A DNA stretch of 64,000 nucleotides from NCBI RefSeq assembly GCF_001639145.1, contig NZ_LROY01000002.1, forward strand, positions 1,582,501 to 1,646,500, written 5' to 3'. Shown here piece by piece: positions 1 to 64,000 of this stretch; positions within the stretch are counted from its first letter, which is position 1, and every line of letters begins with the position of its first letter. A model generated the notes under the pieces. The model was not told where the DNA came from, searched no databases, and saw nothing but the letters and a program-made list of their open reading frames with translations. This DNA is from Microbulbifer sp. Q7. GTDB taxonomy: Bacteria > Pseudomonadota > Gammaproteobacteria > Pseudomonadales > Cellvibrionaceae. A program made the translations under genes and the position numbers.

Positions 1-256
1 AATCCACGTCAAAGCGCAAGTCGTCGAGAAGGTAGGCACGGTCTACACCCGCGCGCTCGAAGTCCTCGGTGCTGGCCAAACGGACCTTGATTTCACTTTC
101 GCCAAGGCCGCGAGTCTGCAGCAGATTGATTTCCGCATTGAGAGGTTGGTTCAGGGTGGAGTTCAGTTTGATCTCCCCCAGACCGAGCGCCAGAGCCCCA
201 TTGCCACCCAGTGCGCTGACCAGTCCTACCGCTAGTGCCAGCTTTTGCACACGCAT
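1..256 (-). CDS. fimV: FimV N-terminus (partial, runs off the left edge)
   Basis: Read on the minus strand, an ATG at 256 opens a frame that stays open to the window edge. It starts MRVQKLALAVGLVSALGGNG, a signal peptide ending near ALA, followed by LGLGEIKLNSTLNQPLNAEI and a segment with SEIKVRLAS. This is the hallmark start of FimV/TspA, an inner-membrane, peptidoglycan-binding hub protein for type IV pili, twitching and polar assembly. Family members are very long (about 900 residues) with a LysM domain and an acidic TPR tail, so only about a tenth is visible here. The position just downstream of asd-usg is the conserved one in Pseudomonas-like genomes, which supports the call. About 300 bases separate it from usg; I recognise no gene there. 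Confidence 0.88.
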   Translation of the reverse strand, partial: MRVQKLALAVGLVSALGGNGALALGLGEIKLNSTLNQPLNAEINLLQTRGLGESEIKVRLASTEDFERAGVDRAYLLDDLRFDVD

Positions 257-556
257 ATCCGATTCCCTTTATTGTTAGAATCACACCGCCACCTGCAAAC
301 AAGCGCCCTATGGGCTTACAGGTGCCGGGGCTGTGCAGCCATCAAACCGCACAATAATTGTTCAAAAGAACCAGTGCTCAGACACCAGGCTCCACTCTCC
401 AGCGACACTCCCTCACGAAAGAACCGCTCCCCGAAAAAGACTAGACCCCTCGGATTTCTCCCAACTTTGCTTGCCATTGCCCCCCAAGGCAATGACGCCA
501 CCCGCACCGGGCGAAGTTAAGAAGAAACCTTCAGAAAGGCCGCTAAGTATTAAATA

Positions 557-1561
557 TCAATGGGTTTTTAGCAACAAGTGGACAATCTGTACACAGTTAA
601 TTGCCACATCTTTGCGCAAATTGTCGGATGCCGCACAAAAAATAACCTGCCGCGGACTAACCAGGCCTGTGCGCAACCTTCCCAGCAGCGTGCTCTCGCT
701 ACCAACCGCATCCTGTGCCGACGGGCGCTCACGCATCTCAAGACGCGCACCATTACTCAGCAAGCCACGCACCGTATCCAGCGGCTGGTCGCTATTCAAG
801 TACACACTCAGGTTTGCCAGCTGGCCGTGAAATACGGAGGCGGTGTTGATGGTGGCATCCAGTGCGACCCCCTCCCCCAGCAGACGCCGCAGCTCCAGCA
901 CCAGTGCCAGCTCACTGAAACTGTGGCCACTTTCCAGCAATGCCTCGGCGGAGCTCAGGTGATTGAACGCGAGGCGCTGGCCAGTTGCCTCATCCACGTC
1001 TGGCTCCTGGCCATTAAATAAACGCGCAGTTTGCGCGGCAGCAGCATCTACGCTGCTTTTGCCCAACGCGGATACCGGCTGATTCAGCACCACTTCCACC
1101 GACTGCAGCTGGGACTTCAGCGGATACAGGGCTTCCGCGATCATGGCCGCACCGGCACCGGGCACAGCCACAACCTTGCGATCCTGCTCGTCTCGCTCGT
1201 TGAGCAGCGCTGTGTTCAGCAAAGGGTGGATCAACGCCACACTTTCGTCGCCACGGGTAATACCCGCCGCATCCACCACCCAGGCGCCCGCCTGCTCAGC
1301 CTGAGCCAGAGCGGCCGTTGCCAGCTCACCGCCGGTCAACAGCAGCACCACCTGATCCGGGGTAAACACAAAATCCTTCAGTGGAGTCACCGCCACGCTG
1401 CGGTTGGCGAACACTTGCGGGTCTACGTCCGCCTCGTCCTCGATCACCAGTTTGAGCTGGCCCGGGGTCACGGTCTTGCGCTCTTCCAGGGTCTCCAGCA
1501 GCGCATCAAACGGCGCACTGCCAACACCAACGATCACCAGTTCCCGGGTGGATTCAGTCAT
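557..1561 (-). CDS. usg: Usg-like aspartate-semialdehyde dehydrogenase paralogue
   Basis: A 334-residue protein starting MTESTRELVIVGVGSAPFDA, with the overall layout of the Asd family: an N-terminal Rossmann-like part (VVLLLTGGELATAALAQAE, AWVVDAAG) and a dimerisation part (LNQPVSALGKSSVDAAAAQT, FNGQEPD). The catalytic cysteine motif GNC of true Asd, present in the neighbouring gene, is not seen here. It therefore resembles USG-1, a conserved but non-catalytic or uncharacterised paralogue found between asd and fimV/truA. It lies 152 bases downstream of asd on the same strand, separated by a GC-rich hairpin. A role in lysine/threonine synthesis should not be assumed from the fold alone. Confidence 0.8.
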   Translation of the reverse strand: MTESTRELVIVGVGSAPFDALLETLEERKTVTPGQLKLVIEDEADVDPQVFANRSVAVTPLKDFVFTPDQVVLLLTGGELATAALAQAEQAGAWVVDAAGITRGDESVALIHPLLNTALLNERDEQDRKVVAVPGAGAAMIAEALYPLKSQLQSVEVVLNQPVSALGKSSVDAAAAQTARLFNGQEPDVDEATGQRLAFNHLSSAEALLESGHSFSELALVLELRRLLGEGVALDATINTASVFHGQLANLSVYLNSDQPLDTVRGLLSNGARLEMRERPSAQDAVGSESTLLGRLRTGLVSPRQVIFCAASDNLRKDVAINCVQIVHLLLKTH

Positions 1562-1675
1562 ACTTGGGCTCTTTTGTATTTGCGAGGGGTTTCGGCTGCT
1601 TTTCAGCCAGGTCGACCACTAAAGCGGCAACCTGAAATTGCGGGGGGATTATACTCACGGAGAGTCGAGGGGGAA

Positions 1676-1697
1676 GCCGCCCCGGAACCGGGGCGGC
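1676..1697 (-). terminator. GC-rich hairpin between asd and usg
   Basis: A perfect 10-bp inverted repeat (GCCGCCCCGG at 1676-1685 and CCGGGGCGGC at 1688-1697) sits 16 bases after the asd stop. No clear T-run follows on the minus strand, so it may only partly terminate, or may stabilise the upstream transcript. Confidence 0.4.
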
Positions 1698-1713
1698 GAA
1701 ATGTGCTAAAAAC

Positions 1714-2829
1714 TTACAGTTTTCCGAGCAGGATCAGCAGTACACGGCGCAGTGGCTCGGCAGCACCCCACAGCAGCTGGTCACCGACGGTGAAGGCATT
1801 CAGGTATTCACCGCCCATACTCAGCTTGCGCAGACGGCCAACCGGGATATCCAGCTTGCCGGTGACCGCGGTCGGGGTCAGTTCTTTCAGGGTTACTTCG
1901 CGGTCGTTGGGCACCACTTTCACCCAATCGTTGGCGGAGCCGATGATTTTCTCGATCTCTGCCAGCGGTAGGTCTTTTTTCAACTTCACGGTAAACGCCT
2001 GGCTGTGGCAGCGCATGGCACCGATTCGTACACAGGTACCGTCGACCGGCACGGTGCTGTCGGTGGCCAGGATCTTGTTGGCCTCCACCTGGGCTTTCCA
2101 TTCTTCGCGGCTCTGACCGGTTTCCAGCTGGGTGTCGATCCACGGTAGCAGGCTGCCCGCCAGCGGCGCGCCGAATTCGCTGGTGGGGAAGTCACCACTG
2201 CGCATGTTCTCCGCCACCTTGCGGTCAATCTCCAGGATGGCGCTGGACGGGTCCGCCAGCTCATCGGCCACGCCGTCGCGGATGCTACCCATCTGGGAGA
2301 TCAGCTCGCGCATATTTTTGGCACCTGCACCACTGGCCGCCTGATAGGTCTGGGCAGTCACCCACTCCACCAGACCTTCCTTGAACAGACCACCGAGGCC
2401 CATCAACATCAGGCTCACGGTGCAGTTACCGCCGATGTAGTTCTTCACACCGGAATCGATACCGCGGTCAATGACATCGCGGTTTACCGGGTCCAGCACA
2501 ATGATGGCGTCATCCTTCATGCGCAGGCTGGAGGCAGCGTCGATCCAGTAACCGTCCCACCCCTTCTCGCGCAGCTTACCGAACACGTCCTTGGTGTAGT
2601 CGCCGCCCTGACAGCTGACAATGGCATCCAGCTCGGCCAGTGCGTCAAGGTCGTAGGCGTCTTTTAATGGCGCTACTTCCTTACCAATTTCCGGCGCCTT
2701 TCCGCCAGCGTTGGAGGTGGAGAAAAATACTGGCTCGGCGATGTGCGCGAAGTCATTTTCTTCCAGCATGCGGCCCATCAAAACGGAGCCGACCATACCG
2801 CGCCAGCCTACGAATCCTACCTTATTCAT
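1714..2829 (-). CDS. asd: Aspartate-semialdehyde dehydrogenase
   Basis: Reduces L-aspartyl-4-phosphate to aspartate 4-semialdehyde with NADPH, the branch step to lysine, diaminopimelate, threonine and methionine. The start [20 protein letters not shown] gives 371 residues, close to the family norm, and carries the NADP-binding Rossmann loop. [10 protein letters not shown] holds the nucleophilic cysteine, [14 protein letters not shown] follows, and the His-containing [17 protein letters not shown] lies near the end. The frame is open further upstream to 2988, but that extension has no family similarity, and the ATG at 2829 has AGGA about 10 bases before it. It follows leuB by 100 bases in the conserved leuCDB-asd arrangement. 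Confidence 0.96.
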
Positions 2830-2929
2830 TTCAATATCCTGTCGATTCTGAGAGTTTCGGGAGCCCGGCCATGCAACATCAAAGCGTTGGAGGCTGGCCG
2901 GACAATCGGCTGAAGGGAGCGTGCTCTTA

Positions 2930-4003
2930 TCAGAAAGCGGCCACCACTGCTGCGCCCATTTCCGCGGTAGAAACTTTCTTACAGCCATCTGTGTAGATGT
3001 CCGCGGTGCGCAGTCCCTGATCCAGTACCTTGCTCACCGCCGCCTCGATCGCGTCTGCCGCTTCCCCCATATCCAGGGAATAGCGCAGCATCATGGCCGC
3101 GGAAAGAATGGTCGCCAGCGGGTTGGCGATGCCCTGCCCGGCGATATCCGGCGCACTGCCGTGACAGGGTTCGTATAGGCCGAAGCCGGTTTCGTTCATG
3201 GAGGCAGACGGCAGCATGCCGATGGAACCGGTGAGCATGGCGGCGGCGTCCGACAGGATGTCACCGAACATATTGCCGGTCACCATCACATCAAACTGTT
3301 TCGGGGCACGCACCAGCTGCATGGCCGCGTTGTCTACGTACATATGCGAGAGTTCCACATCGGGATACTCCGGTGCCAGACGATCCATTACCTCACGCCA
3401 CAATACGGTCACTTCCAGCACGTTGGCCTTGTCGACGGAACACAGTTTGCCACCGCGCTTTTGTGCCGCTTCGAAAGCGGTGCGGCCGATGCGCTCGATT
3501 TCGGACTCGGTGTACACGTAGGTGTTGTAGCCCTGCTTCTCACCGCTCTCCAGAGTCTTGATACCGCGGGGCTCACCAAAGTAGATACCACCGGTGAGCT
3601 CGCGCACGATCAGAATATCCAGGCCGGAAACCACTTCCGGTTTCAGGGAGGAAGCGTCGGCCAGCTGCGGATACAGGATGGCTGGACGCAGGTTGGCGTA
3701 GAGGCCGAGACCGCTGCGAATTTTCAGCAGACCTTTTTCCGGGCGGATGGCGCGGTCCAGGGTGTCCCACTTGGGGCCACCAACCGCACCCAGCAGTACG
3801 GCATCGCAGTCACCGGCATTTTTCAGTTCGGCATCGGTCAGTGGTTCACCGTGGGCATCGATGGACGCACCACCGATCAGGCCTTCGGTAAATTCCAGAT
3901 TCAGACCAAATTTTTCATCGGCGGTTTTCAGTACCGCTACCGCCTGCTCGACAATTTCCGGGCCAATACCGTCGCCCGGGAGGATCATGACTTTCTTGCT
4001 CAT
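2930..4003 (-). CDS. leuB: 3-isopropylmalate dehydrogenase
   Basis: Third enzyme of leucine synthesis: NAD-dependent oxidative decarboxylation of 3-isopropylmalate to 2-oxoisocaproate in the cytoplasm. The start [20 protein letters not shown] is chosen because GGAAGAG precedes this ATG and the family begins here; the 9 in-frame residues upstream are dropped. It has 357 residues. Visible family motifs are [12 protein letters not shown], the metal and substrate-binding [18 protein letters not shown], and the NAD-binding [18 protein letters not shown]. It lies 27 bases after leuD in the leuCDB operon. Confidence 0.97.
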
Positions 4004-4030
4004 TGCTCTTCCAATTCTTCTGTTGGCCAA

Positions 4031-4678
4031 TTATTTCACGGCGTCAAACAGCCAGGGCGCCTGCTCGCGACGCTTGGCTTCATACGCGCGGATATCGTCG
4101 GCGTCTTCCAGGGTCAGGCCGATGTCGTCGAGGCCGTTCAGCAGACAGTGCTTGCGGAATGCGTCCACTTCGAAAGCATGGGTTTCACCACTGGGCTTGA
4201 TCACCACCTGTTCTTGCAGGTCGACGACCAGCTCGTAGCCCTCTTCGGCATACATTTCCTGGAACAACTGCTCGACAATTTCTTCTTCCAGAACGATCGG
4301 CAACAGACCATTCTTGAAGCAGTTATTGAAGAAAATATCCGCAAAACTCGGCGCAATAATCACACGGAAACCGTGGTCATCCAGCGCCCAGGGCGCGTGC
4401 TCACGGCTGGAACCGCAGCCAAAATTTTTGCGTGCTAACAATACGGAAGCACCCTGGTAACGCGGGTGGTTCAACGGGAATTCTGGATTCACCGGGCGCT
4501 TGCTGTGATCCTGTCCCGGCTGCCCTTCATCCAGGTAGCGCAACTCGTCAAACAGGTTCGGGCCGAAACCGGTACGCTTAATCGACTTCAAGAACTGTTT
4601 CGGGATAATCAAATCTGTATCGACATTGGCACGGTCCATCGGTGCGGCCACGCCCTTGTGTTGGGTAAACGCTCTCAT
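4031..4678 (-). CDS. leuD: 3-isopropylmalate dehydratase, small subunit
   Basis: Small (swivel-domain) subunit that works with LeuC to isomerise 2-isopropylmalate to 3-isopropylmalate. It has 215 residues, the usual gammaproteobacterial length. [17 protein letters not shown] near the N-terminus and [17 protein letters not shown] are the diagnostic motifs; the SSREHA loop sits over the active site. Its ATG overlaps the leuC stop codon by one base (TAATG), so the two subunits are probably translationally coupled and made in equal amounts. Confidence 0.97.
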
Positions 4679-6126
4679 TACACCGCCTCCTTCTGCATTT
4701 CACGCACATCCACGAAGTGACCGGCGATGGCCGCCGCCGCGGCCATACTCGGGCTCACCAGATGCGTGCGACCACCGTAACCCTGGCGACCTTCAAAGTT
4801 GCGGTTAGAGGTGGATGCGCAGTGCTCACCCGCACCCAGTTTGTCCGCATTCATCGCCAGACACATGGAGCAGGATGGCTCGCGCCATTCGAAACCGGCT
4901 TCGATGAACACCTTGTGCAGACCTTCCTTTTCCGCCTGTGCCTTCACAGACTGGGAACCCGGCACCACCAACACCTGCTTGACGCTGTCGGCTTTTTTGT
5001 GGCCTTTGGCTACTGCCGCTGCCGCGCGCAGGTCTTCAATACGGGAGTTGGTACAGGAACCGATAAACACCCGGTCGAGGTTAATGTCGGTAATTTTCTG
5101 TCCGGCATTGAGCCCCATGTACTCCAGCGCACGCTCGATACCCGCCTTCTTGGTGGCATCGCTTTCCGCCGCCGGATCCGGCACTACAGCGCTTACCGGT
5201 ACGACCATTTCCGGGGACGTTCCCCAGCTCACCTGCGGCTCGATCTCTTCACCCTGCAGCACAACCACTTCATCGAAGTGCGCACCGTCGTCGGAATGCA
5301 ATTGGCTCCAGGCTTCTACGGCCTTATCCCACATCTCACCTTTGGGCGCGTAAGGCTTGCCCTTCACGTAGTCCAGGGTGATCTGGTCCACCGCCACCAT
5401 GCCGGCGCGGGCGCCAGCTTCGATGGCCATGTTGCAGATGGTCATGCGACCTTCCATGGAAAGGTTGCGAATCACCTCACCACCAAACTCGATGGCATAA
5501 CCGGTGCCGCCGGCGGTGCCAATCTTGCCGATAATCGCCAGCACGACGTCTTTCGCGGTCACGCCCGGGCCGAGTTCGCCGTCCACGCGCACCAGCATGT
5601 TCTTCATCTTTTTCTGAATCAGACACTGGGTGGCCATCACATGCTCCACCTCGGAGGTGCCGATGCCGTGCGCCAGGGCACCCAGAGCGCCGTGGGTAGA
5701 AGTGTGGGAATCACCACACACCACGGTCATTCCCGGCAAGGTGGCACCAGTCTCGGGGCCGATGACATGCACGATGCCCTGGCCCGGATCGTTGATACCG
5801 AATTCAACGATGCCAAAATCCTTACAGTTTTCGTCCAGGGTCTGCACCTGAATGCGGGAAACTTCGTCGCGGATGCCCGCAATGCCGCCAGCGCGCTCCG
5901 CCGCATCGGACGGCACATTGTGGTCCGGCGTGGCCACCACGGAATCCGTGCGCCAGGGTTTACGCCCCGCCAGGCGCAGACCTTCAAAGGCCTGAGGAGA
6001 AGTCACTTCGTGAATCAGGTGGCGATCGATGTAGATCAGTGCGGTGCCGTCGTCGCGGCTTTTGACCAGGTGGTCTTGCCAGAGCTTGTCGTACAGCGTC
6101 TGTTTTTTGTTCTGTGGGTGGCCCAT
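4678..6126 (-). CDS. leuC: 3-isopropylmalate dehydratase, large subunit
   Basis: The aconitase-like large subunit carrying the [4Fe-4S] cluster. The start is set at [20 protein letters not shown] (482 residues) with a strong GGAGATGGGG ribosome site; the much longer open frame upstream to 7086 only mirrors the divergent LysR gene. Motifs are [28 protein letters not shown] and [13 protein letters not shown]; the cysteines in GSC and CSMC are the cluster ligands. It is the first gene of leuCDB and is divergent from a LysR regulator 114 bases away, which suggests control by that regulator in response to a leucine pathway intermediate. Confidence 0.97.
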
Positions 6127-6214
6127 AGCCCCATCTCCTCTATGGATAACATGGCGGAGTCTAGGTGGGGCATTGAATAACATCAATTTATATTTATTAT
6201 ATGGCGCATTCGCT

Positions 6215-6228
6215 TTTGGAATACCAAA
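6215..6228. promoter_or_regulatory. Short dyad in the leuC-lysR intergenic region
   Basis: TTTGGAATACCAAA, 5-bp arms around a 4-base centre, lies 12 bases before the lysR-type ATG and 89 bases before leuC. LysR-type regulators usually bind such dyads between divergent genes, so this may be the autoregulatory half of the site. The interval is AT-rich around 6180-6203. This is an inference from position only. Confidence 0.3.
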
Positions 6229-6240
6229 CCGGGAACTTCG

Positions 6241-7119
6241 ATGGAAATACAGTGGCTCAGGGCATTTCTCGCTATCTCCGAACAGGGCTCCGTTTCCGAA
6301 GCCGCAGAACAACTGCATCTGACCCAGCCTGCGGTCAGTAAACGGCTGGCATCGCTGGAGCAGCAGCTGGGAACGCCGCTGTTTGACCGCATCGGGCGCA
6401 AGCTTCAGCTCACCAATGCCGGCCGCGCGCTGCTGCCCCGCGCTCGCCACATTCTCAATGAGGTCAGCGACGCCGAACACGAACTGCGCAGCCTCGGCGA
6501 AACCATCGGCGGCAGCCTGCGCATCGCCACCAGTCACCACGTTGGCCTGCACCACCTGCCGCCGGTGCTGCGGGAGTTCAGCAACCTTTATCCGGATGTC
6601 GCCCTCGATATTGATTTCGTGGACTCGGAGCAGGCCTACGAAGCATTGATGGCAGGGGAATACGAACTGGCGGTGGTCACCCTCGCCCTCAAGGATTACC
6701 CGAGCCTCAATGCCCAGATCATCTGGCCGGACCCCTGTGTGGTGGTCGCGGCGCCAGACCACCCCCTGGCGCAGATGCCGGAGCTGGACCTGCCCGCGCT
6801 GGCCCGATACCCCGCCATCCTGCCGGACCTGAATACCTATACCGGGCGCCTGATCAAGCGGGAGTTCGACGCCCACGGGCTCAAGCTGACCGCCAAACTG
6901 GCCACCAATTTCCTGGAAACCATCAAGATGATGGCCGGCGTTGGTCTCGGCTGGAGCGTATTGCCGAAGACCCTGATTGACGACAGCCTGGCCGAGCTGC
7001 CCATGCCCCAGCTCAGTATCGTGCGCAATCTGGGGATCATCTACCACCGCAATCGCACCCTGAGCAATGCCGCCAATGCGCTGCAACAGCTCCTGTTCAA
7101 GGAGGCGCGGGGGCTCTGA
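6241..7119 (+). CDS. LysR-family transcriptional regulator divergent from leuC
   Basis: A 292-residue LysR-type regulator. The N-terminal winged helix-turn-helix is clear: [20 protein letters not shown] then [20 protein letters not shown]. The C-terminal effector-binding domain begins around residue 90 ([20 protein letters not shown]) and shows the periplasmic-binding fold pattern, including [17 protein letters not shown] residues and [14 protein letters not shown] near the end. GGGAAC precedes the ATG. Divergence from leuCDB, and the common Pseudomonas-type arrangement, make it the likely activator of leucine biosynthesis, but the effector cannot be read from sequence. Confidence 0.88.
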
Positions 7120-7265
7120 GCGGCACAGAGGACGCGCCAGCGCGGGCTAGAACGCCAATCAGTGCGCAAAATTGGGCCCGATCACCCCGAAATCGACACC
7201 GATTCAGGGAAATTTCAGCAAAACCCTGTAGAATCTGCCGCAGAATTCAACGGGAGAGACTCCAA

Positions 7266-8003
7266 ATGAAAAAAATAACCCTGGCCCTTTGCGCTACTTT
7301 GGCCTCCGCCAGCGTCAGCGCTGATACCATCCTCGGCTTCGACGCCACCGCCGGCGTATGGCAGCCCAGCTATACCGGTGCTGTTGGTGTCGACGACTTC
7401 AACGTCGATGAGTTTGCCCTCGCCGAAGACAACGTCACCTTCATTCAGGCTGCCCTGGAGCACCCGATCCCGGTGATCCCGAATATCCTGGTTGCGCACA
7501 GCAAGGTGGAGACCAACGGTGCAGCGATGCTTACCCGCGAAGTCACCTTCGGCGACAAGACCTTTGAGGTCGGTTCCGACATCAACGCCGACATGAACCT
7601 GACCCACACCGACGCCACGCTTTACTACGAGATTCTGGATAACTGGGTCAACCTGGACCTGGGCCTGACTGCGCGCATGTACAGCGGCGAAATGTCCGTC
7701 ACCAGCGACCTGCAGTCTGAAGATATCGAACTGACCGGCGTGCTGCCGATGGTGTACGGCGTAGCCCGCTTCGACCTGCCGTTTACCGGCTGGTCCATCA
7801 TCGCCCAGGGCAACGGCACCAGCTACAAGGGTGACCGCCACACCGACCTGACCGCCAAAGTGCGCTGGGACTTCGTGCCCGCGCTGGATTTCGCCATCGA
7901 GGCGGGTTACCGCGCCATGACCCTGGACGTACAGGAACTGGATGCGTTCCAGAGCGACCTGGAAATCAAGGGCCCGTATGTGGGTCTGAGCCTGCACCTG
8001 TAA
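7266..8003 (+). CDS. TIGR04219-type outer membrane beta-barrel protein
   Basis: A 245-residue secreted protein. The signal peptide MKKITLALCATLASASVSA is followed by DTILGFDATAGVWQPSYTGA, the typical opening of the TIGR04219 outer-membrane barrel family. The rest alternates polar and hydrophobic residues as in transmembrane beta strands (HTDATLYYEILDNWVNLDLG, LTARMYSGEM), and the last residues are GPYVGLSLHL, ending on strand-like hydrophobics. No enzyme motif is visible; the function of this family is unknown. It is a stand-alone gene followed directly by a strong terminator. Confidence 0.82.
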   Translation: MKKITLALCATLASASVSADTILGFDATAGVWQPSYTGAVGVDDFNVDEFALAEDNVTFIQAALEHPIPVIPNILVAHSKVETNGAAMLTREVTFGDKTFEVGSDINADMNLTHTDATLYYEILDNWVNLDLGLTARMYSGEMSVTSDLQSEDIELTGVLPMVYGVARFDLPFTGWSIIAQGNGTSYKGDRHTDLTAKVRWDFVPALDFAIEAGYRAMTLDVQELDAFQSDLEIKGPYVGLSLHL

Positions 8004-8022
8004 GCTACAGGCGGCATGCAAG

Positions 8023-8059
8023 AAAAAAGGCGGAGCGCTTGTGGCGCTCCGCCTTTTTT
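8023..8059. terminator. Bidirectional intrinsic terminator
   Basis: GGCGGAGCGC (8029-8038) pairs perfectly with GCGCTCCGCC (8044-8053) around a 5-base loop. Six A residues precede it and six T residues follow, so it can end both the barrel-protein gene from the left and aroC from the right. Confidence 0.93.
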
Positions 8060-8106
8060 GTATCTAACTTTTTTATCCGCAATTTCTTACCCGTCGTTAG
8101 CCGGGG

Positions 8107-9207
8107 TCAGCGCGTCTCGCCCGCGGGAATCTTAAGGCCAAATTCCACATCCCCATTCTGGCCGCGCTGGCGCAGTACATGGTCGATCAGCACCAGCGCC
8201 ATCATTGCCTCGGCGATCGGCGTCGCTCGAATGCCTACACAGGGGTCGTGACGCCCCTTGGTGATCACTTCGATGGGATTGCCGTTGGTATCCAGGCTCT
8301 TGCCGGGAATGCGCAGACTGGAAGTCGGCTTCAGGGCGATGTGCGCAATGATCTCCTGACCACTGGAAATACCCCCGAGAATGCCGCCGGCATTGTTGGA
8401 CTGGAAACCTTCCACGGTGATCTCATCCCGGTGCTCGGTGCCCTTCTGGGCCACCGAATCGAAACCCGCACCAATCTCCACCCCTTTCACCGCGTTGATG
8501 CTCATCAGCCCGTGGGCCAGCTCCGCGTCCAGGCGATCGAAAATCGGCTCGCCGAGGCCCGCCGGCACACCGCTGGCGTGCACAGAAATGCGTGCGCCGA
8601 CGGAGTCGCCCTCCTTGATCAGGGCCTGCATATAGCTTTCCATTTCCGGCACCTTGTCGGCGTCGGGGCAGAAAAACGGGTTCTGGTCTACTTGCGACCA
8701 GTCCAGCTTTTCCACCTTGATGGGGCCCAATTGTGAAAGGTAGCCACGTACCTCAATGCCGAACTGCTGCTTCAGCCACTTCTTGGCAATAGCACCAGCA
8801 GCCACCCGCATGGCAGTCTCACGGGCGGAGGAGCGACCGCCACCACGGTAATCGCGCAGGCCGTACTTGGCCCAGTAGGTGTAGTCGGCGTGGGCCGGGC
8901 GAATCTGCTCGGCGATATTGGCGTAGTCTTTGGAGCGCTGATCGGTGTTTTCGATCAACAGGCCAATCGGCGTTCCGGTGGTTTTGCCCTCGAACACCCC
9001 GGAGAGGATTTTGACTTCATCCGCCTCGCGACGCTGGGTGGTGTAGCGGGAAGTGCCGGGCTTGCGGCGGTCCAGCTCCAGCTGGATTTCCTCGGCGGTG
9101 ATCTCCAGTCCCGGAGGGCAGCCATCCACAATACAGCCCAACGCGGGGCCGTGGCTCTCGCCAAAGGTGGTGACACAGAACAGCTTGCCAAAAGTGTTGC
9201 CCGACAT
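8107..9207 (-). CDS. aroC: Chorismate synthase
   Basis: Last common step of aromatic biosynthesis: elimination of phosphate from EPSP to give chorismate, needing reduced FMN. It has 366 residues, standard length. Signatures are [20 protein letters not shown] at residues 15-34, [14 protein letters not shown] followed by [15 protein letters not shown], and the C-terminal [19 protein letters not shown] with the conserved histidine and arginine. It lies 61 bases downstream of prmB on the same strand; the prmB-aroC pair is common in gammaproteobacteria. The terminator at 8023-8059 ends the transcript. Confidence 0.98.
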
Positions 9208-9268
9208 ACCCGGTATTCCTTACCCATAGTCAATTATTCGTTGAAGGGGGCGCATTATAGAGGAATCT

Positions 9269-10201
9269 CTAGCGCTGCGCTCCGGCTTCAAACATTTCAC
9301 GACAGGCCAGCAGGTCTTCCCGGGTGAGCACAAACACCCCGTGGCCGCCATCCTCCAGCTCTGGCCAGAAAAACGGCACCCGCGGATACGCCGCTTCCAG
9401 CGCTTCCCAACTATTCCCCACCTCACACACCAGGATACCTTCCGGTTGCAGATAGTCCGGTGCCTCCAGTAACAGGCGGCGGGTAAAGTCGAGGCCATCG
9501 TCGCCGGAGCCCAGCGCCAACCCCGGTTCCGCATGGTACTCCGGTGGCATTTCTGCCAGATCGCGCGCGTCAACATAAGGAGGGTTGCTGACGATCAGGT
9601 CGTAGCTACAGCCCTGCAATCCGGCGAACAGGTCGGACTGCACCGCACGCACTTCCTCGTTCAGCTGGTGCCGGTTGATATTGATCTGGGCCACTTCAAT
9701 CGCGTCAGCGGAAATATCACTGAGATCCACCCGCGCCTCCGGGAAAGCGTCCGCACAGGCAATACCAATGCAGCCGCTGCCACAGCAGAGGTCGAGAATG
9801 GCGAGAGGCTCCTGCTGCAACCAGGGCTCGAAGCGTGTGCGGATCAGCTCGCCAATCGGCGATCTCGGTACCAGCACGCGCGCATCCACATAGAACGGCA
9901 GATCGCAAAACCAGGCTTCATTGGTAAGATACGGCGCCGGCAGGCGCTCGCTGACACGCTTTTCAAGCACGCCCATCACTTCCCGGCGCTCATCCATGGT
10001 GAGGCGCGCCGAGAGTATCTCGGGCTTGCTGTCCACGGGCAGGTGCAGGGCATGAGTGACCAGCAGGACAGCTTCATCCCAGGCATTGTCGGTGCCGTGG
10101 CCAAACCACAGCCCGGCCTCATTAAAGCGGCTGGCGCCCCAGCGGATGTAGTCCAGCACGGTACACAATTCGTGCAAACTGGACTCCCGTTTCTCTATCA
10201 T
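9269..10201 (-). CDS. prmB: Ribosomal protein L3 glutamine methyltransferase
   Basis: SAM-dependent N5-methylation of a glutamine in ribosomal protein L3. It has 310 residues. The SAM-binding motif I is ILDLCCGSGCIGIACAD, and the substrate-glutamine motif NPPYVDARDLAEMP is present in full. The N-terminal helical domain includes LVTHALHLPVD. The PrmB assignment rather than HemK/PrmC rests on the length, the FGHGTDNAWDEA start region characteristic of PrmB, and the aroC neighbour. It is divergent from folE across 155 bases. Confidence 0.95.
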   Translation of the reverse strand: MIEKRESSLHELCTVLDYIRWGASRFNEAGLWFGHGTDNAWDEAVLLVTHALHLPVDSKPEILSARLTMDERREVMGVLEKRVSERLPAPYLTNEAWFCDLPFYVDARVLVPRSPIGELIRTRFEPWLQQEPLAILDLCCGSGCIGIACADAFPEARVDLSDISADAIEVAQININRHQLNEEVRAVQSDLFAGLQGCSYDLIVSNPPYVDARDLAEMPPEYHAEPGLALGSGDDGLDFTRRLLLEAPDYLQPEGILVCEVGNSWEALEAAYPRVPFFWPELEDGGHGVFVLTREDLLACREMFEAGAQR

Positions 10202-10356
10202 TAGCGATATTCCTCAATTTTTGACGCTTTACTACCGTGTGACAAAGGCTTAGGGTAGCGCACCCTTAGTCCCCACCGGCGTACCGGTGATCGAACGCCC
10301 GATTATTTGCGTACTAATGGCAGAACAAACCGCGGGCGAGACGTTGGAAGCATACG

Positions 10357-10896
10357 ATGAAAGAACATTACGCACACATCATTGAAGCCATTGGCGAAGA
10401 CCTGGATCGCCCGGGGCTGAAAGACACCCCCCAGCGCGCTGCCAAGGCGATGCAATATCTTACCCGCGGCTATCAGCAGACCGTAGAAGATATCGTGAAC
10501 GACGCGCTCTTCCCGTCGGATTGCAGTGAAATGGTGCTGGTAAAAGATATCGAGCTCTACTCCCTGTGCGAGCATCATATGCTGCCGTTTATCGGCAAGG
10601 CCCATGTGGCCTATATTCCCGACGGTAAAGTGCTGGGGCTATCCAAAGTGGCGCGCATTGTAGACATGTTTGCCCGCCGTTTGCAGATTCAGGAGCAATT
10701 GACCGTGGAGGTTGCCCAAACCGTCCAGCAGGTCACCGGCGCTGCCGGCGTCGGTGTAATTGTTGAAGCAAAACACATGTGCATGATGATGCGCGGTGTG
10801 GAAAAGCAGAACTCCGTCATGAAAACCTCCGCCATGCTGGGCTCCTTCCGCAATCAGCAGGCCACCCGCAACGAGTTCCTTTCCCTGATACGCTAA
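10357..10896 (+). CDS. folE: GTP cyclohydrolase I (FolE type)
   Basis: Converts GTP to 7,8-dihydroneopterin triphosphate, the first step of folate (and tetrahydrobiopterin) synthesis. It has 179 residues. The zinc ligands are visible as [11 protein letters not shown] (Cys and His) and [10 protein letters not shown] (Cys). Other signatures are [33 protein letters not shown] and [14 protein letters not shown] precedes the ATG. The following isomerase gene starts 40 bases later, so the two may be cotranscribed. Confidence 0.97.
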
Positions 10897-10936
10897 CGAC
10901 AGACGATTGCGCTAATCACCCGAGGAGAGCCCGGCA

Positions 10937-11293
10937 ATGCCCCATCTGGTTATCGAGTACTCGCAAAAGCTGGAAGAAAGCCTTTCCATTTCTGCACTGG
11001 TCAGCAACGGCCAGCAGGCGATGAGCGATACCGGGCTCTTCTCCCCCAGCGCGATCAAGACCCGCGCCCTGCCCTACCGGGACTTTGTACTCGGCAAGAA
11101 TCATGATGGGTCGAGCAACCTGTTTATCCACGCGGAGGTGCGCATCCTGGAAGGCCGCACCGCACAGCAGAAAGAAGACCTGAGCGCGGCCATTTTCAAT
11201 TACCTGTGCGAGGCCGCCCCGGAAGTGCCGGAAATTTCCGTGGAAGTGCGGGATATGGAAAAGGCCTGCTACGCCAAACGAATTCCGTTCTAG
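10937..11293 (+). CDS. 5-carboxymethyl-2-hydroxymuconate isomerase family protein
   Basis: A small 118-residue tautomerase-superfamily protein. It begins MPHLVIEYSQKLEE, where Pro1 is the catalytic general base once the initiator Met is removed. The central ALPYRDFVLGK and FIHAEVRILEGRTAQQKEDL match the CHMI family. The classical substrate belongs to homoprotocatechuate degradation, but no other genes of that route are nearby, so its real substrate here is unknown. It has a strong AGGAGAG ribosome site. Its end overlaps the convergent hydrolase gene by four bases. Confidence 0.85.
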   Translation: MPHLVIEYSQKLEESLSISALVSNGQQAMSDTGLFSPSAIKTRALPYRDFVLGKNHDGSSNLFIHAEVRILEGRTAQQKEDLSAAIFNYLCEAAPEVPEISVEVRDMEKACYAKRIPF

Positions 11294-12174
11294 AGCGGCG
11301 GGTTTTCGCCTTTCAGGAAGGGCAGAAACCACGCGGCAATGGCGCCGGCGCTTTCTTCCATGTGCAGATGGTGGCCGCCGGGAAATTCCCGCAACACAAT
11401 ATTGGGGTGCTGCTCGGCCAGGGGGCGAATACGCTCGATCATTCCCTGAATCCCGTCCTCACCCAGCGCCAGGCGAATCGGCATGGTGGCGCGATCGAGA
11501 AAGGCCAACACCTGCGCCTCGTTCAATTTCGCCAGTGAACTGGCCAACAGCTGGGAATCATTGCTCCAGCGATACCCATCGCCACTGCGGCATACGCCGC
11601 GCTCCACCAGCCGGCGCGCGGCATCATCACTCAGCTTGAACAGGCCGTTCTTGCGCGCGGCAACCGCCACCTCCAGAGATTCAAAGACCTTCGAATTGCG
11701 CGCCCGATAGCGCGCGCGTTGCTCGATGCCCTTGCGCAGGGTTTCCGGTGCTTCCGCATCGGTGGTCGGCGGTGGCACCAGCCCGTCGATTAGCGCCAGG
11801 CGGCGCACCCGCTCCGGAAAGGTAGCGGCGGCAATGGTGGCAATAACAGCGCCGCGCGAATGCGCAAGCATGGAAAAAGACGCCCAGCCCAGCGCATCCG
11901 CCATACCAAGCACATCTTCAATTTCCGTCCACACCGTGTAATTGGCGTCCCGGTGACGGTGATAGCTCTGTCCGTGGCCGGCAAGGTCCACTGCCACCAG
12001 GTTTAGCTCCGCAAGAAACGGCGCCATGGCGTCGAAGCTGGCGCAATTGTCCAGCCAGCCATGCAGGGCCAATACCGGCACACCCTCAGGATTGCCCCAC
12101 TGGCGTGCAGCAATAAGGTTGCCCTGGATATCGAGGGTAATTTCACGAAAGGCGTCGTGGGGAGATCGGCTCAT
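11290..12174 (-). CDS. Alpha/beta hydrolase
   Basis: A 294-residue alpha/beta-hydrolase-fold protein without signal peptide. The oxyanion region is VLALHGWLDNCASFD. The nucleophile elbow reads MLAHSRGAVIA (Ser in AHSRG, an Ala replacing the first Gly of GxSxG). The acidic residue region LALGEDGIQGM and the C-terminal His in FPGGHHLHMEE complete a plausible triad. It resembles the MhpC/serine-hydrolase-like (SERHL) group. The substrate cannot be inferred. It ends convergently with the isomerase gene, overlapping by four bases. Confidence 0.85.
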   Translation of the reverse strand: MSRSPHDAFREITLDIQGNLIAARQWGNPEGVPVLALHGWLDNCASFDAMAPFLAELNLVAVDLAGHGQSYHRHRDANYTVWTEIEDVLGMADALGWASFSMLAHSRGAVIATIAAATFPERVRRLALIDGLVPPPTTDAEAPETLRKGIEQRARYRARNSKVFESLEVAVAARKNGLFKLSDDAARRLVERGVCRSGDGYRWSNDSQLLASSLAKLNEAQVLAFLDRATMPIRLALGEDGIQGMIERIRPLAEQHPNIVLREFPGGHHLHMEESAGAIAAWFLPFLKGENPPL

Positions 12175-12330
12175 GGGGGAATACAGCGTTGTCAGTCTTG
12201 GTTACCAATGCTGACAGCGGCCACCTGCCGTCTCAATGGCCACAGGGATCAGAATGGGTGGCCACTCGCTTCGGCACGGGCTACTGAATCAGGACCGCCA
12301 AATCAAAACCGTCGAGCCAGAAACGCTGAA

Positions 12331-12789
12331 TCAGGGACGGTGTTGCAGCCATTCCAGCTCTGCGCAGCCCGTGGCCCAGACATCGGACCGCACGCACGCC
12401 AGGCTGGCAGTGCCCATCGGGTGCTCATCACCACTACCGCACAGGCCATTGACCAGCCGCCCTACCAGCGGCTGGTGGCTGACCAGCATCAGCGGGAAAA
12501 CAGACGGGTCCGCCTGCGCTATGGCATCCAGTAGCTGGTCTACCGGTGTGTCACCGGTCAGTAACTCCTGGATCTCTACCGTGAGGCCAAAGGTGTCGGC
12601 CACAATTTTGGCGGTCTGACGGGTGCGCACAAAGGGGCTGGCCCAGAGGGTTTTCACCTGTGCCAACTCGGAAGCGCGCTCTTTACAGACCCCCGCCACT
12701 TCTGCGCGACCGTCCTCGGTCAGCGCCCGCGTTTCATCGCTCTTGCCAAGGGGCTCAGCATGGCCATGACGCATCACAAACAACAGCAC
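12331..12789 (-). CDS. sixA: Phosphohistidine phosphatase SixA
   Basis: A 152-residue histidine-phosphatase-superfamily protein. The catalytic RHG motif is in LLFVMRHGHAEPLGKSDETR, and the second histidine is in LMLVSHQPLVGRLVNGL. SixA dephosphorylates phosphohistidine in signalling proteins such as HPt domains or the nitrogen phosphotransferase system. The start is a GTG with GGGAGACC upstream. In many gammaproteobacteria sixA lies next to gpsA, as here with two DUF4389 genes between them, so all four probably form one minus-strand operon. Confidence 0.93.
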   Translation of the reverse strand: MLLFVMRHGHAEPLGKSDETRALTEDGRAEVAGVCKERASELAQVKTLWASPFVRTRQTAKIVADTFGLTVEIQELLTGDTPVDQLLDAIAQADPSVFPLMLVSHQPLVGRLVNGLCGSGDEHPMGTASLACVRSDVWATGCAELEWLQHRP

Positions 12790-12835
12790 TAGGGTCTCCC
12801 GTCAAAACAGTACAGCCGGCTTACCGGGGAATTGA

Positions 12836-13435
12836 TCACTTCTTCTCGCCAGAAGGTTTCGCATCACTTTCGGCGCTTTCGCCACGCTCGGTATTTTCTG
12901 CACGCTCGGTGCTCTCGACAGCCTCAGCACTTTGCGCATCGGCGCCCAGCTCGATCACCGTCTCGTCTTCCGGTGTATCAGCCTGCTTCTTGGCGGCGGT
13001 CGACGCGCGCTTGCGCGGCTTTTTGGTCTTCGCTTCCGTCGACTTGCCGGTTGCTGCATCTTCTACTTCCGGCTCGGCAACGGCTGTAGGCGCTTCATCG
13101 CTGATCACTTCACCATCAATTTCTTCCGCGCTCTCATAAGAGGATAGATCTTCCTCTTCCGATTCGGGCCACTCGGAAAATGGGAAAGGCTTTTCTTCCG
13201 AGTTGTAGATCAGGAATTGCAGGGTCTGGTAAATGTAGGAAGCAATCTGATCGCCGAGGCGACGCAAATTATCATTGGCGCTGCCGCTAAAGATAGCGAA
13301 CAGGAATTGGGCGATAACCACCGCTAGCATGACGAAACCAGCAATTTCCAGAAGCACGGCAAACAGCACCATGTAAATCAGGCGCAGCCACTGGTTTGAG
13401 GAGGTCAGGTTCTGTTTCAGTTCTTCGTTGCTCAT
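12836..13435 (-). CDS. DUF4389 membrane protein with long acidic tail
   Basis: A 199-residue protein in two parts. Residues 1-95 are a DUF4389 module: SSNQWLRLIYMVLFAVLLEI leads into a long hydrophobic stretch (two membrane segments, VMLAVVIAQFLFAIFSG), then [20 protein letters not shown] and PFSEWPE. Residues 96-199 are low-complexity, with acidic stretches (ESEEEDLSSYESAEEIDGEV), a basic patch KKPRKRASTAAKKQ and a Glu/Ser-rich end, probably disordered and cytoplasmic. The first part is a close paralogue of the next gene, 69 bases upstream. Function is unknown. Confidence 0.82.
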   Translation of the reverse strand: MSNEELKQNLTSSNQWLRLIYMVLFAVLLEIAGFVMLAVVIAQFLFAIFSGSANDNLRRLGDQIASYIYQTLQFLIYNSEEKPFPFSEWPESEEEDLSSYESAEEIDGEVISDEAPTAVAEPEVEDAATGKSTEAKTKKPRKRASTAAKKQADTPEDETVIELGADAQSAEAVESTERAENTERGESAESDAKPSGEKK

Positions 13436-13504
13436 TGGGCGATCACCAGTCCGTTGTTGGGCACCATAGACAATAAAAGGCCAGCCTGCACCGGCCGGGA
13501 GGAA

Positions 13505-13783
13505 TCAGGATTCTGGCCACTCCGCGAACGGGAATGGCTTTTCTTCGCTGTTATAAATCAAAAATTGCAGAATCTGATAGATATAGGAAGCAATCTGGTT
13601 ACCGAGCTGGCGAAGGTTCTCGTTCGGGCCACCAGAGACGATGGCAAAAAGAAACTGCAGCACGATGAGCGCCAGCATCACCACGCCGGTAACTTCCAGC
13701 AGAACCACAAACAACACCATAAACAGCAGCCGCAGCCAGTGATCGGTGGAGGTGAGATTGTGCTTGAGCTGTTCGTTATTCAT
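13505..13783 (-). CDS. DUF4389 membrane protein, short paralogue
   Basis: A 92-residue protein consisting only of the DUF4389 module: [60 protein letters not shown], ending FAEWPES exactly where the longer paralogue continues into its tail. Two membrane segments are predicted by eye. Its ATG overlaps the gpsA stop by four bases (ATGA), so translation is probably coupled to gpsA. Function is unknown; a link to the inner membrane and lipid synthesis is only suggested by the coupling. Confidence 0.85.
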
Positions 13784-14850
13784 GGCACGTCCTGATCTGT
13801 TGAGGGCTTGGCCGAATAGGCCACGTCAAAGGTCTGCGCGCCAGACATCAGCTCGCGGATCACCGTGGGTATCGGGGTACCTTCAAATAATATGGCGTGA
13901 ATTGCAGAAACCAAGGGCATGTAGACGCCCAATTCATCGGCTTTTGCCTTTATCAGACGAACGGTATTCACCCCTTCCGCGACCTGCCCGATTTCCGACA
14001 CCGCCTCGTCGAGCTTTTTGCCCTTGCCCACCAGGTAGCCAACCCGGTAGTTGCGGCTGAGATCGGACGAGCAGGTAAGGATCAGGTCACCGACACCGGC
14101 AAGCCCGATAAACGTCATCGGGTCTGCCCCCATGGCCTCGGCAAAACGCATCATTTCCGCCAGCGCACGGGTAATCAGCAAACTGGTGGTGTTTTGCCCC
14201 CGGCCCAGTGCCACCGCCATGCCGGTCACGATTGCATAGATATTTTTCAGCGCCCCCGCCAGTTCAACGCCAAATACGTCGTTGCTGGAGTAAACGCGGA
14301 ATGTTTCCGAGTGCAGCACCTTCTGGATCGTGCTGCACAGGGACTCGTCTTCACTGGCAATCACTGTCGCGGTGTAGTGGGCTGCCACAATTTCCTTGGC
14401 AAAGTTGGGGCCGCTCAGCACCCCCACACGCATACCCTCGGTTTCTTCCCGCAAGATATCGCTCATCAGGTGGAACTGGTCGTGCTCGATCCCTTTGGTC
14501 AGCGAAATCAGCATGGTATCTGGTGCCAGCATTGGCGCCGCGCGGTGTACCACCTCACGAAATGATTTACTGGGAATGGCCACAAACACAATCTGGCAGC
14601 CACTCACCGCCTGCTCCAGATCCGCGGTAATGTTCAACGCCGGATGCAAAGCCACCCCCGGCAGGTAATGCTGGTTTTCGCGCTGGGCCATGCAGGCTGC
14701 GGCGCGCTCCGGGTCGCGCATCCACTGGCGGGTATCGTGGCCGTTGCCGGCGACAATATTGGCGATGGCCGTGCCAAAGCTGCCGCCACCGAGAATAGCG
14801 ATGGCGTATCGGGGTTCCGGGGCGCTCGAAGGTACGTCTTGTGGAGTCAT
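13780..14850 (-). CDS. gpsA: Glycerol-3-phosphate dehydrogenase [NAD(P)+]
   Basis: Makes sn-glycerol 3-phosphate from dihydroxyacetone phosphate for phospholipid synthesis. It has 356 residues. After a 16-residue extension, [19 protein letters not shown] is the NAD(P)-binding loop. Further motifs are [21 protein letters not shown], the catalytic lysine in [13 protein letters not shown] and [14 protein letters not shown]. Standard GpsA starts near the Rossmann loop, so the extra N-terminal residues may mean a later start, but no better ATG is present. First gene of a probable gpsA-DUF4389-DUF4389-sixA operon. Confidence 0.95.
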
Positions 14851-15069
14851 AACACTCTGTAATTTTTGCTGTGCAGCGGGCGATTATACGGAGCCTGGCG
14901 GCGAGGCCCAACGCCGCGGCAAGAAATTGCTCATATTTGCCAAGTTAACCGGCACATGTCGTCTTTTACCGACCAATTCGCGCAAAAAAACGGCAAGAAT
15001 TAATCAAGAAACAATATAGACCAGACTGGAATCTCCGCGGACGCGGCACAGAATGCGGGAAAGAAACTC

Positions 15070-15106
15070 GGGGTTTGCCGACACGGAAACCGTCGACAAA
15101 CCCCGC
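15070..15106 (-). terminator. Hairpin downstream of htpG
   Basis: CGGGGTTTG (15070-15078) pairs with CAAACCCCG (15098-15106), continued inside by CGAC/GTCG after one mismatch. It lies 15 bases beyond the htpG stop. Only a broken pyrimidine run follows on the minus strand, so termination strength is uncertain. Confidence 0.6.
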
Positions 15107-15120
15107 GCAGGCGTGGCTGC

Positions 15121-17037
15121 TTAGGTATTGAGCTCCAGCAGCAGTGCGTTCAGGCGGCGCACATAGTCCGCCGGATCCGCCAGCTGATTTCCTGCCGCCA
15201 GATTGGCCTGATCCATCAGGATATTGGTGAGGTCGGCAAAGCGGTCCTCGTCCTGCTCCTGATCCAGGCGCTGCACCAGCGGGTGGTTGGGGTTGAGCTC
15301 AAAAATCGGCTTGGCCTCCGGCAGAGACTGGCCCGCCTGCTCCAGAATACGGCGCATCTGCAGCCCCATATCATTGTCGCTTGCCACCAGACATGCGGGG
15401 GAGTCCACCAGGCGCGTGGTCGCGCGGACATCCTCTACACGGGACTCCAGCACATCTTTCACCCGCTCAACCAGCGCGCCGGCCTCTTTCTCGACTTTTT
15501 CGCGCTCGGCCTTGTCGTCTTCGTTCTCGGCGTCACCAAGGTCCAGTGCACCTTTGGCCACATCCTGGAACTGCTTGCCATCAAACTCCTGCATATGGCC
15601 GACGAACCACTCGTCCACCTGATCGGTCAGCAGCAGTACTTCGATGCCCTTCTTACGGAAAACCTCCAGGTACGGGGAGGACTTGGCGGTAGCGAAGTTG
15701 TCCGCGCACACATAGTAGATGTGCTTCTGCCCCTCTTTCATGCGGCCCACATACGCTTCCAGAGACTGATCCTGCTTGGCGTTATCCGTGTGGGTGGTGG
15801 AGAAGCGCAGCAGCTTGGCGATCTTCTCTTTATTGGCGAAGTCTTCCGCTGGCCCCTCTTTCATTACGGAACCAAACAGGTCCCAGAACTTCTGGTACTG
15901 GTCGGCGTCTTTCTTCGACAGCTTGTCCAGCATATCCAGCACACGCTTGGTCAGTGCGCTCTTGATGGCATCGGTATTCTGGTCTTTCTGCAGAATCTCG
16001 CGGGACACGTTCAGCGGCAAGTCGTTGGAGTCCAGCACCCCTTTGACGAAACGCAGGTACAGCGGCAGGAACTGCTCGGCGTCGTCCATGATGAAGGTGC
16101 GCTGCACATACAGCTTGAGGCCACGGGCGGCGTCGCGCTGGTACAGGTCAAACGGCGCACGCGCCGGGATGTACAGCAGGCTGGTGTAATCCAGCTTGCC
16201 TTCCACACGGTTGTGGCTCCAGGTCAGCGGGTCATCGAAATCGTGGGAGATGTGCTTGTAGAATTCCTGGTACTCCTCGGATTTCACCTCGGAACGCGGG
16301 CGGGTCCACAGCGCCTGGGCAGCGTTGACCGCTTCAAATTCCGGCGCTTTGTCTTCTTTACTCTCGTCATCTTCACCAGCCGGCGCAGCCTGCTTCAGCA
16401 TCTCCACCGGGATGGCGATGTGATCGGAGTACTTCTTGATGATGGAACGCAGGCGCCAGTCGTCGGCGAATTCCTTGGCGTCGTCCTTCAGGTGCAGTAC
16501 CACGCGAGTGCCCCGGTTCGGCCACTCGACGTTCTCCACGGAGTACTCCGCCTCGCCACTGCACTCCCAGTGCACACCCTGGCTGGCATCGGCGCCGGCA
16601 CGACGGGTAAATACGTCTACCTTGTCGGCGACAATAAACGCGGAGTAGAAACCGACCCCGAACTGGCCAATCAGGTGCGCATCTTTCTTCTGATCCCCGG
16701 TGAGGTTCTGCATAAAGCTGGCAGTACCGGAACGGGCTATGGTGCCGAGATTCTCGATTACCTCGTCGCGGCTCATGCCGATACCGTTATCGCTGATGGT
16801 AAGCGTACCGGCGTCTTTATCGAACTCGATGCGGATGCGCAGATCCGGGTCTTCGGCCAGCAGTTCCGGCTTGGAGAGGGCTTCAAAACGCAGCTTGTCC
16901 GCGGCGTCGGATGCATTGGAAACCAGCTCGCGCAGGAAAATCTCCTTGTTGGAGTACAGCGAGTGGATCATCAGGTGCAGCAGCTGTTTGGCTTCTGTCT
17001 GGAAGCCATGGCTCTCTTTATGCGCCTCAACTGTCAT
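15121..17037 (-). CDS. htpG: Molecular chaperone HtpG (Hsp90)
   Basis: ATP-dependent cytoplasmic Hsp90 chaperone, 638 residues (full length). The GHKL ATPase motifs are all visible: [55 protein letters not shown] and [12 protein letters not shown]. The middle domain includes [20 protein letters not shown] with the catalytic arginine region, and the C-terminal dimerisation domain ends [12 protein letters not shown]. Residues about 219-233 form a charged linker ([13 protein letters not shown]). Single gene, ended by the hairpin at 15070-15106. Confidence 0.98.
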
Positions 17038-17170
17038 GAATCGGTTCTCCCCTATTAAATCAACGTCAGCAGATCAAACTCAGGAGAGGTGATATTGGGC
17101 CGCAGCCGGCCAATTCAAGCGCTGTTTTTCGCGGGAAGGGCTTGCGGAGGAGAGTCAGGGAAGGCAGCGG

Positions 17171-18451
17171 CTATTTTTTCGCCGCTGCCGCGATGGCTTG
17201 CACCAGTTTGCCGTGACCGGTGATATCGGCAATGAAATTACCGGTCAGGTCCGAAATCACGCGCGACTCGGCGTTCATCAGAATAACAATGCCGACCTTG
17301 CGCTTCTCGGAATAGGCAATGGCCGCCCGGAATCCGGCCACCCAGCCACCGTGGAAAATGATGCGATCATCACCGACGGTATACAGGCGCCAGCCGAGGC
17401 CGTACCCGGCGTGATCTATGTAGTCGCGCCAGATCCGGTGACGCAGGTGACGCCGGGTTTCCACCCGTTCGGTGGTGAGGTCTTCAATCACCGCCGGCGA
17501 CAGTACATCCGGGAAGTAACCCATTTGCGCCTTCAGCCACTGCCCCATATCGCTGATACTGGCGTTCACACCGGCAGCCGGGGCCGCCAGATAGTATTCC
17601 TTTTCCACTTTTACCGGGCGCCAGCCGCGGCCGGTCTGCACATGCGGCGCGGCGCGGTTGCCGGCAGCCATAAAATTCTCCCACCCGAGGGATGCATCTT
17701 CCATCTTCAGGGGGGTGAAGAAACGCTCCTTGAGCTGGCGGCCATAGGGCACACCGGTGGCTTTATGGATCACGTCTTCAATCAGGCTGAACAGGACATT
17801 CTGATAGCCGTAGCATTTTCCCGGCTTGCAGTGCGGGTCAATGGTGGCAAACATCGGCAGAATCTTGGACAGGGGCCGATTGTCTTCAAGGTAGTTGTCG
17901 TAAGCGTTGGGGGTAAGCCCGGAAGAATGGCTCAGCAGGTGCTGCACCTGCAGCTGCATGGACAGCGCCGGGGTTTTGAAGCTCAACTGGGGTACATAGC
18001 GCACCACCCGGTCGCCCCAGCTGAACTTCTGCTCATCCTCGAGTACCGCCGCCATACTGGCGGCGAACGTCTTGGAAACGGAAGCCAGGCGGAACACCGT
18101 GTGGGTGGTGACTTTTTCACGCTTGCCCTTGACCCGAACGCCATAGGTATTCATGGCCACGGTCTGGTCGTGATCGACGATCACATAGGCGGCACCAGGG
18201 ATACCGTGCTGCTTCAACAGCTGGCGAAAATAGCGGTCGAACTCTTTGGCGCTCGCCTCAACGCTCTTGTTCACGGCCTTGGCGCCGCCCCGGGCAGGCT
18301 TTCCCACGCGTGCGGAATCGGCGACCACCGGAATCGCTGCCACCAGCAACCCCAGCATCAAAAGAGGCAGAAGCGCAGCCCGGAGGCCTCGGTTTGTAAT
18401 CAAAATGCCCTGGTTCACCGTGAAAACACCATGTGCCGTACTGCAGACCAC
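17171..18451 (-). CDS. Secreted serine hydrolase of the class C beta-lactamase family
   Basis: A 426-residue protein with an N-terminal hydrophobic segment (RAALLPLLMLGLLVAAIPVV then ADSARVG), suggesting export. The serine beta-lactamase-like triad is visible: Ser-x-x-Lys in FRLASVSKTFAASM, Tyr-x-Asn in KCYGYQNVLFSLIED, and the KTG-equivalent HGG in DRIIFHGGWVAGFRAA. It belongs to the large EstB/PBP4*/AmpC-like group, which includes esterases, D-aminopeptidases and few true resistance enzymes, so antibiotic resistance should not be inferred. The start is uncertain: the frame opens with a GTG at 18451 with a weak ribosome site, and a second GTG lies 11 codons later. Confidence 0.8.
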   Translation of the reverse strand: MVCSTAHGVFTVNQGILITNRGLRAALLPLLMLGLLVAAIPVVADSARVGKPARGGAKAVNKSVEASAKEFDRYFRQLLKQHGIPGAAYVIVDHDQTVAMNTYGVRVKGKREKVTTHTVFRLASVSKTFAASMAAVLEDEQKFSWGDRVVRYVPQLSFKTPALSMQLQVQHLLSHSSGLTPNAYDNYLEDNRPLSKILPMFATIDPHCKPGKCYGYQNVLFSLIEDVIHKATGVPYGRQLKERFFTPLKMEDASLGWENFMAAGNRAAPHVQTGRGWRPVKVEKEYYLAAPAAGVNASISDMGQWLKAQMGYFPDVLSPAVIEDLTTERVETRRHLRHRIWRDYIDHAGYGLGWRLYTVGDDRIIFHGGWVAGFRAAIAYSEKRKVGIVILMNAESRVISDLTGNFIADITGHGKLVQAIAAAAKK

Positions 18452-18713
18452 CCCGACAACTGCCGCCCACCGGGAGCGTCGGCTTTGCCGAATACTTGTT
18501 GGGGAACCTGTATTAAGACTAGCAGCCCCAGAAAAAATTCATGGCCATCCGACGATTTCATCGAGCCGGCTGACACCATAACACCGCCACCGTGATCACG
18601 TTATCACCTGAGTTGCGAGGCCGTGCACAGAGATCCCCGCGCATTGTAATAAAACCGATACAAACGCGCACTCTGGGCAGGTCTGGACATGCATACACCC
18701 CGCTTCCAGGCAT

Positions 18714-18738
18714 AAAAAAACCGCCTTGCGGCGGTTTT
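18714..18738 (-). terminator. Terminator of the peroxiredoxin gene
   Basis: On the minus strand ACCGCC-GCAA-GGCGGT is followed by a run of T residues (seven A on the plus strand at 18714-18720). It lies about 42 bases after the peroxiredoxin stop. Confidence 0.85.
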
Positions 18739-18779
18739 CGCGCGGCGGGGGCGAATTCCGCCCCCGACTCAGGCAAGCC

Positions 18780-19382
18780 TTACAGCTTGTCGGAGTTCTC
18801 GCTCAGGTAAGCGGCAACGCCTTCCGGAGAAGCGTTCATGCCCTTGTCGCCTTCCTGCCAGCCAGCCGGGCAAACTTCACCGTGCTCCTGGTGGAACGCC
18901 AGTGCGTCTACCATGCGAAGCATTTCGTCTACGTTACGGCCCAGCGGCAGGTCGTTCACTACCTGGTGGCGAACAGTGCCTTCCTCGTCGATCAGGAAGG
19001 AACCACGGAAAGCAACGCCGCCTTCAGACTCAACGTCGTAGGCCTGGCAGATTTCGTGCTTGACGTCGGCAACCAGGGTGTACTTCACCTGGCCGATACC
19101 ACCTTCGTTGACGGAGGTGTTACGCCATGCATTGTGAGAGAACTGGGAGTCAATGGACACACCAATGACTTCAACGCCGCGCTTTTTGAACTCTTCAAAG
19201 CGGTGATCGAAAGCGATCAGCTCGGAAGGACATACGAAGGTGAAGTCCAGCGGGTAGAAGAAGATAACCGCTTTCTTGCCTTTAATGGTTTCTGCGAGGT
19301 TGAACGCGTCAACGATCTCGCCATTACCCAGTACTGCAGCGGCGGTGAAGTCCGGCGCGGGCTTGCCTACTAATACGGCCAT
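18780..19382 (-). CDS. Typical 2-Cys peroxiredoxin (AhpC/Prx1 type)
   Basis: Cytoplasmic thiol peroxidase of 200 residues that reduces hydrogen peroxide, organic peroxides and peroxynitrite. The peroxidatic cysteine is in DFTFVCPSELIAFDHRFEEF. The resolving cysteine is in HGEVCPAGWQEGDKGM near the C-terminus. Active-site support residues are FRGSFLIDEEGTVRHQ. It is of the Prx1/AhpC-TSA class; no AhpF reductase is beside it, so its electron donor (thioredoxin or AhpF) is unknown. It has a strong GGAGG ribosome site and its own terminator. Confidence 0.93.
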   Translation of the reverse strand: MAVLVGKPAPDFTAAAVLGNGEIVDAFNLAETIKGKKAVIFFYPLDFTFVCPSELIAFDHRFEEFKKRGVEVIGVSIDSQFSHNAWRNTSVNEGGIGQVKYTLVADVKHEICQAYDVESEGGVAFRGSFLIDEEGTVRHQVVNDLPLGRNVDEMLRMVDALAFHQEHGEVCPAGWQEGDKGMNASPEGVAAYLSENSDKL

Positions 19383-19427
19383 GAGAACCTCCTCAATGAG
19401 ATAAATGTTTTACTTTAGGGGTGTTCA

Positions 19428-19450
19428 ATTTATAACCAATAGCTATAAAT
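19428..19450. promoter_or_regulatory. AT-rich inverted repeat upstream of the peroxiredoxin gene
   Basis: ATTTATA at 19428-19434 and TATAAAT at 19444-19450 form 7-bp arms, 46 bases before the peroxiredoxin start. It could be part of the promoter or a regulator site; it does not fit the OxyR four-tetranucleotide pattern well. Confidence 0.3.
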
Positions 19451-19691
19451 CAACGAAAGCTTGATAGGGGGCCGCTATGATACACAGGCACCTATGGCTG
19501 TCCCATTAAATTTTTATATAAACGCGATAGCAGGCGCCTCACAGTCAAACACGCACCGCCTCGCCCCCAAAAACCCGCACCCCACCGCGCAAAAAACCGC
19601 AACAGGCACCTTGACTACCCAGTCCCAAATGCACTTCCCGGTCACTTTCCGGCCAACTAGAATAATTAACGAACGGGAGCATAATCTTATT

Positions 19692-19710
19692 GACACTTAT
19701 TCTCATTACC
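19692..19710. promoter_or_regulatory. Fur box upstream of bfd
   Basis: Read on the minus strand, the 19-mer GGTAATGAGAATAAGTGTC matches the Fur consensus GATAATGATAATCATTATC at 14 of 19 positions. It lies 55 bases before the bfd start, where a repressor would cover the promoter. bfd is a known Fur target in related bacteria, which raises confidence. Confidence 0.7.
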
Positions 19711-19765
19711 AATAAGATCAACATCCGTTTGAAAGTTAAGCTTATTTCCGCCAGGGTCACCAGCG

Positions 19766-19978
19766 ATGTACGTTTGTATCTGTAAAGGCATCACCGACAG
19801 CCAGATCAAAGAAGCCGTGTACGATGGCTCCACTTCGGTTAAAGCCCTGCGCCGCCATCTTGGCGTGTCCTCGCAGTGTGGCCGCTGTGCAGAGCTGACT
19901 CAGGAAATCATCGACGAAACCATGACCGCCGGCATGATGGCCAACACCAACAGCGCCCTCTTTTACTCCGCAGGCTGA
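19766..19978 (+). CDS. bfd: Bacterioferritin-associated ferredoxin
   Basis: A 70-residue [2Fe-2S] protein that docks on bacterioferritin and reduces its iron core for release when iron is scarce. The four ligands are visible as MYVCICKGITDSQI (C-x-C) and SSQCGRCAELTQEI (C-x2-C) in the BFD-like fold. Its partner bfr is encoded 1.9 kb downstream on the same strand but in a separate unit. The Fur box at 19692-19710 implies induction in low iron. Confidence 0.95.
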   Translation: MYVCICKGITDSQIKEAVYDGSTSVKALRRHLGVSSQCGRCAELTQEIIDETMTAGMMANTNSALFYSAG

Positions 19979-20025
19979 GTTCACCTTTCAGCCGCAATGG
20001 GGCACCGGCATTCACGGTGCCCTTA

Positions 20026-20058
20026 GTTATCTGTGGGTTATCTGTGGGTTACCTGCGG
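20026..20058. repeat. Three tandem copies of an 11-bp unit
   Basis: GTTATCTGTGG occurs twice back to back (20026-20047), followed by a third copy with two changes, GTTACCTGCGG (20048-20058). It lies between bfd and the DUF2254 gene. No role is evident. Confidence 0.8.
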
Positions 20059-20136
20059 CCCTGCTACCCCCTCCCGCTGTTACCGCCCCATCCCTATACA
20101 CATCCATCTGGCAAGCTCACCCTGCTGTCCTATCTT

Positions 20137-20174
20137 TAAGTGCCACGACCGCCGCTAAGTGCCACGGCCGGTCG
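20137..20174. repeat. Two-copy direct repeat with 19-bp period
   Basis: TAAGTGCCACG followed by A or G and CCG recurs at 20137 and 20156, just before the DUF2254 gene. Together with the repeat at 20026 it makes this short intergenic region unusually repetitive. Confidence 0.65.
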
Positions 20175-20196
20175 CCAGTCACTAGAAACGGACGCC

Positions 20197-21531
20197 ATGA
20201 AGCATCAGCTCCTGCATATTTCAGAGCGGTTACGCGCCAGCTTCTGGGTAATCCCGGCGATTATGATGGCTGCGGCCATTCTGTTCGCCCAGGGGTGCCT
20301 GGCCTTTGATCAAAATCGGGACCTGGATCAACTGCCAGGTATGGGCTGGCTGACACTGCGCGACCCGGACAGCGCCCGCGCGCTGCTTGCCGCCATCGCC
20401 AGTTCCACCATCACTGTCGCCGGCACCGTGTTTTCCATTACCACCGTCGCCCTCACTCTCGCCTCCAATCAATTTGGCCCAAGACTGGTACGCAATTTCA
20501 TCCGCGACCGCGGAACTCAAATATCGCTGGGCATCTTTCTCTCAACTTTCGTTTATGCACTGCTGGCGATGCGCGGCATAGACACCAGTGTGCCCGGTAA
20601 CCGCCATACACTGACCATCAGCTTCGCCCTGTTGCTCACTCTCGCCTGCATTGCCTACCTGATTTACTTCATCCACAACGTGGCGCAGTCGATCCAGATT
20701 GACAACATCACCTTCCAGATAAACAGCGAGTTCCGCTCAGCGCTGGATAGTATCTACCCCCGAGAGCACTGCGTGGATCCGCGCTGCCGCCGCGAGGACC
20801 TGAGAAGAATACATCTCGGCGATGATGTCCTGGGTGTGCGTGCGCAAAAAGAGGGGTACGTGCAACGTATCGATCGTCAAAAATTGATCGAGTGGGCGAG
20901 CGAACACCAGTGCTGTATCTGGCTGGACATACACCCCGGAACCTTCCTGTATCACTGGGGAAGCATCGCCCGGATTTACAACCCGCCCCGACACATGGAC
21001 ACCCGCGCCATTGCGGATGTCATTCTCAGTGCCATTTCGCTGGGCCCGCAGCCAACCGCAGAGCAGGATGTGATTTTCTCGGTCCGGCAACTGGCACAGA
21101 TTGCTGTACGGGCGCTATCACCGGGCATCAATGATCCGTTTACCGCCTACACCTGTATCGACCGCCTGATTGACGGAATGGGCATAGTGCTACAGCGCCC
21201 CGAACTGCCGAATTGCTTTAGCGATGACGATAAGGTCCTGCGCCTGGTAGCGACGGAACTGGACTTTGCCGATGTGCTGGCTGCGGCGCTGGATGAAATC
21301 CGAGAGTATGGTCGCGACAGTGGCGTGGTGATGCGTCACCTGTTGAGCGCATTGAACAAGCTGGCGGAGATCTGTACCCGGGAAGCCGACCGCACGGCCA
21401 TGCTAACGCTCATTGAGCGACTGGAAGAAGACTGCACCATGGGAATTCAGAACGGCTTCGATACCACAACGGTACAAAAGCAGCTCAATGCCATGCGCAA
21501 TACACTCAATTCCCGGCCCACCCTCAAATAG
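20197..21531 (+). CDS. DUF2254 membrane protein
   Basis: A 444-residue integral membrane protein. The start MKHQLLHISERLRASFWVIP is preferred over an upstream GTG at 20140, whose extension falls in intergenic repeats. Membrane segments are visible at about residues 15-32 (IPAIMMAAAILFAQG), 65-90 (ARALLAAIASSTITVAGTVF then SITTVALTLASNQFG), 108-125 and 140-165 (LLLTLACIAYLIYFIHN). The soluble C-terminal half includes IQIDNITFQIN and IAVRALSPGINDPFTAYTCI, the DUF2254 hallmark. Function is unknown; a mechanosensitive or transport role has not been shown. Confidence 0.88.
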   Translation: MKHQLLHISERLRASFWVIPAIMMAAAILFAQGCLAFDQNRDLDQLPGMGWLTLRDPDSARALLAAIASSTITVAGTVFSITTVALTLASNQFGPRLVRNFIRDRGTQISLGIFLSTFVYALLAMRGIDTSVPGNRHTLTISFALLLTLACIAYLIYFIHNVAQSIQIDNITFQINSEFRSALDSIYPREHCVDPRCRREDLRRIHLGDDVLGVRAQKEGYVQRIDRQKLIEWASEHQCCIWLDIHPGTFLYHWGSIARIYNPPRHMDTRAIADVILSAISLGPQPTAEQDVIFSVRQLAQIAVRALSPGINDPFTAYTCIDRLIDGMGIVLQRPELPNCFSDDDKVLRLVATELDFADVLAAALDEIREYGRDSGVVMRHLLSALNKLAEICTREADRTAMLTLIERLEEDCTMGIQNGFDTTTVQKQLNAMRNTLNSRPTLK

Positions 21532-21912
21532 CCTGCAGCGAATGACGACCACTGTATACGCACAATTGGGTAGCCGAATGTGCAGCTGGTACCTGCTCCA
21601 GCCAAAACAATCTAAACGGCAATCATTCTCGTTGTAGTTCTCTGCCTTTTTCCCGTTAATTTTCCCGCTTTTTTCTCGCACGTTCGCCGACATTCCGCGC
21701 TTGACTTGTCCATTTCCCCAACGCAAACTCCACACAATCTTGCGTTGCTGACTCTACAATTCTGGAAGTATCTGCAAAGGTATCCGTGAAGACATCCACA
21801 ACGGTGTCCGCCGGAAATTCCCGCAGCTTTCGATTAAAAATTTTCAGCGCCAACGGTTTTTGACCCATACATTTCCGCACAGGACACAGCCAAGCGGCTC
21901 AAGGAGAACACC

Positions 21913-22395
21913 ATGAAAGGCGATCCCAAAGTCATCGAACATTTGAATAAGGCACTGGGAAACGAGCTGATTGCCATCAACCAGTATTTTCTGCACTCCC
22001 GTATGTTCAAAGACTGGGGGCTGAAAGAGCTGGCCGATAAGGAATACCACGAGTCCATCGACGAAATGAAGCACGCCGATTGGCTGATCGAGCGGATTCT
22101 GTTTCTCGAGGGCATTCCCAATCTGCAACACCTCGGCAAGCTGCTGATCGGTGAAAATACCGAAGAAATGCTCAAGTGCGACCTGAAGCTCGAGCAAAAA
22201 GCCATTCCCGATCTGCGCGACGGCATCGCCTACTGCGAATCTGTGCGTGACTACGGTAGCCGCGAGCTGCTGGAAAAAATCCTGGACTCAGAAGAAGAGC
22301 ACGTAGACTGGCTGGAAACCCAGCTGAGCCTGATCGACAAGGTCGGCCTGCAGAACTACCTGCAAACCCAGATGGCCAGCGCCTCGGAAGAGTAA
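21913..22395 (+). CDS. bfr: Bacterioferritin
   Basis: A 160-residue 24-mer iron-storage protein with haem at the dimer interface. The ferroxidase ligands fall in [35 protein letters not shown] (which also carries the haem-ligating methionine in DEMKHAD) and [14 protein letters not shown]. Catalyses Fe(II) oxidation and stores ferric mineral; the partner for iron release is the bfd product upstream. AAGGAGAA precedes the ATG. The 380 bases upstream contain no gene; only a weak Fur-like match (12 of 19) is present around 21612-21630, too weak to list. Confidence 0.97.
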
Positions 22396-22414
22396 GCCCC
22401 GCAAAATCCGGGCA

Positions 22415-22447
22415 TAAAAAAACCGCGGCTAGTGCCGCGGTTTTTTT
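22415..22447. terminator. Bidirectional terminator between bfr and grxD
   Basis: AACCGCGGC (22421-22429) pairs with GCCGCGGTT (22434-22442) around TAGT, with A residues before and seven T residues after. It serves the convergent bfr and grxD genes. Confidence 0.92.
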
Positions 22448-22465
22448 GTGGGCGGAAAACGTCGA

Positions 22466-22810
22466 TTACTGAGCGTCACCCGCGCCCTCTTCGGCACCCT
22501 TGGCCGCTTCTTCAATCAGGGTCTTCAGCTCGCCATTTTCATACATTTCCATAATGATGTCGCAGCCGCCGATCAGCTCCTGCTTTATCCATAACTGCGG
22601 GAAAGTCGGCCAGTTGGCGTACTTCGGCAGCTCCGCACGGATATCCGGATTCGCCAGAATGTCCACATAGGCAAAGCGTTGGCCACAGGCCATGATCGCC
22701 TGGGATGCACGCATGGAAAAACCGCACTGGGGGGCGTTAGGGCTGCCTTTCATATAAAGCAGGATGTCATTGTCGGCAATCTGCTTTTTGATGTTTTCCA
22801 GAGTATCCAT
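22466..22810 (-). CDS. grxD: Monothiol glutaredoxin (Grx4 type)
   Basis: A 114-residue monothiol glutaredoxin that binds and transfers [2Fe-2S] clusters with glutathione. The CGFS active site is in SPNAPQCGFSMRASQAI; WPTFPQLWIKQELIGGCDI carries the TFPQ and GGCD glutathione-binding motifs. The start MDTLENIKKQIADNDILLYM matches the family; the open frame further upstream to 23077 is not similar to anything and is left out. It ends in a short Glu/Ala-rich tail. Confidence 0.96.
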   Translation of the reverse strand: MDTLENIKKQIADNDILLYMKGSPNAPQCGFSMRASQAIMACGQRFAYVDILANPDIRAELPKYANWPTFPQLWIKQELIGGCDIIMEMYENGELKTLIEEAAKGAEEGAGDAQ

Positions 22811-23096
22811 AGTGGAAGCAAACCTCGGGTTGGGGAATTTCCGGCACCGGCACCCGGCACCAATCCAGCTTGAAAGCGCGCATTGTACCCGATTCCCGAG
22901 TGAGCGCACGCCCTTGCCTACCCCCGCCCCGCTACGATGCTCTCTTAAGGTGCTCTCTCCAGATGCACCCTGGTGGTGCCGCCACAAGGCTGTGCTAGTA
23001 TTGCCGGCTTTCCGGAGAAATTGCGGACAGAGTACGCCTGAGGCGTATTTTCTGCGGCCTCTCCTTTTTCGGCCCACTCACACAGGAGATCGCACA

Positions 23097-24284
23097 GTGG
23101 CCAGTCCCGCGTTGATGCATAACTACGGTAACAGAACCCTGACCCTGGTCAGAGGTGAAGGCAACTACGTTTGGGACGACAGCGGCCGACGATACCTCGA
23201 TGCCCTGTCCGGGATTGCTGTGTGCGGCCTCGGCCACTGCCACCCGGCCGTCACCCAGGCGATTCAGGAACAGGCCAATACACTGCTGCACGTGTCCAAT
23301 TTGTACAACATCCCACCCCAGGAACAGCTCGCTGAAAAGCTCGTGTCCCTGTCCGGTATGGACAACGTGTTTTTCTCCAACTCCGGTGCGGAGGCCAATG
23401 AGGCAGCCATCAAGCTGGCGCGCAAGCTCGGCAACGAGCGCGGCCTCGCCTGCCCAAAAATCATCGTGACCGACGGCGCCTTCCACGGCCGAACCCTCGC
23501 CACCCTGACGGCCACCGGCAACCCAAAAGTGCAGCAGGGTTTCGCCCCCTTGCCCGAGGGCTTCCTGCGCGTGCCCTATAACGACATCACCGCGATCGAA
23601 ACCCTGGCGAGCCAGCACGATGACATCGTGGCCATCCTGGTGGAGCCGATCCAGGGGGAAGGCGGCATCCGCATCCCCGATGCGGATTACCTGCCCGGCC
23701 TGCGCCGCCTGTGCGACCAGCACAACTGGTTGCTCATGCTGGATGAAATCCAGACGGCCAACGGCCGCAGCGGCAAACTGTTTGCGTATCAGCACCACCC
23801 GGGCCTGCTGCCGGATGTGGTGACCACGGCCAAAGGCCTGGGCAACGGCGTCCCCATCGGCGCCTGCCTGGCCCGCGGCAACGCCGCGACCCTGTTTACC
23901 GCCGGCGCCCACGGCTCCACCTTCGGCGGCAACCCGCTGGCGTGCCGCGCCGGCCTCGCGGTGCTCGAAACACTGGAAAACGAATGGCTCATCGAACGCG
24001 CGGAAAAACTCGGTGCGCAATTGCTGGATCAACTCAAGCGCGAGCTGGCAAACTGTACCCAGGTCAACGAGATCCGCGGGCTTGGCCTGCTGATCGGTAT
24101 TGAGCTGGATCGCCCCTGCGCAGAACTGGTCGACCAAGCCCGCGCCCAGGGCATGCTGATCAATGTTACCGCCGGCAACGTGGTGCGCCTGCTGCCACCA
24201 CTGACCCTCACCGACGCCGAGTGCAGCCAGGTCGCGACCACTGTCGCCGCACTGGTACGCGACTTCGCCCAACAGGCCGCCTGA
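23097..24284 (+). CDS. argD: Acetylornithine aminotransferase
   Basis: PLP-dependent class III aminotransferase converting N-acetylglutamate 5-semialdehyde to N-acetylornithine (and often succinyldiaminopimelate in lysine synthesis). It has 395 residues from a GTG start with AGGAG upstream. The PLP-binding lysine is in VVTTAKGLGNGVPIGACLA; other motifs are FFSNSGAEANEAAIKLARK, AFHGRTLATL, ILVEPIQGEGGI and LMLDEIQTANGRSGKLF. The longer open frame back to 22764 lies over grxD. argF follows after 18 bases, so argD-argF form an arginine operon. Confidence 0.95.
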   Translation: MASPALMHNYGNRTLTLVRGEGNYVWDDSGRRYLDALSGIAVCGLGHCHPAVTQAIQEQANTLLHVSNLYNIPPQEQLAEKLVSLSGMDNVFFSNSGAEANEAAIKLARKLGNERGLACPKIIVTDGAFHGRTLATLTATGNPKVQQGFAPLPEGFLRVPYNDITAIETLASQHDDIVAILVEPIQGEGGIRIPDADYLPGLRRLCDQHNWLLMLDEIQTANGRSGKLFAYQHHPGLLPDVVTTAKGLGNGVPIGACLARGNAATLFTAGAHGSTFGGNPLACRAGLAVLETLENEWLIERAEKLGAQLLDQLKRELANCTQVNEIRGLGLLIGIELDRPCAELVDQARAQGMLINVTAGNVVRLLPPLTLTDAECSQVATTVAALVRDFAQQAA

Positions 24285-24302
24285 TTTACGGAGGATTTAC
24301 CC

Positions 24303-25217
24303 ATGGCAGTCAGACACTTCCTTACCCTGATGGACCTGAGCAAAGACGAGCTGCGCAACATTGTTGAGCGCGCCATTGAGCTCAAGGCCCTGCGCAACCA
24401 GGGCGTAGCCAGCGAACCCTTTCGCAACAAAGTTCTGGGGATGATTTTCGAGAAGTCCTCGACACGCACCCGGGTCTCTTTCGAGGCCGGTATGGCGCAG
24501 ATGGGCGGCAGCGCACTGTTCCTGTCCCCCCGCGACACCCAGCTGGGCCGCGGCGAACCCATCGAAGACAGCGCGCGGGTGATCTCGCGCATGGTGGACA
24601 TGGTGATGATCCGTACCTTCGGCCACAACGTGCTCGAGCGCTTTGCGGAGTACAGCAAGGTGCCGGTGATCAACGCCCTGTCCGACAGCTACCACCCCTG
24701 CCAGCTACTGGCCGACCTGCAGACCTATGTCGAGCATCGCGGTAGCCCGGAAGGCAAAGTGGTGACCTGGGTAGGCGACGGCAACAACATGTGCCACTCC
24801 TACATTAATGCCGCACGCCAGTACGACTTCGAACTGCGCATTGCCTGCCCGGAAGGGTACGACCCGGACGAAAGCATCGTGGCCGCCGCGGGCGACCGCG
24901 TGTCGATTTTCCGCAAACCGGAAGACGCAGTACGCGGTTCCGACTGGGTTGCCACCGATGTGTGGGCCTCCATGGGCCAGGAGACCGAACAGCAGATTCG
25001 CCTCAAGGCCTTTGAGGGCTTCCTGGTTGACCATGAGCTGATGAGCCACGCCAACAGCGACGCCGTGTTCATGCACTGCCTGCCGGCGCACCGCGGCGAG
25101 GAAGTCAGTGGCGAGCTGCTGGAAGACGACAAGATTTCCGTGGTATGGGACGAGGCCGAGAACCGCTTGCACGCGCAAAAGGCCCTGATGGAATTCCTGC
25201 AGGACAACAGCAACTGA
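24303..25217 (+). CDS. argF: Ornithine carbamoyltransferase
   Basis: Makes citrulline from ornithine and carbamoyl phosphate. It has 304 residues. The carbamoyl-phosphate site is [17 protein letters not shown] with the Ser-Thr-Arg-Thr-Arg signature; [11 protein letters not shown] and the ornithine-binding [20 protein letters not shown] follow. GGAGG lies just before the ATG. Cotranscribed with argD 18 bases upstream; a 9-bp hairpin follows the stop. Confidence 0.97.
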
Positions 25218-25245
25218 TTGCGCCGTCCACAACTCCAGGCCAGAG

Positions 25246-25267
25246 GCGCCGGACACACGTCCGGCGC
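25246..25267 (+). terminator. Hairpin downstream of argF
   Basis: GCGCCGGAC (25246-25254), loop ACAC, then GTCCGGCGC (25259-25267), 29 bases after the argF stop. Only TACTTTG follows, so the T-run is poor. Confidence 0.5.
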
Positions 25268-25307
25268 TACTTTGCCGCCCAACATTGACACGCGATATTC
25301 GGCAAAG

Positions 25308-25316
25308 TTGTCCACA
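25308..25316 (+). promoter_or_regulatory. DnaA-box-like site upstream of nrdA (near consensus)
   Basis: TTGTCCACA, one change from the DnaA consensus TTATCCACA. It is about 870 bases before nrdA, so its relevance is less clear than that of the closer boxes. Confidence 0.35.
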
Positions 25317-25579
25317 ACTGGCGCTGCGCAAAAAAAACCCAGCGAAGGCATCAGGCGCCACCTGTCAGAACTGTACAAACTGACCTGGCAGTGCCCCTTT
25401 GATCAGTGAATAATCAAGCGCTCTGTGTTATTGCCCCGCTTAATTTGAGACCCGGTTACTATTAAAAAATATTCTTAAAAACACCCGCCTTCAAAACCAC
25501 CTGGTTATTTTTTATACCCGCCCAGCAGTGACGGGCGCTGCCGGGGAAAAAAATCCACGTCGCCCTGCCTACCCACAAA

Positions 25580-25588
25580 TTATCCACA
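25580..25588 (+). promoter_or_regulatory. Perfect DnaA box upstream of nrdA
   Basis: TTATCCACA matches the high-affinity DnaA box exactly. In Escherichia coli DnaA binds next to the nrdAB promoter and links dNTP supply to replication, so a regulatory role here is plausible. Confidence 0.6.
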
Positions 25589-25659
25589 AGTAACCCCGAA
25601 GTTATCCGCCTTGAATTACCCCCTCAATCGCATTATCTTGTTGCTCATTCGAGGTTGAA

Positions 25660-25675
25660 CCCCAACATATAGGGT
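25660..25675. promoter_or_regulatory. NrdR-box-like site 1
   Basis: CCCCAACATATAGGGT agrees with the NrdR consensus acaCwAtATaTwGtgt at 12 of 16 positions. It lies 99 bases before the better-matching second site. NrdR represses ribonucleotide reductase genes and usually uses paired boxes. Confidence 0.5.
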
Positions 25676-25758
25676 TTGAGTAGCCCGGAAGGGCTAGCGA
25701 AAGTGCTCCCAAACAGGTGTATAACCTGGCCAAGGTGGCGCAGAGCGCAAATTCCAGA

Positions 25759-25774
25759 CCACAACATATTGTGT
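25759..25774. promoter_or_regulatory. NrdR box 2
   Basis: CCACAACATATTGTGT agrees with the NrdR consensus at 14 of 16 positions, including the central ATAT and the GTGT arm. It lies about 400 bases before the nrdA start, which implies a long leader or an additional promoter. Confidence 0.65.
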
Positions 25775-25829
25775 TCAGCCTCAACCGTACCAACTAGCTG
25801 CAACCTGCCCGCAGGCAGGTATCGGGAAA

Positions 25830-25848
25830 AGTGGATAACGGTGGATAA
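25830..25848 (-). promoter_or_regulatory. Two adjacent DnaA-box-like sites
   Basis: AGTGGATAA (25830-25838) and GGTGGATAA (25840-25848) each match the reverse DnaA box TGTGGATAA at 8 of 9 positions and are spaced 10 bases apart, one helical turn. Confidence 0.5.
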
Positions 25849-26175
25849 CTCAGCGCGAGGGCTACTCCCGCGTAGTAATCCACCGACCGTGCCACCGGCA
25901 CCACAACCCGAGCGCAGGGCGGCATCGACGTTCATACGCAGTCTCAAGCAGTACCCCACAAGAGTTACCCGAGCGGAGCCCAGGCTTCGCCGACGCTGCT
26001 TGTGCCTGCGACTTGTGCAGACTGCCCAAAGGGCCCGGTGCATCGCCGTATTCAGTAGGTGACGGTAAAGAATGTTCGGCCACAAGCCGGCGTACGCACT
26101 ATTTGTTACGCAAAAACCAAAGCAAAAACCAAAGCAAGTCGACCAGACACGCGCGCAAACTTTACGGAGAATTTC

Positions 26176-29109
<2,934 letters not shown>

Positions 29110-29322
29110 GCGTCACGCTGTTTTAAAGACTCTCGGGGGAGAGCACCGCGCAACGCCGCGAACCAATCGCGGCAGTGCGCAACCAAGACCATAAGCGCCG
29201 CCCCGGCACCGGGCCAACACTCAGTACAAGAGTGAACACCCGGGTCGGGCGCAGGCCGCACACGACACACTTTCGATCGCCTGTGCCGCCACAGGGGTCA
29301 CCGGAAAAAACAAGGGGAAGTC

Positions 29323-30603
29323 ATGCTGAGCTGGGACGATATCGATTCCAAACCCGAACCCAAAAAAGCCGAACCGCAACCGGTGCCGGGAGCACTGCCC
29401 TCCGAGCAGCAGGCAGTCACCGAACCCGGCGCTAACTACCAGGTAGATAGCGCCAGCAGTGCCCCGGCACCGACCGCGGCCCAAAGCCAATCCAGCACCG
29501 CCTCCGCGTCTTCCGCGGTAGAAGCCGCGCGCGCCGCAGTGAGCGAGCTGGACCCGGCCCCGGGCCTCGAAGAACTGGAAATGGGCGCCGCCCGTATCCA
29601 GGTGGACGAAAAGCGCATCATCAACTGCCGCGCCGACCTGAACCAGCTGGTACCGTTCAAGTACGACTGGGCCTGGCAGAAATACCTCGACGGCTGTGCC
29701 AACCACTGGATGCCGCAGGAAGTGAACATGAACAAAGACGTGTCCATGTGGAAAGACCCCAACGGTCTGACCGAGGACGAGCGTCGCATCGTGGAATACT
29801 CCCTGGGTTACTTCTCCACCGCCGACTCTCTGGTAGCCAACAACCTGGTGCTGGCCATCTACCGCCACATCACCAACCCGGAATGCCGCCAGTACATCCT
29901 GCGTCAGTCCTTTGAAGAAGCCATCCACACCCACGCCTACCAGTACTGTGTAGAGTCCCTGGGCATGGACGAAGGCGAAGTCTTCAACATGTACCGCGAA
30001 GTCCCCAGCGTCGCCAAGAAAGCCGCCTGGAGCCTCGCGCACACCGGCTCCATCAGCGACCCCAACTTCAAGACCGGCACCGTAGAAACCGACCAGGAAC
30101 TGCTGCGCAACCTGATCGCCTTCTATGCCGTCACCGAAGGCATCTTCTTCTACTGTGGCTTCACCCAGATCCTGTCCATGGGCCGCCGCAACAAGATGAC
30201 CGGCGTTGCCGAGCAGTTCCAGTACATCCTGCGCGATGAGTCCATGCACCTCAATTTTGGTATCGACGTCATCAACCAGATCAAACTGGAAAACCCGCAC
30301 CTGTGGACCGACGCGTTCCAGCAGGAAGTGACGCAGATGGTTCTGGAAGGTATGGAACTGGAAGTGGCCTACGCCCGCGACACCATGCCCCGCGGCGTAC
30401 TCGGCATGAATGCCGCGATGATGGAAGAATACCTCCACTTCATCGCCAACCGCCGCCTGAGCCAGCTGGGCCTGAAAGAACAGTTCCCGGGCGCCCAGAA
30501 CCCCTTCCCCTGGATGTCCGAGATCATGGATCTGCGCAAGGAGAAAAACTTCTTCGAAACACGGGTTATCGAATACCAGACCGGTGGTGCACTGCAGTGG
30601 TAA
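29323..30603 (+). CDS. nrdB: Class Ia ribonucleotide reductase, beta subunit
   Basis: Radical-generating di-iron subunit, 426 residues. The core begins near residue 95 ([20 protein letters not shown]). Likely iron ligands are the Asp in [12 protein letters not shown], Glu and His in [15 protein letters not shown] (whose Tyr is the candidate radical site), Glu in [11 protein letters not shown], and Glu-His in [11 protein letters not shown]. Residues 1-90 form an Ala/Pro/Ser/Gln-rich extension ([20 protein letters not shown] at the start), unlike the E. coli subunit but similar in kind to Pseudomonas-type NrdB. AGGGGAAG precedes the ATG. A strong terminator follows. Confidence 0.96.
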
Positions 30604-30676
30604 CACACTGAATACACATCGACTGTAGATAAGGAATACCTACAAGAAAGAGTCGCTCACAGGATGAGAGGTATTG

Positions 30677-30702
30677 AAGCGGGCGAAAGCCCGCTTTTTT
30701 TA
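30677..30702 (+). terminator. Terminator of nrdAB
   Basis: AAGCGGGC, GAAA tetraloop, GCCCGCTT, then a T-run; about 74 bases after the nrdB stop. Confidence 0.93.
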
Positions 30703-30753
30703 TTGGCTGAACCAAAAAAAATTTCAGCTAGAAACCGAACTTAGTGAAATTAA

Positions 30754-31410
30754 ATGAAAGGTAAAATAACTCAATGGGATGACGACCGAGGCTTTGGCTT
30801 TATCTCTGTTGCCAATTCAGAAGGTCGCATTTTCTTCCACATTTCCAGTATAAAAACACGAAGTCGCAGACCGGAAATCGGTGACGATGTGGAGTTCAGC
30901 CTAAGCAAAGACAAAAATGGAAAGCCAAGAGCTACAGGTATCGCCATCAGTGGCCTCCCCCTTTCCGCCACGGGTCAGAGGAAGTCCAGCAACCTCCAAC
31001 CACCCAGAAAAAATGCCTTCGATTACCTGCTGATGGTAGTAGCTATTTGCAGTATCAGTTACTCGGGCTACAGCTTTTACTTATCCCACAATATCGCCAA
31101 ATTTTGGCCATACCTGATCCCAGCTGCAATTTCACTCTTCCTTCTCGGGCGAAATAAAAGGCCACCACACAAAACATTCACCTGCGCAAAATGTAAAACC
31201 GTGGAAGAATTTGGCCCGCGAACAATCGCCGCCTGGAACCGGGGTATGACTCGACTATTTTGCGGCGCATGCCACCGAAGCTGGATAAATGAACAACCCA
31301 AAGAAAGCGCTCGCCATACCCGAAATGGTAGCGGCTGTCTCGGCATGCTTGTAGTTTTGGCTCTGCCGCCAACCATTTTTGGGATTGCGATTTACCAATA
31401 CTTGGCTTGA
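30754..31410 (+). CDS. Cold-shock-domain membrane protein with zinc-ribbon-like C-terminus
   Basis: A 218-residue protein in three parts. Residues 1-65 are a cold-shock/OB fold: MKGKITQWDDDRGFGFISVA with the RNP1 core GFGFI and IFFHISSIKTR. Residues about 88-130 hold two hydrophobic segments (YLLMVVAICSISYSGYSFYL and FWPYLIPAAISLFLLG). Residues about 145-185 contain FTCAKCKTVEEFG and LFCGACHRSWI, a C-x2-C pair repeated about 30 residues apart, which looks like a zinc ribbon. A last hydrophobic segment (LGMLVVLALPPTIFGIAIYQ) closes it. Cold-shock-domain-DUF1294 proteins share the first two parts; the zinc-ribbon end is less usual. Function is unknown. Its base composition is more AT-rich than its neighbours. 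Confidence 0.75.
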   Translation: MKGKITQWDDDRGFGFISVANSEGRIFFHISSIKTRSRRPEIGDDVEFSLSKDKNGKPRATGIAISGLPLSATGQRKSSNLQPPRKNAFDYLLMVVAICSISYSGYSFYLSHNIAKFWPYLIPAAISLFLLGRNKRPPHKTFTCAKCKTVEEFGPRTIAAWNRGMTRLFCGACHRSWINEQPKESARHTRNGSGCLGMLVVLALPPTIFGIAIYQYLA

Positions 31411-31632
31411 GTCTGATCTCCCAGAATAATTGGGGCCTGAAATAACTGGGGTCAACGTAAAATTTTGACACCACCGTTCACGATGGGTAGAACAGCACGC
31501 TCCTCGATATCCATGAAGCTCTGCGGTTCAGCCCATATTCAGCTAGCGCCGATACCATGGTGCCACCCTCAAAACCAAACTCGGCCGTTGCCTCGCGGAC
31601 GCTGTTTGCTGTACTGGCACCGATGTATCCCA

Positions 31633-32196
31633 ATGAAAAGAAGACTGCTGCTGCCCTACTCCCTCGCGATCCTGACAACCGCCGGCTGCAGCATGGCGCC
31701 CTATCAGCATTCGCCAGATGACGCCGCCGACGCCTCGCACAGCCCCGCCAAAGAACGGCTGCGGCCCGCTGAACCACCCACGCCCGAACCCGCGCCCTCA
31801 CCTGCTGAATTGCTCAAGGCAAGCCTGTACCAGCAGCATCAGGCGTGGAAGGGCATCCCGTATCGACTAGGCGGCATGAGCAGGCGCGGCATCGACTGCT
31901 CAGCACTGGTGTACCTCATCTACCGCGACCAAATGGGAATTGAGCTGCCCCGCACCACCCAGTATCAGGCACTGGCCGGCGAGGCCATCAAGCAGGGCCA
32001 GCTGCGCCCGGGCGACCTGGTGTTCTTCAGGACGAGCCGCCGGGGCCGGCATGTGGGCATCTATATCGAGGAGGGAAAGTTTCTGCACGCTTCCGTGTCC
32101 AAGGGCGTCACTATCTCGCACCTGACGGATTACTACTGGAAAAGTCGCTACTGGCGGGCACGTAGACTGGCGCTCGACACTCACAGCGAGTCCTGA
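31633..32196 (+). CDS. NlpC/P60 lipoprotein, putative murein endopeptidase
   Basis: A 187-residue probable lipoprotein of the NlpC/MepS type that would cut peptide stems in peptidoglycan. The start MKRRLLLPYSLAILTTAGCS gives a signal peptide with a lipobox-like TAGC; the upstream frame to 31465 is not protein-like. After a Pro/Ala/Glu-rich linker, the catalytic domain shows GIPYRLGGMSRRGIDCSALV (nucleophile Cys), LRPGDLVFFRTSRRGRHVGI (His) and KFLHASVSKGVTIS (third polar residue region). It converges with the BCCT gene with only 45 bases between them. Confidence 0.9.
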   Translation: MKRRLLLPYSLAILTTAGCSMAPYQHSPDDAADASHSPAKERLRPAEPPTPEPAPSPAELLKASLYQQHQAWKGIPYRLGGMSRRGIDCSALVYLIYRDQMGIELPRTTQYQALAGEAIKQGQLRPGDLVFFRTSRRGRHVGIYIEEGKFLHASVSKGVTISHLTDYYWKSRYWRARRLALDTHSES

Positions 32197-32241
32197 TTGC
32201 CCGGATCGCGAGTGGTAGCCGACGTAAGATTGTCGGGGGCG

Positions 32242-33822
32242 TCACTGATTGTTCGCGTTTGTCCTGTTGGCCTGCTCCATGGCGCTTTTCATGGCACTTT
32301 CCATAGCCTTTGCCATTGCCAACTCTCTCGCCAGACGCGGCCCGTTCCACAGGCTGGGTAATATGATCAACGACACCGGCACCGCGGTGACCACGATAAA
32401 TTTTTGCAGCGCACTGACGCCGCCCTCGCCAATACTGATCAGAATCGCCGCGCAACTTCCCATCATAATCCCCCAGAAAATGCGCGTGACTGCCGGAGGA
32501 TGCTCTTCGCCGGTCATCACCACCGACACACTGTAGGTCATGGAATCTCCGGTGGTGGCCACGAAAATAGTGGTCAGGATCAGGAACAGAATGGACAGCA
32601 GGAATCCCCAGGGCAAGGCCTGGGTCGTGGCCAACAACGCCGCCGGCAGGTTCATGCCCTCAAAAGGCCCGGAGATGACCCCCGGGTTCTGAATCTCCAG
32701 GTAGATACCGGTACCCCCGACGATGGTGAACCAGAAACAGGTGACCAGTGGTGCCACCAGCGCAATCACAAAGATCAACTCCCGCACCGTGCGGCCCCGG
32801 GAGATACGCGCGACGAATAGCGCCATGATCGGGCCATAACCAATAAACCAGCCCCAGAAGAACACCGTCCACCAATCCAGCCACTGGGTGTCTGCGCGGT
32901 AGGTGGCCATCGGGAAAAAATTACCAATGTAGGTACCAAGGCCCTCGACAAAGCTGTCCATAATAAATGCGGTCGGGCCCACGATTATGATGAAAGCCAT
33001 CAGTACGACCGCCAACACTACGTTGAAGCGGCTGAGGATCTGAATACCCCGGTCGACACCGGATACCGCGCTTATGGTGTAAATGGTTACCAGGCCAATA
33101 ATGACCAGGAGTTGCGTGGTAAAGCCGTCATTGAGACCGAACAATTCGTGCAGCCCGAAACTGACTTGCAACCCGAGGAAGCCGATGGGGCCGACGGTAC
33201 CGGCCACCACCGCGATCACACAACAGGCATCCACCAGCGCACCGCCCATTCCGTGCAGGATACGCTCACCAAACAACGGATAGAGCAGCGTGCGGGGCTT
33301 CAGCGGCAGGCCGCGATCATAGTGCAACACCATAAGGACGATGGCGGTCAGGCAGCCCAGGATCGTCCACGCCAGGAAACCCCAATGCATAAAGCTCTGC
33401 GCCATGGCATTGCTGGCCCGCACGGTGGGATCTGGCTGCTCACCAAATAGGGGCGGCGGAGAAAGAAAGTGGGCAATGGGCTCGGCCGCGGCCCAAAAGA
33501 CGCCACCACCGGCGAGCAGCGTACACATAATGATCGCCACCCACTTGAATGTGGACATTTCCGGGGCGTCCAGATTGCCCAGCCGAACTTCGCCGCTGCG
33601 GCTGATTGCTACATACAGTGCAATCAGGAAAGTGCCCAGCATCAGCAACTGCCAGTAGGCGCCGAACAGGGTCGTGGACCATTGAAAGCTGCTTTCCACC
33701 CATTGCGCGATAAGATCCAGATCCCACAGCGACAGGCCCACAAAGGCGAGTATCGCCCCACCGCTGATGATCAAGACAGGAAAATCGACCTTGCCGGTGA
33801 GCGATTCGAGAAATGAGCGCAT
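32242..33822 (-). CDS. BCCT-family transporter
   Basis: A 526-residue secondary transporter of the betaine/choline/carnitine family with about 12 membrane segments. The start MRSFLESLTGKVDFPVLIIS is chosen because the earlier frame to 34077 overlaps the divergent peptidase promoter and is not membrane-like. Family motifs are FWAAAEPIAHFLSPPPLF, MHWGFLAWTILG and the tryptophan-rich WTVFFWGWFIGYGP followed by FVARISRGRTVRE. It probably moves a quaternary-ammonium osmoprotectant such as glycine betaine in a marine setting; exact substrate and coupling ion cannot be read. Confidence 0.92.
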   Translation of the reverse strand: MRSFLESLTGKVDFPVLIISGGAILAFVGLSLWDLDLIAQWVESSFQWSTTLFGAYWQLLMLGTFLIALYVAISRSGEVRLGNLDAPEMSTFKWVAIIMCTLLAGGGVFWAAAEPIAHFLSPPPLFGEQPDPTVRASNAMAQSFMHWGFLAWTILGCLTAIVLMVLHYDRGLPLKPRTLLYPLFGERILHGMGGALVDACCVIAVVAGTVGPIGFLGLQVSFGLHELFGLNDGFTTQLLVIIGLVTIYTISAVSGVDRGIQILSRFNVVLAVVLMAFIIIVGPTAFIMDSFVEGLGTYIGNFFPMATYRADTQWLDWWTVFFWGWFIGYGPIMALFVARISRGRTVRELIFVIALVAPLVTCFWFTIVGGTGIYLEIQNPGVISGPFEGMNLPAALLATTQALPWGFLLSILFLILTTIFVATTGDSMTYSVSVVMTGEEHPPAVTRIFWGIMMGSCAAILISIGEGGVSALQKFIVVTAVPVSLIILPSLWNGPRLARELAMAKAMESAMKSAMEQANRTNANNQ

Positions 33823-34079
33823 GCTAAGGAGTTCCACAGGTTGTGGGTCGTTCGGGCAGGACACACACCGCACAACGTCGCGCTGGCAAAAAGCCCAGAT
33901 GAGTGGCGGCATAAAACTACAGGCTTCACGCCGGCGTTCGCTACAGCTTAGCAGCGCCAGGCGATCAGCGGTGGTGGCACGCCGTTGCGCTGGAATAATC
34001 ATTGGGCCCGGGGTAGAGTTTTGACGTCCGACGCAGCGACCTACCCAACCCCGCGACCTATTGAGCACGATCGCCACAG

Positions 34080-34760
34080 ATGCCTTACGTACTGATCACC
34101 TTGGCCCTAGTGGCCCTTATCATCGGCCCCCAGCTGTGGGTGCGCTTTGTACTCTGGCGGCACTCCACCGAAATTGGTGATATGCCGGGGTCTGGCGCCG
34201 AACTGGCCAAACACCTGATCGAGCGCTACGAACTCGAGGGTGTAAAGGTGATCGAGGCTGGCAAGGACCAGAACTACTACTCGCCGTCGGAGAAAATTGT
34301 GGCGCTGAGCCCTGATGTGTACCACGGCAAGTCGGTCACTGCAGTGGCGGTGGCCGCCCATGAAGTGGGCCACGCAATGCAGTTCTGCCGCGAAGAGCCT
34401 ATCTCCAAACTGCGGGACAAGTACCTGGGCAGGGCCGGACAGATCCAGAAGATCGGCGGGACCCTCCTTATCGCGGCTCCCATCCTTACCCTGCTGATCA
34501 AGTCACCAGTTATCTTCCTGTGGATTGGCGTTGTCGCAGTGATTACCATGCTCGCCTCCGCACTCATGTACGTGGCGATACTGCCGGAAGAGTACGATGC
34601 GAGCTTCAACAAGGCCCTGCCAATACTCCGTGAGGGCTACCTGCCCGAACACCTCTGGGGCAAAGCCCACAGTGTGCTCAAAGCCTGCGCCCTCACTTAT
34701 GTGGCCGGTGCCCTGCTGGATGTACTCAGGCTGTGGCGCTGGATACGATTTTTCCGATAA
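34080..34760 (+). CDS. Zn-dependent membrane metallopeptidase (PF04298 type)
   Basis: A 226-residue membrane protein. The N-terminal segment MPYVLITLALVALIIGPQLW anchors it; AVAVAAHEVGHAMQF at about residue 92 is the HExxH zinc motif. Two further hydrophobic segments (GGTLLIAAPILTLLIKSPVI and LWIGVVAVITMLASALMYVA) follow, then EEYDASFNKALPIL, which supplies a likely third ligand region. This is the YugP-like family, biochemically little known. Divergent from the BCCT gene. Confidence 0.85.
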   Translation: MPYVLITLALVALIIGPQLWVRFVLWRHSTEIGDMPGSGAELAKHLIERYELEGVKVIEAGKDQNYYSPSEKIVALSPDVYHGKSVTAVAVAAHEVGHAMQFCREEPISKLRDKYLGRAGQIQKIGGTLLIAAPILTLLIKSPVIFLWIGVVAVITMLASALMYVAILPEEYDASFNKALPILREGYLPEHLWGKAHSVLKACALTYVAGALLDVLRLWRWIRFFR

Positions 34761-34950
34761 GTTCTGCGGAGCGCTATCTGCCATAAGCACACCGACCAAT
34801 ATCACTACTGCCAACGCATTTTGCGGTGATGGGAATCGCCAACACGACGAGCTTCCCGGCCCACGCAGAGAGGGTCACAACACCCGAGGCAACACATAAA
34901 TTCTGATTCGATCCCAGCTTTAAAGTTAACCACCCGAACAAGCGATTTCT

Positions 34951-35424
34951 ATGCAACCTTTCAAGACACAATTCACCCTATCCCGGGAATACCTCGCCGA
35001 GTGCTTTGACCAGTCTCGGCCCCACGGGAAAGGTGCCAAGCCCAATTACCTGCTTCCAGTTTTATTACTTGCGGCAGGCTCCGGATCACTGATTTTTACC
35101 GAGCAGCCCAAAGTTCTGGGCTACCTGCTGGTCGCCCTGGGTATTCTGGAACTGCTGCATATTCGATTCCGGCGGGCGTGGTGGCTGGCACGGCAGATGT
35201 TGTCAAGGAGTGCGAATACCGAGGTGACGCTAACCATTAATGAAGAAGGGATTACCACCACGAGCAGCTACTCACAAACAACGCTGTTGTGGGCAGACAT
35301 CGAGCGCGTGATTGAAACCGATCTGGGACTGATTCTGGTCACCCAATCCGGCGGTCAGCAGTATCTTTCCAAATCATTATTTACCCCCGAGCTGGTCAGC
35401 GAGATTGTTGCAAAAAATCAATAG
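34951..35424 (+). CDS. YcxB-like membrane protein
   Basis: A 157-residue protein with one or two hydrophobic segments near residues 30-60 (NYLLPVLLLAAGSGSLIF and VLGYLLVALGILELL) and a C-terminal domain TTTSSYSQTTLLWADIERVI followed by TDLGLILVTQSGGQQYLSKS, the pattern of the YcxB-like family (ligand-free beta domain, often PH-like). No enzyme motif. Function unknown. A stand-alone gene between the peptidase and the next lipoprotein. Confidence 0.7.
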   Translation: MQPFKTQFTLSREYLAECFDQSRPHGKGAKPNYLLPVLLLAAGSGSLIFTEQPKVLGYLLVALGILELLHIRFRRAWWLARQMLSRSANTEVTLTINEEGITTTSSYSQTTLLWADIERVIETDLGLILVTQSGGQQYLSKSLFTPELVSEIVAKNQ

Positions 35425-35550
35425 GCACGGGCTATTGATCCAGGCGTTATCTTTCCCGCCACAATACGAGGTACGAGCCACGCTTGGTAGAGACTTACAC
35501 GGCCATGTGCTAGAACTGCTCGCAGAATAATAACGAGCGGATCTCAATCC

Positions 35551-37254
35551 ATGGACGCACTGAATAATCAACACTACCGCCCTGCCCTCCAGCTATTACC
35601 AATATTGTTTGCCGCGCTGCTCAGCGCCTGTAGCCTGGATACGCGGGATGAACCCGGCTCCACATCCACTGCAGGGCAGGAAAATCAGGCAGGTCTACAA
35701 GCAGGTCGACAAATAGTCGCGCGCATCGGCGACAGCGCGATCACCCTGCAAGAGGTGGATCAGAAAATTCGCTTGGAGCGGCACGACCTGGCGCTGGCGG
35801 AGTACCAGCTACGCTTCAATACGCTCAAATCCATGATCGATGCCCGGCATCCGTCGCAGGCCGCTGCCGCAGATGCGCCCGCGGTGGAGTGGCTGCTACC
35901 GCACCCCCAACCTCCCCGACTGAGCCTTGATACCCGCGGCCGCCCCCTGCGTGGTAACCCCGACGCCCCGGTAACCCTCACGGTGTTCTGCTCGTACCAG
36001 TCGGTACACTGCGCGGCCACCAATCTGGTGCTGCGGGAATTGCTGGAGCGCTACGCCGGCTGGATTGCGGTGGTGCCGTTTGATTTCCCCATGCACTATC
36101 ACCGAGAGGGGGCGCAGGCCGCTATCGCGGCGCACTGCGCCAACCAGCAAGGCGCCCCATGGGCCTACGCGGATGGCCTCTACGCAAAGGCAAAGACGCT
36201 GGAGGTAACTACCTTCGGCCAGCTGGTATCACAGCTGGGGCTGGCACAAGACGCATTCAACCAATGCCTGGACGAACCCGAGCGCAGCGATCGCGTTACC
36301 GCAGATACCGCCCTGGCCCGCTCCCTCGGCCTACAAAGCGTGCCGGTGGTGTTTGTAAACGGGTTGTATACCAAAGGCCCGCGCACCCCGGAGCACTACG
36401 CCATGTGGATTGATCAGGAGCTGCAGCGGCTCGGGCACGACCCCGCGAGTGCCCACAAGGATGCCGCCCGCTGGCGACCGTCCGGCGAGCAGATTGCCGA
36501 GACCGATTTGCCGCTGCAATTGAGCGGCACCAGTGTTTCCTCGCAACCGGAACACTCAACCGCCCTAATCCGCGTCCGCGAAGCCTCTGCCGGGCGCTTC
36601 TCTACCGGCGACCTTGTGATGCCCGAGGTCACCCTGAAGCGGATACACGAGCGCCACGTCATCCTGCAGGTCAACGACCATCTGCAGCGGCTCACCCTGC
36701 GCGGGCAGGATGGCAACTACGTGCGGGTACCCATGACCAACAATACCCAGCGGGACGAGGCCACCCTGCGCCGCATCGAGCAACCGGACGGTGAATCCCG
36801 CAAGCTGATCCCGCCCTCCGGCGTATTGCCCCTGGGGCAGGCGTGGCTGGAAAAGCAGCTGCAGAACCGCGCCGAACTGGAACGGAAATTCGTTGCCGCG
36901 GATCACGTGGTGGATGGACACAACCTGCTGCGGCTGGAGGGCATCGAGAACAGCGAGTTTTTCACCGCACTGGGCTTCGAGGAGGGCGATGTGGTTGTGC
37001 GGGTCAACGATACCTGGGTGCACAGCGGCCAGAACCAGCTGTGGGACGCGCTCACCAGTGGCGAGGTGGTCGATGTGACCTATATGCGCAACGGGCTACC
37101 GGAGCGGGTGCAATACGTGGTGCAGGAGGAGAGCTATTTCGAGCAGCAGGATAGCGGCAACGAGGGCAGCGGCGAGGAAAGCAAGGGGGAAGGCAACGGA
37201 GACAGTGATCAGGAGAGCGATGACAAGGCCGACGAGGATAAAGAATCTGAGTAG
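35551..37254 (+). CDS. Lipoprotein with SurA-N-like, thioredoxin-fold and PDZ-like parts
   Basis: A 567-residue predicted lipoprotein: signal ALQLLPILFAALLSACSLDT with lipobox LSAC. Residues about 50-85 (VARIGDSAITLQEVDQKIRL) resemble the start of SurA/PpiC-type chaperones. Residues about 125-295 are a DsbA-like thioredoxin fold (NPDAPVTLTVFCSYQSVHCA, VVPFDFPMHYHREGAQAA, LGLQSVPVVFVNGLYT with the cis-Pro loop VPV). The CxxC is replaced by C-x5-C. Residues about 455-525 (LEGIENSEFFTALGFEEGDV, VVRVNDTWVHSG) look like a PDZ fold. The last 40 residues are Gly/Glu/Asp-rich. Probably a periplasmic folding or quality-control factor; this is inferred. Confidence 0.7.
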   Translation: MDALNNQHYRPALQLLPILFAALLSACSLDTRDEPGSTSTAGQENQAGLQAGRQIVARIGDSAITLQEVDQKIRLERHDLALAEYQLRFNTLKSMIDARHPSQAAAADAPAVEWLLPHPQPPRLSLDTRGRPLRGNPDAPVTLTVFCSYQSVHCAATNLVLRELLERYAGWIAVVPFDFPMHYHREGAQAAIAAHCANQQGAPWAYADGLYAKAKTLEVTTFGQLVSQLGLAQDAFNQCLDEPERSDRVTADTALARSLGLQSVPVVFVNGLYTKGPRTPEHYAMWIDQELQRLGHDPASAHKDAARWRPSGEQIAETDLPLQLSGTSVSSQPEHSTALIRVREASAGRFSTGDLVMPEVTLKRIHERHVILQVNDHLQRLTLRGQDGNYVRVPMTNNTQRDEATLRRIEQPDGESRKLIPPSGVLPLGQAWLEKQLQNRAELERKFVAADHVVDGHNLLRLEGIENSEFFTALGFEEGDVVVRVNDTWVHSGQNQLWDALTSGEVVDVTYMRNGLPERVQYVVQEESYFEQQDSGNEGSGEESKGEGNGDSDQESDDKADEDKESE

Positions 37255-37305
37255 AGCCCAGCGGCCGGCGCCTGACACCCGTTAAGCTGGGTAGAAGCCA
37301 TAAGA

Positions 37306-37323
37306 GGGCTCCCGCAGGAGCCC
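37306..37323. terminator. Hairpin between convergent genes
   Basis: GGGCTCC, loop CGCA, GGAGCCC in the 86-base gap between the PDZ-like lipoprotein gene and the SGNH hydrolase gene. There is no T-run, so it is a weak terminator candidate. Confidence 0.4.
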
Positions 37324-37340
37324 CGTTCACCGCCTGACAA

Positions 37341-38270
37341 TCACTTGTCCGGGTTGCCATTCCACATCAGGTTCGCCACCGTGTTCTGGCCACGAACGCT
37401 GGGATGGAAGCAGTCCCCACCATCAATATCATCTTTGCCGAACGTAAAGGTGCCCACATTGGTCTGGTCTGCCCCGGAGTATTCCGCAACCACTTCCACA
37501 CCATTGGTTCCATTGTAGGCAGCGGCCTCCTGCTGCAGCACTTCGTTGTACCGACGCTGCGCCGACTCGATACCCGCGTAGCGCGTGGCAAACGATTCAC
37601 CGTTCATGGTGCCGCCGTTGGTGGCTATGCGGCAGATACCGAAGGTGGACCAAGCGCTTTCGCAGTTGACGCGCCAGTTACCCGACTGTTTGGCGATACC
37701 CGCGGCGCGCAAGTCCTGCACCCGTGGAACCGACCCCAGCACCACGGTAGAACCGCTCGGCAGGCCACCCACCAGCTTGTCGAGCCCGGCCTGCACCGCG
37801 CCGCGCCACTCGCCCTCGGTCAGTAGTGGGTCCGAGCAATTGGCTGGATCGACACAGCCCCGGTTGCAAATATCGTTACCGCCGAGCACGACCTCGACGT
37901 GATCCGCCACCAAAGTATCGGCAAGAATCCGGTCCGCCTGTACGCTGAAATTGTCACTGCCGCCGCGCATCTCGGCACCGGAACGGGCGGCATTCTTGTT
38001 GGCCGCAACATTGGGGTCTATCGCCTTGTATTTATCGTGGACACTGTTGACGCTGCTGTCCCAGCCATCGAACCAGCTGTGTTCCGGTTGATCCCCGCCC
38101 AGCAGGCAGAAAAAACCACCGGTAAAGAACGTGTTGCCGGTGCAGTCGGCGGCGAAACCCATGGTGATACTGTCACCCGCCGCCGTGCCTTTGGCAGGAG
38201 CACCAAGGGTATTGATGGACCACAGCGCCGAGGTAATGGCGAGAGAAAGAAAAAGACTGGCTTTTTGCAT
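37341..38270 (-). CDS. Secreted SGNH/GDSL hydrolase
   Basis: A 309-residue exported esterase-like protein. The start MQKASLFLSLAITSALWSIN has GGAGATAAC upstream and gives a signal peptide ending near TLG-A. Block I is TAAGDSITMGFAADC (Ser nucleophile), block III is VVLGGNDICNRGC (Gly and Asn of the oxyanion hole), and the Asp-x-x-His block V is GGDCFHPSVRGQ. Many cysteines (at least eight) suggest disulfides outside the cell. Substrate unknown; its position beside dgoK at the edge of the agar island could mean a polysaccharide-deacylating role, but no operator lies directly before it. Confidence 0.85.
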   Translation of the reverse strand: MQKASLFLSLAITSALWSINTLGAPAKGTAAGDSITMGFAADCTGNTFFTGGFFCLLGGDQPEHSWFDGWDSSVNSVHDKYKAIDPNVAANKNAARSGAEMRGGSDNFSVQADRILADTLVADHVEVVLGGNDICNRGCVDPANCSDPLLTEGEWRGAVQAGLDKLVGGLPSGSTVVLGSVPRVQDLRAAGIAKQSGNWRVNCESAWSTFGICRIATNGGTMNGESFATRYAGIESAQRRYNEVLQQEAAAYNGTNGVEVVAEYSGADQTNVGTFTFGKDDIDGGDCFHPSVRGQNTVANLMWNGNPDK

Positions 38271-38441
38271 TGTGTTATCTCCGATCATCCTATTTATGAC
38301 ATTATTTTTTTGCGGTGAACGGAGATAGGGTAGTTGGTCACACCACCATCGAGGGATGGGTTAGATGCCGGCTTTTCCAGTCTGCGATGCAACTCTCAAT
38401 CGTGTCGCGGAAAGCGTTTCCCGGTGGCGCAAGCGAGACGC

Positions 38442-39344
38442 TCAGAGGACATTCGCCTCCCGTGCGATTGCCGACAGGCCCAGTGCCGAATAGGTGCTAC
38501 CCGAGTAGTGCCGATATTCAATACCGAAATACTGCAACGCCTCGCCGTAAGGCGCTGCCAGATTGTCCCCACAAACCAGGTGCACACGCTCTCCTTGCCC
38601 CAGCTCTCTTGCCATTGCAGCCACCTCACTGCCGATCAATAGCCCGGAGAGATAGGATGCACTCGCCGCCCCCGACTGCAGGCCCAGCACGGTACGGCTT
38701 CTGGCATTAAACAGCTGATGAATCAGCCCTGCCTCCCCTGCACTGGCTGCCAAGCCGGCAGTAAATGCGTCTGTCGAATGTGCCTGCGTTCCCTGGACCA
38801 ATACGCTGTGCGCGGTGAGCAGGGCGTAGAGCTCGCCGGTAAACGCCGTGCTGAACCCGCAGATCTCGCCACCTTCGATATGTACCCACTTACTGTGGGT
38901 TCCGGGCAGACACAGCGTGGCCTTCGCTTGCTCCTGAGGACTCGCCTGGGTCAACCAGCCGATGATCTGGGTCTCTTCTCCTCTCATGACATCGGCAATA
39001 CCACTGCGGGTAATGCGTTTCACACCGGGCACACACCAGGCCTGCAAATCAGTATCCGGAACCTGCACCAAAGCCGCGGCAAGGGATGCTTTTGATGCAG
39101 GGCAGTCGACGTAAGGGACTTCATGCCAGCCGATACCAGACCCCACCATTCCGCACAGGACAACCGGGTAATTGGCACCGCCTATGGCTGACATCTGTGC
39201 TTTCAGATAGGGTTCCATCCCCGCCCCTTCCAGGCTTTTTATCCCCCTGTCAGTGCTTATCTGAGAAATTATTTCCCCTGTGGCCCCAATCTTCATCAAC
39301 CGAAAACTACTGGTTCCCCAGTCACACACTAGAACTTCGCTCAT
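38442..39344 (-). CDS. dgoK: 2-dehydro-3-deoxygalactonokinase
   Basis: A 300-residue sugar kinase phosphorylating 2-keto-3-deoxy-galactonate at O6, the step before the DgoA aldolase. The phosphate-binding start MSEVLVCDWGTSSFRLMKIG, LCGMVGSGIGWHEVPYVDCP, TLCLPGTHSKWVHIEGGEIC and FSTAFTGELYALLTAHSVL are diagnostic of DgoK. Its partner dgoA is 12.5 kb away within the same island, and dgoD is between them. Two candidate operator copies lie upstream (39385-39396 and 39485-39498). The SGNH gene lies 171 bases downstream on the same strand and may be cotranscribed. Confidence 0.92.
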   Translation of the reverse strand: MSEVLVCDWGTSSFRLMKIGATGEIISQISTDRGIKSLEGAGMEPYLKAQMSAIGGANYPVVLCGMVGSGIGWHEVPYVDCPASKASLAAALVQVPDTDLQAWCVPGVKRITRSGIADVMRGEETQIIGWLTQASPQEQAKATLCLPGTHSKWVHIEGGEICGFSTAFTGELYALLTAHSVLVQGTQAHSTDAFTAGLAASAGEAGLIHQLFNARSRTVLGLQSGAASASYLSGLLIGSEVAAMARELGQGERVHLVCGDNLAAPYGEALQYFGIEYRHYSGSTYSALGLSAIAREANVL

Positions 39345-39384
39345 TGGAGCACTCCGACTGCCTTTTTGAATTATTTACTGGTTG

Positions 39385-39396
39385 ATTGTTGACCAT
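39385..39396. promoter_or_regulatory. Degenerate copy of the agar-island operator, upstream of dgoK
   Basis: ATTGTTGACCAT, 10 of 12 matches to ATTGTTAACAAT, 41 bases before the dgoK start. Weaker than the other copies but well placed. Confidence 0.45.
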
Positions 39397-39484
39397 TGAC
39401 CGATAATCACGCTCAATTCGGCCCCAGCCCACCTACCCGGGATATTTCGGTCGCCGGAAACAGGATTTAACCAGCTCCATTGTC

Positions 39485-39498
39485 AATTGTTAACAGTT
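39485..39498. promoter_or_regulatory. Agar-island operator between dgoK and the GntR gene
   Basis: AATTGTTAACAGTT, a 14-base palindrome with one mismatch, in the divergent dgoK-gntR interval (about 140 bases from dgoK, 245 from the regulator). It shares the core TTGTTAACA with five other sites in the island. Confidence 0.65.
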
Positions 39499-39740
39499 AG
39501 ATGGCGATTTTTCTTGCGGCCTGGGGTACTATCTGTTTATCCGGGTCTTGTTGTAGATTTATTACAAGTATCCGCATTGCCTTGTCGATCGCGGGCAACA
39601 AGGGCTGCCCTCCTCCTTTGGTCAGCGTCCCCACAGGATCGACCACTGTGAAGGATTCACAGGGGCAGCTGAACTCAATGTAAGACACGGTGGGAGAGGT
39701 CACTTCCCCACCCCAAGATAAATGGTGAGCAGAATCCATC

Positions 39741-40349
39741 ATGCGTGAAGCCACAAAGATCATCCCGGTGCGCGAGCAGATCGCGGACCAACTGCGCTCC
39801 GACATCATTTCCGGAGAACTCGCACCCACCACCAAACTGAACGAGCAGCAGCTCGCCAATCGCTTCGGCGTCTCCCGTGGGCCGGTGCGCGACGTACTGC
39901 TGCAGCTCACAAAAGAGGGCCTGCTGGTTGCCAAGAACAACTGCGGGGTGTCGGTAAACAGCGTACTGGACCCGTCCATGCAGGAGCTGATGATCGACAT
40001 ACGCCGCCGTATCGAGGTGTTCGCCATTTCCCAGCTAAAAGGCAAGCTGAGCGAGATGGATTTTGCCGAGCTGGAAGACATTCTGGACCGCCTGCAGGAC
40101 GCCTTTGACGCGCAGGAATTTAACGAGGTCACCAAAGCGGATATCGACTTCCACCGCTACCTGGTACAGGCTGCCGGTGGCGATGAGCTGACCAACCTGT
40201 GGTATCCCATCGTGCTGCGCATGCGTATGAACTACAAGCGCATCTCCCAGCCGAAAGACTGCGTGGATGAGCACCGCGCTATTCTCGACGCACTCAGGGC
40301 CAACAAGATCAACGTGGCCACTACCGCGCTGCGCGCAAACATCAAATAA
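39741..40349 (+). CDS. FadR-type GntR regulator of the agar island
   Basis: A 202-residue GntR-family regulator. The N-terminal winged helix is IPVREQIADQLRSDIISGEL, then NEQQLANRFGVSRGPVRDVL and LTKEGLLVAK. The C-terminal all-helical FCD domain is seen at about residues 75-200, with metal-ligand-like Asp and His in TKADIDFHRYLVQAAGG and CVDEHRAILDALR. FadR-subfamily proteins bind short palindromes of TNGT-ACNA type, which fits the ATTGTTAACAAT sites here. It is the only regulator in the island and faces dgoK, so it is the best candidate to repress the island until a sugar-acid intermediate binds. The effector is not known. Confidence 0.88.
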   Translation: MREATKIIPVREQIADQLRSDIISGELAPTTKLNEQQLANRFGVSRGPVRDVLLQLTKEGLLVAKNNCGVSVNSVLDPSMQELMIDIRRRIEVFAISQLKGKLSEMDFAELEDILDRLQDAFDAQEFNEVTKADIDFHRYLVQAAGGDELTNLWYPIVLRMRMNYKRISQPKDCVDEHRAILDALRANKINVATTALRANIK

Positions 40350-40367
40350 CCTGCAAAAAGGTTACTG

Positions 40368-40394
40368 AAGCCCGGCCAGGTACCGGGCTTTTTT
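40368..40394 (+). terminator. Terminator of the GntR gene
   Basis: AAGCCCGG (40368-40375), loop of 7, CCGGGCTT (40383-40390), then TTTT, 18 bases after the stop. Confidence 0.9.
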
Positions 40395-40435
40395 GTGCAC
40401 GAACGTTTTACTAACTTCAACGCCTTATCAACGTC

Positions 40436-40460
40436 AAAAAAACGGGGACCAATGTCCCCG
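40436..40460 (-). terminator. Terminator of the anhydrogalactose operon
   Basis: On the minus strand CGGGGAC, loop ATTG, GTCCCCG is followed by seven T residues. It lies 47 bases after the aldehyde dehydrogenase stop, closing the four-gene operon that starts near 44955. Confidence 0.92.
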
Positions 40461-40506
40461 CAAAGTATCCATCCTGATGAGATGAAAGGAAGAGTCCGGA
40501 AGTAGC

Positions 40507-41961
40507 TCAAACTTCCGAGAGGTAGACCGTTTTCTTGTCCACGTACTGCTCAAGGCCGTAGCGACCATCCTCACCACCGATACCGGACAACTTCCAGCCG
40601 TTGTGGAAGCCTTGGTGCTGCTCGCCGATACCGCGGTTTACGTAAACTTCGCCGACTTCCATTTCCGCAATAGACTGATGGATGTAACGGAGGTTTTCGG
40701 TGAACAGGTACGCAGACAGGCCATACTCACTGTCGTTGGTGTAGGCGATCACTTCATCGATACTGGAGATCTTGACCACCGGCAGAATCGGACCAAAGGT
40801 CTCCTCGTGCACCAGAATGTTGTCCTGCTGCACGTTGGTCAGCACGGTGGGCTCGTACCAGTTGCCACCTTCAAACCCGGCCACCTGAGCAGGCTTGCCG
40901 CCGGTTGCCAGCTCGGCGCCCTGGGCAATGCTTTTCTGCACCAGCTCGTGAATGTGTTCGATCTCACGGGCGTTGACTTTAGGCCCCATCTGCGAGGACT
41001 CATCCAGCGGGTTGCCCACTTTCAGGGCCTTCACCTTTGGCAGGAATTTGTCCATAAACGCGTCGTACACGCTTTCGTGCACATACAAGCGCTCGGCGCA
41101 GGTGCACACCTGTCCGCAGTTGGCGTAGCGGGTCCAGAGAGCGGCTTCCGCGGCCTTATCCAGATCCGCGTCTTCCATCACGATAAACGGCGCCTTGCCA
41201 CCCAGTTCCAGCATCACCGGAATCATGTGCTTGCCACTGGCTTGGTGAATGATCTGGCCGGCGCGGGTGCTGCCTGTCATGGTGATCATCGCGGTCAGCG
41301 GGCTTTCGCACAGGGCCTGGCCGACAATCGAACCTTCGCCATTGACGATGTTCAGCACACCGGCAGGAATGCCCACTTCATTGGCAATACGCCCAAGCTC
41401 CATGGTGGTGAGCGGGGTTTCCTGGGTTGGCTTGATCACAATGGTGTTGCCGGTGATCAGCGCCGGGCCGATCTTGCGCCCGGCCAGTGCCAGCGGAAAG
41501 TTCCAAGCAGTAATCGCCACCACAACGCCCCGCGGAACCTTGTGGATATAGATTTTTTCGTCTTCGTTGTCCGAGGGCAGAATGTCGCCTTCCAGGGTTA
41601 GCGCATTATCACAGGCGTATTCGATAAAGGTCGCGGTCGCGTTGACTTCATCGCGGGCGACACCGATCAGTTTGCCCTGCTCTTTTACCAGCAGCTCCGC
41701 CAGCGATTCTGTTTCCGCACGAATGGCCGCCGCGAACTTGCGCAGTACTGCCGCGCGATCGCGCGCGGTGCGTTTCGCCCAGGGCTTTTGCGCGTCTTTG
41801 GCGACCTGCAGTGCAACGTCTGCGTCTTCCGCACAGCCTTTTGGAATACTGCCCAGCACTTCTCCGGTGCTCGGGTTCAGTACTTCAATGGTGCCGTCGG
41901 CCTTGGAAGTAACGTACTCGCCGTTTACAAAGTTGACGTTGGTTTTCAATTCGAGAGCCAT
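40507..41961 (-). CDS. Aldehyde dehydrogenase, probable 3,6-anhydro-L-galactose dehydrogenase
   Basis: A 484-residue NAD(P)-dependent aldehyde dehydrogenase, similar in pattern to AldA (lactaldehyde dehydrogenase). The NAD site is [20 protein letters not shown]; the general base Glu is in [18 protein letters not shown] and the catalytic Cys in [15 protein letters not shown]. In agar degraders this class oxidises 3,6-anhydro-L-galactose to 3,6-anhydrogalactonate, the first step of the route. It is the last gene of an operon with the cycloisomerase, Zn-dehydrogenase and SDR that follow in the same pathway. The substrate call rests on that context. Confidence 0.83.
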
Positions 41962-41963
41962 AG

Positions 41964-42728
41964 TTATCTCCCCATCCAGCCACCGTCCACCAGGAGGACG
42001 CTGCCATTCATATAATTGGAAGCTTCGGAAGCCAGGAATACCACCGGCCCCTTAAAGTCTTCGGGTTGTCCCCAGCGGCCCTGGGGAATACGCGCGAGAA
42101 TGCTCGCGGCGCGCTCACTGTCTTCGCGCAGTGCCTGGGTGTTATCGGTGGCGATATAACCCGGGGCGATGGCGTTCACGTTGACACCTTTCGACGCCCA
42201 CTCGTTGGACAACGCCATAGTGATCTGACCAATGGCACCTTTACTGGCCGCATAACCCGGTACGGTAATACCACCCTGAAAGGTCAGCAGAGAGGCGGTG
42301 AAAATGATCTTGCCGGAACCCTGCGCAACCATTTCCTTGCCGATTTCACGGCTCAGAATGAACTGGGCATTCAGGTTGACTTCGATCACCTTGTCCCACA
42401 GGTCATCCCCGTGCTCCGCCGCCGGCGCACGCAGAATGGTACCGGCGTTATTGACCAGAATATCAATCTTAGCGTGTTCGCTTTTCACCTTGTCGATAAA
42501 ACCGTAAAGGGAACTGCGGTCGGAGAAATCGCACTGGTAAGGAAAGAACTGTTTGCCAACGGCCGCCACTTCGCGACCCACTGCGGAATCGTTCAGGTCC
42601 AGATTGGCGGATACGCCGATCACATCCGCTCCCGCTTCCGCCAAGGCAACGGCCATGGCTTTGCCGATCCCGCGGTTACAACCGGTCACCAGAGCTTTTT
42701 TGCCGGCAAGGCTGAATTGTTCCAACAT
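41964..42728 (-). CDS. SDR, probable 2,5-diketo-3-deoxygalactonate reductase
   Basis: A 254-residue classical short-chain dehydrogenase. The cofactor motif is [20 protein letters not shown], with NNAGT ([14 protein letters not shown]), catalytic Ser in [11 protein letters not shown] and Tyr-Lys in [11 protein letters not shown]. It resembles KduD-type sugar-acid reductases. In the known anhydrogalactose route, a reductase of this family turns 2,5-diketo-3-deoxygalactonate into 2-keto-3-deoxygluconate. It ends two bases before the aldehyde dehydrogenase gene starts, and follows the Zn-dehydrogenase that would make its substrate. The exact substrate is inferred. Confidence 0.78.
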
Positions 42729-42771
42729 CGTTTTACTCTCTCAATTCTATTTCGGGAATACCCAGGACAGC

Positions 42772-43803
42772 TCAGTCCTCGGCTCCACACGCAACCAGCG
42801 CCTTCATACCGGACGGGTTGCCGTCCATGGAGGCAAAGGCACTACCGATATCGTTCAGTTGCGCGACCTTGCTGATAAACGGAACCAGGTCGATCTTGCC
42901 ACTGGCAACCATGTCGATGGCCTGCTCGAAATCCTGTGCTTCGTACACACGCGCACCCACCAGCTCCAGCTCACGCCAGAAGAACTTGAACAGATCCAGC
43001 TGCGGTTTCTGGGAGTGGATGGCCACCATGCAGATGCGTCCGCGTACCGCGGCAATCTCGGTCATGGCATCGACCGCCGGCTGCACGCCGGAAACCTCAA
43101 ATACCACATCGGCGCCCTTGCCACGAGTCCAGTCTTCCACTGCCGCTTTCAGGTCCTGCTCGATGGGGTTAACCGCCAGCGCACCGGTTTTTTCCGCAAA
43201 AGCGCGGCGCTCGGGGCTGGGCTCAGAAATCATCACCTCGGCACCAATGCCGAGGGCAACCTGGGCCACCAACTGGCCGATGGGTCCACCGCCAAGAATG
43301 ACGGCCTTCTCGCCCGCTTTCAGGCGCGCGCGGGAAATATCGTGGCAAGCAACGGCCAGCGGTTCGATCAGTGCGCCCTGCTGCAAGGAGACGTTTTCCG
43401 GCAGCTTGTGCAGGGTACGGGCCTTGACGTTCCAAAAGCTCTGGAACGCACCCACAGAGTCGATGCCCATAAACTTCAGGTTATGGCAGACATGGCTGTG
43501 ACCCTCGTTACACGCCGGGCAATCGCCACAGTAGTCCAGTGGGCGCACTACAACGCGCTCACCGACGCTGTAGTCTTTTACGTTCTCACCCACCGCATCC
43601 ACAACGCCAGACATTTCATGGCCGACAACCTGCGGTGGCTTTACACGCTGATCCATCACGCCGTGATAGATATGCATGTCGGTACCACAGATACCCACAT
43701 AACCCACTTTCAGACGAACCTCATCCGCCGCCGGCGCTTCACAGCGCCCTTCTACAACTTCAAACGATTTGTTGCCGACATACTGAGCAGCTTGAGCTTG
43801 CAT
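42772..43803 (-). CDS. Zn-alcohol dehydrogenase, probable L-KDGal 5-dehydrogenase
   Basis: A 343-residue medium-chain dehydrogenase. Catalytic zinc ligands fall in GYVGICGTDMHIYHG (Cys) and VVGHEMSGVVDAVGE (His-Glu). The structural zinc cysteines are CGDCPACNEGHSHVC. The NAD loop is AVILGGGPIGQLVAQVALGI. The start at 43803 has AGGTGA six bases upstream; two upstream start codons are less well placed. In the anhydrogalactose route this step oxidises 2-keto-3-deoxy-L-galactonate at C5 so that the next enzyme can invert it to the gluconate series. The neighbourhood supports this role, but it is not proven by sequence. Confidence 0.78.
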   Translation of the reverse strand: MQAQAAQYVGNKSFEVVEGRCEAPAADEVRLKVGYVGICGTDMHIYHGVMDQRVKPPQVVGHEMSGVVDAVGENVKDYSVGERVVVRPLDYCGDCPACNEGHSHVCHNLKFMGIDSVGAFQSFWNVKARTLHKLPENVSLQQGALIEPLAVACHDISRARLKAGEKAVILGGGPIGQLVAQVALGIGAEVMISEPSPERRAFAEKTGALAVNPIEQDLKAAVEDWTRGKGADVVFEVSGVQPAVDAMTEIAAVRGRICMVAIHSQKPQLDLFKFFWRELELVGARVYEAQDFEQAIDMVASGKIDLVPFISKVAQLNDIGSAFASMDGNPSGMKALVACGAED

Positions 43804-43815
43804 GAACATCACCTA

Positions 43816-44955
43816 TTAAGAGTGCTTGACCAGGTGTGGTCGCAGCAGGGTTTCATCAAAAGTCACCCCGGTACCCGGCTCGCTGGAGGCAACAGCGCGG
43901 CCGTTTTCCAGCACGATCGGACGGGTCGTGTATTCGTCTATGGGGAAAGAGTGCACTTCCAGATAGCCCGCGTGGGGCTGGCTTGCCATCAGCGACACAT
44001 GCAATTCGTGCATTCCGTGGCTGCACACCGGCAGGTTGTGCGCGTAGGCCAGCTCAGCGACTTTCAACCATCCGGTGATACCACCGATATTGGACGCATC
44101 CGGCTGCAGGAATCCGAGCTTGGATTGCGCGATGGCATAAGTGAACTCATGCACCGTGTGCAGATTCTCACCCATCGCCAGGGGAATATTGATGGCCTCA
44201 GCAATACGGCCATACCCCGGATAGTCATCGGGGATGGTGGGCTCTTCGAACCAGGTAATATCGCAGTGATCGATGGCGCGGCCAAAGCGTACCGCCTGCT
44301 CAATGGTCATCGAGTAGTTCGCATCCACCATGAAGGTGACGTCGTCACCAATCAGCTTGCGCACCGCCTCTACCCGCGCAACATCTTCCCTGTAATTTTC
44401 CTTACCGACCTTGATCTTCACCGCGTCGAAACCGCGGGCCAGGTAGCTGGAAATATTGTCCAGCAGTTTGGTCTCGGAGAAATTCAGGTCGATACCTCCG
44501 GCATAACACTTGGTGGTATTGCCCGCACCACCAGCCACTTTCCACAGCGGTAGCTCGAGACGCTTGCAGCGCAGATCCCACAAAGCGATGTCTACCGCTG
44601 ACAGCGCAAAGCTCAGCAAACCACCGCGGCCCACATAATGTAGATGGGACTGAATGCCCTCCCAGATAGCAAGGATGTCCGACGCATCGCGGCCTTCCAG
44701 CAGCGGCTGAATGTCATCCTGTAACAGGGAGTAAATGGCACGACCACCGCGGCCGCCGGTGTAGGTGTACCCCACGCCTTCCAGGCCATCCTGGCAACGC
44801 ACACGAAACACCAGCACTTCAAAGTGGGTATGGTCACCGTGACGCGCGTCGGAGAGCACTTCCGCCAGAGGAATCTGGTAATACTCAACCTTGGTGGCAG
44901 CGATGGTGCTCGAAGACAGCAGCTCTGCGGCCTGCTCTTGTACTTCCATCAACAT
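43816..44955 (-). CDS. Enolase-superfamily enzyme, probable 3,6-anhydro-L-galactonate cycloisomerase
   Basis: A 379-residue mandelate racemase/muconate lactonising-type protein. The capping domain is residues 1-130 (IAATKVEYYQIPLAEVLSDA). In the barrel, KIKVGKENYREDV carries the Lys-x-Lys pair, FMVDANYSMTIEQ the first metal Asp, ITWFEEPTIPDDY the second (Glu) and LAMGENLHTVHEF the third (Glu). CSHGMHELHVSLMA carries a catalytic-type His. In agarolytic bacteria such an enzyme opens the anhydro ring to give 2-keto-3-deoxygalactonate. First gene of the four-gene operon, with the operator inside its promoter. The start at 44955 is one of two close ATGs. Confidence 0.82.
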   Translation of the reverse strand: MLMEVQEQAAELLSSSTIAATKVEYYQIPLAEVLSDARHGDHTHFEVLVFRVRCQDGLEGVGYTYTGGRGGRAIYSLLQDDIQPLLEGRDASDILAIWEGIQSHLHYVGRGGLLSFALSAVDIALWDLRCKRLELPLWKVAGGAGNTTKCYAGGIDLNFSETKLLDNISSYLARGFDAVKIKVGKENYREDVARVEAVRKLIGDDVTFMVDANYSMTIEQAVRFGRAIDHCDITWFEEPTIPDDYPGYGRIAEAINIPLAMGENLHTVHEFTYAIAQSKLGFLQPDASNIGGITGWLKVAELAYAHNLPVCSHGMHELHVSLMASQPHAGYLEVHSFPIDEYTTRPIVLENGRAVASSEPGTGVTFDETLLRPHLVKHS

Positions 44956-45030
44956 GGAGGAACCCCAAAATCCGTGATTTTTTATTAGCACTTCAACACT
45001 TCTAATGATTAGACCTCAATCAATGGAACC

Positions 45031-45058
45031 ATTGTATATTGTTAACAATTAACATCAA
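45031..45058 (-). promoter_or_regulatory. Promoter of the anhydrogalactose operon with operator in the spacer
   Basis: On the minus strand TTGATG (45053-45058) and TACAAT (45031-45036) form -35 and -10 elements separated by 16 bases. The perfect palindrome ATTGTTAACAAT (45038-45049) fills that spacer, the classic position for a repressor. Confidence 0.7.
45038..45049. promoter_or_regulatory. Agar-island operator, perfect copy
   Basis: ATTGTTAACAAT, a perfect 12-bp palindrome, 83 bases before the cycloisomerase start, lying between -35 and -10 elements on the minus strand. Confidence 0.75.
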
Positions 45059-45453
45059 TAAATTTTTTGCCTGCTCCGACGCGGCTCCAATCCCAGCCGC
45101 ACCCCGACTGACGTCCAGCCCAGGCTCGTAGGTGTTTCTGGAGAAGACCGCCCTCAGTGGCGAAGCCCCGGCATCCACCTGCAGACGTGAAAGCGACGCC
45201 CGGCGACCCTCGCCTCCACCGAAATCCCGTGTCCCACAGCCAGGTTTAGCGGAAGGTTTTCGAGCTGACCGGTAGTATCCGGATGCCCTGCGCCCTCAAC
45301 ATCCGAGGGACGGCAGCCCGCCGCCAGCACGCAGACCCAAAAAACCCCTGCGTATAGGAATAAAAATACTGCGAATTACGCTAAACAGAGGATTGAGGGT
45401 TTCGCGCGCTGTTACCCGGGAACAAATGATCGCTATTCTGTCTACAAGGATAT
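45059..45453. other. Gene-free stretch between operators
   Basis: No convincing gene. The interval is GC-rich in the middle (45070-45330) with AT-rich ends. It separates two operator copies that flank it, 416 bases apart. Confidence 0.6.
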
Positions 45454-45465
45454 TTTGTTAACAAT
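45454..45465. promoter_or_regulatory. Agar-island operator, upstream copy
   Basis: TTTGTTAACAAT, with TTGTTAACAA (45455-45464) a perfect 10-bp palindrome. It lies beyond the terminator of the GH50 operon and 499 bases before the cycloisomerase start, so it probably acts on the latter operon from a distance. Confidence 0.65.
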
Positions 45466-45533
45466 CTACAGTCATCCAAGACCAATGTAAATCCTTTAAT
45501 GGTATATGTCAGGCATAAACCCTTGTTTTGCCA

Positions 45534-45571
45534 ACAAAAAAAGCGCGATGCCCTTACGGACAGCGCGCTTT
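45534..45571 (-). terminator. Terminator of the permease-SDR-dgoD-GH50 operon
   Basis: AAAGCGCG and CGCGCTTT arms (45540-45547 and 45564-45571) around a 16-base loop, followed on the minus strand by a T-run; 33 bases after the GH50 stop. Confidence 0.8.
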
Positions 45572-45603
45572 CATTCATCACCCTAGGTTTGCCGCAGGCG
45601 CGT

Positions 45604-48039
45604 TTACTCTTTTTCCAACTTCACATCGCCAAAGCGCCGTTCGTAAAGTCCCTCGTGGACTTCCTTGGCCGCCTTGACTAGCTCCGCGTAAGGAACATCC
45701 GCTACCGATACAAAGCCATTGGCATAGTTCTCACCGTCGTAGGCGCGGCCGGTGATCGGGGAATCCATGTACTGGAACATATGCACACCCACAAACCAGG
45801 GGTTATCGATAAACGAGTGCATATAGTTTTTGAACATACGGCCACGGTCTTTCTGATCCGCGGAGATCACGATACCCGGGTGGAAATGCCCCTGATCGTC
45901 GGAGCCGAAGCTGAACTCACCGATCAGACTGGGCTTGTCGATTTCCGCCAGGAAATCCCACTTGGACGGCACCAGCCCTTCCTCGTAGAGGTTGTAGCTG
46001 ATGATGTCTACATTCTTGCCCGCCGCCTTGACGATTTCCGGCGGCATACCCCAGCTCGGCAGACGGGAGCCGAGATACAGGTGATTCGGAAGCACAGACT
46101 TCATCGCTTTGTTGATGGTGCCGAAGTACTGGTTGCCGTATTCAAACAACAGGGTCGCGTAATCTTCGCGCTGGGCATCGGTGGTGAGCGTGGAATCCAT
46201 GCCCTTCTCGAACGCCTCCCAGGAAGCGACGTTTTTATTCCAAGCTTTGTTCAATGCCTCAATGGTGCCGTACTTTTCTTTCACCACTTTGGTGAACGCA
46301 CCCTTGGCCGGGGTATCCGCAGCATCCCGGGACAGCGCGTTGATCACGATACCGTAGTGCAGCTCGTCGCTTTCCAGCCGACCAAAGCTCTGCTCGTTAT
46401 CGAAGAAAATACCCATGCACCAAGGGCTCGCCTGGATCTGCTCGCTTACCGCCTTCGCCGCCACGACTGAGCGCTGGTAAAAACGCGGATCGTAGGGATC
46501 AGGCACAGGATGCCAGAAATCAAAGCCACTGCTCAGTGTGCTGAACTCACCGATAATGTCCGCAAAGGCTACAAATGGAATGCGCTGCTGCTCGTAAAAA
46601 GGGTCCGCAGCCCAGTTGCCGAGGGAGGTAAAGCCCCAATCCAGCATGCGATCAACCGTTACCCTCTGCCAGGTGTCCAGATAAGACTCGGGATAGGTTT
46701 CTCCGTAGCGACGCTCGAGGTTGGCACTGTAGAAACTGAAGGTCTCGCCGTGCTTCAACGGACCGGACTGGGTTTCACGGCGGTAGCCGTAGTGATTGCC
46801 CAGCTCATCATCGTAACCCGGCAACCAGTTGAACATGTTCGCGCGGGTTTCGGAGATCAGTTCGCGTGTGGCCCAGGCTGCTTCATTGACACGGTTCAGG
46901 GGCTGATCGTCTTCCGCAATCACTTCATCGGCACTGCGCTTGGGGATCAGCGCCTGGTCGTAGTCGTAGCCGGTGATGGTGGAAGAGTTCGACAGGCGGA
47001 TAATGTCGATCCCGGTGGAGAAGTAAAGATATCCCTCTGGATCTACAATGGCCCACTTGCCGTTGACCTTTTCTGTGCGGAAATAACCGGTGGCTTCCAG
47101 TTGCGGGCCGCTCTTCCAGCCGCTGAATTTAGAGCGATCCGCGTTGGGTTTTCCGGAAAGACTGGCAAGCTCCTCCTCGACGACTTTCTTCAGCTCTTCG
47201 TCCGAGTGGATCTTGCCTTGATAGTCGACCTTGGCGTTCTGGCCGTATTTGTCCAGCAGGCCGGTGAGGAAGTTTTTATCCATCTCCGGGTTTGCGCGCA
47301 AGCGCAGATTGTCGATGGTGTACTGACGGTTGCTCAGGCTGCCATCAGAGCCAAAAGCGATCTGGGTAATACCGGACAGATCCAGTAGTTTTTTGCCCCA
47401 GAAGGAATGCAGCATGATGTCGTCGGACTGCCAGGTAGGCGGATTGGAGCGCAGGCCAGAGGCGAAGTTGAATTCGTTCTGGGCCGCCGCCTTGGGATCT
47501 TCCTGATCGTGGCCGTGCAGTTTGGCGTAGTATGTACGCGAAGTTCCGTCCGCAGGCACTACCAGGCCACGAGTATAGAAATCACCATTTTTATCGCCCA
47601 TGGTGACATCGATCTGTACCGATTCCTCGCCGTGGTTGGCCACATCAAACGCGAGGTTGAAATCCGAGAACTCGCTCCAATCCCAGGCTTCCGCCGGCTT
47701 GATGACCAGGCCGGCGCCGTTGTTATCGGCAAGGTTGAGCTTTACCTGCAGCGCTTTGCCGCCGGCACCGTCATCCACCAGGTTGGCAGTGCCATTGTTG
47801 ACCTGCACCGACCCGGGAATACCCCCGCTGTCAAAATTCTCCAGCACAAAGTCCTGCGCCAATAGATTAGAGTCTGCGCTGCTCACCGCGCTCACACTCG
47901 GTTCACTACCCTTCCGTTCGCCGGAGCAGGCGGCTAGTCCGCTCAAAGCTGCCGCGGTAATGGCGAGGCTCAACACGGAGCGCATCAGTGGCCCAGTAGT
48001 TTTTTTGGCAAAGGCTGTGGTTTCCATCGTCTCACTCAT
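45604..48039 (-). CDS. GH50 beta-agarase-like lipoprotein (copy 1)
   Basis: An 811-residue predicted lipoprotein (LSLAITAAALSGLAACSGER, lipobox LAAC). Residues about 60-260 form a carbohydrate-binding-like beta domain (NFDSGGIPGSVQVNNGTANL). The GH50 barrel follows (GYLYFSTGIDIIRLSNSSTI; WGFTSLGNWAADPFYEQQRI). The two catalytic glutamates expected for GH50 are E549 (GIFFDNEQSFGR, acid/base) and E708 (KPSLIGEFSFGSD, nucleophile). GH50 enzymes mostly release neoagarobiose from agarose or oligosaccharides. Last gene of the permease-SDR-dgoD operon. The start could also be four codons later. Confidence 0.92.
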   Translation of the reverse strand: MSETMETTAFAKKTTGPLMRSVLSLAITAAALSGLAACSGERKGSEPSVSAVSSADSNLLAQDFVLENFDSGGIPGSVQVNNGTANLVDDGAGGKALQVKLNLADNNGAGLVIKPAEAWDWSEFSDFNLAFDVANHGEESVQIDVTMGDKNGDFYTRGLVVPADGTSRTYYAKLHGHDQEDPKAAAQNEFNFASGLRSNPPTWQSDDIMLHSFWGKKLLDLSGITQIAFGSDGSLSNRQYTIDNLRLRANPEMDKNFLTGLLDKYGQNAKVDYQGKIHSDEELKKVVEEELASLSGKPNADRSKFSGWKSGPQLEATGYFRTEKVNGKWAIVDPEGYLYFSTGIDIIRLSNSSTITGYDYDQALIPKRSADEVIAEDDQPLNRVNEAAWATRELISETRANMFNWLPGYDDELGNHYGYRRETQSGPLKHGETFSFYSANLERRYGETYPESYLDTWQRVTVDRMLDWGFTSLGNWAADPFYEQQRIPFVAFADIIGEFSTLSSGFDFWHPVPDPYDPRFYQRSVVAAKAVSEQIQASPWCMGIFFDNEQSFGRLESDELHYGIVINALSRDAADTPAKGAFTKVVKEKYGTIEALNKAWNKNVASWEAFEKGMDSTLTTDAQREDYATLLFEYGNQYFGTINKAMKSVLPNHLYLGSRLPSWGMPPEIVKAAGKNVDIISYNLYEEGLVPSKWDFLAEIDKPSLIGEFSFGSDDQGHFHPGIVISADQKDRGRMFKNYMHSFIDNPWFVGVHMFQYMDSPITGRAYDGENYANGFVSVADVPYAELVKAAKEVHEGLYERRFGDVKLEKE

Positions 48040-48089
48040 TTTATTTTTTGATACTCGCCGAACGCCGTCCGGCATACGCAGTAGATTTC

Positions 48090-49244
48090 TTACCAATTGG
48101 TGTAGCTGCCATCCGGCTTGTACAACCGCGGTGCTTCCCAGAACTTGAACGACTGCTCGGCAATCATTTCCTCGTTCACATCGATACCGATGCCCGGTGC
48201 ATCCCCCACCGGATACACCCGATTTACTTCTTTCGGCCGGTTGATGAAATACTTGTCGTGATCCGACTTGTTGCTGTCGTAGGGGGCAATTTCACACCAG
48301 GACAGATTCGGTACCGCCGCACACATCTGGATGGTTGCCGCGGTACACACCGGGCCCAGCGGATCGTGGGGCATGATGTCGATGTAATGGCTTTCTGCCA
48401 TCGCGGCCACTTTCATCGCCTCGGTCAAACCGCCCACGTTGCACACGTCGATGCGGGCAAAGTTGGTAATGTCTTTTTCGATATAGGGCAGAAAATCCCA
48501 CTTGCTGGCAAACTCCTCGCCGATGGCAAAGGGTACATTCACCATGTTGCGCAGCCCCCGATAGGCCGACACCGACTGATCGCGGATCGGCTCTTCCAGA
48601 AAATCGAGCACGCCCTCCCCCAGTTTCTGGCAGAAGCTCGCGGTTTCGGCAACGGAGAGGCGGTGGTGGTAGTCGATACCGAGTACCAACTCATCCCCGA
48701 GCTCCTGACGGATTTCCTTCAGGCTTCCGGCTGCGGCGGCAATAGATTTGCGCACATCAAACGTGGTTGGCTCGGTGGGGGAACCGTGTTCGCCGGTGGT
48801 TGCGCGGATCACTTCCCAGCCCTGCTCGCGCAGCGCACGGAAATCGTCCAGCAGCGCCTGGCCCATGGGCTTGGTGGAGGTCACAAACAGTGGAATTTCA
48901 TTGCGCTGCTTGCCGCCCAGTAATTGGTAGGTCGGCACGTTCAATGCCTTGCCGGCAATATCCCACAGTGCGATATCAATCGCAGAAATCGCCGCGGTGA
49001 GTACGCGGCCGCCTTCAAAATATTGACTGCGGTACATCTCCTGCCACACGGCACCGATGTTGCGCGCATCACGACCAATCAAAAATTCACGAAAATGCTT
49101 TACCGCACCAGCGACGGCCAGTTCGCGACTGGAAAGGCCAGACTCGCCCCAGCCGTAAATGCCCGCATCGGTTTCCACCTTCACCAGACAAAGGTTACGG
49201 TGCCCTACCCAGGCGGGATACACCTTGATATCGGTAATCTTCAT
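48090..49244 (-). CDS. dgoD: D-galactonate dehydratase family protein
   Basis: A 384-residue enolase-superfamily protein that dehydrates D-galactonate to 2-keto-3-deoxygalactonate. It begins MKITDIKVYPAWVGHRNLCL and matches DgoD across its length: AISAIDIALWDIAGKALNVP, GIDYHHRLSVAETASF (metal Asp), LDFLEEPIRDQS (Glu), PFAIGEEFASKWDF (Glu) and DIMPHDPLGPVCTAATI (catalytic His). Its substrate would come from galactose oxidised by the next gene's product and hydrolysed by the SMP-30 lactonase; DgoK and DgoA then complete the route. Separated by 13 bases from the SDR gene. Confidence 0.88.
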   Translation of the reverse strand: MKITDIKVYPAWVGHRNLCLVKVETDAGIYGWGESGLSSRELAVAGAVKHFREFLIGRDARNIGAVWQEMYRSQYFEGGRVLTAAISAIDIALWDIAGKALNVPTYQLLGGKQRNEIPLFVTSTKPMGQALLDDFRALREQGWEVIRATTGEHGSPTEPTTFDVRKSIAAAAGSLKEIRQELGDELVLGIDYHHRLSVAETASFCQKLGEGVLDFLEEPIRDQSVSAYRGLRNMVNVPFAIGEEFASKWDFLPYIEKDITNFARIDVCNVGGLTEAMKVAAMAESHYIDIMPHDPLGPVCTAATIQMCAAVPNLSWCEIAPYDSNKSDHDKYFINRPKEVNRVYPVGDAPGIGIDVNEEMIAEQSFKFWEAPRLYKPDGSYTNW

Positions 49245-49257
49245 CCTTGTGCTCCGC

Positions 49258-50031
49258 TTATTTCAGATCGTCGGTGGGACACAGACTGGCACTGAGGCCG
49301 TGGTCCGCGGTGATATTGGAACCGGTCATGGCACCGGAACAGGGTGAAAGCAGGAAAGCGGCGATATGCCCTACTTCTTCCACCGTGTTGTATTTATTGT
49401 CTGCGTGCATCTTGTCGAAGGATGCCGCCAGCGCCGGATTTGCATCCGCCACTTTGGCGACCGCTTCGGTTTTGGTCAGCCCGGGGCAGAGGCTGTTTAC
49501 GCGGATGCCTTTTTTACCCAGGCTCCAGGCCATGGCGCGGGTCATGGCGACGATGGCGCCCTTGGTGGCCGCATACATCTCGTATCCCGCGACACTGGCA
49601 CCGGCGTGATTGGACGCGATATTCACAATGGCAGCACCCGCCTGCATATGACGCGCGGCCGCCTGGCACAATAGAAAAACCGAGCGCTGATTCACTTCCC
49701 ACAGGCAGTCGAGCTTATCCAGATCGAACTCGAGAAAATTTCCCTCAATGGTGACGCCCGCGTTGTTTACCAGGCCGTCGATACGGCCGAAACGCTCCAC
49801 CACCGATTCGATAAACGGCGCAATCGCCGAGGCGTCACCCACATTCAACGGCAAGTAGGCGCTTTCAAATCCGCGATCACGCAGAGTCTCCACCCGGTTA
49901 CTCGCATCGTTGATATCCGCCAGCACCACCGTGGCACCCGCCTCGGCACACACCTGTGTGATACCCCAGCCGATGCCCGCAGCGGCACCGGTGACGATAA
50001 CAACCTTCTGATCCAGCAAGGCTTTAGACAT
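49258..50031 (-). CDS. SDR, putative galactose (aldose) 1-dehydrogenase
   Basis: A 257-residue short-chain dehydrogenase. The cofactor loop is VVIVTGAAAGIGWGITQVC, LVNNAGVTIEGNF follows, then Ser in IVNIASNHAGASVAG and Tyr-Lys in YEMYAATKGAIVAM. LADINDAS after the second strand has an Asp, which favours NAD over NADP. Its place between a sugar permease and dgoD suggests it starts the oxidative galactose route by making galactonolactone; other aldose or sugar-acid substrates are possible. It is distinct from the KduD-like SDR at 41964. Confidence 0.68.
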   Translation of the reverse strand: MSKALLDQKVVIVTGAAAGIGWGITQVCAEAGATVVLADINDASNRVETLRDRGFESAYLPLNVGDASAIAPFIESVVERFGRIDGLVNNAGVTIEGNFLEFDLDKLDCLWEVNQRSVFLLCQAAARHMQAGAAIVNIASNHAGASVAGYEMYAATKGAIVAMTRAMAWSLGKKGIRVNSLCPGLTKTEAVAKVADANPALAASFDKMHADNKYNTVEEVGHIAAFLLSPCSGAMTGSNITADHGLSASLCPTDDLK

Positions 50032-50073
50032 GAAAACTTCTCACTTTATTGAGCAGTCCACCCAGGCGCGCGC

Positions 50074-51639
50074 TTACGCGCGCACCATGGCCGCTTCAAT
50101 CTCTTCGATGGATTTGTTTTTGGTTTCAGGCAACAAGCGGTACAGCAACACCAGGCTGACACTGATACAGGCGGCATAGAACAGGAAGATTTCCGTCGCC
50201 CCCATATTATTCAGCTGCCATGGGAAAAACTGCTGCACAAAGTAGCTGACGGTGCTGACGATCAATGCGAAGAACGGAATGGCAACGCCGCGCACATAGG
50301 TGGGGAAAATTTCCGAGAAAAGCACCCACATTACCGGCCCAATAGACAGGTTGAACGAAGCGATAAAGCACATGATGCCCATCAACACCAGCGTCGCGTC
50401 GATCTGGATTGCTTCCTGAATCAACGCCCCCTCGTTGGCCCGCGCCGTCGCCTCGCCCAGGGCCTGGTACATGGCCTGCTTGAAAGCCACGTCAGTTTCA
50501 AACGCGGTGCCCACCAGTGCCTGAAGCCCGGACACGTCAATATTCGCGTCGGCCAGCGCCTGCAGGGAAGACACTGTTAATTCATAGCTCGCCTGGCTGA
50601 ACGCCCAACTGCACAAAAACAGGCTTGCGCCTCCCCAGGCGAGACCAAACAGCACCAGCGGGCGGCGGCCGAGGCGGTCAATCAGCAACAGCGCCAGAAT
50701 AGTAAACATTACACTTACCACCCCCACAATCACCGCCTGCATGAAGGCGGCATTGGTGCCGATGCCCACCTGCTCAAACACGGTGGGCGCATAGAACATA
50801 ATCGCATTGATCCCCGTAATCGGCTGAGCAACAGCAATCACCAGGCCGACCCAGAAGGCGGTACGCAGACGCGGCTTAAAGATTTCGGCCACTTGCTGAC
50901 GGAAGCTGCCGGTCGGCGCGGCGGCCGCGCTCTCCTGGATTTCTAGAATATGAGGCTCAATATGCCCTTCCGGCAACAGTTTGCCCATAACCGCGCGTGC
51001 CTCATCCAGACGACCCTTCAGCACCAGCCAGCGCGGACTCTCTGGAATTTGCAGCAGCATCAGCAGCCAGATCAGTGCCGGGATCACTTCCACACCCAGC
51101 ATCCAGCGCCAGGTGTACTGATCGATCCCCAATGCGGTCACCCAGGCGGCATCCGCATTGGATGCCTGCAAAATCAGATAGTTGGCAAAGTACGCCGCGG
51201 AGAGCCCCACCACAGTAGTGATCTGGTTCATGGACACCAGTTTGCCGCGCATTTGCGGCGGTGCGATTTCGCCGATATACATGGAGGCAAGGGAAAGTGA
51301 GGTAAACGCAAGGCCACCAAGGAAGCGCGCAGCCACAAGCATTTCAAAATTGGGCGCGAGTACAGAGCCTATTGCGGAGACGAGATAGAGGGCGGCAATC
51401 AACAGCAGCGCGGTTTTTCGGCCCCACGCATCGCAGATGCGCCCGGTAACCATCAGCGCGAAAATAACCCCGAAACCGGGGGCGCTGACGACAGTGCCCA
51501 CTTGCAGGTCCGACAGCGTAAACTCGGCAGTAATAAATCGCACGGTGCCGGAGATCAGCGCCGCATCGAGACCGAAAATGAAACCACCGAATGCCACGAT
51601 CGCAGCAAACTTAAAGGCGGTCAGTTGGAATCCTCTCAT
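50074..51639 (-). CDS. MFS sugar-porter permease
   Basis: A 521-residue major-facilitator transporter of the sugar porter (GLUT/XylE-like) type with 12 membrane segments. Start MRGFQLTAFKFAAIVAFGGF with AGAGGG upstream. Signatures are GRICDAWGRKTALLL, LQIPESPRWLVLKGRLDEA, LIDRLGRRPLVLFGL and LLPETKNKSIEEIE. A longer loop (residues about 300-380 carry LQALADANIDVSGLQALVGT) is inserted between membrane segments in the second half, which is unusual for the family. It heads the permease-SDR-dgoD-GH50 operon and probably imports galactose, anhydrogalactose or a disaccharide. Confidence 0.88.
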   Translation of the reverse strand: MRGFQLTAFKFAAIVAFGGFIFGLDAALISGTVRFITAEFTLSDLQVGTVVSAPGFGVIFALMVTGRICDAWGRKTALLLIAALYLVSAIGSVLAPNFEMLVAARFLGGLAFTSLSLASMYIGEIAPPQMRGKLVSMNQITTVVGLSAAYFANYLILQASNADAAWVTALGIDQYTWRWMLGVEVIPALIWLLMLLQIPESPRWLVLKGRLDEARAVMGKLLPEGHIEPHILEIQESAAAAPTGSFRQQVAEIFKPRLRTAFWVGLVIAVAQPITGINAIMFYAPTVFEQVGIGTNAAFMQAVIVGVVSVMFTILALLLIDRLGRRPLVLFGLAWGGASLFLCSWAFSQASYELTVSSLQALADANIDVSGLQALVGTAFETDVAFKQAMYQALGEATARANEGALIQEAIQIDATLVLMGIMCFIASFNLSIGPVMWVLFSEIFPTYVRGVAIPFFALIVSTVSYFVQQFFPWQLNNMGATEIFLFYAACISVSLVLLYRLLPETKNKSIEEIEAAMVRA

Positions 51640-51733
51640 CGGATAACCCTCTTTTATTGTTATGGGCACTCCGACCACAAATACGCTGGGGTATCGTCAG
51701 GTCGTACGGTCGGCCGCCACGTAATGTTGGCCC

Positions 51734-51762
51734 ATCATACAACCTCAATCCTTTTTTGTTAA
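51734..51762 (-). promoter_or_regulatory. Promoter of the permease operon
   Basis: TTAACA (-35, plus-strand 51757-51762) and TATGAT (-10, 51734-51739) with exactly 17 bases between them. The -35 lies inside the operator palindrome, so a bound repressor would block it. Confidence 0.65.
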
Positions 51763-51766
51763 CAAT
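51755..51766. promoter_or_regulatory. Agar-island operator between permease and dgoA
   Basis: TTTGTTAACAAT in the 219-base divergent region; core TTGTTAACAA is a perfect palindrome. It could control both the permease operon and dgoA. Confidence 0.75.
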
Positions 51767-51858
51767 TAACTATATACAAATATTCCTACCTCCCTTTATA
51801 CTGCATCCATCCTGCCCCGTCACCGGGAAAAGATCAGTAAAGAGCACAGGAATACACG

Positions 51859-52512
51859 ATGCTGAGTCAGCAGTTTCACCAGGCGCTGGAAGCCTGCCCC
51901 CTGATTGCCATCATTCGAGGCGTCACCCCGGACGAGATCGACATGGTCGCCAATACCCTGCTGGAAGCCGGGGTCCGTGTCATCGAAATTCCGCTGAACT
52001 CCCCGATTGAGCCACTCAACAGCATCGAGCGGCTGGCAAAGATCATGGATGACTTCGCTGAAACCACTATCTGCGGCGCCGGCACCGTGCTCACACCGGA
52101 GCAGGTACAGAGTGTACAAAATGCGGGCGGAAAGATCATTGTTTCACCGAACTGTGATCCAGAAGTAATTCGAGCCACCAATGACCGGAAGCTGATTTCC
52201 GTTCCCGGCTGCCTCACCCCTAGCGAGGCGTTCAGCGCGCTCAAGGCGGGCGCCCGGGTACTGAAAATGTTCCCGGTGGCAGACTTTCCGGCCCAGTACC
52301 TGGCCTCACTCGGCGCGGTGGTTCCGAAAGATGTTCTCACCTTGGCGGTGGGCGGCATTACCGATACCAACATGGAAGAGTATTGGAAAGCCGGTGCACG
52401 CGGTTTCGGCCTCGGCTCAAATATCTACGCTGCCGGCGACAACGCCAGCCAGATCGCGGACAAAGCACGCATCATGGTGGATGCGGCAAAACGCGCACAG
52501 GCGCTTGGGTAA
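51859..52512 (+). CDS. dgoA: 2-dehydro-3-deoxy-6-phosphogalactonate aldolase
   Basis: A 217-residue class I aldolase cleaving 2-keto-3-deoxy-6-phosphogalactonate to pyruvate and glyceraldehyde 3-phosphate. Motifs: ACPLIAIIRGVTPDEID, VRVIEIPLNSPIEPLNSIER (Glu), GAGTVLTPEQVQSVQNAGGK, SVPGCLTPSEAFSALKAGA and the Schiff-base lysine in VLKMFPVADFPAQYLAS. The IPLNSP segment favours DgoA over Eda. Divergent from the permease operon and sharing its operator. It may also accept the gluconate isomer; if not, Eda must lie elsewhere. Confidence 0.92.
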   Translation: MLSQQFHQALEACPLIAIIRGVTPDEIDMVANTLLEAGVRVIEIPLNSPIEPLNSIERLAKIMDDFAETTICGAGTVLTPEQVQSVQNAGGKIIVSPNCDPEVIRATNDRKLISVPGCLTPSEAFSALKAGARVLKMFPVADFPAQYLASLGAVVPKDVLTLAVGGITDTNMEEYWKAGARGFGLGSNIYAAGDNASQIADKARIMVDAAKRAQALG

Positions 52513-52523
52513 AGTTTTCTCCC

Positions 52524-52557
52524 GTAGCGAACTGCAGCGTAGTTTGCAGTTCGCTAC
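52524..52557 (+). terminator. Long perfect hairpin after dgoA
   Basis: GTAGCGAACTGCA (52524-52536) pairs fully with TGCAGTTCGCTAC (52545-52557) around an 8-base loop. No T-run follows, so it may protect the transcript end rather than terminate. Confidence 0.5.
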
Positions 52558-52737
52558 ATGTTGTCAGTTGCGATTGACTCTTCGCGACCTTTGCTTGCGC
52601 CGCAACGCAAGCTCTTCTCTCGCTTCACCGCCCCTTCCCAGGGGCGTTTTTTTATATCCGTAGCGGCTCTTGCCGTAAATATGCGCCCCCTCAGAGGCCG
52701 AGCGACTTGCACACACGCGCGGCAAATTCCTAAGCAC

Positions 52738-53697
52738 CTATTTTGTCAAAAGGTCGAGTGCAGCTAAGCAATCCCGGTTATAGGCTACCCGGGAAGCTGC
52801 ATCCAGATCTGTCGGTCGCACGCCGATTTTCGCACCCAGATAGTCGAGCTTTTGCCAGTCCGCGGCTTCCAGGGTCAGTGCCAGCTGTTCCCGCGTGAGC
52901 AGTGAGCCTTCGGCAAATTGACCGCCCTTAAATACTTCCGCCGGCGGCATATGGGTATCGCGCCATACGCCGTAGGGGGTTTCAACATCGGAAATGCCGG
53001 AGTACATCAGACCGCGCAACAGTCCCGCCTCGCGCACCAGTCGCAGGTGCTCCAGCGGGCCTTCTACGCTGCGTGTCTCCAGGGCCGAACGTCCCCAGTT
53101 GATGCAAATGCCCAGTTTTTGTTCGCGGTCCTGGTTCATTTCCAGCAGACAGTCGATCTCTTCCTGCACGGAAAGGAAGCCTTTTTCTGGCTTCAGGCCT
53201 TCCACAAACGCATCGCAATGCTCGATAACCAGGTTTGCGCCACTCCAGTCCCAGGAGGTGATTTCCTCCAGAGAGTGCCTGAGCGATACAACAGAGGACT
53301 GAGCGGCAGTGCGATTGGGGCTGGTGTGCAACTGTACGGCCTCTACCCCATTGCGCCCGAGGTGCATATTGAGCTTCAGCACTGCCGCGTGCATCTGGCG
53401 GTAAAATTCAACCCCCTCGGCGCGCCCGGCCTCGTCATCCGACGCGATACCAAAGGCCGCATTCTTGCCCAGACGTCCCATCACACCGGGCACGCCGGTA
53501 AATACAAAATCCCACTCCGGGTCAATATTACCCAGAAACCAGTCGTCGTCATGGGCATGCAACTGCCCGGTGAACGGATGCTCCAGGCCCCGCAGATTGC
53601 CCAGCTGTTTGATGCCGTTCAGGTATTTCTCCTGAACCTCCGGCTGCCAGGTTTCGGTCATGGGGGCGGTGGCGTAGGCGCCTAGGATGTATTTCAT
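52738..53697 (-). CDS. DUF4862 family protein
   Basis: A 319-residue cytoplasmic protein starting MKYILGAYATAPMTETWQPE. The pattern resembles a TIM barrel of the xylose-isomerase/AP-endonuclease-2 type: hydrophobic strands each ending in polar residues, for instance WDFVFTGVPGVMG, AVQLHTSPNRT, LVIEHCDAFVEG, LGICINWGRSALET and LLRGLMYSGISD. Glu and His residues at strand ends (IEHCD) could bind a metal. The family is uncharacterised as far as I know. It sits between dgoA and the sulfatase in the agar island. The frame is open to 54009, but the extension is unlike the family. A sugar isomerase or epimerase role is only a guess. Confidence 0.78.
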   Translation of the reverse strand: MKYILGAYATAPMTETWQPEVQEKYLNGIKQLGNLRGLEHPFTGQLHAHDDDWFLGNIDPEWDFVFTGVPGVMGRLGKNAAFGIASDDEAGRAEGVEFYRQMHAAVLKLNMHLGRNGVEAVQLHTSPNRTAAQSSVVSLRHSLEEITSWDWSGANLVIEHCDAFVEGLKPEKGFLSVQEEIDCLLEMNQDREQKLGICINWGRSALETRSVEGPLEHLRLVREAGLLRGLMYSGISDVETPYGVWRDTHMPPAEVFKGGQFAEGSLLTREQLALTLEAADWQKLDYLGAKIGVRPTDLDAASRVAYNRDCLAALDLLTK

Positions 53698-54205
53698 ACG
53701 CTGATTGCGGTTCCTGGGATACTTTAAGGGGCAGATAATATACAGGAACCTATTCGGGGCCATAACCCGCGTGCCCGCGTCGCTAGATCCGGAATTGTTC
53801 GTCGTCAGCGCCAATGGCTGTGAAGAAATAAATGTATATGCCACAGGGAAGCCGTTCCCTCTGACTGCTACACCCGGCTGCACGATACCGGCGGTGTGGA
53901 AGAGTGCTTTCCCAGTGTGGATGCCTGCGAACTTCCGTCCGACGCTGGCGTGTTTGCGGGGCTTGCTCTGCTCGATCACGGAGAACTTTACGGGCACTCC
54001 TGGACGCATGTGTAACCCTGCGCTGTGGCCGACCCACGGAGGCTGGGCTGGGGACGGGGAACTCCGTACTCTAATCTGGTACTGGAACCCGCCATCGGCA
54101 ATGCCGATAGCCTGCGTGAGCTGATTGACCGAAATACAACGCCGATACTTGCACCCGGGTCATCCCGTCAGTGGTCCTTCCGGATTTGCACCGCCAACAG
54201 CCCTC
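53698..54205. other. Gene-free stretch between DUF4862 and sulfatase genes
   Basis: About 500 bases with no convincing gene; the only signal I see is the operator copy at its right end (54206-54217). The DUF4862 promoter should lie here, since AGGATACTTTA-like and TATACAG-like stretches occur near 53715-53745, but no clear -35/-10 pair was found. Confidence 0.55.
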
Positions 54206-54217
54206 TTTGTTAACAAT
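54206..54217. promoter_or_regulatory. Agar-island operator upstream of the sulfatase
   Basis: TTTGTTAACAAT, 49 bases before the sulfatase ATG. It overlaps a possible -35 (TTGTTA); a weak -10 TACACT follows 18 bases later. Confidence 0.72.
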
Positions 54218-54265
54218 ATACAGATGGCGTTACACTACCCCAATTAATCAGCATTGGGGGGCAAC

Positions 54266-55708
54266 ATGTCATTCCGGATCAGCGGCCGATTGGTTGCCGC
54301 GCTACTCACCTTACCGATAATCGCTGCGCTCACCATACCGTCCGCGGCCGCCGCGGCCCCAAAAAAACCAAATATCGTTCTGATTCTAGCGGACGACGCG
54401 GGCTACGCGGATTTCGGCTTTCAAGGCAGCGAGGTGTTTCAGACACCGAACATTGACCGCATCGCGAAAAACGGCACCCGTTTTGCGCAGGCCTATGTAA
54501 GTGCCGCGGTATGTGGGCCATCCCGCGCGGGCCTGATCACCGGAAAATACCAGCAGCGTTTCGGCTATGAGGAAAACAATGTGCCGGGCTATATGAGTGC
54601 AAGTGGCGCCACCGGGGACGATATGGGCCTGCCGCTGGACGAAAAAACCATCGCGGATTACCTCAAACCACTGGGCTACCACAGCGCCATTCTGGGCAAA
54701 TGGCACTTAGGCAATGCGGATCGCTTCCACCCGCTGAAACGGGGCTTTGACGAGTTTTACGGTTTTCGCGGCGGCGCCCGCTCCTACTTCCCATTCGATG
54801 AAAGTAATCCCAACCACCGCCGGGAGGATTTTCTCGAGCGCGGCTTCGGTGTTTTCGCGGAAACACCAAAATACTTTACCGACGCGCTGACCGATGAGGC
54901 GGTCGCCTTTGTCGAGCGCAACCAAGACAAGCCCTTTTTCCTCTACCTTTCGTACACTGCAGTGCACGCCCCCATGGACGCGTTGCCAGAGGATCTGGCT
55001 GCCTTCCCTCAACTTTCCGGCAATCGCCAGAAAGTCGCTGCCATGACCAGGGCCCTGGACAGAGGTGTTGGTAAGCTGCTCAACACACTGGAAAAAACAC
55101 GCTTGATCGACAACACCCTGGTTGTGTTTACCAACGATAACGGCGGGCCCACGGATCACAACGCCTCCAATAATTATCCCCTGAGCGGCACCAAGGCCAC
55201 GCATCTGGAAGGGGGAATCCGGGTGCCGTTTGTCACGCAGTGGCCTGGCCAGATACCGGCAAACCAGACATTCGCCCACCCCAGCAGCCTACTCGACCTG
55301 CTGCCGACGTTTTACTCCGCCGCTGGTGGAGATTCATCGAACCTTAAAGGAATCGACGGAGTAAACCTTTTACCCTACCTCACCGCCGAAACCACCGGAA
55401 AGCCGCACCAGTCCCTCTACTGGAAAAAAGAAAACCGCGCAGCTATTCGGGATGGCGACTGGAAACTACTGCGTTTCCCGGACAGGCCTGCCGAACTCTA
55501 TAATCTTGTCGACGATGCCAGTGAAAGCAATAATCTTGCCCGGCAATACCCGGAAAAAGTAACCGCGCTGTACCAAAAGCTATTCCAGTGGGAACTGCAA
55601 CTGGATCGGCCAAAATGGCAATTGAGGCGGGAATTCGAAGGACAGGCGATGAAGCGGATGGACGCTTTTAGAAAGGCAAAATTGCCCGAGGCATCAAGTA
55701 ATCACTGA
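54266..55708 (+). CDS. Secreted sulfatase (family S1, Cys-type)
   Basis: A 480-residue exported arylsulfatase-like enzyme. The ATG at 54266 follows GGGGGG, and the signal peptide (LVAALLTLPIIAALTIPSAA) ends near AAA. The active-site signature is VCGPSRAGLITGKYQ, in which the Cys is converted to formylglycine by a maturase. Metal ligands are in LILADDAGYADFGF (Asp-Asp) and VVFTNDNGGPTDHN (Asp-Asn); the substrate-facing KWHLGNADRFHPLKRGFDEF is typical. It would remove sulfate esters from galactan chains such as porphyran, agaropectin or carrageenan so that the agarases can act. The S1 subfamily cannot be set by eye. Confidence 0.9.
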   Translation: MSFRISGRLVAALLTLPIIAALTIPSAAAAAPKKPNIVLILADDAGYADFGFQGSEVFQTPNIDRIAKNGTRFAQAYVSAAVCGPSRAGLITGKYQQRFGYEENNVPGYMSASGATGDDMGLPLDEKTIADYLKPLGYHSAILGKWHLGNADRFHPLKRGFDEFYGFRGGARSYFPFDESNPNHRREDFLERGFGVFAETPKYFTDALTDEAVAFVERNQDKPFFLYLSYTAVHAPMDALPEDLAAFPQLSGNRQKVAAMTRALDRGVGKLLNTLEKTRLIDNTLVVFTNDNGGPTDHNASNNYPLSGTKATHLEGGIRVPFVTQWPGQIPANQTFAHPSSLLDLLPTFYSAAGGDSSNLKGIDGVNLLPYLTAETTGKPHQSLYWKKENRAAIRDGDWKLLRFPDRPAELYNLVDDASESNNLARQYPEKVTALYQKLFQWELQLDRPKWQLRREFEGQAMKRMDAFRKAKLPEASSNH

Positions 55709-55725
55709 GCGCACGGGTTTTTCAC

Positions 55726-55765
55726 AAAAAAGGCGGCCCCCCAAATTAGCAGGGCCGCCCTTTTT
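55726..55765. terminator. Bidirectional terminator between sulfatase and SMP-30 genes
   Basis: GGCGGCCC (55732-55739) pairs with GGGCCGCC (55752-55759) around 12 bases, with six A before and five T after. Confidence 0.88.
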
Positions 55766-55809
55766 AATGAGTTCAGGTTCAAGTCGATCCGACCGAGTTG
55801 AACGCCCGA

Positions 55810-56853
55810 CTACACAATCACCGCCGGTTCCGGGTGCCCTTTTACCGCATTGCGATATACCAGGGTGGCACCATTCGAGACTTTTGCATCCGGCGCGTCT
55901 TCAAGGCCAACCGCGGCAGTAGTCACATACATATCGGTAAAATCGTCACCGCCAAAGGCCGGGCAGGTAGTGCGGATAACGGGCGCCTGTAGTGCAACAG
56001 AGGCGCTGCCATCGGGCGTAAAGCACTGAGTACGCGCACCGTCCCAGAGTGACGACCACATATTGCCCTGCCCGTCCATCACCGCGCCATCGGGGATGAG
56101 CTTCTGCGCACTCAGATCCAGAAAGACTTCCCGCTCGCCGGTGAGCCATCCGTCTTCTTCATTCAACGCTACCCGGTAAACCAGGCTTTTGGCTGAGTCC
56201 GCGTAGTAACCGTAATTACGCGCGCGATCAAAGCAGATACCGTTGGGCACGGTCATCCCGCTATCCAACTGGCGCAGCTCACCTTTGTACCAGCGGTACA
56301 GGTTGCCCTGGTCCGGCTCGCCTTCCATCCCCATGGTGCCAATCCAGAATCCACCCCAGGGGTCGGCTCGGCCATCGTTGCTGCGGTTACCCGGCAGGTC
56401 CGGCTCGAGCGCACACAGCAAGGTTCTATCCCCACTGTTCAGGTCCATCAGGTGCAGGCCACTTTCAAAAGCGACAACAGCGCGGTCCCGGTCTACCCAG
56501 CCAATCGCCGAGGGCATTTCATCAAATTCCCAGGCCCGTTCACCATCCGCACCATTGGCGAGCACGCGCTTGTTGAGCAGATCCACCCAATACAGGTTTT
56601 TGCGCTGCGGGTGCCACAGGGGGCCTTCTCCCAGGCTGCAAATACGCTGATCGAATACTTCTGCCTGACCGATCCCGACAGAATTCTGTTCAGTTTCTCT
56701 CACGCCAACTTCCTCACCATTCGTTTTATCATTTGCCCGACCATTCGCCGTGAGCGCCCGGGCTGCCCCACTCAGCGGCAGAGCAGCAAGGCTACAGGAC
56801 ATGATGGCCAGCACCAGCTTTCGCCGCGCGCTATTGTTAGTACGTCTATCCAA
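55810..56853 (-). CDS. SMP-30/gluconolactonase-type lactonase
   Basis: A six-bladed beta-propeller lactonase that would hydrolyse galactono- or anhydrogalactono-lactone. Metal-site motifs: ICSLGEGPLWHPQRKN (Glu), NDGRADPWGGFWIGTM (Asn/Asp), VPNGICFDRARN and IPDGAVMDGQGNMW (Asp). From a TTG start at 56853 (GGAAGGG upstream) it has 347 residues with a signal-like RRKLVLAIMSCSLAALPLSG ending ARA. A GTG at 56703, preceded by GAGGAAG, would give 297 residues, the usual cytoplasmic length. The choice decides whether the enzyme is periplasmic or cytoplasmic. It lies four bases after the GH2 fusion gene, last in the GH50-GH2-lactonase operon. Confidence 0.82.
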   Translation of the reverse strand: MDRRTNNSARRKLVLAIMSCSLAALPLSGAARALTANGRANDKTNGEEVGVRETEQNSVGIGQAEVFDQRICSLGEGPLWHPQRKNLYWVDLLNKRVLANGADGERAWEFDEMPSAIGWVDRDRAVVAFESGLHLMDLNSGDRTLLCALEPDLPGNRSNDGRADPWGGFWIGTMGMEGEPDQGNLYRWYKGELRQLDSGMTVPNGICFDRARNYGYYADSAKSLVYRVALNEEDGWLTGEREVFLDLSAQKLIPDGAVMDGQGNMWSSLWDGARTQCFTPDGSASVALQAPVIRTTCPAFGGDDFTDMYVTTAAVGLEDAPDAKVSNGATLVYRNAVKGHPEPAVIV

Positions 56854-56857
56854 ACTT

Positions 56858-59800
56858 TTACCCTTCCGAACCTGCGCTTATTGCACCGGTAATTTTCGCC
56901 CGCACCGCTTCGTCGAGCCGGAGTTTGGCAGGAACACTATCAATTGCTAGCGACTTCGACAAACCACGCACAATCAACAGCGCCTTGCCTTCACTGGTGC
57001 GCAATTGTGCACTTTTGTAACCCGTCATGCGCGAAGTGCGACCATTATCGGTCCCCAGTAACTCCAACCCTTCGGCAAGATCAAAGGCAATTTCCATATC
57101 CTGATGACGCACCGGCCTGCCCTGATTATCCACCAATTGTGCGGTTACATGGGCCACACTGTAGTTGTCAACGGGCAACGAGTCCCGATCAAAAGAGAGT
57201 TCGATGGCGGCGGGCGCTTCGGCAGTCTCGACGGTAGATGACACATCGCACCCGTTCGCACCTTTTGCAGTCAGTCGGCCAGGTGTGAACGGCAGTGCCC
57301 ACTTTAGCAGGCGATCCGGGCTTGCCGCGAGGGATCGGGTACCCAGAGATTCGCCATTTATCGACAGTTCAACTTCCGGACAATTACTCAATACTTCAAC
57401 AATCACCGGCTCTCCGTCGCCGTAATTCCAGTGGCGATTTACATCCTGCCAGCCCCATACGCGACGTTCCCAGGCGCCCGGTGTTTTCTCCACTACGCCA
57501 CCGTCTGCTTCGCGACGGTACAGAGATTTATCTTCCGTCTGCGAGGTGATCGCCACGTAAGGCGCACTGTTCCAAAGTGTGCGGTAGAGATCATAAGCGG
57601 GGGTTTCAAACCCGGCCAAATCCAGCATACCGCTGCGCACTGCCTTGCGCGGCCAGGCACCATTGGCCTCGCCCAGGTAGTCCGCGCCTGTCCACAAAAA
57701 AGTACCCGGAATAAACGGGCGCTCTTCAATCGCCTTCCATTCGTGCCACTGCACCACGTTTTCGGTACCCATGATCATTTTCTCGGGGTACCTCTGGTGG
57801 CCGTAGTCGTAGATCACCCGGCGATAGCTGTAACCAACTATGTCCAGGGCGTCGGTATAGCCAGAAATATGGCTAACCGACGGCAGAATCAGGTTCGCCG
57901 TTACCGGTCGGCTGGTATCCAGCGCCTTTACCCAGTCCGACAGCTTCCGGGCGGTTTTGGCAAGTACATACTCACCTTCTTCACTCCCGTGAAAACGGTC
58001 CTTGATTTCCTGCTCAGTGATAAACGGCGGGTTGTAGAAGTAATTCCCTGACGCGTTCATATCGAAATAGCCGGTGGCATCCTTGTAGCGGGGATAGGTC
58101 CACTCGATCTCGTTACCGATACTCCACATGATGATGGAGGGATGATTGCGGTCGCGCTTGACGGCCAAGCGCAGGTCAGACTCCGCTTCCTGCTGGAAGT
58201 AGTCCGCATAGCCACGGCTAATATAATCGCTATGACGTTCCCACTGGTTCAGGCGCTTGTCTTTGGGGTTGTCCCACTCGTCAAAAATCTCCGCTTGTAC
58301 CAGAAAACCCATTTCGTCACACAGGTCCAGAAACTCCTCGGAAGCGGGGTTGTGTGCGGTGCGAATGGCATTAGTCCCCGCCGCTTTCAAGGTTTCCAGG
58401 CGACGACGCCAGACGTCTTTGGGCACCGCAACGCCCACCGCGCCGGCATCGTGATGCAGGTTGACGCCCTTGATGGGCGTATTCACACCATTCAGGAAAA
58501 AGCCCTTGTCAGCGTCAAAGCGCAGGGAGCGAATGCCGAAGCGGGTTTCTACCTGATCGAGAATTCGACCGCCATGGCGCACACGGGTTACCGCGGTATA
58601 CAAGTTGGGGGCTTGTGGGCTCCACAAGGCGGGGCTGGGTAGATCTAGTTGCAGCTGGAAGCTGCCATTACTATTTTCAGCGAGCCCTTTCTGAACACTG
58701 GTTTGCGCTACCCGGTTACCGGCCCCGTCCAGCACCTCGGTATCCACCACGAAGCGCCGTGCCTGAGCTTTATTGACGACCTCTACTTCAACGCTGACCT
58801 TCGCCTTATCCGCCCCGATCTCCGGTGTCTGGATAAACACACCGGACAGGGGAATGTGCAGCGGGTCTACGGTCACCAGTTTGACATTGCGGTAAATCCC
58901 GGAGCCGGTGTACCAGCGGCTGTCGATATAGCGGCTGCGATCCACCCGCACCGCCAGTACATTGTCTTCCCCCGCCGGAGCCAGGTGCTCGCTGATATCG
59001 AGGGTAAACGGGGTATACCCGTTAATTCGCCCACCGACTTTTGTCCCGTTCAGCCAGATTTCCGAATGATTGTAGATACCGTCGAAATTCAGATAGGTGA
59101 CTTTGCCTTGTGAATGCGCGGGCGAGGCAAAGGTTTTGCGGTACCAGCCAATTCCTCCGGGCAGATAGGCGGTAGCGCCGTTCAACGCCGGATCAAAGTC
59201 GTGCTCAATACTCCAGTCGTGGGGTAGGCGCAGGTTGCGCCACTGGCTATCGTCGTACCCCGGATTCCGAAAGGTCTCATCGTCTTCCAGGCGGAATTTC
59301 CAGCCAAAATTAAAATCGACGCTGCGGGGGGCCGCGCTCGTGGCAGTTGTAGTTCGACCACTGTCGCCGTCGACAAATACCCGCTGATTTACCGCGATGC
59401 CGCTCAGAGTCGCCTCTGTACCATCGCGCCAGCGCACGTGAATATTCACGGGATCACGACTTTGCCCAAGGCCAAAGTGTGCGATATCCAGTTGGCTCTG
59501 GGAATGGGTTGCACTGCCCGCGCCTATTCGTTGAAAGCGGTTACTTACCGAGACCTCGGCACCTTTCGGGTCGGTACCCTTCGGTGAGTAGCCCACGCGA
59601 ACCTGCAGGTAGTTGTTCTGTGGCGACTGGGATTGATGTGGATTGAGGGTATTTTCGAACAGGTGCCAACGGCCCTGATCGTCATCGCCACTCAACAGAT
59701 CCAGATCCCCGTCGTGATCGGAATCGAACAGCGTCCCCATATCACCGTGACCGGACTGGCCGAGAAAGGTAGCGCCGTGATTGGATTGTTGAGCGAAGGC

Positions 59801-61318
59801 GCGGCCATCCTGGTTCAACAGCAGCAAATCTTCAACGCGCTGGTGCAGCGCACCAAATCGATAGACGAAAAAGTCCTGGTAGCCGTTATTGTCCAGATCG
59901 CCCGCGGTCACGCCCCAGTTGTTGTCGGCGCTTTGTGGTGGCAGGTTGCCACTGATATCGGTAAAGCGCTGCCCATCGTTGCGCAACAGAATATCGGCAA
60001 CACCCAATTCCTGAGGCGCCCAATCAGTTTCTATCTGTTTTACGCCATGTAGGCTGGCACGGATATCCCAGGCAAGATCGCCGTTCAAGCGCCACTCCAG
60101 GCGCCATTTATGAGTGGCAGTCATTGCGCCTGTCGTTAAGTCAGCGCCCTCGGGACTACCCTGCTCCACCAGCCCTAGGTGCCAGCCATTTTCGATCACC
60201 TCGTCGGGAAAGCCCCTGGCGTCCTGTGGCGAAACCGTTACCAGTGATTCACCCGCTGGAGTAGCGAGTTTCTCCGCACCCGCGCCCAGGTACACCGGCA
60301 GGGTAATTTCCTGCCCGCGCTGCCAGTGAAAAAAATCATTGAGCTGCAATGGCCCGTCACTGTAAAAGGTGATCCCATCGTGGCTACGATTTCCCTCATC
60401 GCGCAGATCCAGCCGACCGCTTTGCGGATCAAACGACACCGCATTATTGGCTATCTGGTAATAGGTCTTTCCCCGGGCCAGGTAGTAGTCCAGGTCGCCA
60501 TCGTTATCGATGTCTGCCTCCGCCACCGCCATGACGAACTCGCGATCTGTGCCCTCGGGCAACCACTGTTCGGTCACATCGCGGAACCCGAAATCGCCGG
60601 TGCCCGCCCACAAGCTGACGGGCGAGAAGGCGATCAAATCGTCCATATGATCGCCGTTGAAATCCGTAACCAGTACGCGCTCGGCCTCCATTTGCTCGAA
60701 GTTCGGCGCCTGGCGGTAACGGAATTGGTCATTGCCGATATTTTCAAACAGGATATTGCGTGGACCTTTTTCGCCGGGGAGCATGATGGCATTGATCTGC
60801 AGTAGGTCCAGGTCGCCATCCAGATCCATATCGATCCAGCGCACCGAGCGCCCGCGGGCACCCATATTTTCGATACCGCTGCCCACGGTAATATCCCGAA
60901 ATTCGCCATTGTCATTTTTCAGGATCCGCGGCGGTTGCGGGGTGGAACCGTTGCCGCCGCCCAGGGCGACCGCCACATCCTGATCGCCGTCGCGATCATA
61001 GTCACCAGCGGCAATCCCGTGTACATCCCAGCGCATGATCGGTGCATGATGTTCCCGGTAGTGGCCACCATCATCGCCCCAAAAAAGCTGCGCAGGCACC
61101 TTGTCGTGGTTGCTCAGTAGCAAGTCATAACGGCCATCGCCATCCAGGTCTGCCACGGCGGGGCCGCCGTATTTCCAGGTCGGCTCCGTATTCAGGCCCC
61201 GCTGTTCACTAACCTCCGTGAAACTGACCTCAGTGAACTTGGGTGCCGCGGCGGCGCCGCAGGCGCCAATGAGCGCGGCCACAGCAAGCGATAGACGCAA
61301 AGTCGTTGATTGCTCCAT
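56858..61318 (-). CDS. FG-GAP/UnbV-GH2 fusion, putative secreted beta-galactosidase
   Basis: A 1486-residue exported protein (signal LRLSLAVAALIGACGAAAAP). Residues 30-560 hold FG-GAP/VCBS repeats with calcium-loop motifs such as ADLDGDGRYDLLLS, DYDRDGDQDVAVAL and DMDLDGDLDLLQ. Residues about 566-650 are an ASPIC/UnbV domain (QLDIAHFGLGQSRDPVNIHV). From about 664 a complete GH2 enzyme begins: FNFGWKFRLEDDETF, LPHDWSIEHDFDPALNG, catalytic acid E1070 in SIGNEIEW and nucleophile E1186 in MGTENVVQWHEW; Ig-like domains end it. It would release galactose from agar oligosaccharides, as GH2 enzymes do in other agarolytic bacteria. Its start overlaps the GH50 stop (TAATG). Confidence 0.85.
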   Translation of the reverse strand: MEQSTTLRLSLAVAALIGACGAAAAPKFTEVSFTEVSEQRGLNTEPTWKYGGPAVADLDGDGRYDLLLSNHDKVPAQLFWGDDGGHYREHHAPIMRWDVHGIAAGDYDRDGDQDVAVALGGGNGSTPQPPRILKNDNGEFRDITVGSGIENMGARGRSVRWIDMDLDGDLDLLQINAIMLPGEKGPRNILFENIGNDQFRYRQAPNFEQMEAERVLVTDFNGDHMDDLIAFSPVSLWAGTGDFGFRDVTEQWLPEGTDREFVMAVAEADIDNDGDLDYYLARGKTYYQIANNAVSFDPQSGRLDLRDEGNRSHDGITFYSDGPLQLNDFFHWQRGQEITLPVYLGAGAEKLATPAGESLVTVSPQDARGFPDEVIENGWHLGLVEQGSPEGADLTTGAMTATHKWRLEWRLNGDLAWDIRASLHGVKQIETDWAPQELGVADILLRNDGQRFTDISGNLPPQSADNNWGVTAGDLDNNGYQDFFVYRFGALHQRVEDLLLLNQDGRAFAQQSNHGATFLGQSGHGDMGTLFDSDHDGDLDLLSGDDDQGRWHLFENTLNPHQSQSPQNNYLQVRVGYSPKGTDPKGAEVSVSNRFQRIGAGSATHSQSQLDIAHFGLGQSRDPVNIHVRWRDGTEATLSGIAVNQRVFVDGDSGRTTTATSAAPRSVDFNFGWKFRLEDDETFRNPGYDDSQWRNLRLPHDWSIEHDFDPALNGATAYLPGGIGWYRKTFASPAHSQGKVTYLNFDGIYNHSEIWLNGTKVGGRINGYTPFTLDISEHLAPAGEDNVLAVRVDRSRYIDSRWYTGSGIYRNVKLVTVDPLHIPLSGVFIQTPEIGADKAKVSVEVEVVNKAQARRFVVDTEVLDGAGNRVAQTSVQKGLAENSNGSFQLQLDLPSPALWSPQAPNLYTAVTRVRHGGRILDQVETRFGIRSLRFDADKGFFLNGVNTPIKGVNLHHDAGAVGVAVPKDVWRRRLETLKAAGTNAIRTAHNPASEEFLDLCDEMGFLVQAEIFDEWDNPKDKRLNQWERHSDYISRGYADYFQQEAESDLRLAVKRDRNHPSIIMWSIGNEIEWTYPRYKDATGYFDMNASGNYFYNPPFITEQEIKDRFHGSEEGEYVLAKTARKLSDWVKALDTSRPVTANLILPSVSHISGYTDALDIVGYSYRRVIYDYGHQRYPEKMIMGTENVVQWHEWKAIEERPFIPGTFLWTGADYLGEANGAWPRKAVRSGMLDLAGFETPAYDLYRTLWNSAPYVAITSQTEDKSLYRREADGGVVEKTPGAWERRVWGWQDVNRHWNYGDGEPVIVEVLSNCPEVELSINGESLGTRSLAASPDRLLKWALPFTPGRLTAKGANGCDVSSTVETAEAPAAIELSFDRDSLPVDNYSVAHVTAQLVDNQGRPVRHQDMEIAFDLAEGLELLGTDNGRTSRMTGYKSAQLRTSEGKALLIVRGLSKSLAIDSVPAKLRLDEAVRAKITGAISAGSEG

Positions 61319-63705
61319 TACCGGTTCGCCTTTTTATTTTTGTCCGTAGTGCCACCAAATCTTCGCTGGTAGAGGTTTTCGTTAACTTCCTTAACCGCAT
61401 TTACCAGTGGTGTGTAGGGGATATCGGTCACGCTGACAAAACCCACGTTGTAGTTCTCCCCATCGTAGGCACGCCCGGTCAACGGAGAGTCGATGTACTG
61501 GAACCAGTGGGCACCGACAAAATACGGATTGTCGATCACGCTATTCATATACTCGGCGAACTTCTTGCCGCGGTCTGCCTGCGAGCTGGCGTGGATCAGC
61601 CCGGGATTCAACAGACCGGAATCCAGTGCTCCGTTGTGAAACTCACCAATGATGGAAGGCCGATCGATTTCCGCAAGAAAATGCCAGAACTTGTCGCTGA
61701 CACCTTCCTTGTAGTAGTTGTAGCTCACCACGTCCGCGTATTTGGCCGCAGCACTACGGACCTCCGGCGTCATCCCCCAGGTAGCGAAGCGCGCCCCCAA
61801 ATACATATGATTGGGCATGTAGTGCTTGACCGCTTCCCTTACGATCTTGAAATACTGGCCGGTGAAGTGCTCCAGCATGGTGGAGAAATCTTCCACCATG
61901 GCTGCGTTGAAGCCACTGAGTGCTACACCACGGGCGAAGCTGTCCCAGTCTTGTAACTGGATATTCCATGCGCTATTCAGCTTGGCAATTTCCCCATACT
62001 TATCCTGCATCAGTTGTGCAAACTGCGCCTTGGTGGGGCTCTCTTTTGCTGAGCGGCTCAGGGTATTGATGACGATGCCATACTGCGACGCGGTGGAGCC
62101 CTCCTGCCCCCAGCTCTTCTCGTTGTCCACAAAGACGCCCACACACCAGGGACTGTTTTCGACTTCTTTGGCGATCTGCTCTGCGGTGATATAGGCGCGC
62201 TCTTTGAACAGCGGATCAAACGGGTCCGGCAGTGGGCTCCAGTAGTCATTGCCACTGCTCACAGTTTTGAAGTTGCCAATAATCCAGCCATTGGCGAAGT
62301 ACGGAATTCGATCCATCTGGTAGTAATCGGAATCAATCCAGTTGCCGAAGGAGGTAAAACCCCAGCTGAGCATGCGATCAACGGTGGTATCCCGCCACTT
62401 CGCCATCAGCTGCTCTTCATCCGCAATGTCATACTTACGCTGCAGATTCGCCCGGTAAAAGCTGAACGTCTCGCCGTGCTCTATCGCTCCGGTATGCACC
62501 TCACGGCGATAGCCAAAGTTCTGCCCCAGAGGTTCGTCATACTCCGGTAACCAGGTAAACATCTCTGCGCGCAGAGGCGAGCTGATATAGCGCGTCGGAA
62601 GGGCCGCATCCGGAACCGGGTTCAGACCGAGAGAATCCTCCGGCGTCAGATCACCGGGGGTGCGCTGAGGGACTTTGGCCTTGTCAAAGTCATACCCGGT
62701 AATGGTGGAGGTATTGGCCAGGCGCACGTTGGCAATACCTGTGGAGAAGAACAGATACCCTTCCGGATCTACCAGTGCCCATTTACCATCGACTTTTTCC
62801 GTACGGAAGAAGCCGGTCGCCTCCAGCTTTGGCCCTTCTGCCCAGCCACCAAATCGCGAGCGTCCTTCGAGAGGCGTATGGCGCAAATCAGCCAGCTCCT
62901 CACCAGCGTAGTCGCGTAGCTCTTCCACAGAATGCACTTTGTTGGCGAATTCCATTTTGGCATTTTGACCAAACTGATCCACCAGCCCGTTGAGATAGTT
63001 TTGGTCCAGTGTTTCCGGCTTGATCAACCGAACATTGTCGATGGTCAGTGTTTTGTCTTCCAGAACACCGGCTACCGAGAACTCAATGCGCTCAATGGCG
63101 CTAACGTCCAGCTGCTTTTCGCCATGGCGAAAAATAATATCCTGATAGGCGCTATTCCAGCTGGGCGGGTTGGAGCGGATACCGGTTACCACAGAAAGGT
63201 CCGGGCCCTTGAGTTCCATATAGTAGGTATTCTGAGATTGCTCGGGCACCACAAAACTGCGGCTGTGCAGTCGCCCTTCACCGTCAAACGCTTTTACATA
63301 GAGGTGTACCGACGATGGCTGCGCATTATCAATATCCAGCGCAAAGGCAAAATTACCCAGGTTACTCCAGTCCCAGCTCTTATCGGCAGAAAACGTAAAT
63401 GAAGCTGCGTAGTGCGCTTTGGTTTGCAGCTGTAGCCGGAGTGCCTGGCCGGCACCCGTTGAAACCAGGCGACCATTCGCATTCTCCAGTTTGATCGATT
63501 CCGGGAGCTTCTTGTTCTCGAAATTCCAGAGTACTACCGGATCCGCTTCGGCTGATTCCGTTCCACTCAATCCTTCTGCACTGGATAATTTGTCGCCAGA
63601 TACCGTTTCGGCCGCGGCCAGGGTATTCCCATCTGAGCGACCGCACCCGGTGAGACACAGGGCACAAATTAAAAATGCCGTTAGCCATTGATTGGCGAAA
63701 TTCAT
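61318..63705 (-). CDS. GH50 beta-agarase-like lipoprotein (copy 2)
   Basis: A 795-residue lipoprotein starting MNFANQWLTAFLICALCLTG with lipobox LTGC; GGAG precedes the ATG. It shares its whole architecture with the first GH50: a binding-like domain (residues about 60-260, NFENKKLPESIKLENANGRL), then the barrel (GYLFFSTGIANVRLANTSTI; WGFTSFGNWIDSDYYQMDRI). The catalytic glutamates are E529 (GVFVDNEKSWG) and E688 (RPSIIGEFHNGA). The two copies are clearly diverged, not a recent duplication. First gene of an operon with the GH2 fusion and the lactonase. The longer frame to 63834 is rejected. Confidence 0.92.
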   Translation of the reverse strand: MNFANQWLTAFLICALCLTGCGRSDGNTLAAAETVSGDKLSSAEGLSGTESAEADPVVLWNFENKKLPESIKLENANGRLVSTGAGQALRLQLQTKAHYAASFTFSADKSWDWSNLGNFAFALDIDNAQPSSVHLYVKAFDGEGRLHSRSFVVPEQSQNTYYMELKGPDLSVVTGIRSNPPSWNSAYQDIIFRHGEKQLDVSAIERIEFSVAGVLEDKTLTIDNVRLIKPETLDQNYLNGLVDQFGQNAKMEFANKVHSVEELRDYAGEELADLRHTPLEGRSRFGGWAEGPKLEATGFFRTEKVDGKWALVDPEGYLFFSTGIANVRLANTSTITGYDFDKAKVPQRTPGDLTPEDSLGLNPVPDAALPTRYISSPLRAEMFTWLPEYDEPLGQNFGYRREVHTGAIEHGETFSFYRANLQRKYDIADEEQLMAKWRDTTVDRMLSWGFTSFGNWIDSDYYQMDRIPYFANGWIIGNFKTVSSGNDYWSPLPDPFDPLFKERAYITAEQIAKEVENSPWCVGVFVDNEKSWGQEGSTASQYGIVINTLSRSAKESPTKAQFAQLMQDKYGEIAKLNSAWNIQLQDWDSFARGVALSGFNAAMVEDFSTMLEHFTGQYFKIVREAVKHYMPNHMYLGARFATWGMTPEVRSAAAKYADVVSYNYYKEGVSDKFWHFLAEIDRPSIIGEFHNGALDSGLLNPGLIHASSQADRGKKFAEYMNSVIDNPYFVGAHWFQYIDSPLTGRAYDGENYNVGFVSVTDIPYTPLVNAVKEVNENLYQRRFGGTTDKNKKANR

Positions 63706-63834
63706 AGGTACTCGCTCCATTAACATTCGATAAATACGAAAACACTTGAACGCTCGGCAGAAGATCCGGCACTGAGTGCCTGGAAATGCGAACGAATCCC
63801 CATTCCGCATCTGAGCAATCACTGGCCACTTCAA

Positions 63835-63846
63835 ATTGTCAACAAT
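63835..63846. promoter_or_regulatory. Agar-island operator between GH50 and GH16 genes
   Basis: ATTGTCAACAAT, 11 of 12 matches to the palindrome. On the minus strand it contains a perfect -35 TTGACA for the GH50 operon; it lies 76 bases before the GH16 ATG. Confidence 0.7.
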
Positions 63847-63921
63847 TAACAGTAACCTAAACGCTCCGACATAACAATAATGCGCTCATCCAGTATCGGA
63901 TTGAGAGCAAGGAGCAAAGCG

Positions 63922-64000
63922 ATGAAAACCACTCAGGGCGCCCTGGCGGCGCTTGTGTTTAGTACCCCATTGATGGCCGCAGACTGGAACGGCATCCCGG
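63922..64000 (+). CDS. GH16 beta-agarase, N-terminus only (partial)
   Basis: The frame runs off the window after 26 codons. AAGGAG lies 9 bases before the ATG. The signal peptide MKTTQGALAALVFSTPLMAA is followed by DWNGIP, the mature start I recognise from GH16 beta-agarases of Microbulbifer (ADWDGIP-type). The catalytic region is outside the window, so the call rests on the start and the context: a secreted endo-agarase divergent from an exo-agarase operon and sharing its operator region. Confidence 0.72.
   Translation, partial: MKTTQGALAALVFSTPLMAADWNGIP

Follow-up and report, generated by a model that had tools for sequence, protein, structure and literature searches.

A palindromic candidate operator for a GntR/FCD regulator in the agar and porphyran island of Microbulbifer sp. 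Q7

The agar and porphyran genes of Microbulbifer sp. Q7 share a palindromic sequence that is very likely the operator of a dedicated regulator of agar catabolism, the GntR/FCD protein encoded at 39741..40349 (plus strand) of the window, the 64,000-nucleotide stretch of DNA analysed here. Judged by gene arrangement, the putative operator precedes nearly all transcription units of the island and one unlinked agarase gene, and the regulator probably keeps the agar and porphyran genes off until agar is present. The island is about 57 kb long and extends 30 kb past the window. Within the window it includes dgoK, for 2-keto-3-deoxy-galactonokinase (38442..39344, minus strand; Pfam DGOK, 3.9e-87); the regulator gene; and the AHG operon (44991-40507), where the first gene, for 3,6-anhydro-L-galactonate cycloisomerase (43816..44991, minus; PDB 5xd7, E 2.3e-154), is followed by those for an aldehyde dehydrogenase, an SDR reductase and a Zn-alcohol dehydrogenase (40507..43812, minus), in an order that matches named genes in Catenovulum. 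A GH50 agarase, a galactonate dehydratase-like enzyme, an SDR and an MFS sugar permease are encoded at 45604..51678 (minus) in what is, by arrangement, one operon; a KDPG/KDPGal-type aldolase at 51859..52512 (plus; Pfam Aldolase, 2.1e-26); a sulfatase, recognised by domain scan, at 54254..55708 (plus); and a GH50 agarase, an FG-GAP/ASPIC-GH2 protein and an SMP-30 lactonase at 55810..63834 (minus).

The first evidence for an operator came from counts of the motif. The core TTGTTAACA matches exactly at 39487, 45039, 45455, 51756 and 54207, so that the five exact sites listed in the earlier note are present, with coordinates corrected by 1-2 positions. Of two further copies, described there as one or two changes away, the site at 63836 has one change and that at 39385 is a weak match of 12-13 bits. 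Nine strand-matches to TTGTTAACA were found in 64 kb against 0.32 expected, a number reached by none of 100 shuffles; the 9-mer alone with one mismatch allowed gave a non-significant 13 against 8.1 expected in the window. Seven copies is the correct figure for the window, but the candidate regulon reaches far beyond it. All five copies of TTGTTAACAA in the 3.95-Mb genome lie inside the island, four in the window and one past its end (window-equivalent 85087), while the backward-read control occurs once genome-wide. The 15-mer TGTYRACAATNNACA has 11 exact copies, ten in the island and one on contig C1, in a count that is partly in-sample, the 15-mer being derived from this genome's own sites. 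The C1 copy precedes a GH50-type agarase gene, and counts in favour of an operator because this copy was not used to define the motif. A one-mismatch match elsewhere on C1 (L020, C1:479339) falls within a sulfatase-like frame and was treated as background.

A matrix was also built from 74 sites within one mismatch in other genomes only, dropping this genome, its closest relative (G088), loci from GntR-negative genomes and the distant loci L030-L033; many of the loci used had been retrieved with patterns from this genome. In 117.5 kb it detects 12 strong sites, each of them intergenic and within the island, with scores of 23-34 against 10 for the top intragenic match (control, five shuffles of 100-bp blocks). 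The window's first 36 kb hold no match of at least 12 bits, in line with the earlier statement that the housekeeping part lacks the motif, and genome-wide pattern searches likewise place the motif above background frequency. The regulon is thus predicted to comprise 12 strong and one weak island places and at least one unlinked place. While AT-rich intergenic DNA raises the background for such a motif, a chance or mobile repeat is contradicted by the position of the 12 strong sites between genes, and further by the shuffles, the reversed-pattern controls and conservation in relatives, and is highly improbable. A plasmid-record search using the first 8 kb of the window was uninformative.

The individual sites mostly lie where the earlier note had put them, in the control regions of dgoK, the cycloisomerase operon, the permease operon and aldolase gene, the sulfatase gene and the GH50/GH16 genes. 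The dgoK/gntR intergenic region holds a strong candidate operator (39479..39497, minus; 28.5 bits), 134 bp from the dgoK start. At 33 bp from that start lies a weak variant, TGGTCAACAATCAACCA (39378..39403, minus; 13.2/12.0 bits). The variant has a single exact match in the genome, and its pattern with up to three mismatches occurs at background (33 matches, versus 46 to the reversed pattern); a similar sequence is present in four of six related loci inspected (L021, L022, L023 and L025). A double, four-box operator, ATTGT-AT-ATTGT-TA-ACAAT-TA-ACA, is predicted 39 bp from the cycloisomerase gene (45031..45056). The candidate at 51755..51773 (plus) is 76 bp from the permease operon and 85 bp from the aldolase gene, that at 54206..54224 (plus) is 29 bp before the sulfatase ORF and 196 bp from a divergent DUF4862 gene, and that at 63835..63853 (plus) lies between the GH50 operon (63834-55810) and a GH16 agarase gene (from ~63922). 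The exception is the orphan site at 45454..45472 (plus), which by sequence comparison once stood upstream of a GH50 gene; Microbulbifer sp. HZ11 still has this gene, whereas a decayed remnant is left in Q7. The lost gene did not move to C1, where the agarase, at ~42% identity, is a different paralogue.

The plain 10-bp palindrome does not describe the full motif. Its centre is two bases (TTGT-YR-ACAA, or ATTGT-YR-ACAAT), and the island holds ten TTGTYRACAA cores, nine intergenic and one intragenic. A third box, TNNACA, stands on at least one side of seven of the nine intergenic cores, and the remaining two carry it with one change (TTAACT); the intragenic core, at 83326, is without a third box and was excluded from this count. 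Across ten related loci the third box accompanies 12 of 18 cores. The chance rate is ~0.8% per core under equal base frequencies, and somewhat higher in AT-rich DNA. These counts rule out the palindrome alone and identify the third half-site, overlooked in the earlier note, as a conserved part of the putative operator, with the consensus TGT-N2-ACAAT-N2-ACA, asymmetric in most cases.

Evidence linking the motif to the GntR protein came from a comparison of 144 family genomes, 29 of which encode a GntR/FCD orthologue. The motif occurs 142 times in these 29 (4.9 each) and 26 times in the 115 others (0.23 each; Mann-Whitney P 1.3e-19, treating genomes as independent), while the reversed pattern occurs 4 and 19 times, respectively. 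In all ten genera holding both kinds of genome, the mean count is higher with the regulator. The strict motif is absent from two genomes (G042 and G044), in which a laxer one occurs 7 and 8 times, respectively. TTGT-YR-ACAA sites accompany the gntR gene, the product of which is their putative binder. Of the 144 genomes, only GntR-positive ones hold the cycloisomerase (28 genomes) or a GH50-type domain (28 genomes), so co-occurrence alone cannot part the regulator from its island or name the binder. An unlinked regulator, for example of the LacI or AraC type, could in principle read the sites, with the GntR protein a passenger or in control of a subset. Of the proteins covered by the domain scan, all from the island, only the GntR protein has a recognised domain of a DNA-binding regulator. 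However, 22 of the 29 genomes have a site with at most one mismatch within 600 bp upstream of gntR (0.3 expected), 17 of them an exact one (0 expected); the seven without a site include all four Cellvibrio-type genomes (g9). In Catenovulum, from another order, gntR and the AHG operon diverge from an intergenic region with an exact site. Half-sites and spacing also match those of a relative from the same family, PrpR, in the available part of PMC9765439. An unlinked reader is therefore quite unlikely, and the earlier proposal of the protein at 39741 as regulator is well supported by co-occurrence, by the sites upstream of gntR and by its relative PmiR.

In a search across the class, covering 369 genomes sampled evenly from a larger group, the regulator was detected at E 1e-50 in a single genome, that of the window itself. 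A protein search returned 621 homologues, and names among the 120 matches listed include Saccharophagus, Agarilytica, Thalassotalea agarivorans and Paraglaciecola. Residue 51 is Glu in five Gilvimarinus/Marinimicrobium-type genomes and Asp in the other 24. Among 16 of the 29 GntR-positive genomes, the central operator bases are pyrimidine-purine in 12 of 36 sites of the Glu51 group versus 46 of 68 (P 0.001), a link not taken as proof because it is confounded by ancestry.

The 202-residue protein has an N-terminal GntR winged helix-turn-helix (PF00392, E 1.5e-17, 63.4 bits against a cut-off of 27) and a C-terminal FCD domain (PF07729, E 6.2e-19, 69.1 bits against 24.3). In the predicted model (mean pLDDT 83, pTM 0.71) the helix-turn-helix begins at residue 10, and helices lie between residues 78 and 201. 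FCD-group GntR proteins bind palindromes of the TNGT...ACNA type, and the FadR subfamily proper has operators with a 3-base centre. The earlier assignment to the FadR subfamily holds for the GntR/FCD architecture but not for FadR proper, which is ruled out by the 2-base centre and by the fold: McbR, PmiR and VanR are among the top PDB matches, ahead of E. coli FadR (1e2x), 47th among the best 50 listed. Among proteins of solved structure, PmiR (7xp0) is nearest in sequence, but at 27% identity, and with sites at agar genes where PrpR/PmiR controls the methylcitrate genes, the protein is not a PrpR/PmiR orthologue. In metal-binding FCD proteins the ligands are an Asp and three His. The available portion of PMC7674646 is in part the source for these Asp/His ligands. 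D134, H138 and H178 are invariant in 26 orthologues, in which the C-terminal His of distant FCD-like proteins (L030 and L033) is replaced by an invariant Asn200.

Repression is proposed because promoter-like elements overlap three sites; the earlier note had placed two sites within or on -35/-10 pairs. Minus-strand sigma-70-like pairs overlap the four-box site (45058-45031), the orphan site (45491-45463, with the -10 at 45468-45463) and the site at 51755 (51762-51734), which overlaps a -35 and the end of which is also touched by a plus-strand pair (51773-51802). The two regions concerned hold 3 and 2 promoter-like pairs, where shuffles averaged 0.8 and 0.4. No pair was found at 39385/39487, 54207 or 63836, three of the five regions scanned, and several intergenic regions have paired sites at differing distances (e.g., 71059/71188 and 85079/85225), as might suit a GntR protein that acts as an activator, or as a repressor at some units and an activator at others. 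Such activation is unlikely given the three overlaps, and characterised relatives repress, according to the available parts of PMC9765439, PMC12288454 and PMC8012715. Under repression, a GntR dimer would grip the TTGT-N2-ACAA palindrome, the third box adding affinity, perhaps via a second dimer, and the bound protein would block RNA polymerase. It would be released by a sugar acid that arises from agar alone, with anhydrogalactonate and 2-keto-3-deoxy-L-galactonate the likeliest candidates, and enzymes, porins, sulfatase and both sugar branches would then be induced jointly. The regulator's own gene and dgoK are probably under its control as well.

This model has parallels in known systems. 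PmiR (PDB 7xp0/7xp1) is presumably the same protein as P. aeruginosa PrpR (PA0797). PrpR, a GntR/FCD repressor of one catabolic pathway, shifts a 250-bp fragment including its predicted operator ATTGTCGACAAT, located 84 bp upstream of the prpR gene (PMC9765439, available part); the boxes and 2-base centre are as in ATTGT-YR-ACAAT here, but the pathway is that of propionate, not agar, and the site as described is a simple 12-bp palindrome that lacks a third box. E. coli DgoR, a GntR/FadR-family repressor of galactonate catabolism, also uses TTGT/ACAA half-sites, IR1 containing TTGTAGTACAA, but with a 3-base centre, two inverted repeats over one promoter, one operon and D-galactonate as effector (PMC12288454, in part); DgoR is absent from the regulator's six PDB sequence matches (limit 1e-8). 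The GntR-type repressor NanR of E. coli likewise has more than two half-sites per operator, but these are GGTATA repeats bound by three dimers with help from a 32-residue N-terminal extension (PMC8012715, in part), whereas the operator here is an inverted pair with one further box 7 bp on, and in the model of the regulator only nine residues precede the helix-turn-helix. More tentatively, the candidate operator may be a true three-box array (four-box at 45031) in 7-bp steps, on which overlapping or cooperative FCD dimers share the middle ACAAT box. Its geometry would be intermediate between simple palindromes, as in PrpR/FadR, and direct repeats, as in NanR, and through it one regulator would act as the master switch by which agarolytic Gammaproteobacteria in general control agar and porphyran use; this is possible but doubtful. 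GntR regulators also adjoin a marine polysaccharide pathway at alginate, not agar, loci (S. degradans AlgR and Microbulbifer HZ11 gntR), and the accessible portions of PMC3124978 and PMC11678492 give no operator for them. The L-AHG pathway of agarolytic Gammaproteobacteria uses the same cycloisomerase (PDB 5xd7), and in Catenovulum the same operon lies beside an orthologous regulator; the available parts of the literature and gene records yielded no description of a regulator or operator for it.

Marine agar breakdown has mostly been studied one enzyme at a time. For an entire agar/porphyran island, the present analysis offers a regulator, its probable operator and a list of targets, transferable to other genomes. 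The operator also serves as a finder, having led to an agarase gene that is unlinked and to the leftover operator of a decayed one, and the question of which molecule signals agar is now testable with one purified protein.

Evidence that the agar/porphyran island of Microbulbifer sp. Q7 carries a repeated operator-like motif came from counts of the seven palindromes that an earlier note had proposed as operators of a GntR protein. Five TTGTTAACA sites (39485, 45038, 45454, 51755 and 54206) and two near-matches (39385 and 63835) were found within 1-2 bases of those positions. In the 64-kb window, the 9-mer gave nine strand-matches against 0.32 expected, and none of 100 shuffles reached nine. 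With one mismatch allowed, the count of 13 was unremarkable against 8.1 expected, so the two weaker sites need a longer motif. The genome scan suggested by the same note, run as a pattern search, put the 10-bp palindrome TTGTTAACAA well away from background: all five copies in the 3,953,171-base genome fall within the island, including one 21 kb beyond the window end, and the reversed control pattern occurs once.

The proposed palindrome is present but incomplete, since site alignment adds a third box, giving TGT-YR-ACAAT-NN-ACA, i.e., the palindrome followed by an extra ACA at a seven-base step from the last. Of the 11 exact genomic copies of this 15-mer, ten are in the island and one is on another contig, C1. 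When island intergenic cores were picked by the palindrome alone, seven of nine were flanked by the extra box on one side or, at core 45039, on both, and the other two had it with one change; it was absent at one further island core, located inside a gene. The extra box was also found in 12 of 18 cores from ten related loci. Across 83 de-duplicated sites from this and other genomes, a few of the sites coming from genomes that lack the regulator, the flanks extend the boxes towards ATTGT-NN-ACAAT-NN-ACAat.

An independent scan relied on a 19-bp matrix built from 74 sites of other genomes, excluding this genome and its closest relative. In 117.5 kb of the Q7 genome, the matrix gave 14 matches of 23.5-34.1 bits at 12 places: 39479, 45031/45038, 45454, 51755, 54206 and 63835 in the window and, in window numbering, 71059, 71188, 73885, 85079/85086, 85225 and 94335 beyond it. 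All 12 fall outside genes of at least 150 codons; 73885 lies within a 142-codon frame with no Pfam match, which was taken as spurious, and 63835 begins one base past the longest frame of a GH50 gene. The top in-gene score was 10.1, and shuffled sequence averaged 0.6 matches at 12 or above and 2.0 at 10 or above. The 39385 site scored 12-13 and is a variant, TGGTCAACAATCAACCA, with a single exact copy in the genome. Of six related loci inspected, four (L021, L022, L023 and L025; 4.7-12.8 bits) have a TGGTCAACAATCAACCA-like sequence before dgoK, and none was found there in L024 or L026. In the variant site (39378-39403), both outer boxes are jointly TGGT/ACCA and the middle ACAAT is kept, a possible hint of paired recognition of the outer boxes.

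Sites in the window front dgoK (38442..39344, minus strand) and gntR (39741..40349, plus strand); an operon for 3,6-anhydro-L-galactonate cycloisomerase (match to PDB 5xd7, E 2.3e-154), alcohol dehydrogenase, SDR reductase and aldehyde dehydrogenase; a permease-SDR-dehydratase-GH50 operon with a divergent aldolase gene; a sulfatase gene with a divergent DUF4862 gene; and a GH50/GH2/lactonase operon with a divergent GH16 agarase gene. Beyond the window, they front a group of aldehyde dehydrogenase, kinase and enolase genes together with two porphyranase-type genes; the operons of a TonB receptor and of a PfkB kinase; and a second TonB receptor/halogenase/SapC operon facing a divergent SOUL gene. 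Operons were assigned from gene arrangement, and pathway names from family matches and from how this operon is annotated in Catenovulum. Taken together, the sites span enzymes acting outside the cell, uptake and both inner sugar branches. The aldehyde dehydrogenase, APH-type kinase and enolase paralogue grouped in the island at L006 3699-7506 could take glyceraldehyde through glycerate and 2-phosphoglycerate to PEP, alongside the usual aldolase route. A 1486-residue protein encoded at 56858-61318 looked unusual in fusing FG-GAP/ASPIC-UnbV repeats with GH2 glycosidase domains.

Site 45454 falls in the gap that separates the cycloisomerase gene from the downstream end of the GH50 operon. The same place in Microbulbifer sp. 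HZ11 is occupied by a 775-aa GH50-like gene, with a matching site directly upstream. Here, a 37-residue scrap of that gene persists in the gap (44992-45603) at 65% identity (E 1.4e-11), and 188 bases around the site align with HZ11 at 76%. The HZ11 gene and the scrap suggest that 45454 is most likely a leftover, still intact-looking operator of a GH50-like gene; a promoter-like pair still overlaps it. The lone off-island 15-mer copy (C1:85635-85649; near 5635-5649 in fetched locus L093), which was not among the sites defining the motif, lies directly upstream of an unlinked ORF (L093 3242-5605); this ORF encodes an Agarase_CBM domain (PF17992, E 3.1e-35) and was treated as a putative GH50-type agarase. 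The C1 agarase-domain match in a close relative, G088, also has a nearby site.

Only one scanned island protein, the GntR/FCD protein encoded at 39741, has a DNA-binding regulator domain; two long frames lying antisense to recognised genes were outside that scan. Orthologues, at E 1e-20 or better and at least 62% identity, occur in 29 of 144 family genomes. In these 29, TGTYAACAATNNACA is present 142 times (mean 4.9) versus 26 times in the 115 others (mean 0.23), compared with 4 (0.14) versus 19 (0.17) for the reversed pattern, and the mean was higher with the regulator in all ten genera holding both kinds. Strict TGTYAACAATNNACA was absent from two regulator-bearing genomes, G042 and G044, where the laxer TGTNNACAATNNACA has seven and eight copies and its reverse none. 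Within 600 bp upstream of gntR, TGTNNACAATNNACA occurs exactly in 17 of 29 genomes (none expected) and within one mismatch in 22 (0.3 expected); the remaining seven, including all four of a Cellvibrio-type genus, have no such match there. Cycloisomerase and GH50-type genes (28 genomes each) were found only alongside the regulator, so the 144-genome sample cannot separate regulator from island. On a Catenovulum plasmid, from another order, a 62%-identical regulator and the same operon are divergently arranged around an exact site, and the 40.6-kb stretch has six further one-mismatch places versus two for the reversed pattern. Where regulator residue 51 is Glu (the Gilvimarinus/Marinimicrobium type), the operator centre is pyrimidine-purine in 12 of 36 sites versus 46 of 68 elsewhere, a comparison confounded by ancestry and covering 16 of the 29 genomes.

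The regulator carries Pfam GntR and FCD domains. McbR, PmiR and VanR, rather than FadR proper, were closest to the predicted structure (mean pLDDT 83) among the structure matches listed, and E. coli FadR was 47th of 50. The best solved sequence relative is 7xp0, PmiR of Pseudomonas aeruginosa, which we take to be the same protein as PrpR. PrpR (PA0797) is described as a repressor that has the predicted operator ATTGTCGACAAT and shifts a 250-bp fragment containing it (PMC9765439). The E. coli DgoR site TTGTAGTACAA has the same half-sites, but its centre is one base longer (PMC12288454). Asn200 is found in 26 of 26 aligned orthologues, at a position where two distant FCD-like proteins have a C-terminal His, a likely metal ligand.

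Most likely, a dimer would grip the TTGT-N2-ACAA palindrome and block the promoter. The third box could add affinity, accommodate a second dimer with the middle box in common, or be contacted outside the helix-turn-helix. Three sites coincide with promoter-like elements: the double site 45031-45056 spans the gap between -35-like and -10-like elements of the cycloisomerase operon, 51755 overlaps a -35-like element of the permease operon and 45454 a -10-like element, but no pair was seen in three of five scanned regions, and matches of this sort carry little weight as evidence. Pathway repressors of the GntR/FCD type that govern a local regulon are a well known kind of system. The open-access literature searched places GntR regulators at alginate loci (PMC3124978, PMC11678492); provisionally, it describes neither a regulator nor an operator of agar use for these bacteria. 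A sugar acid from the anhydrogalactose branch is the probable inducer, because the regulator stays with the cycloisomerase in 28 of 29 genomes (the sole exception being 72% complete) and adjoins the cycloisomerase operon in another order too, and because galactose itself is not agar-specific.
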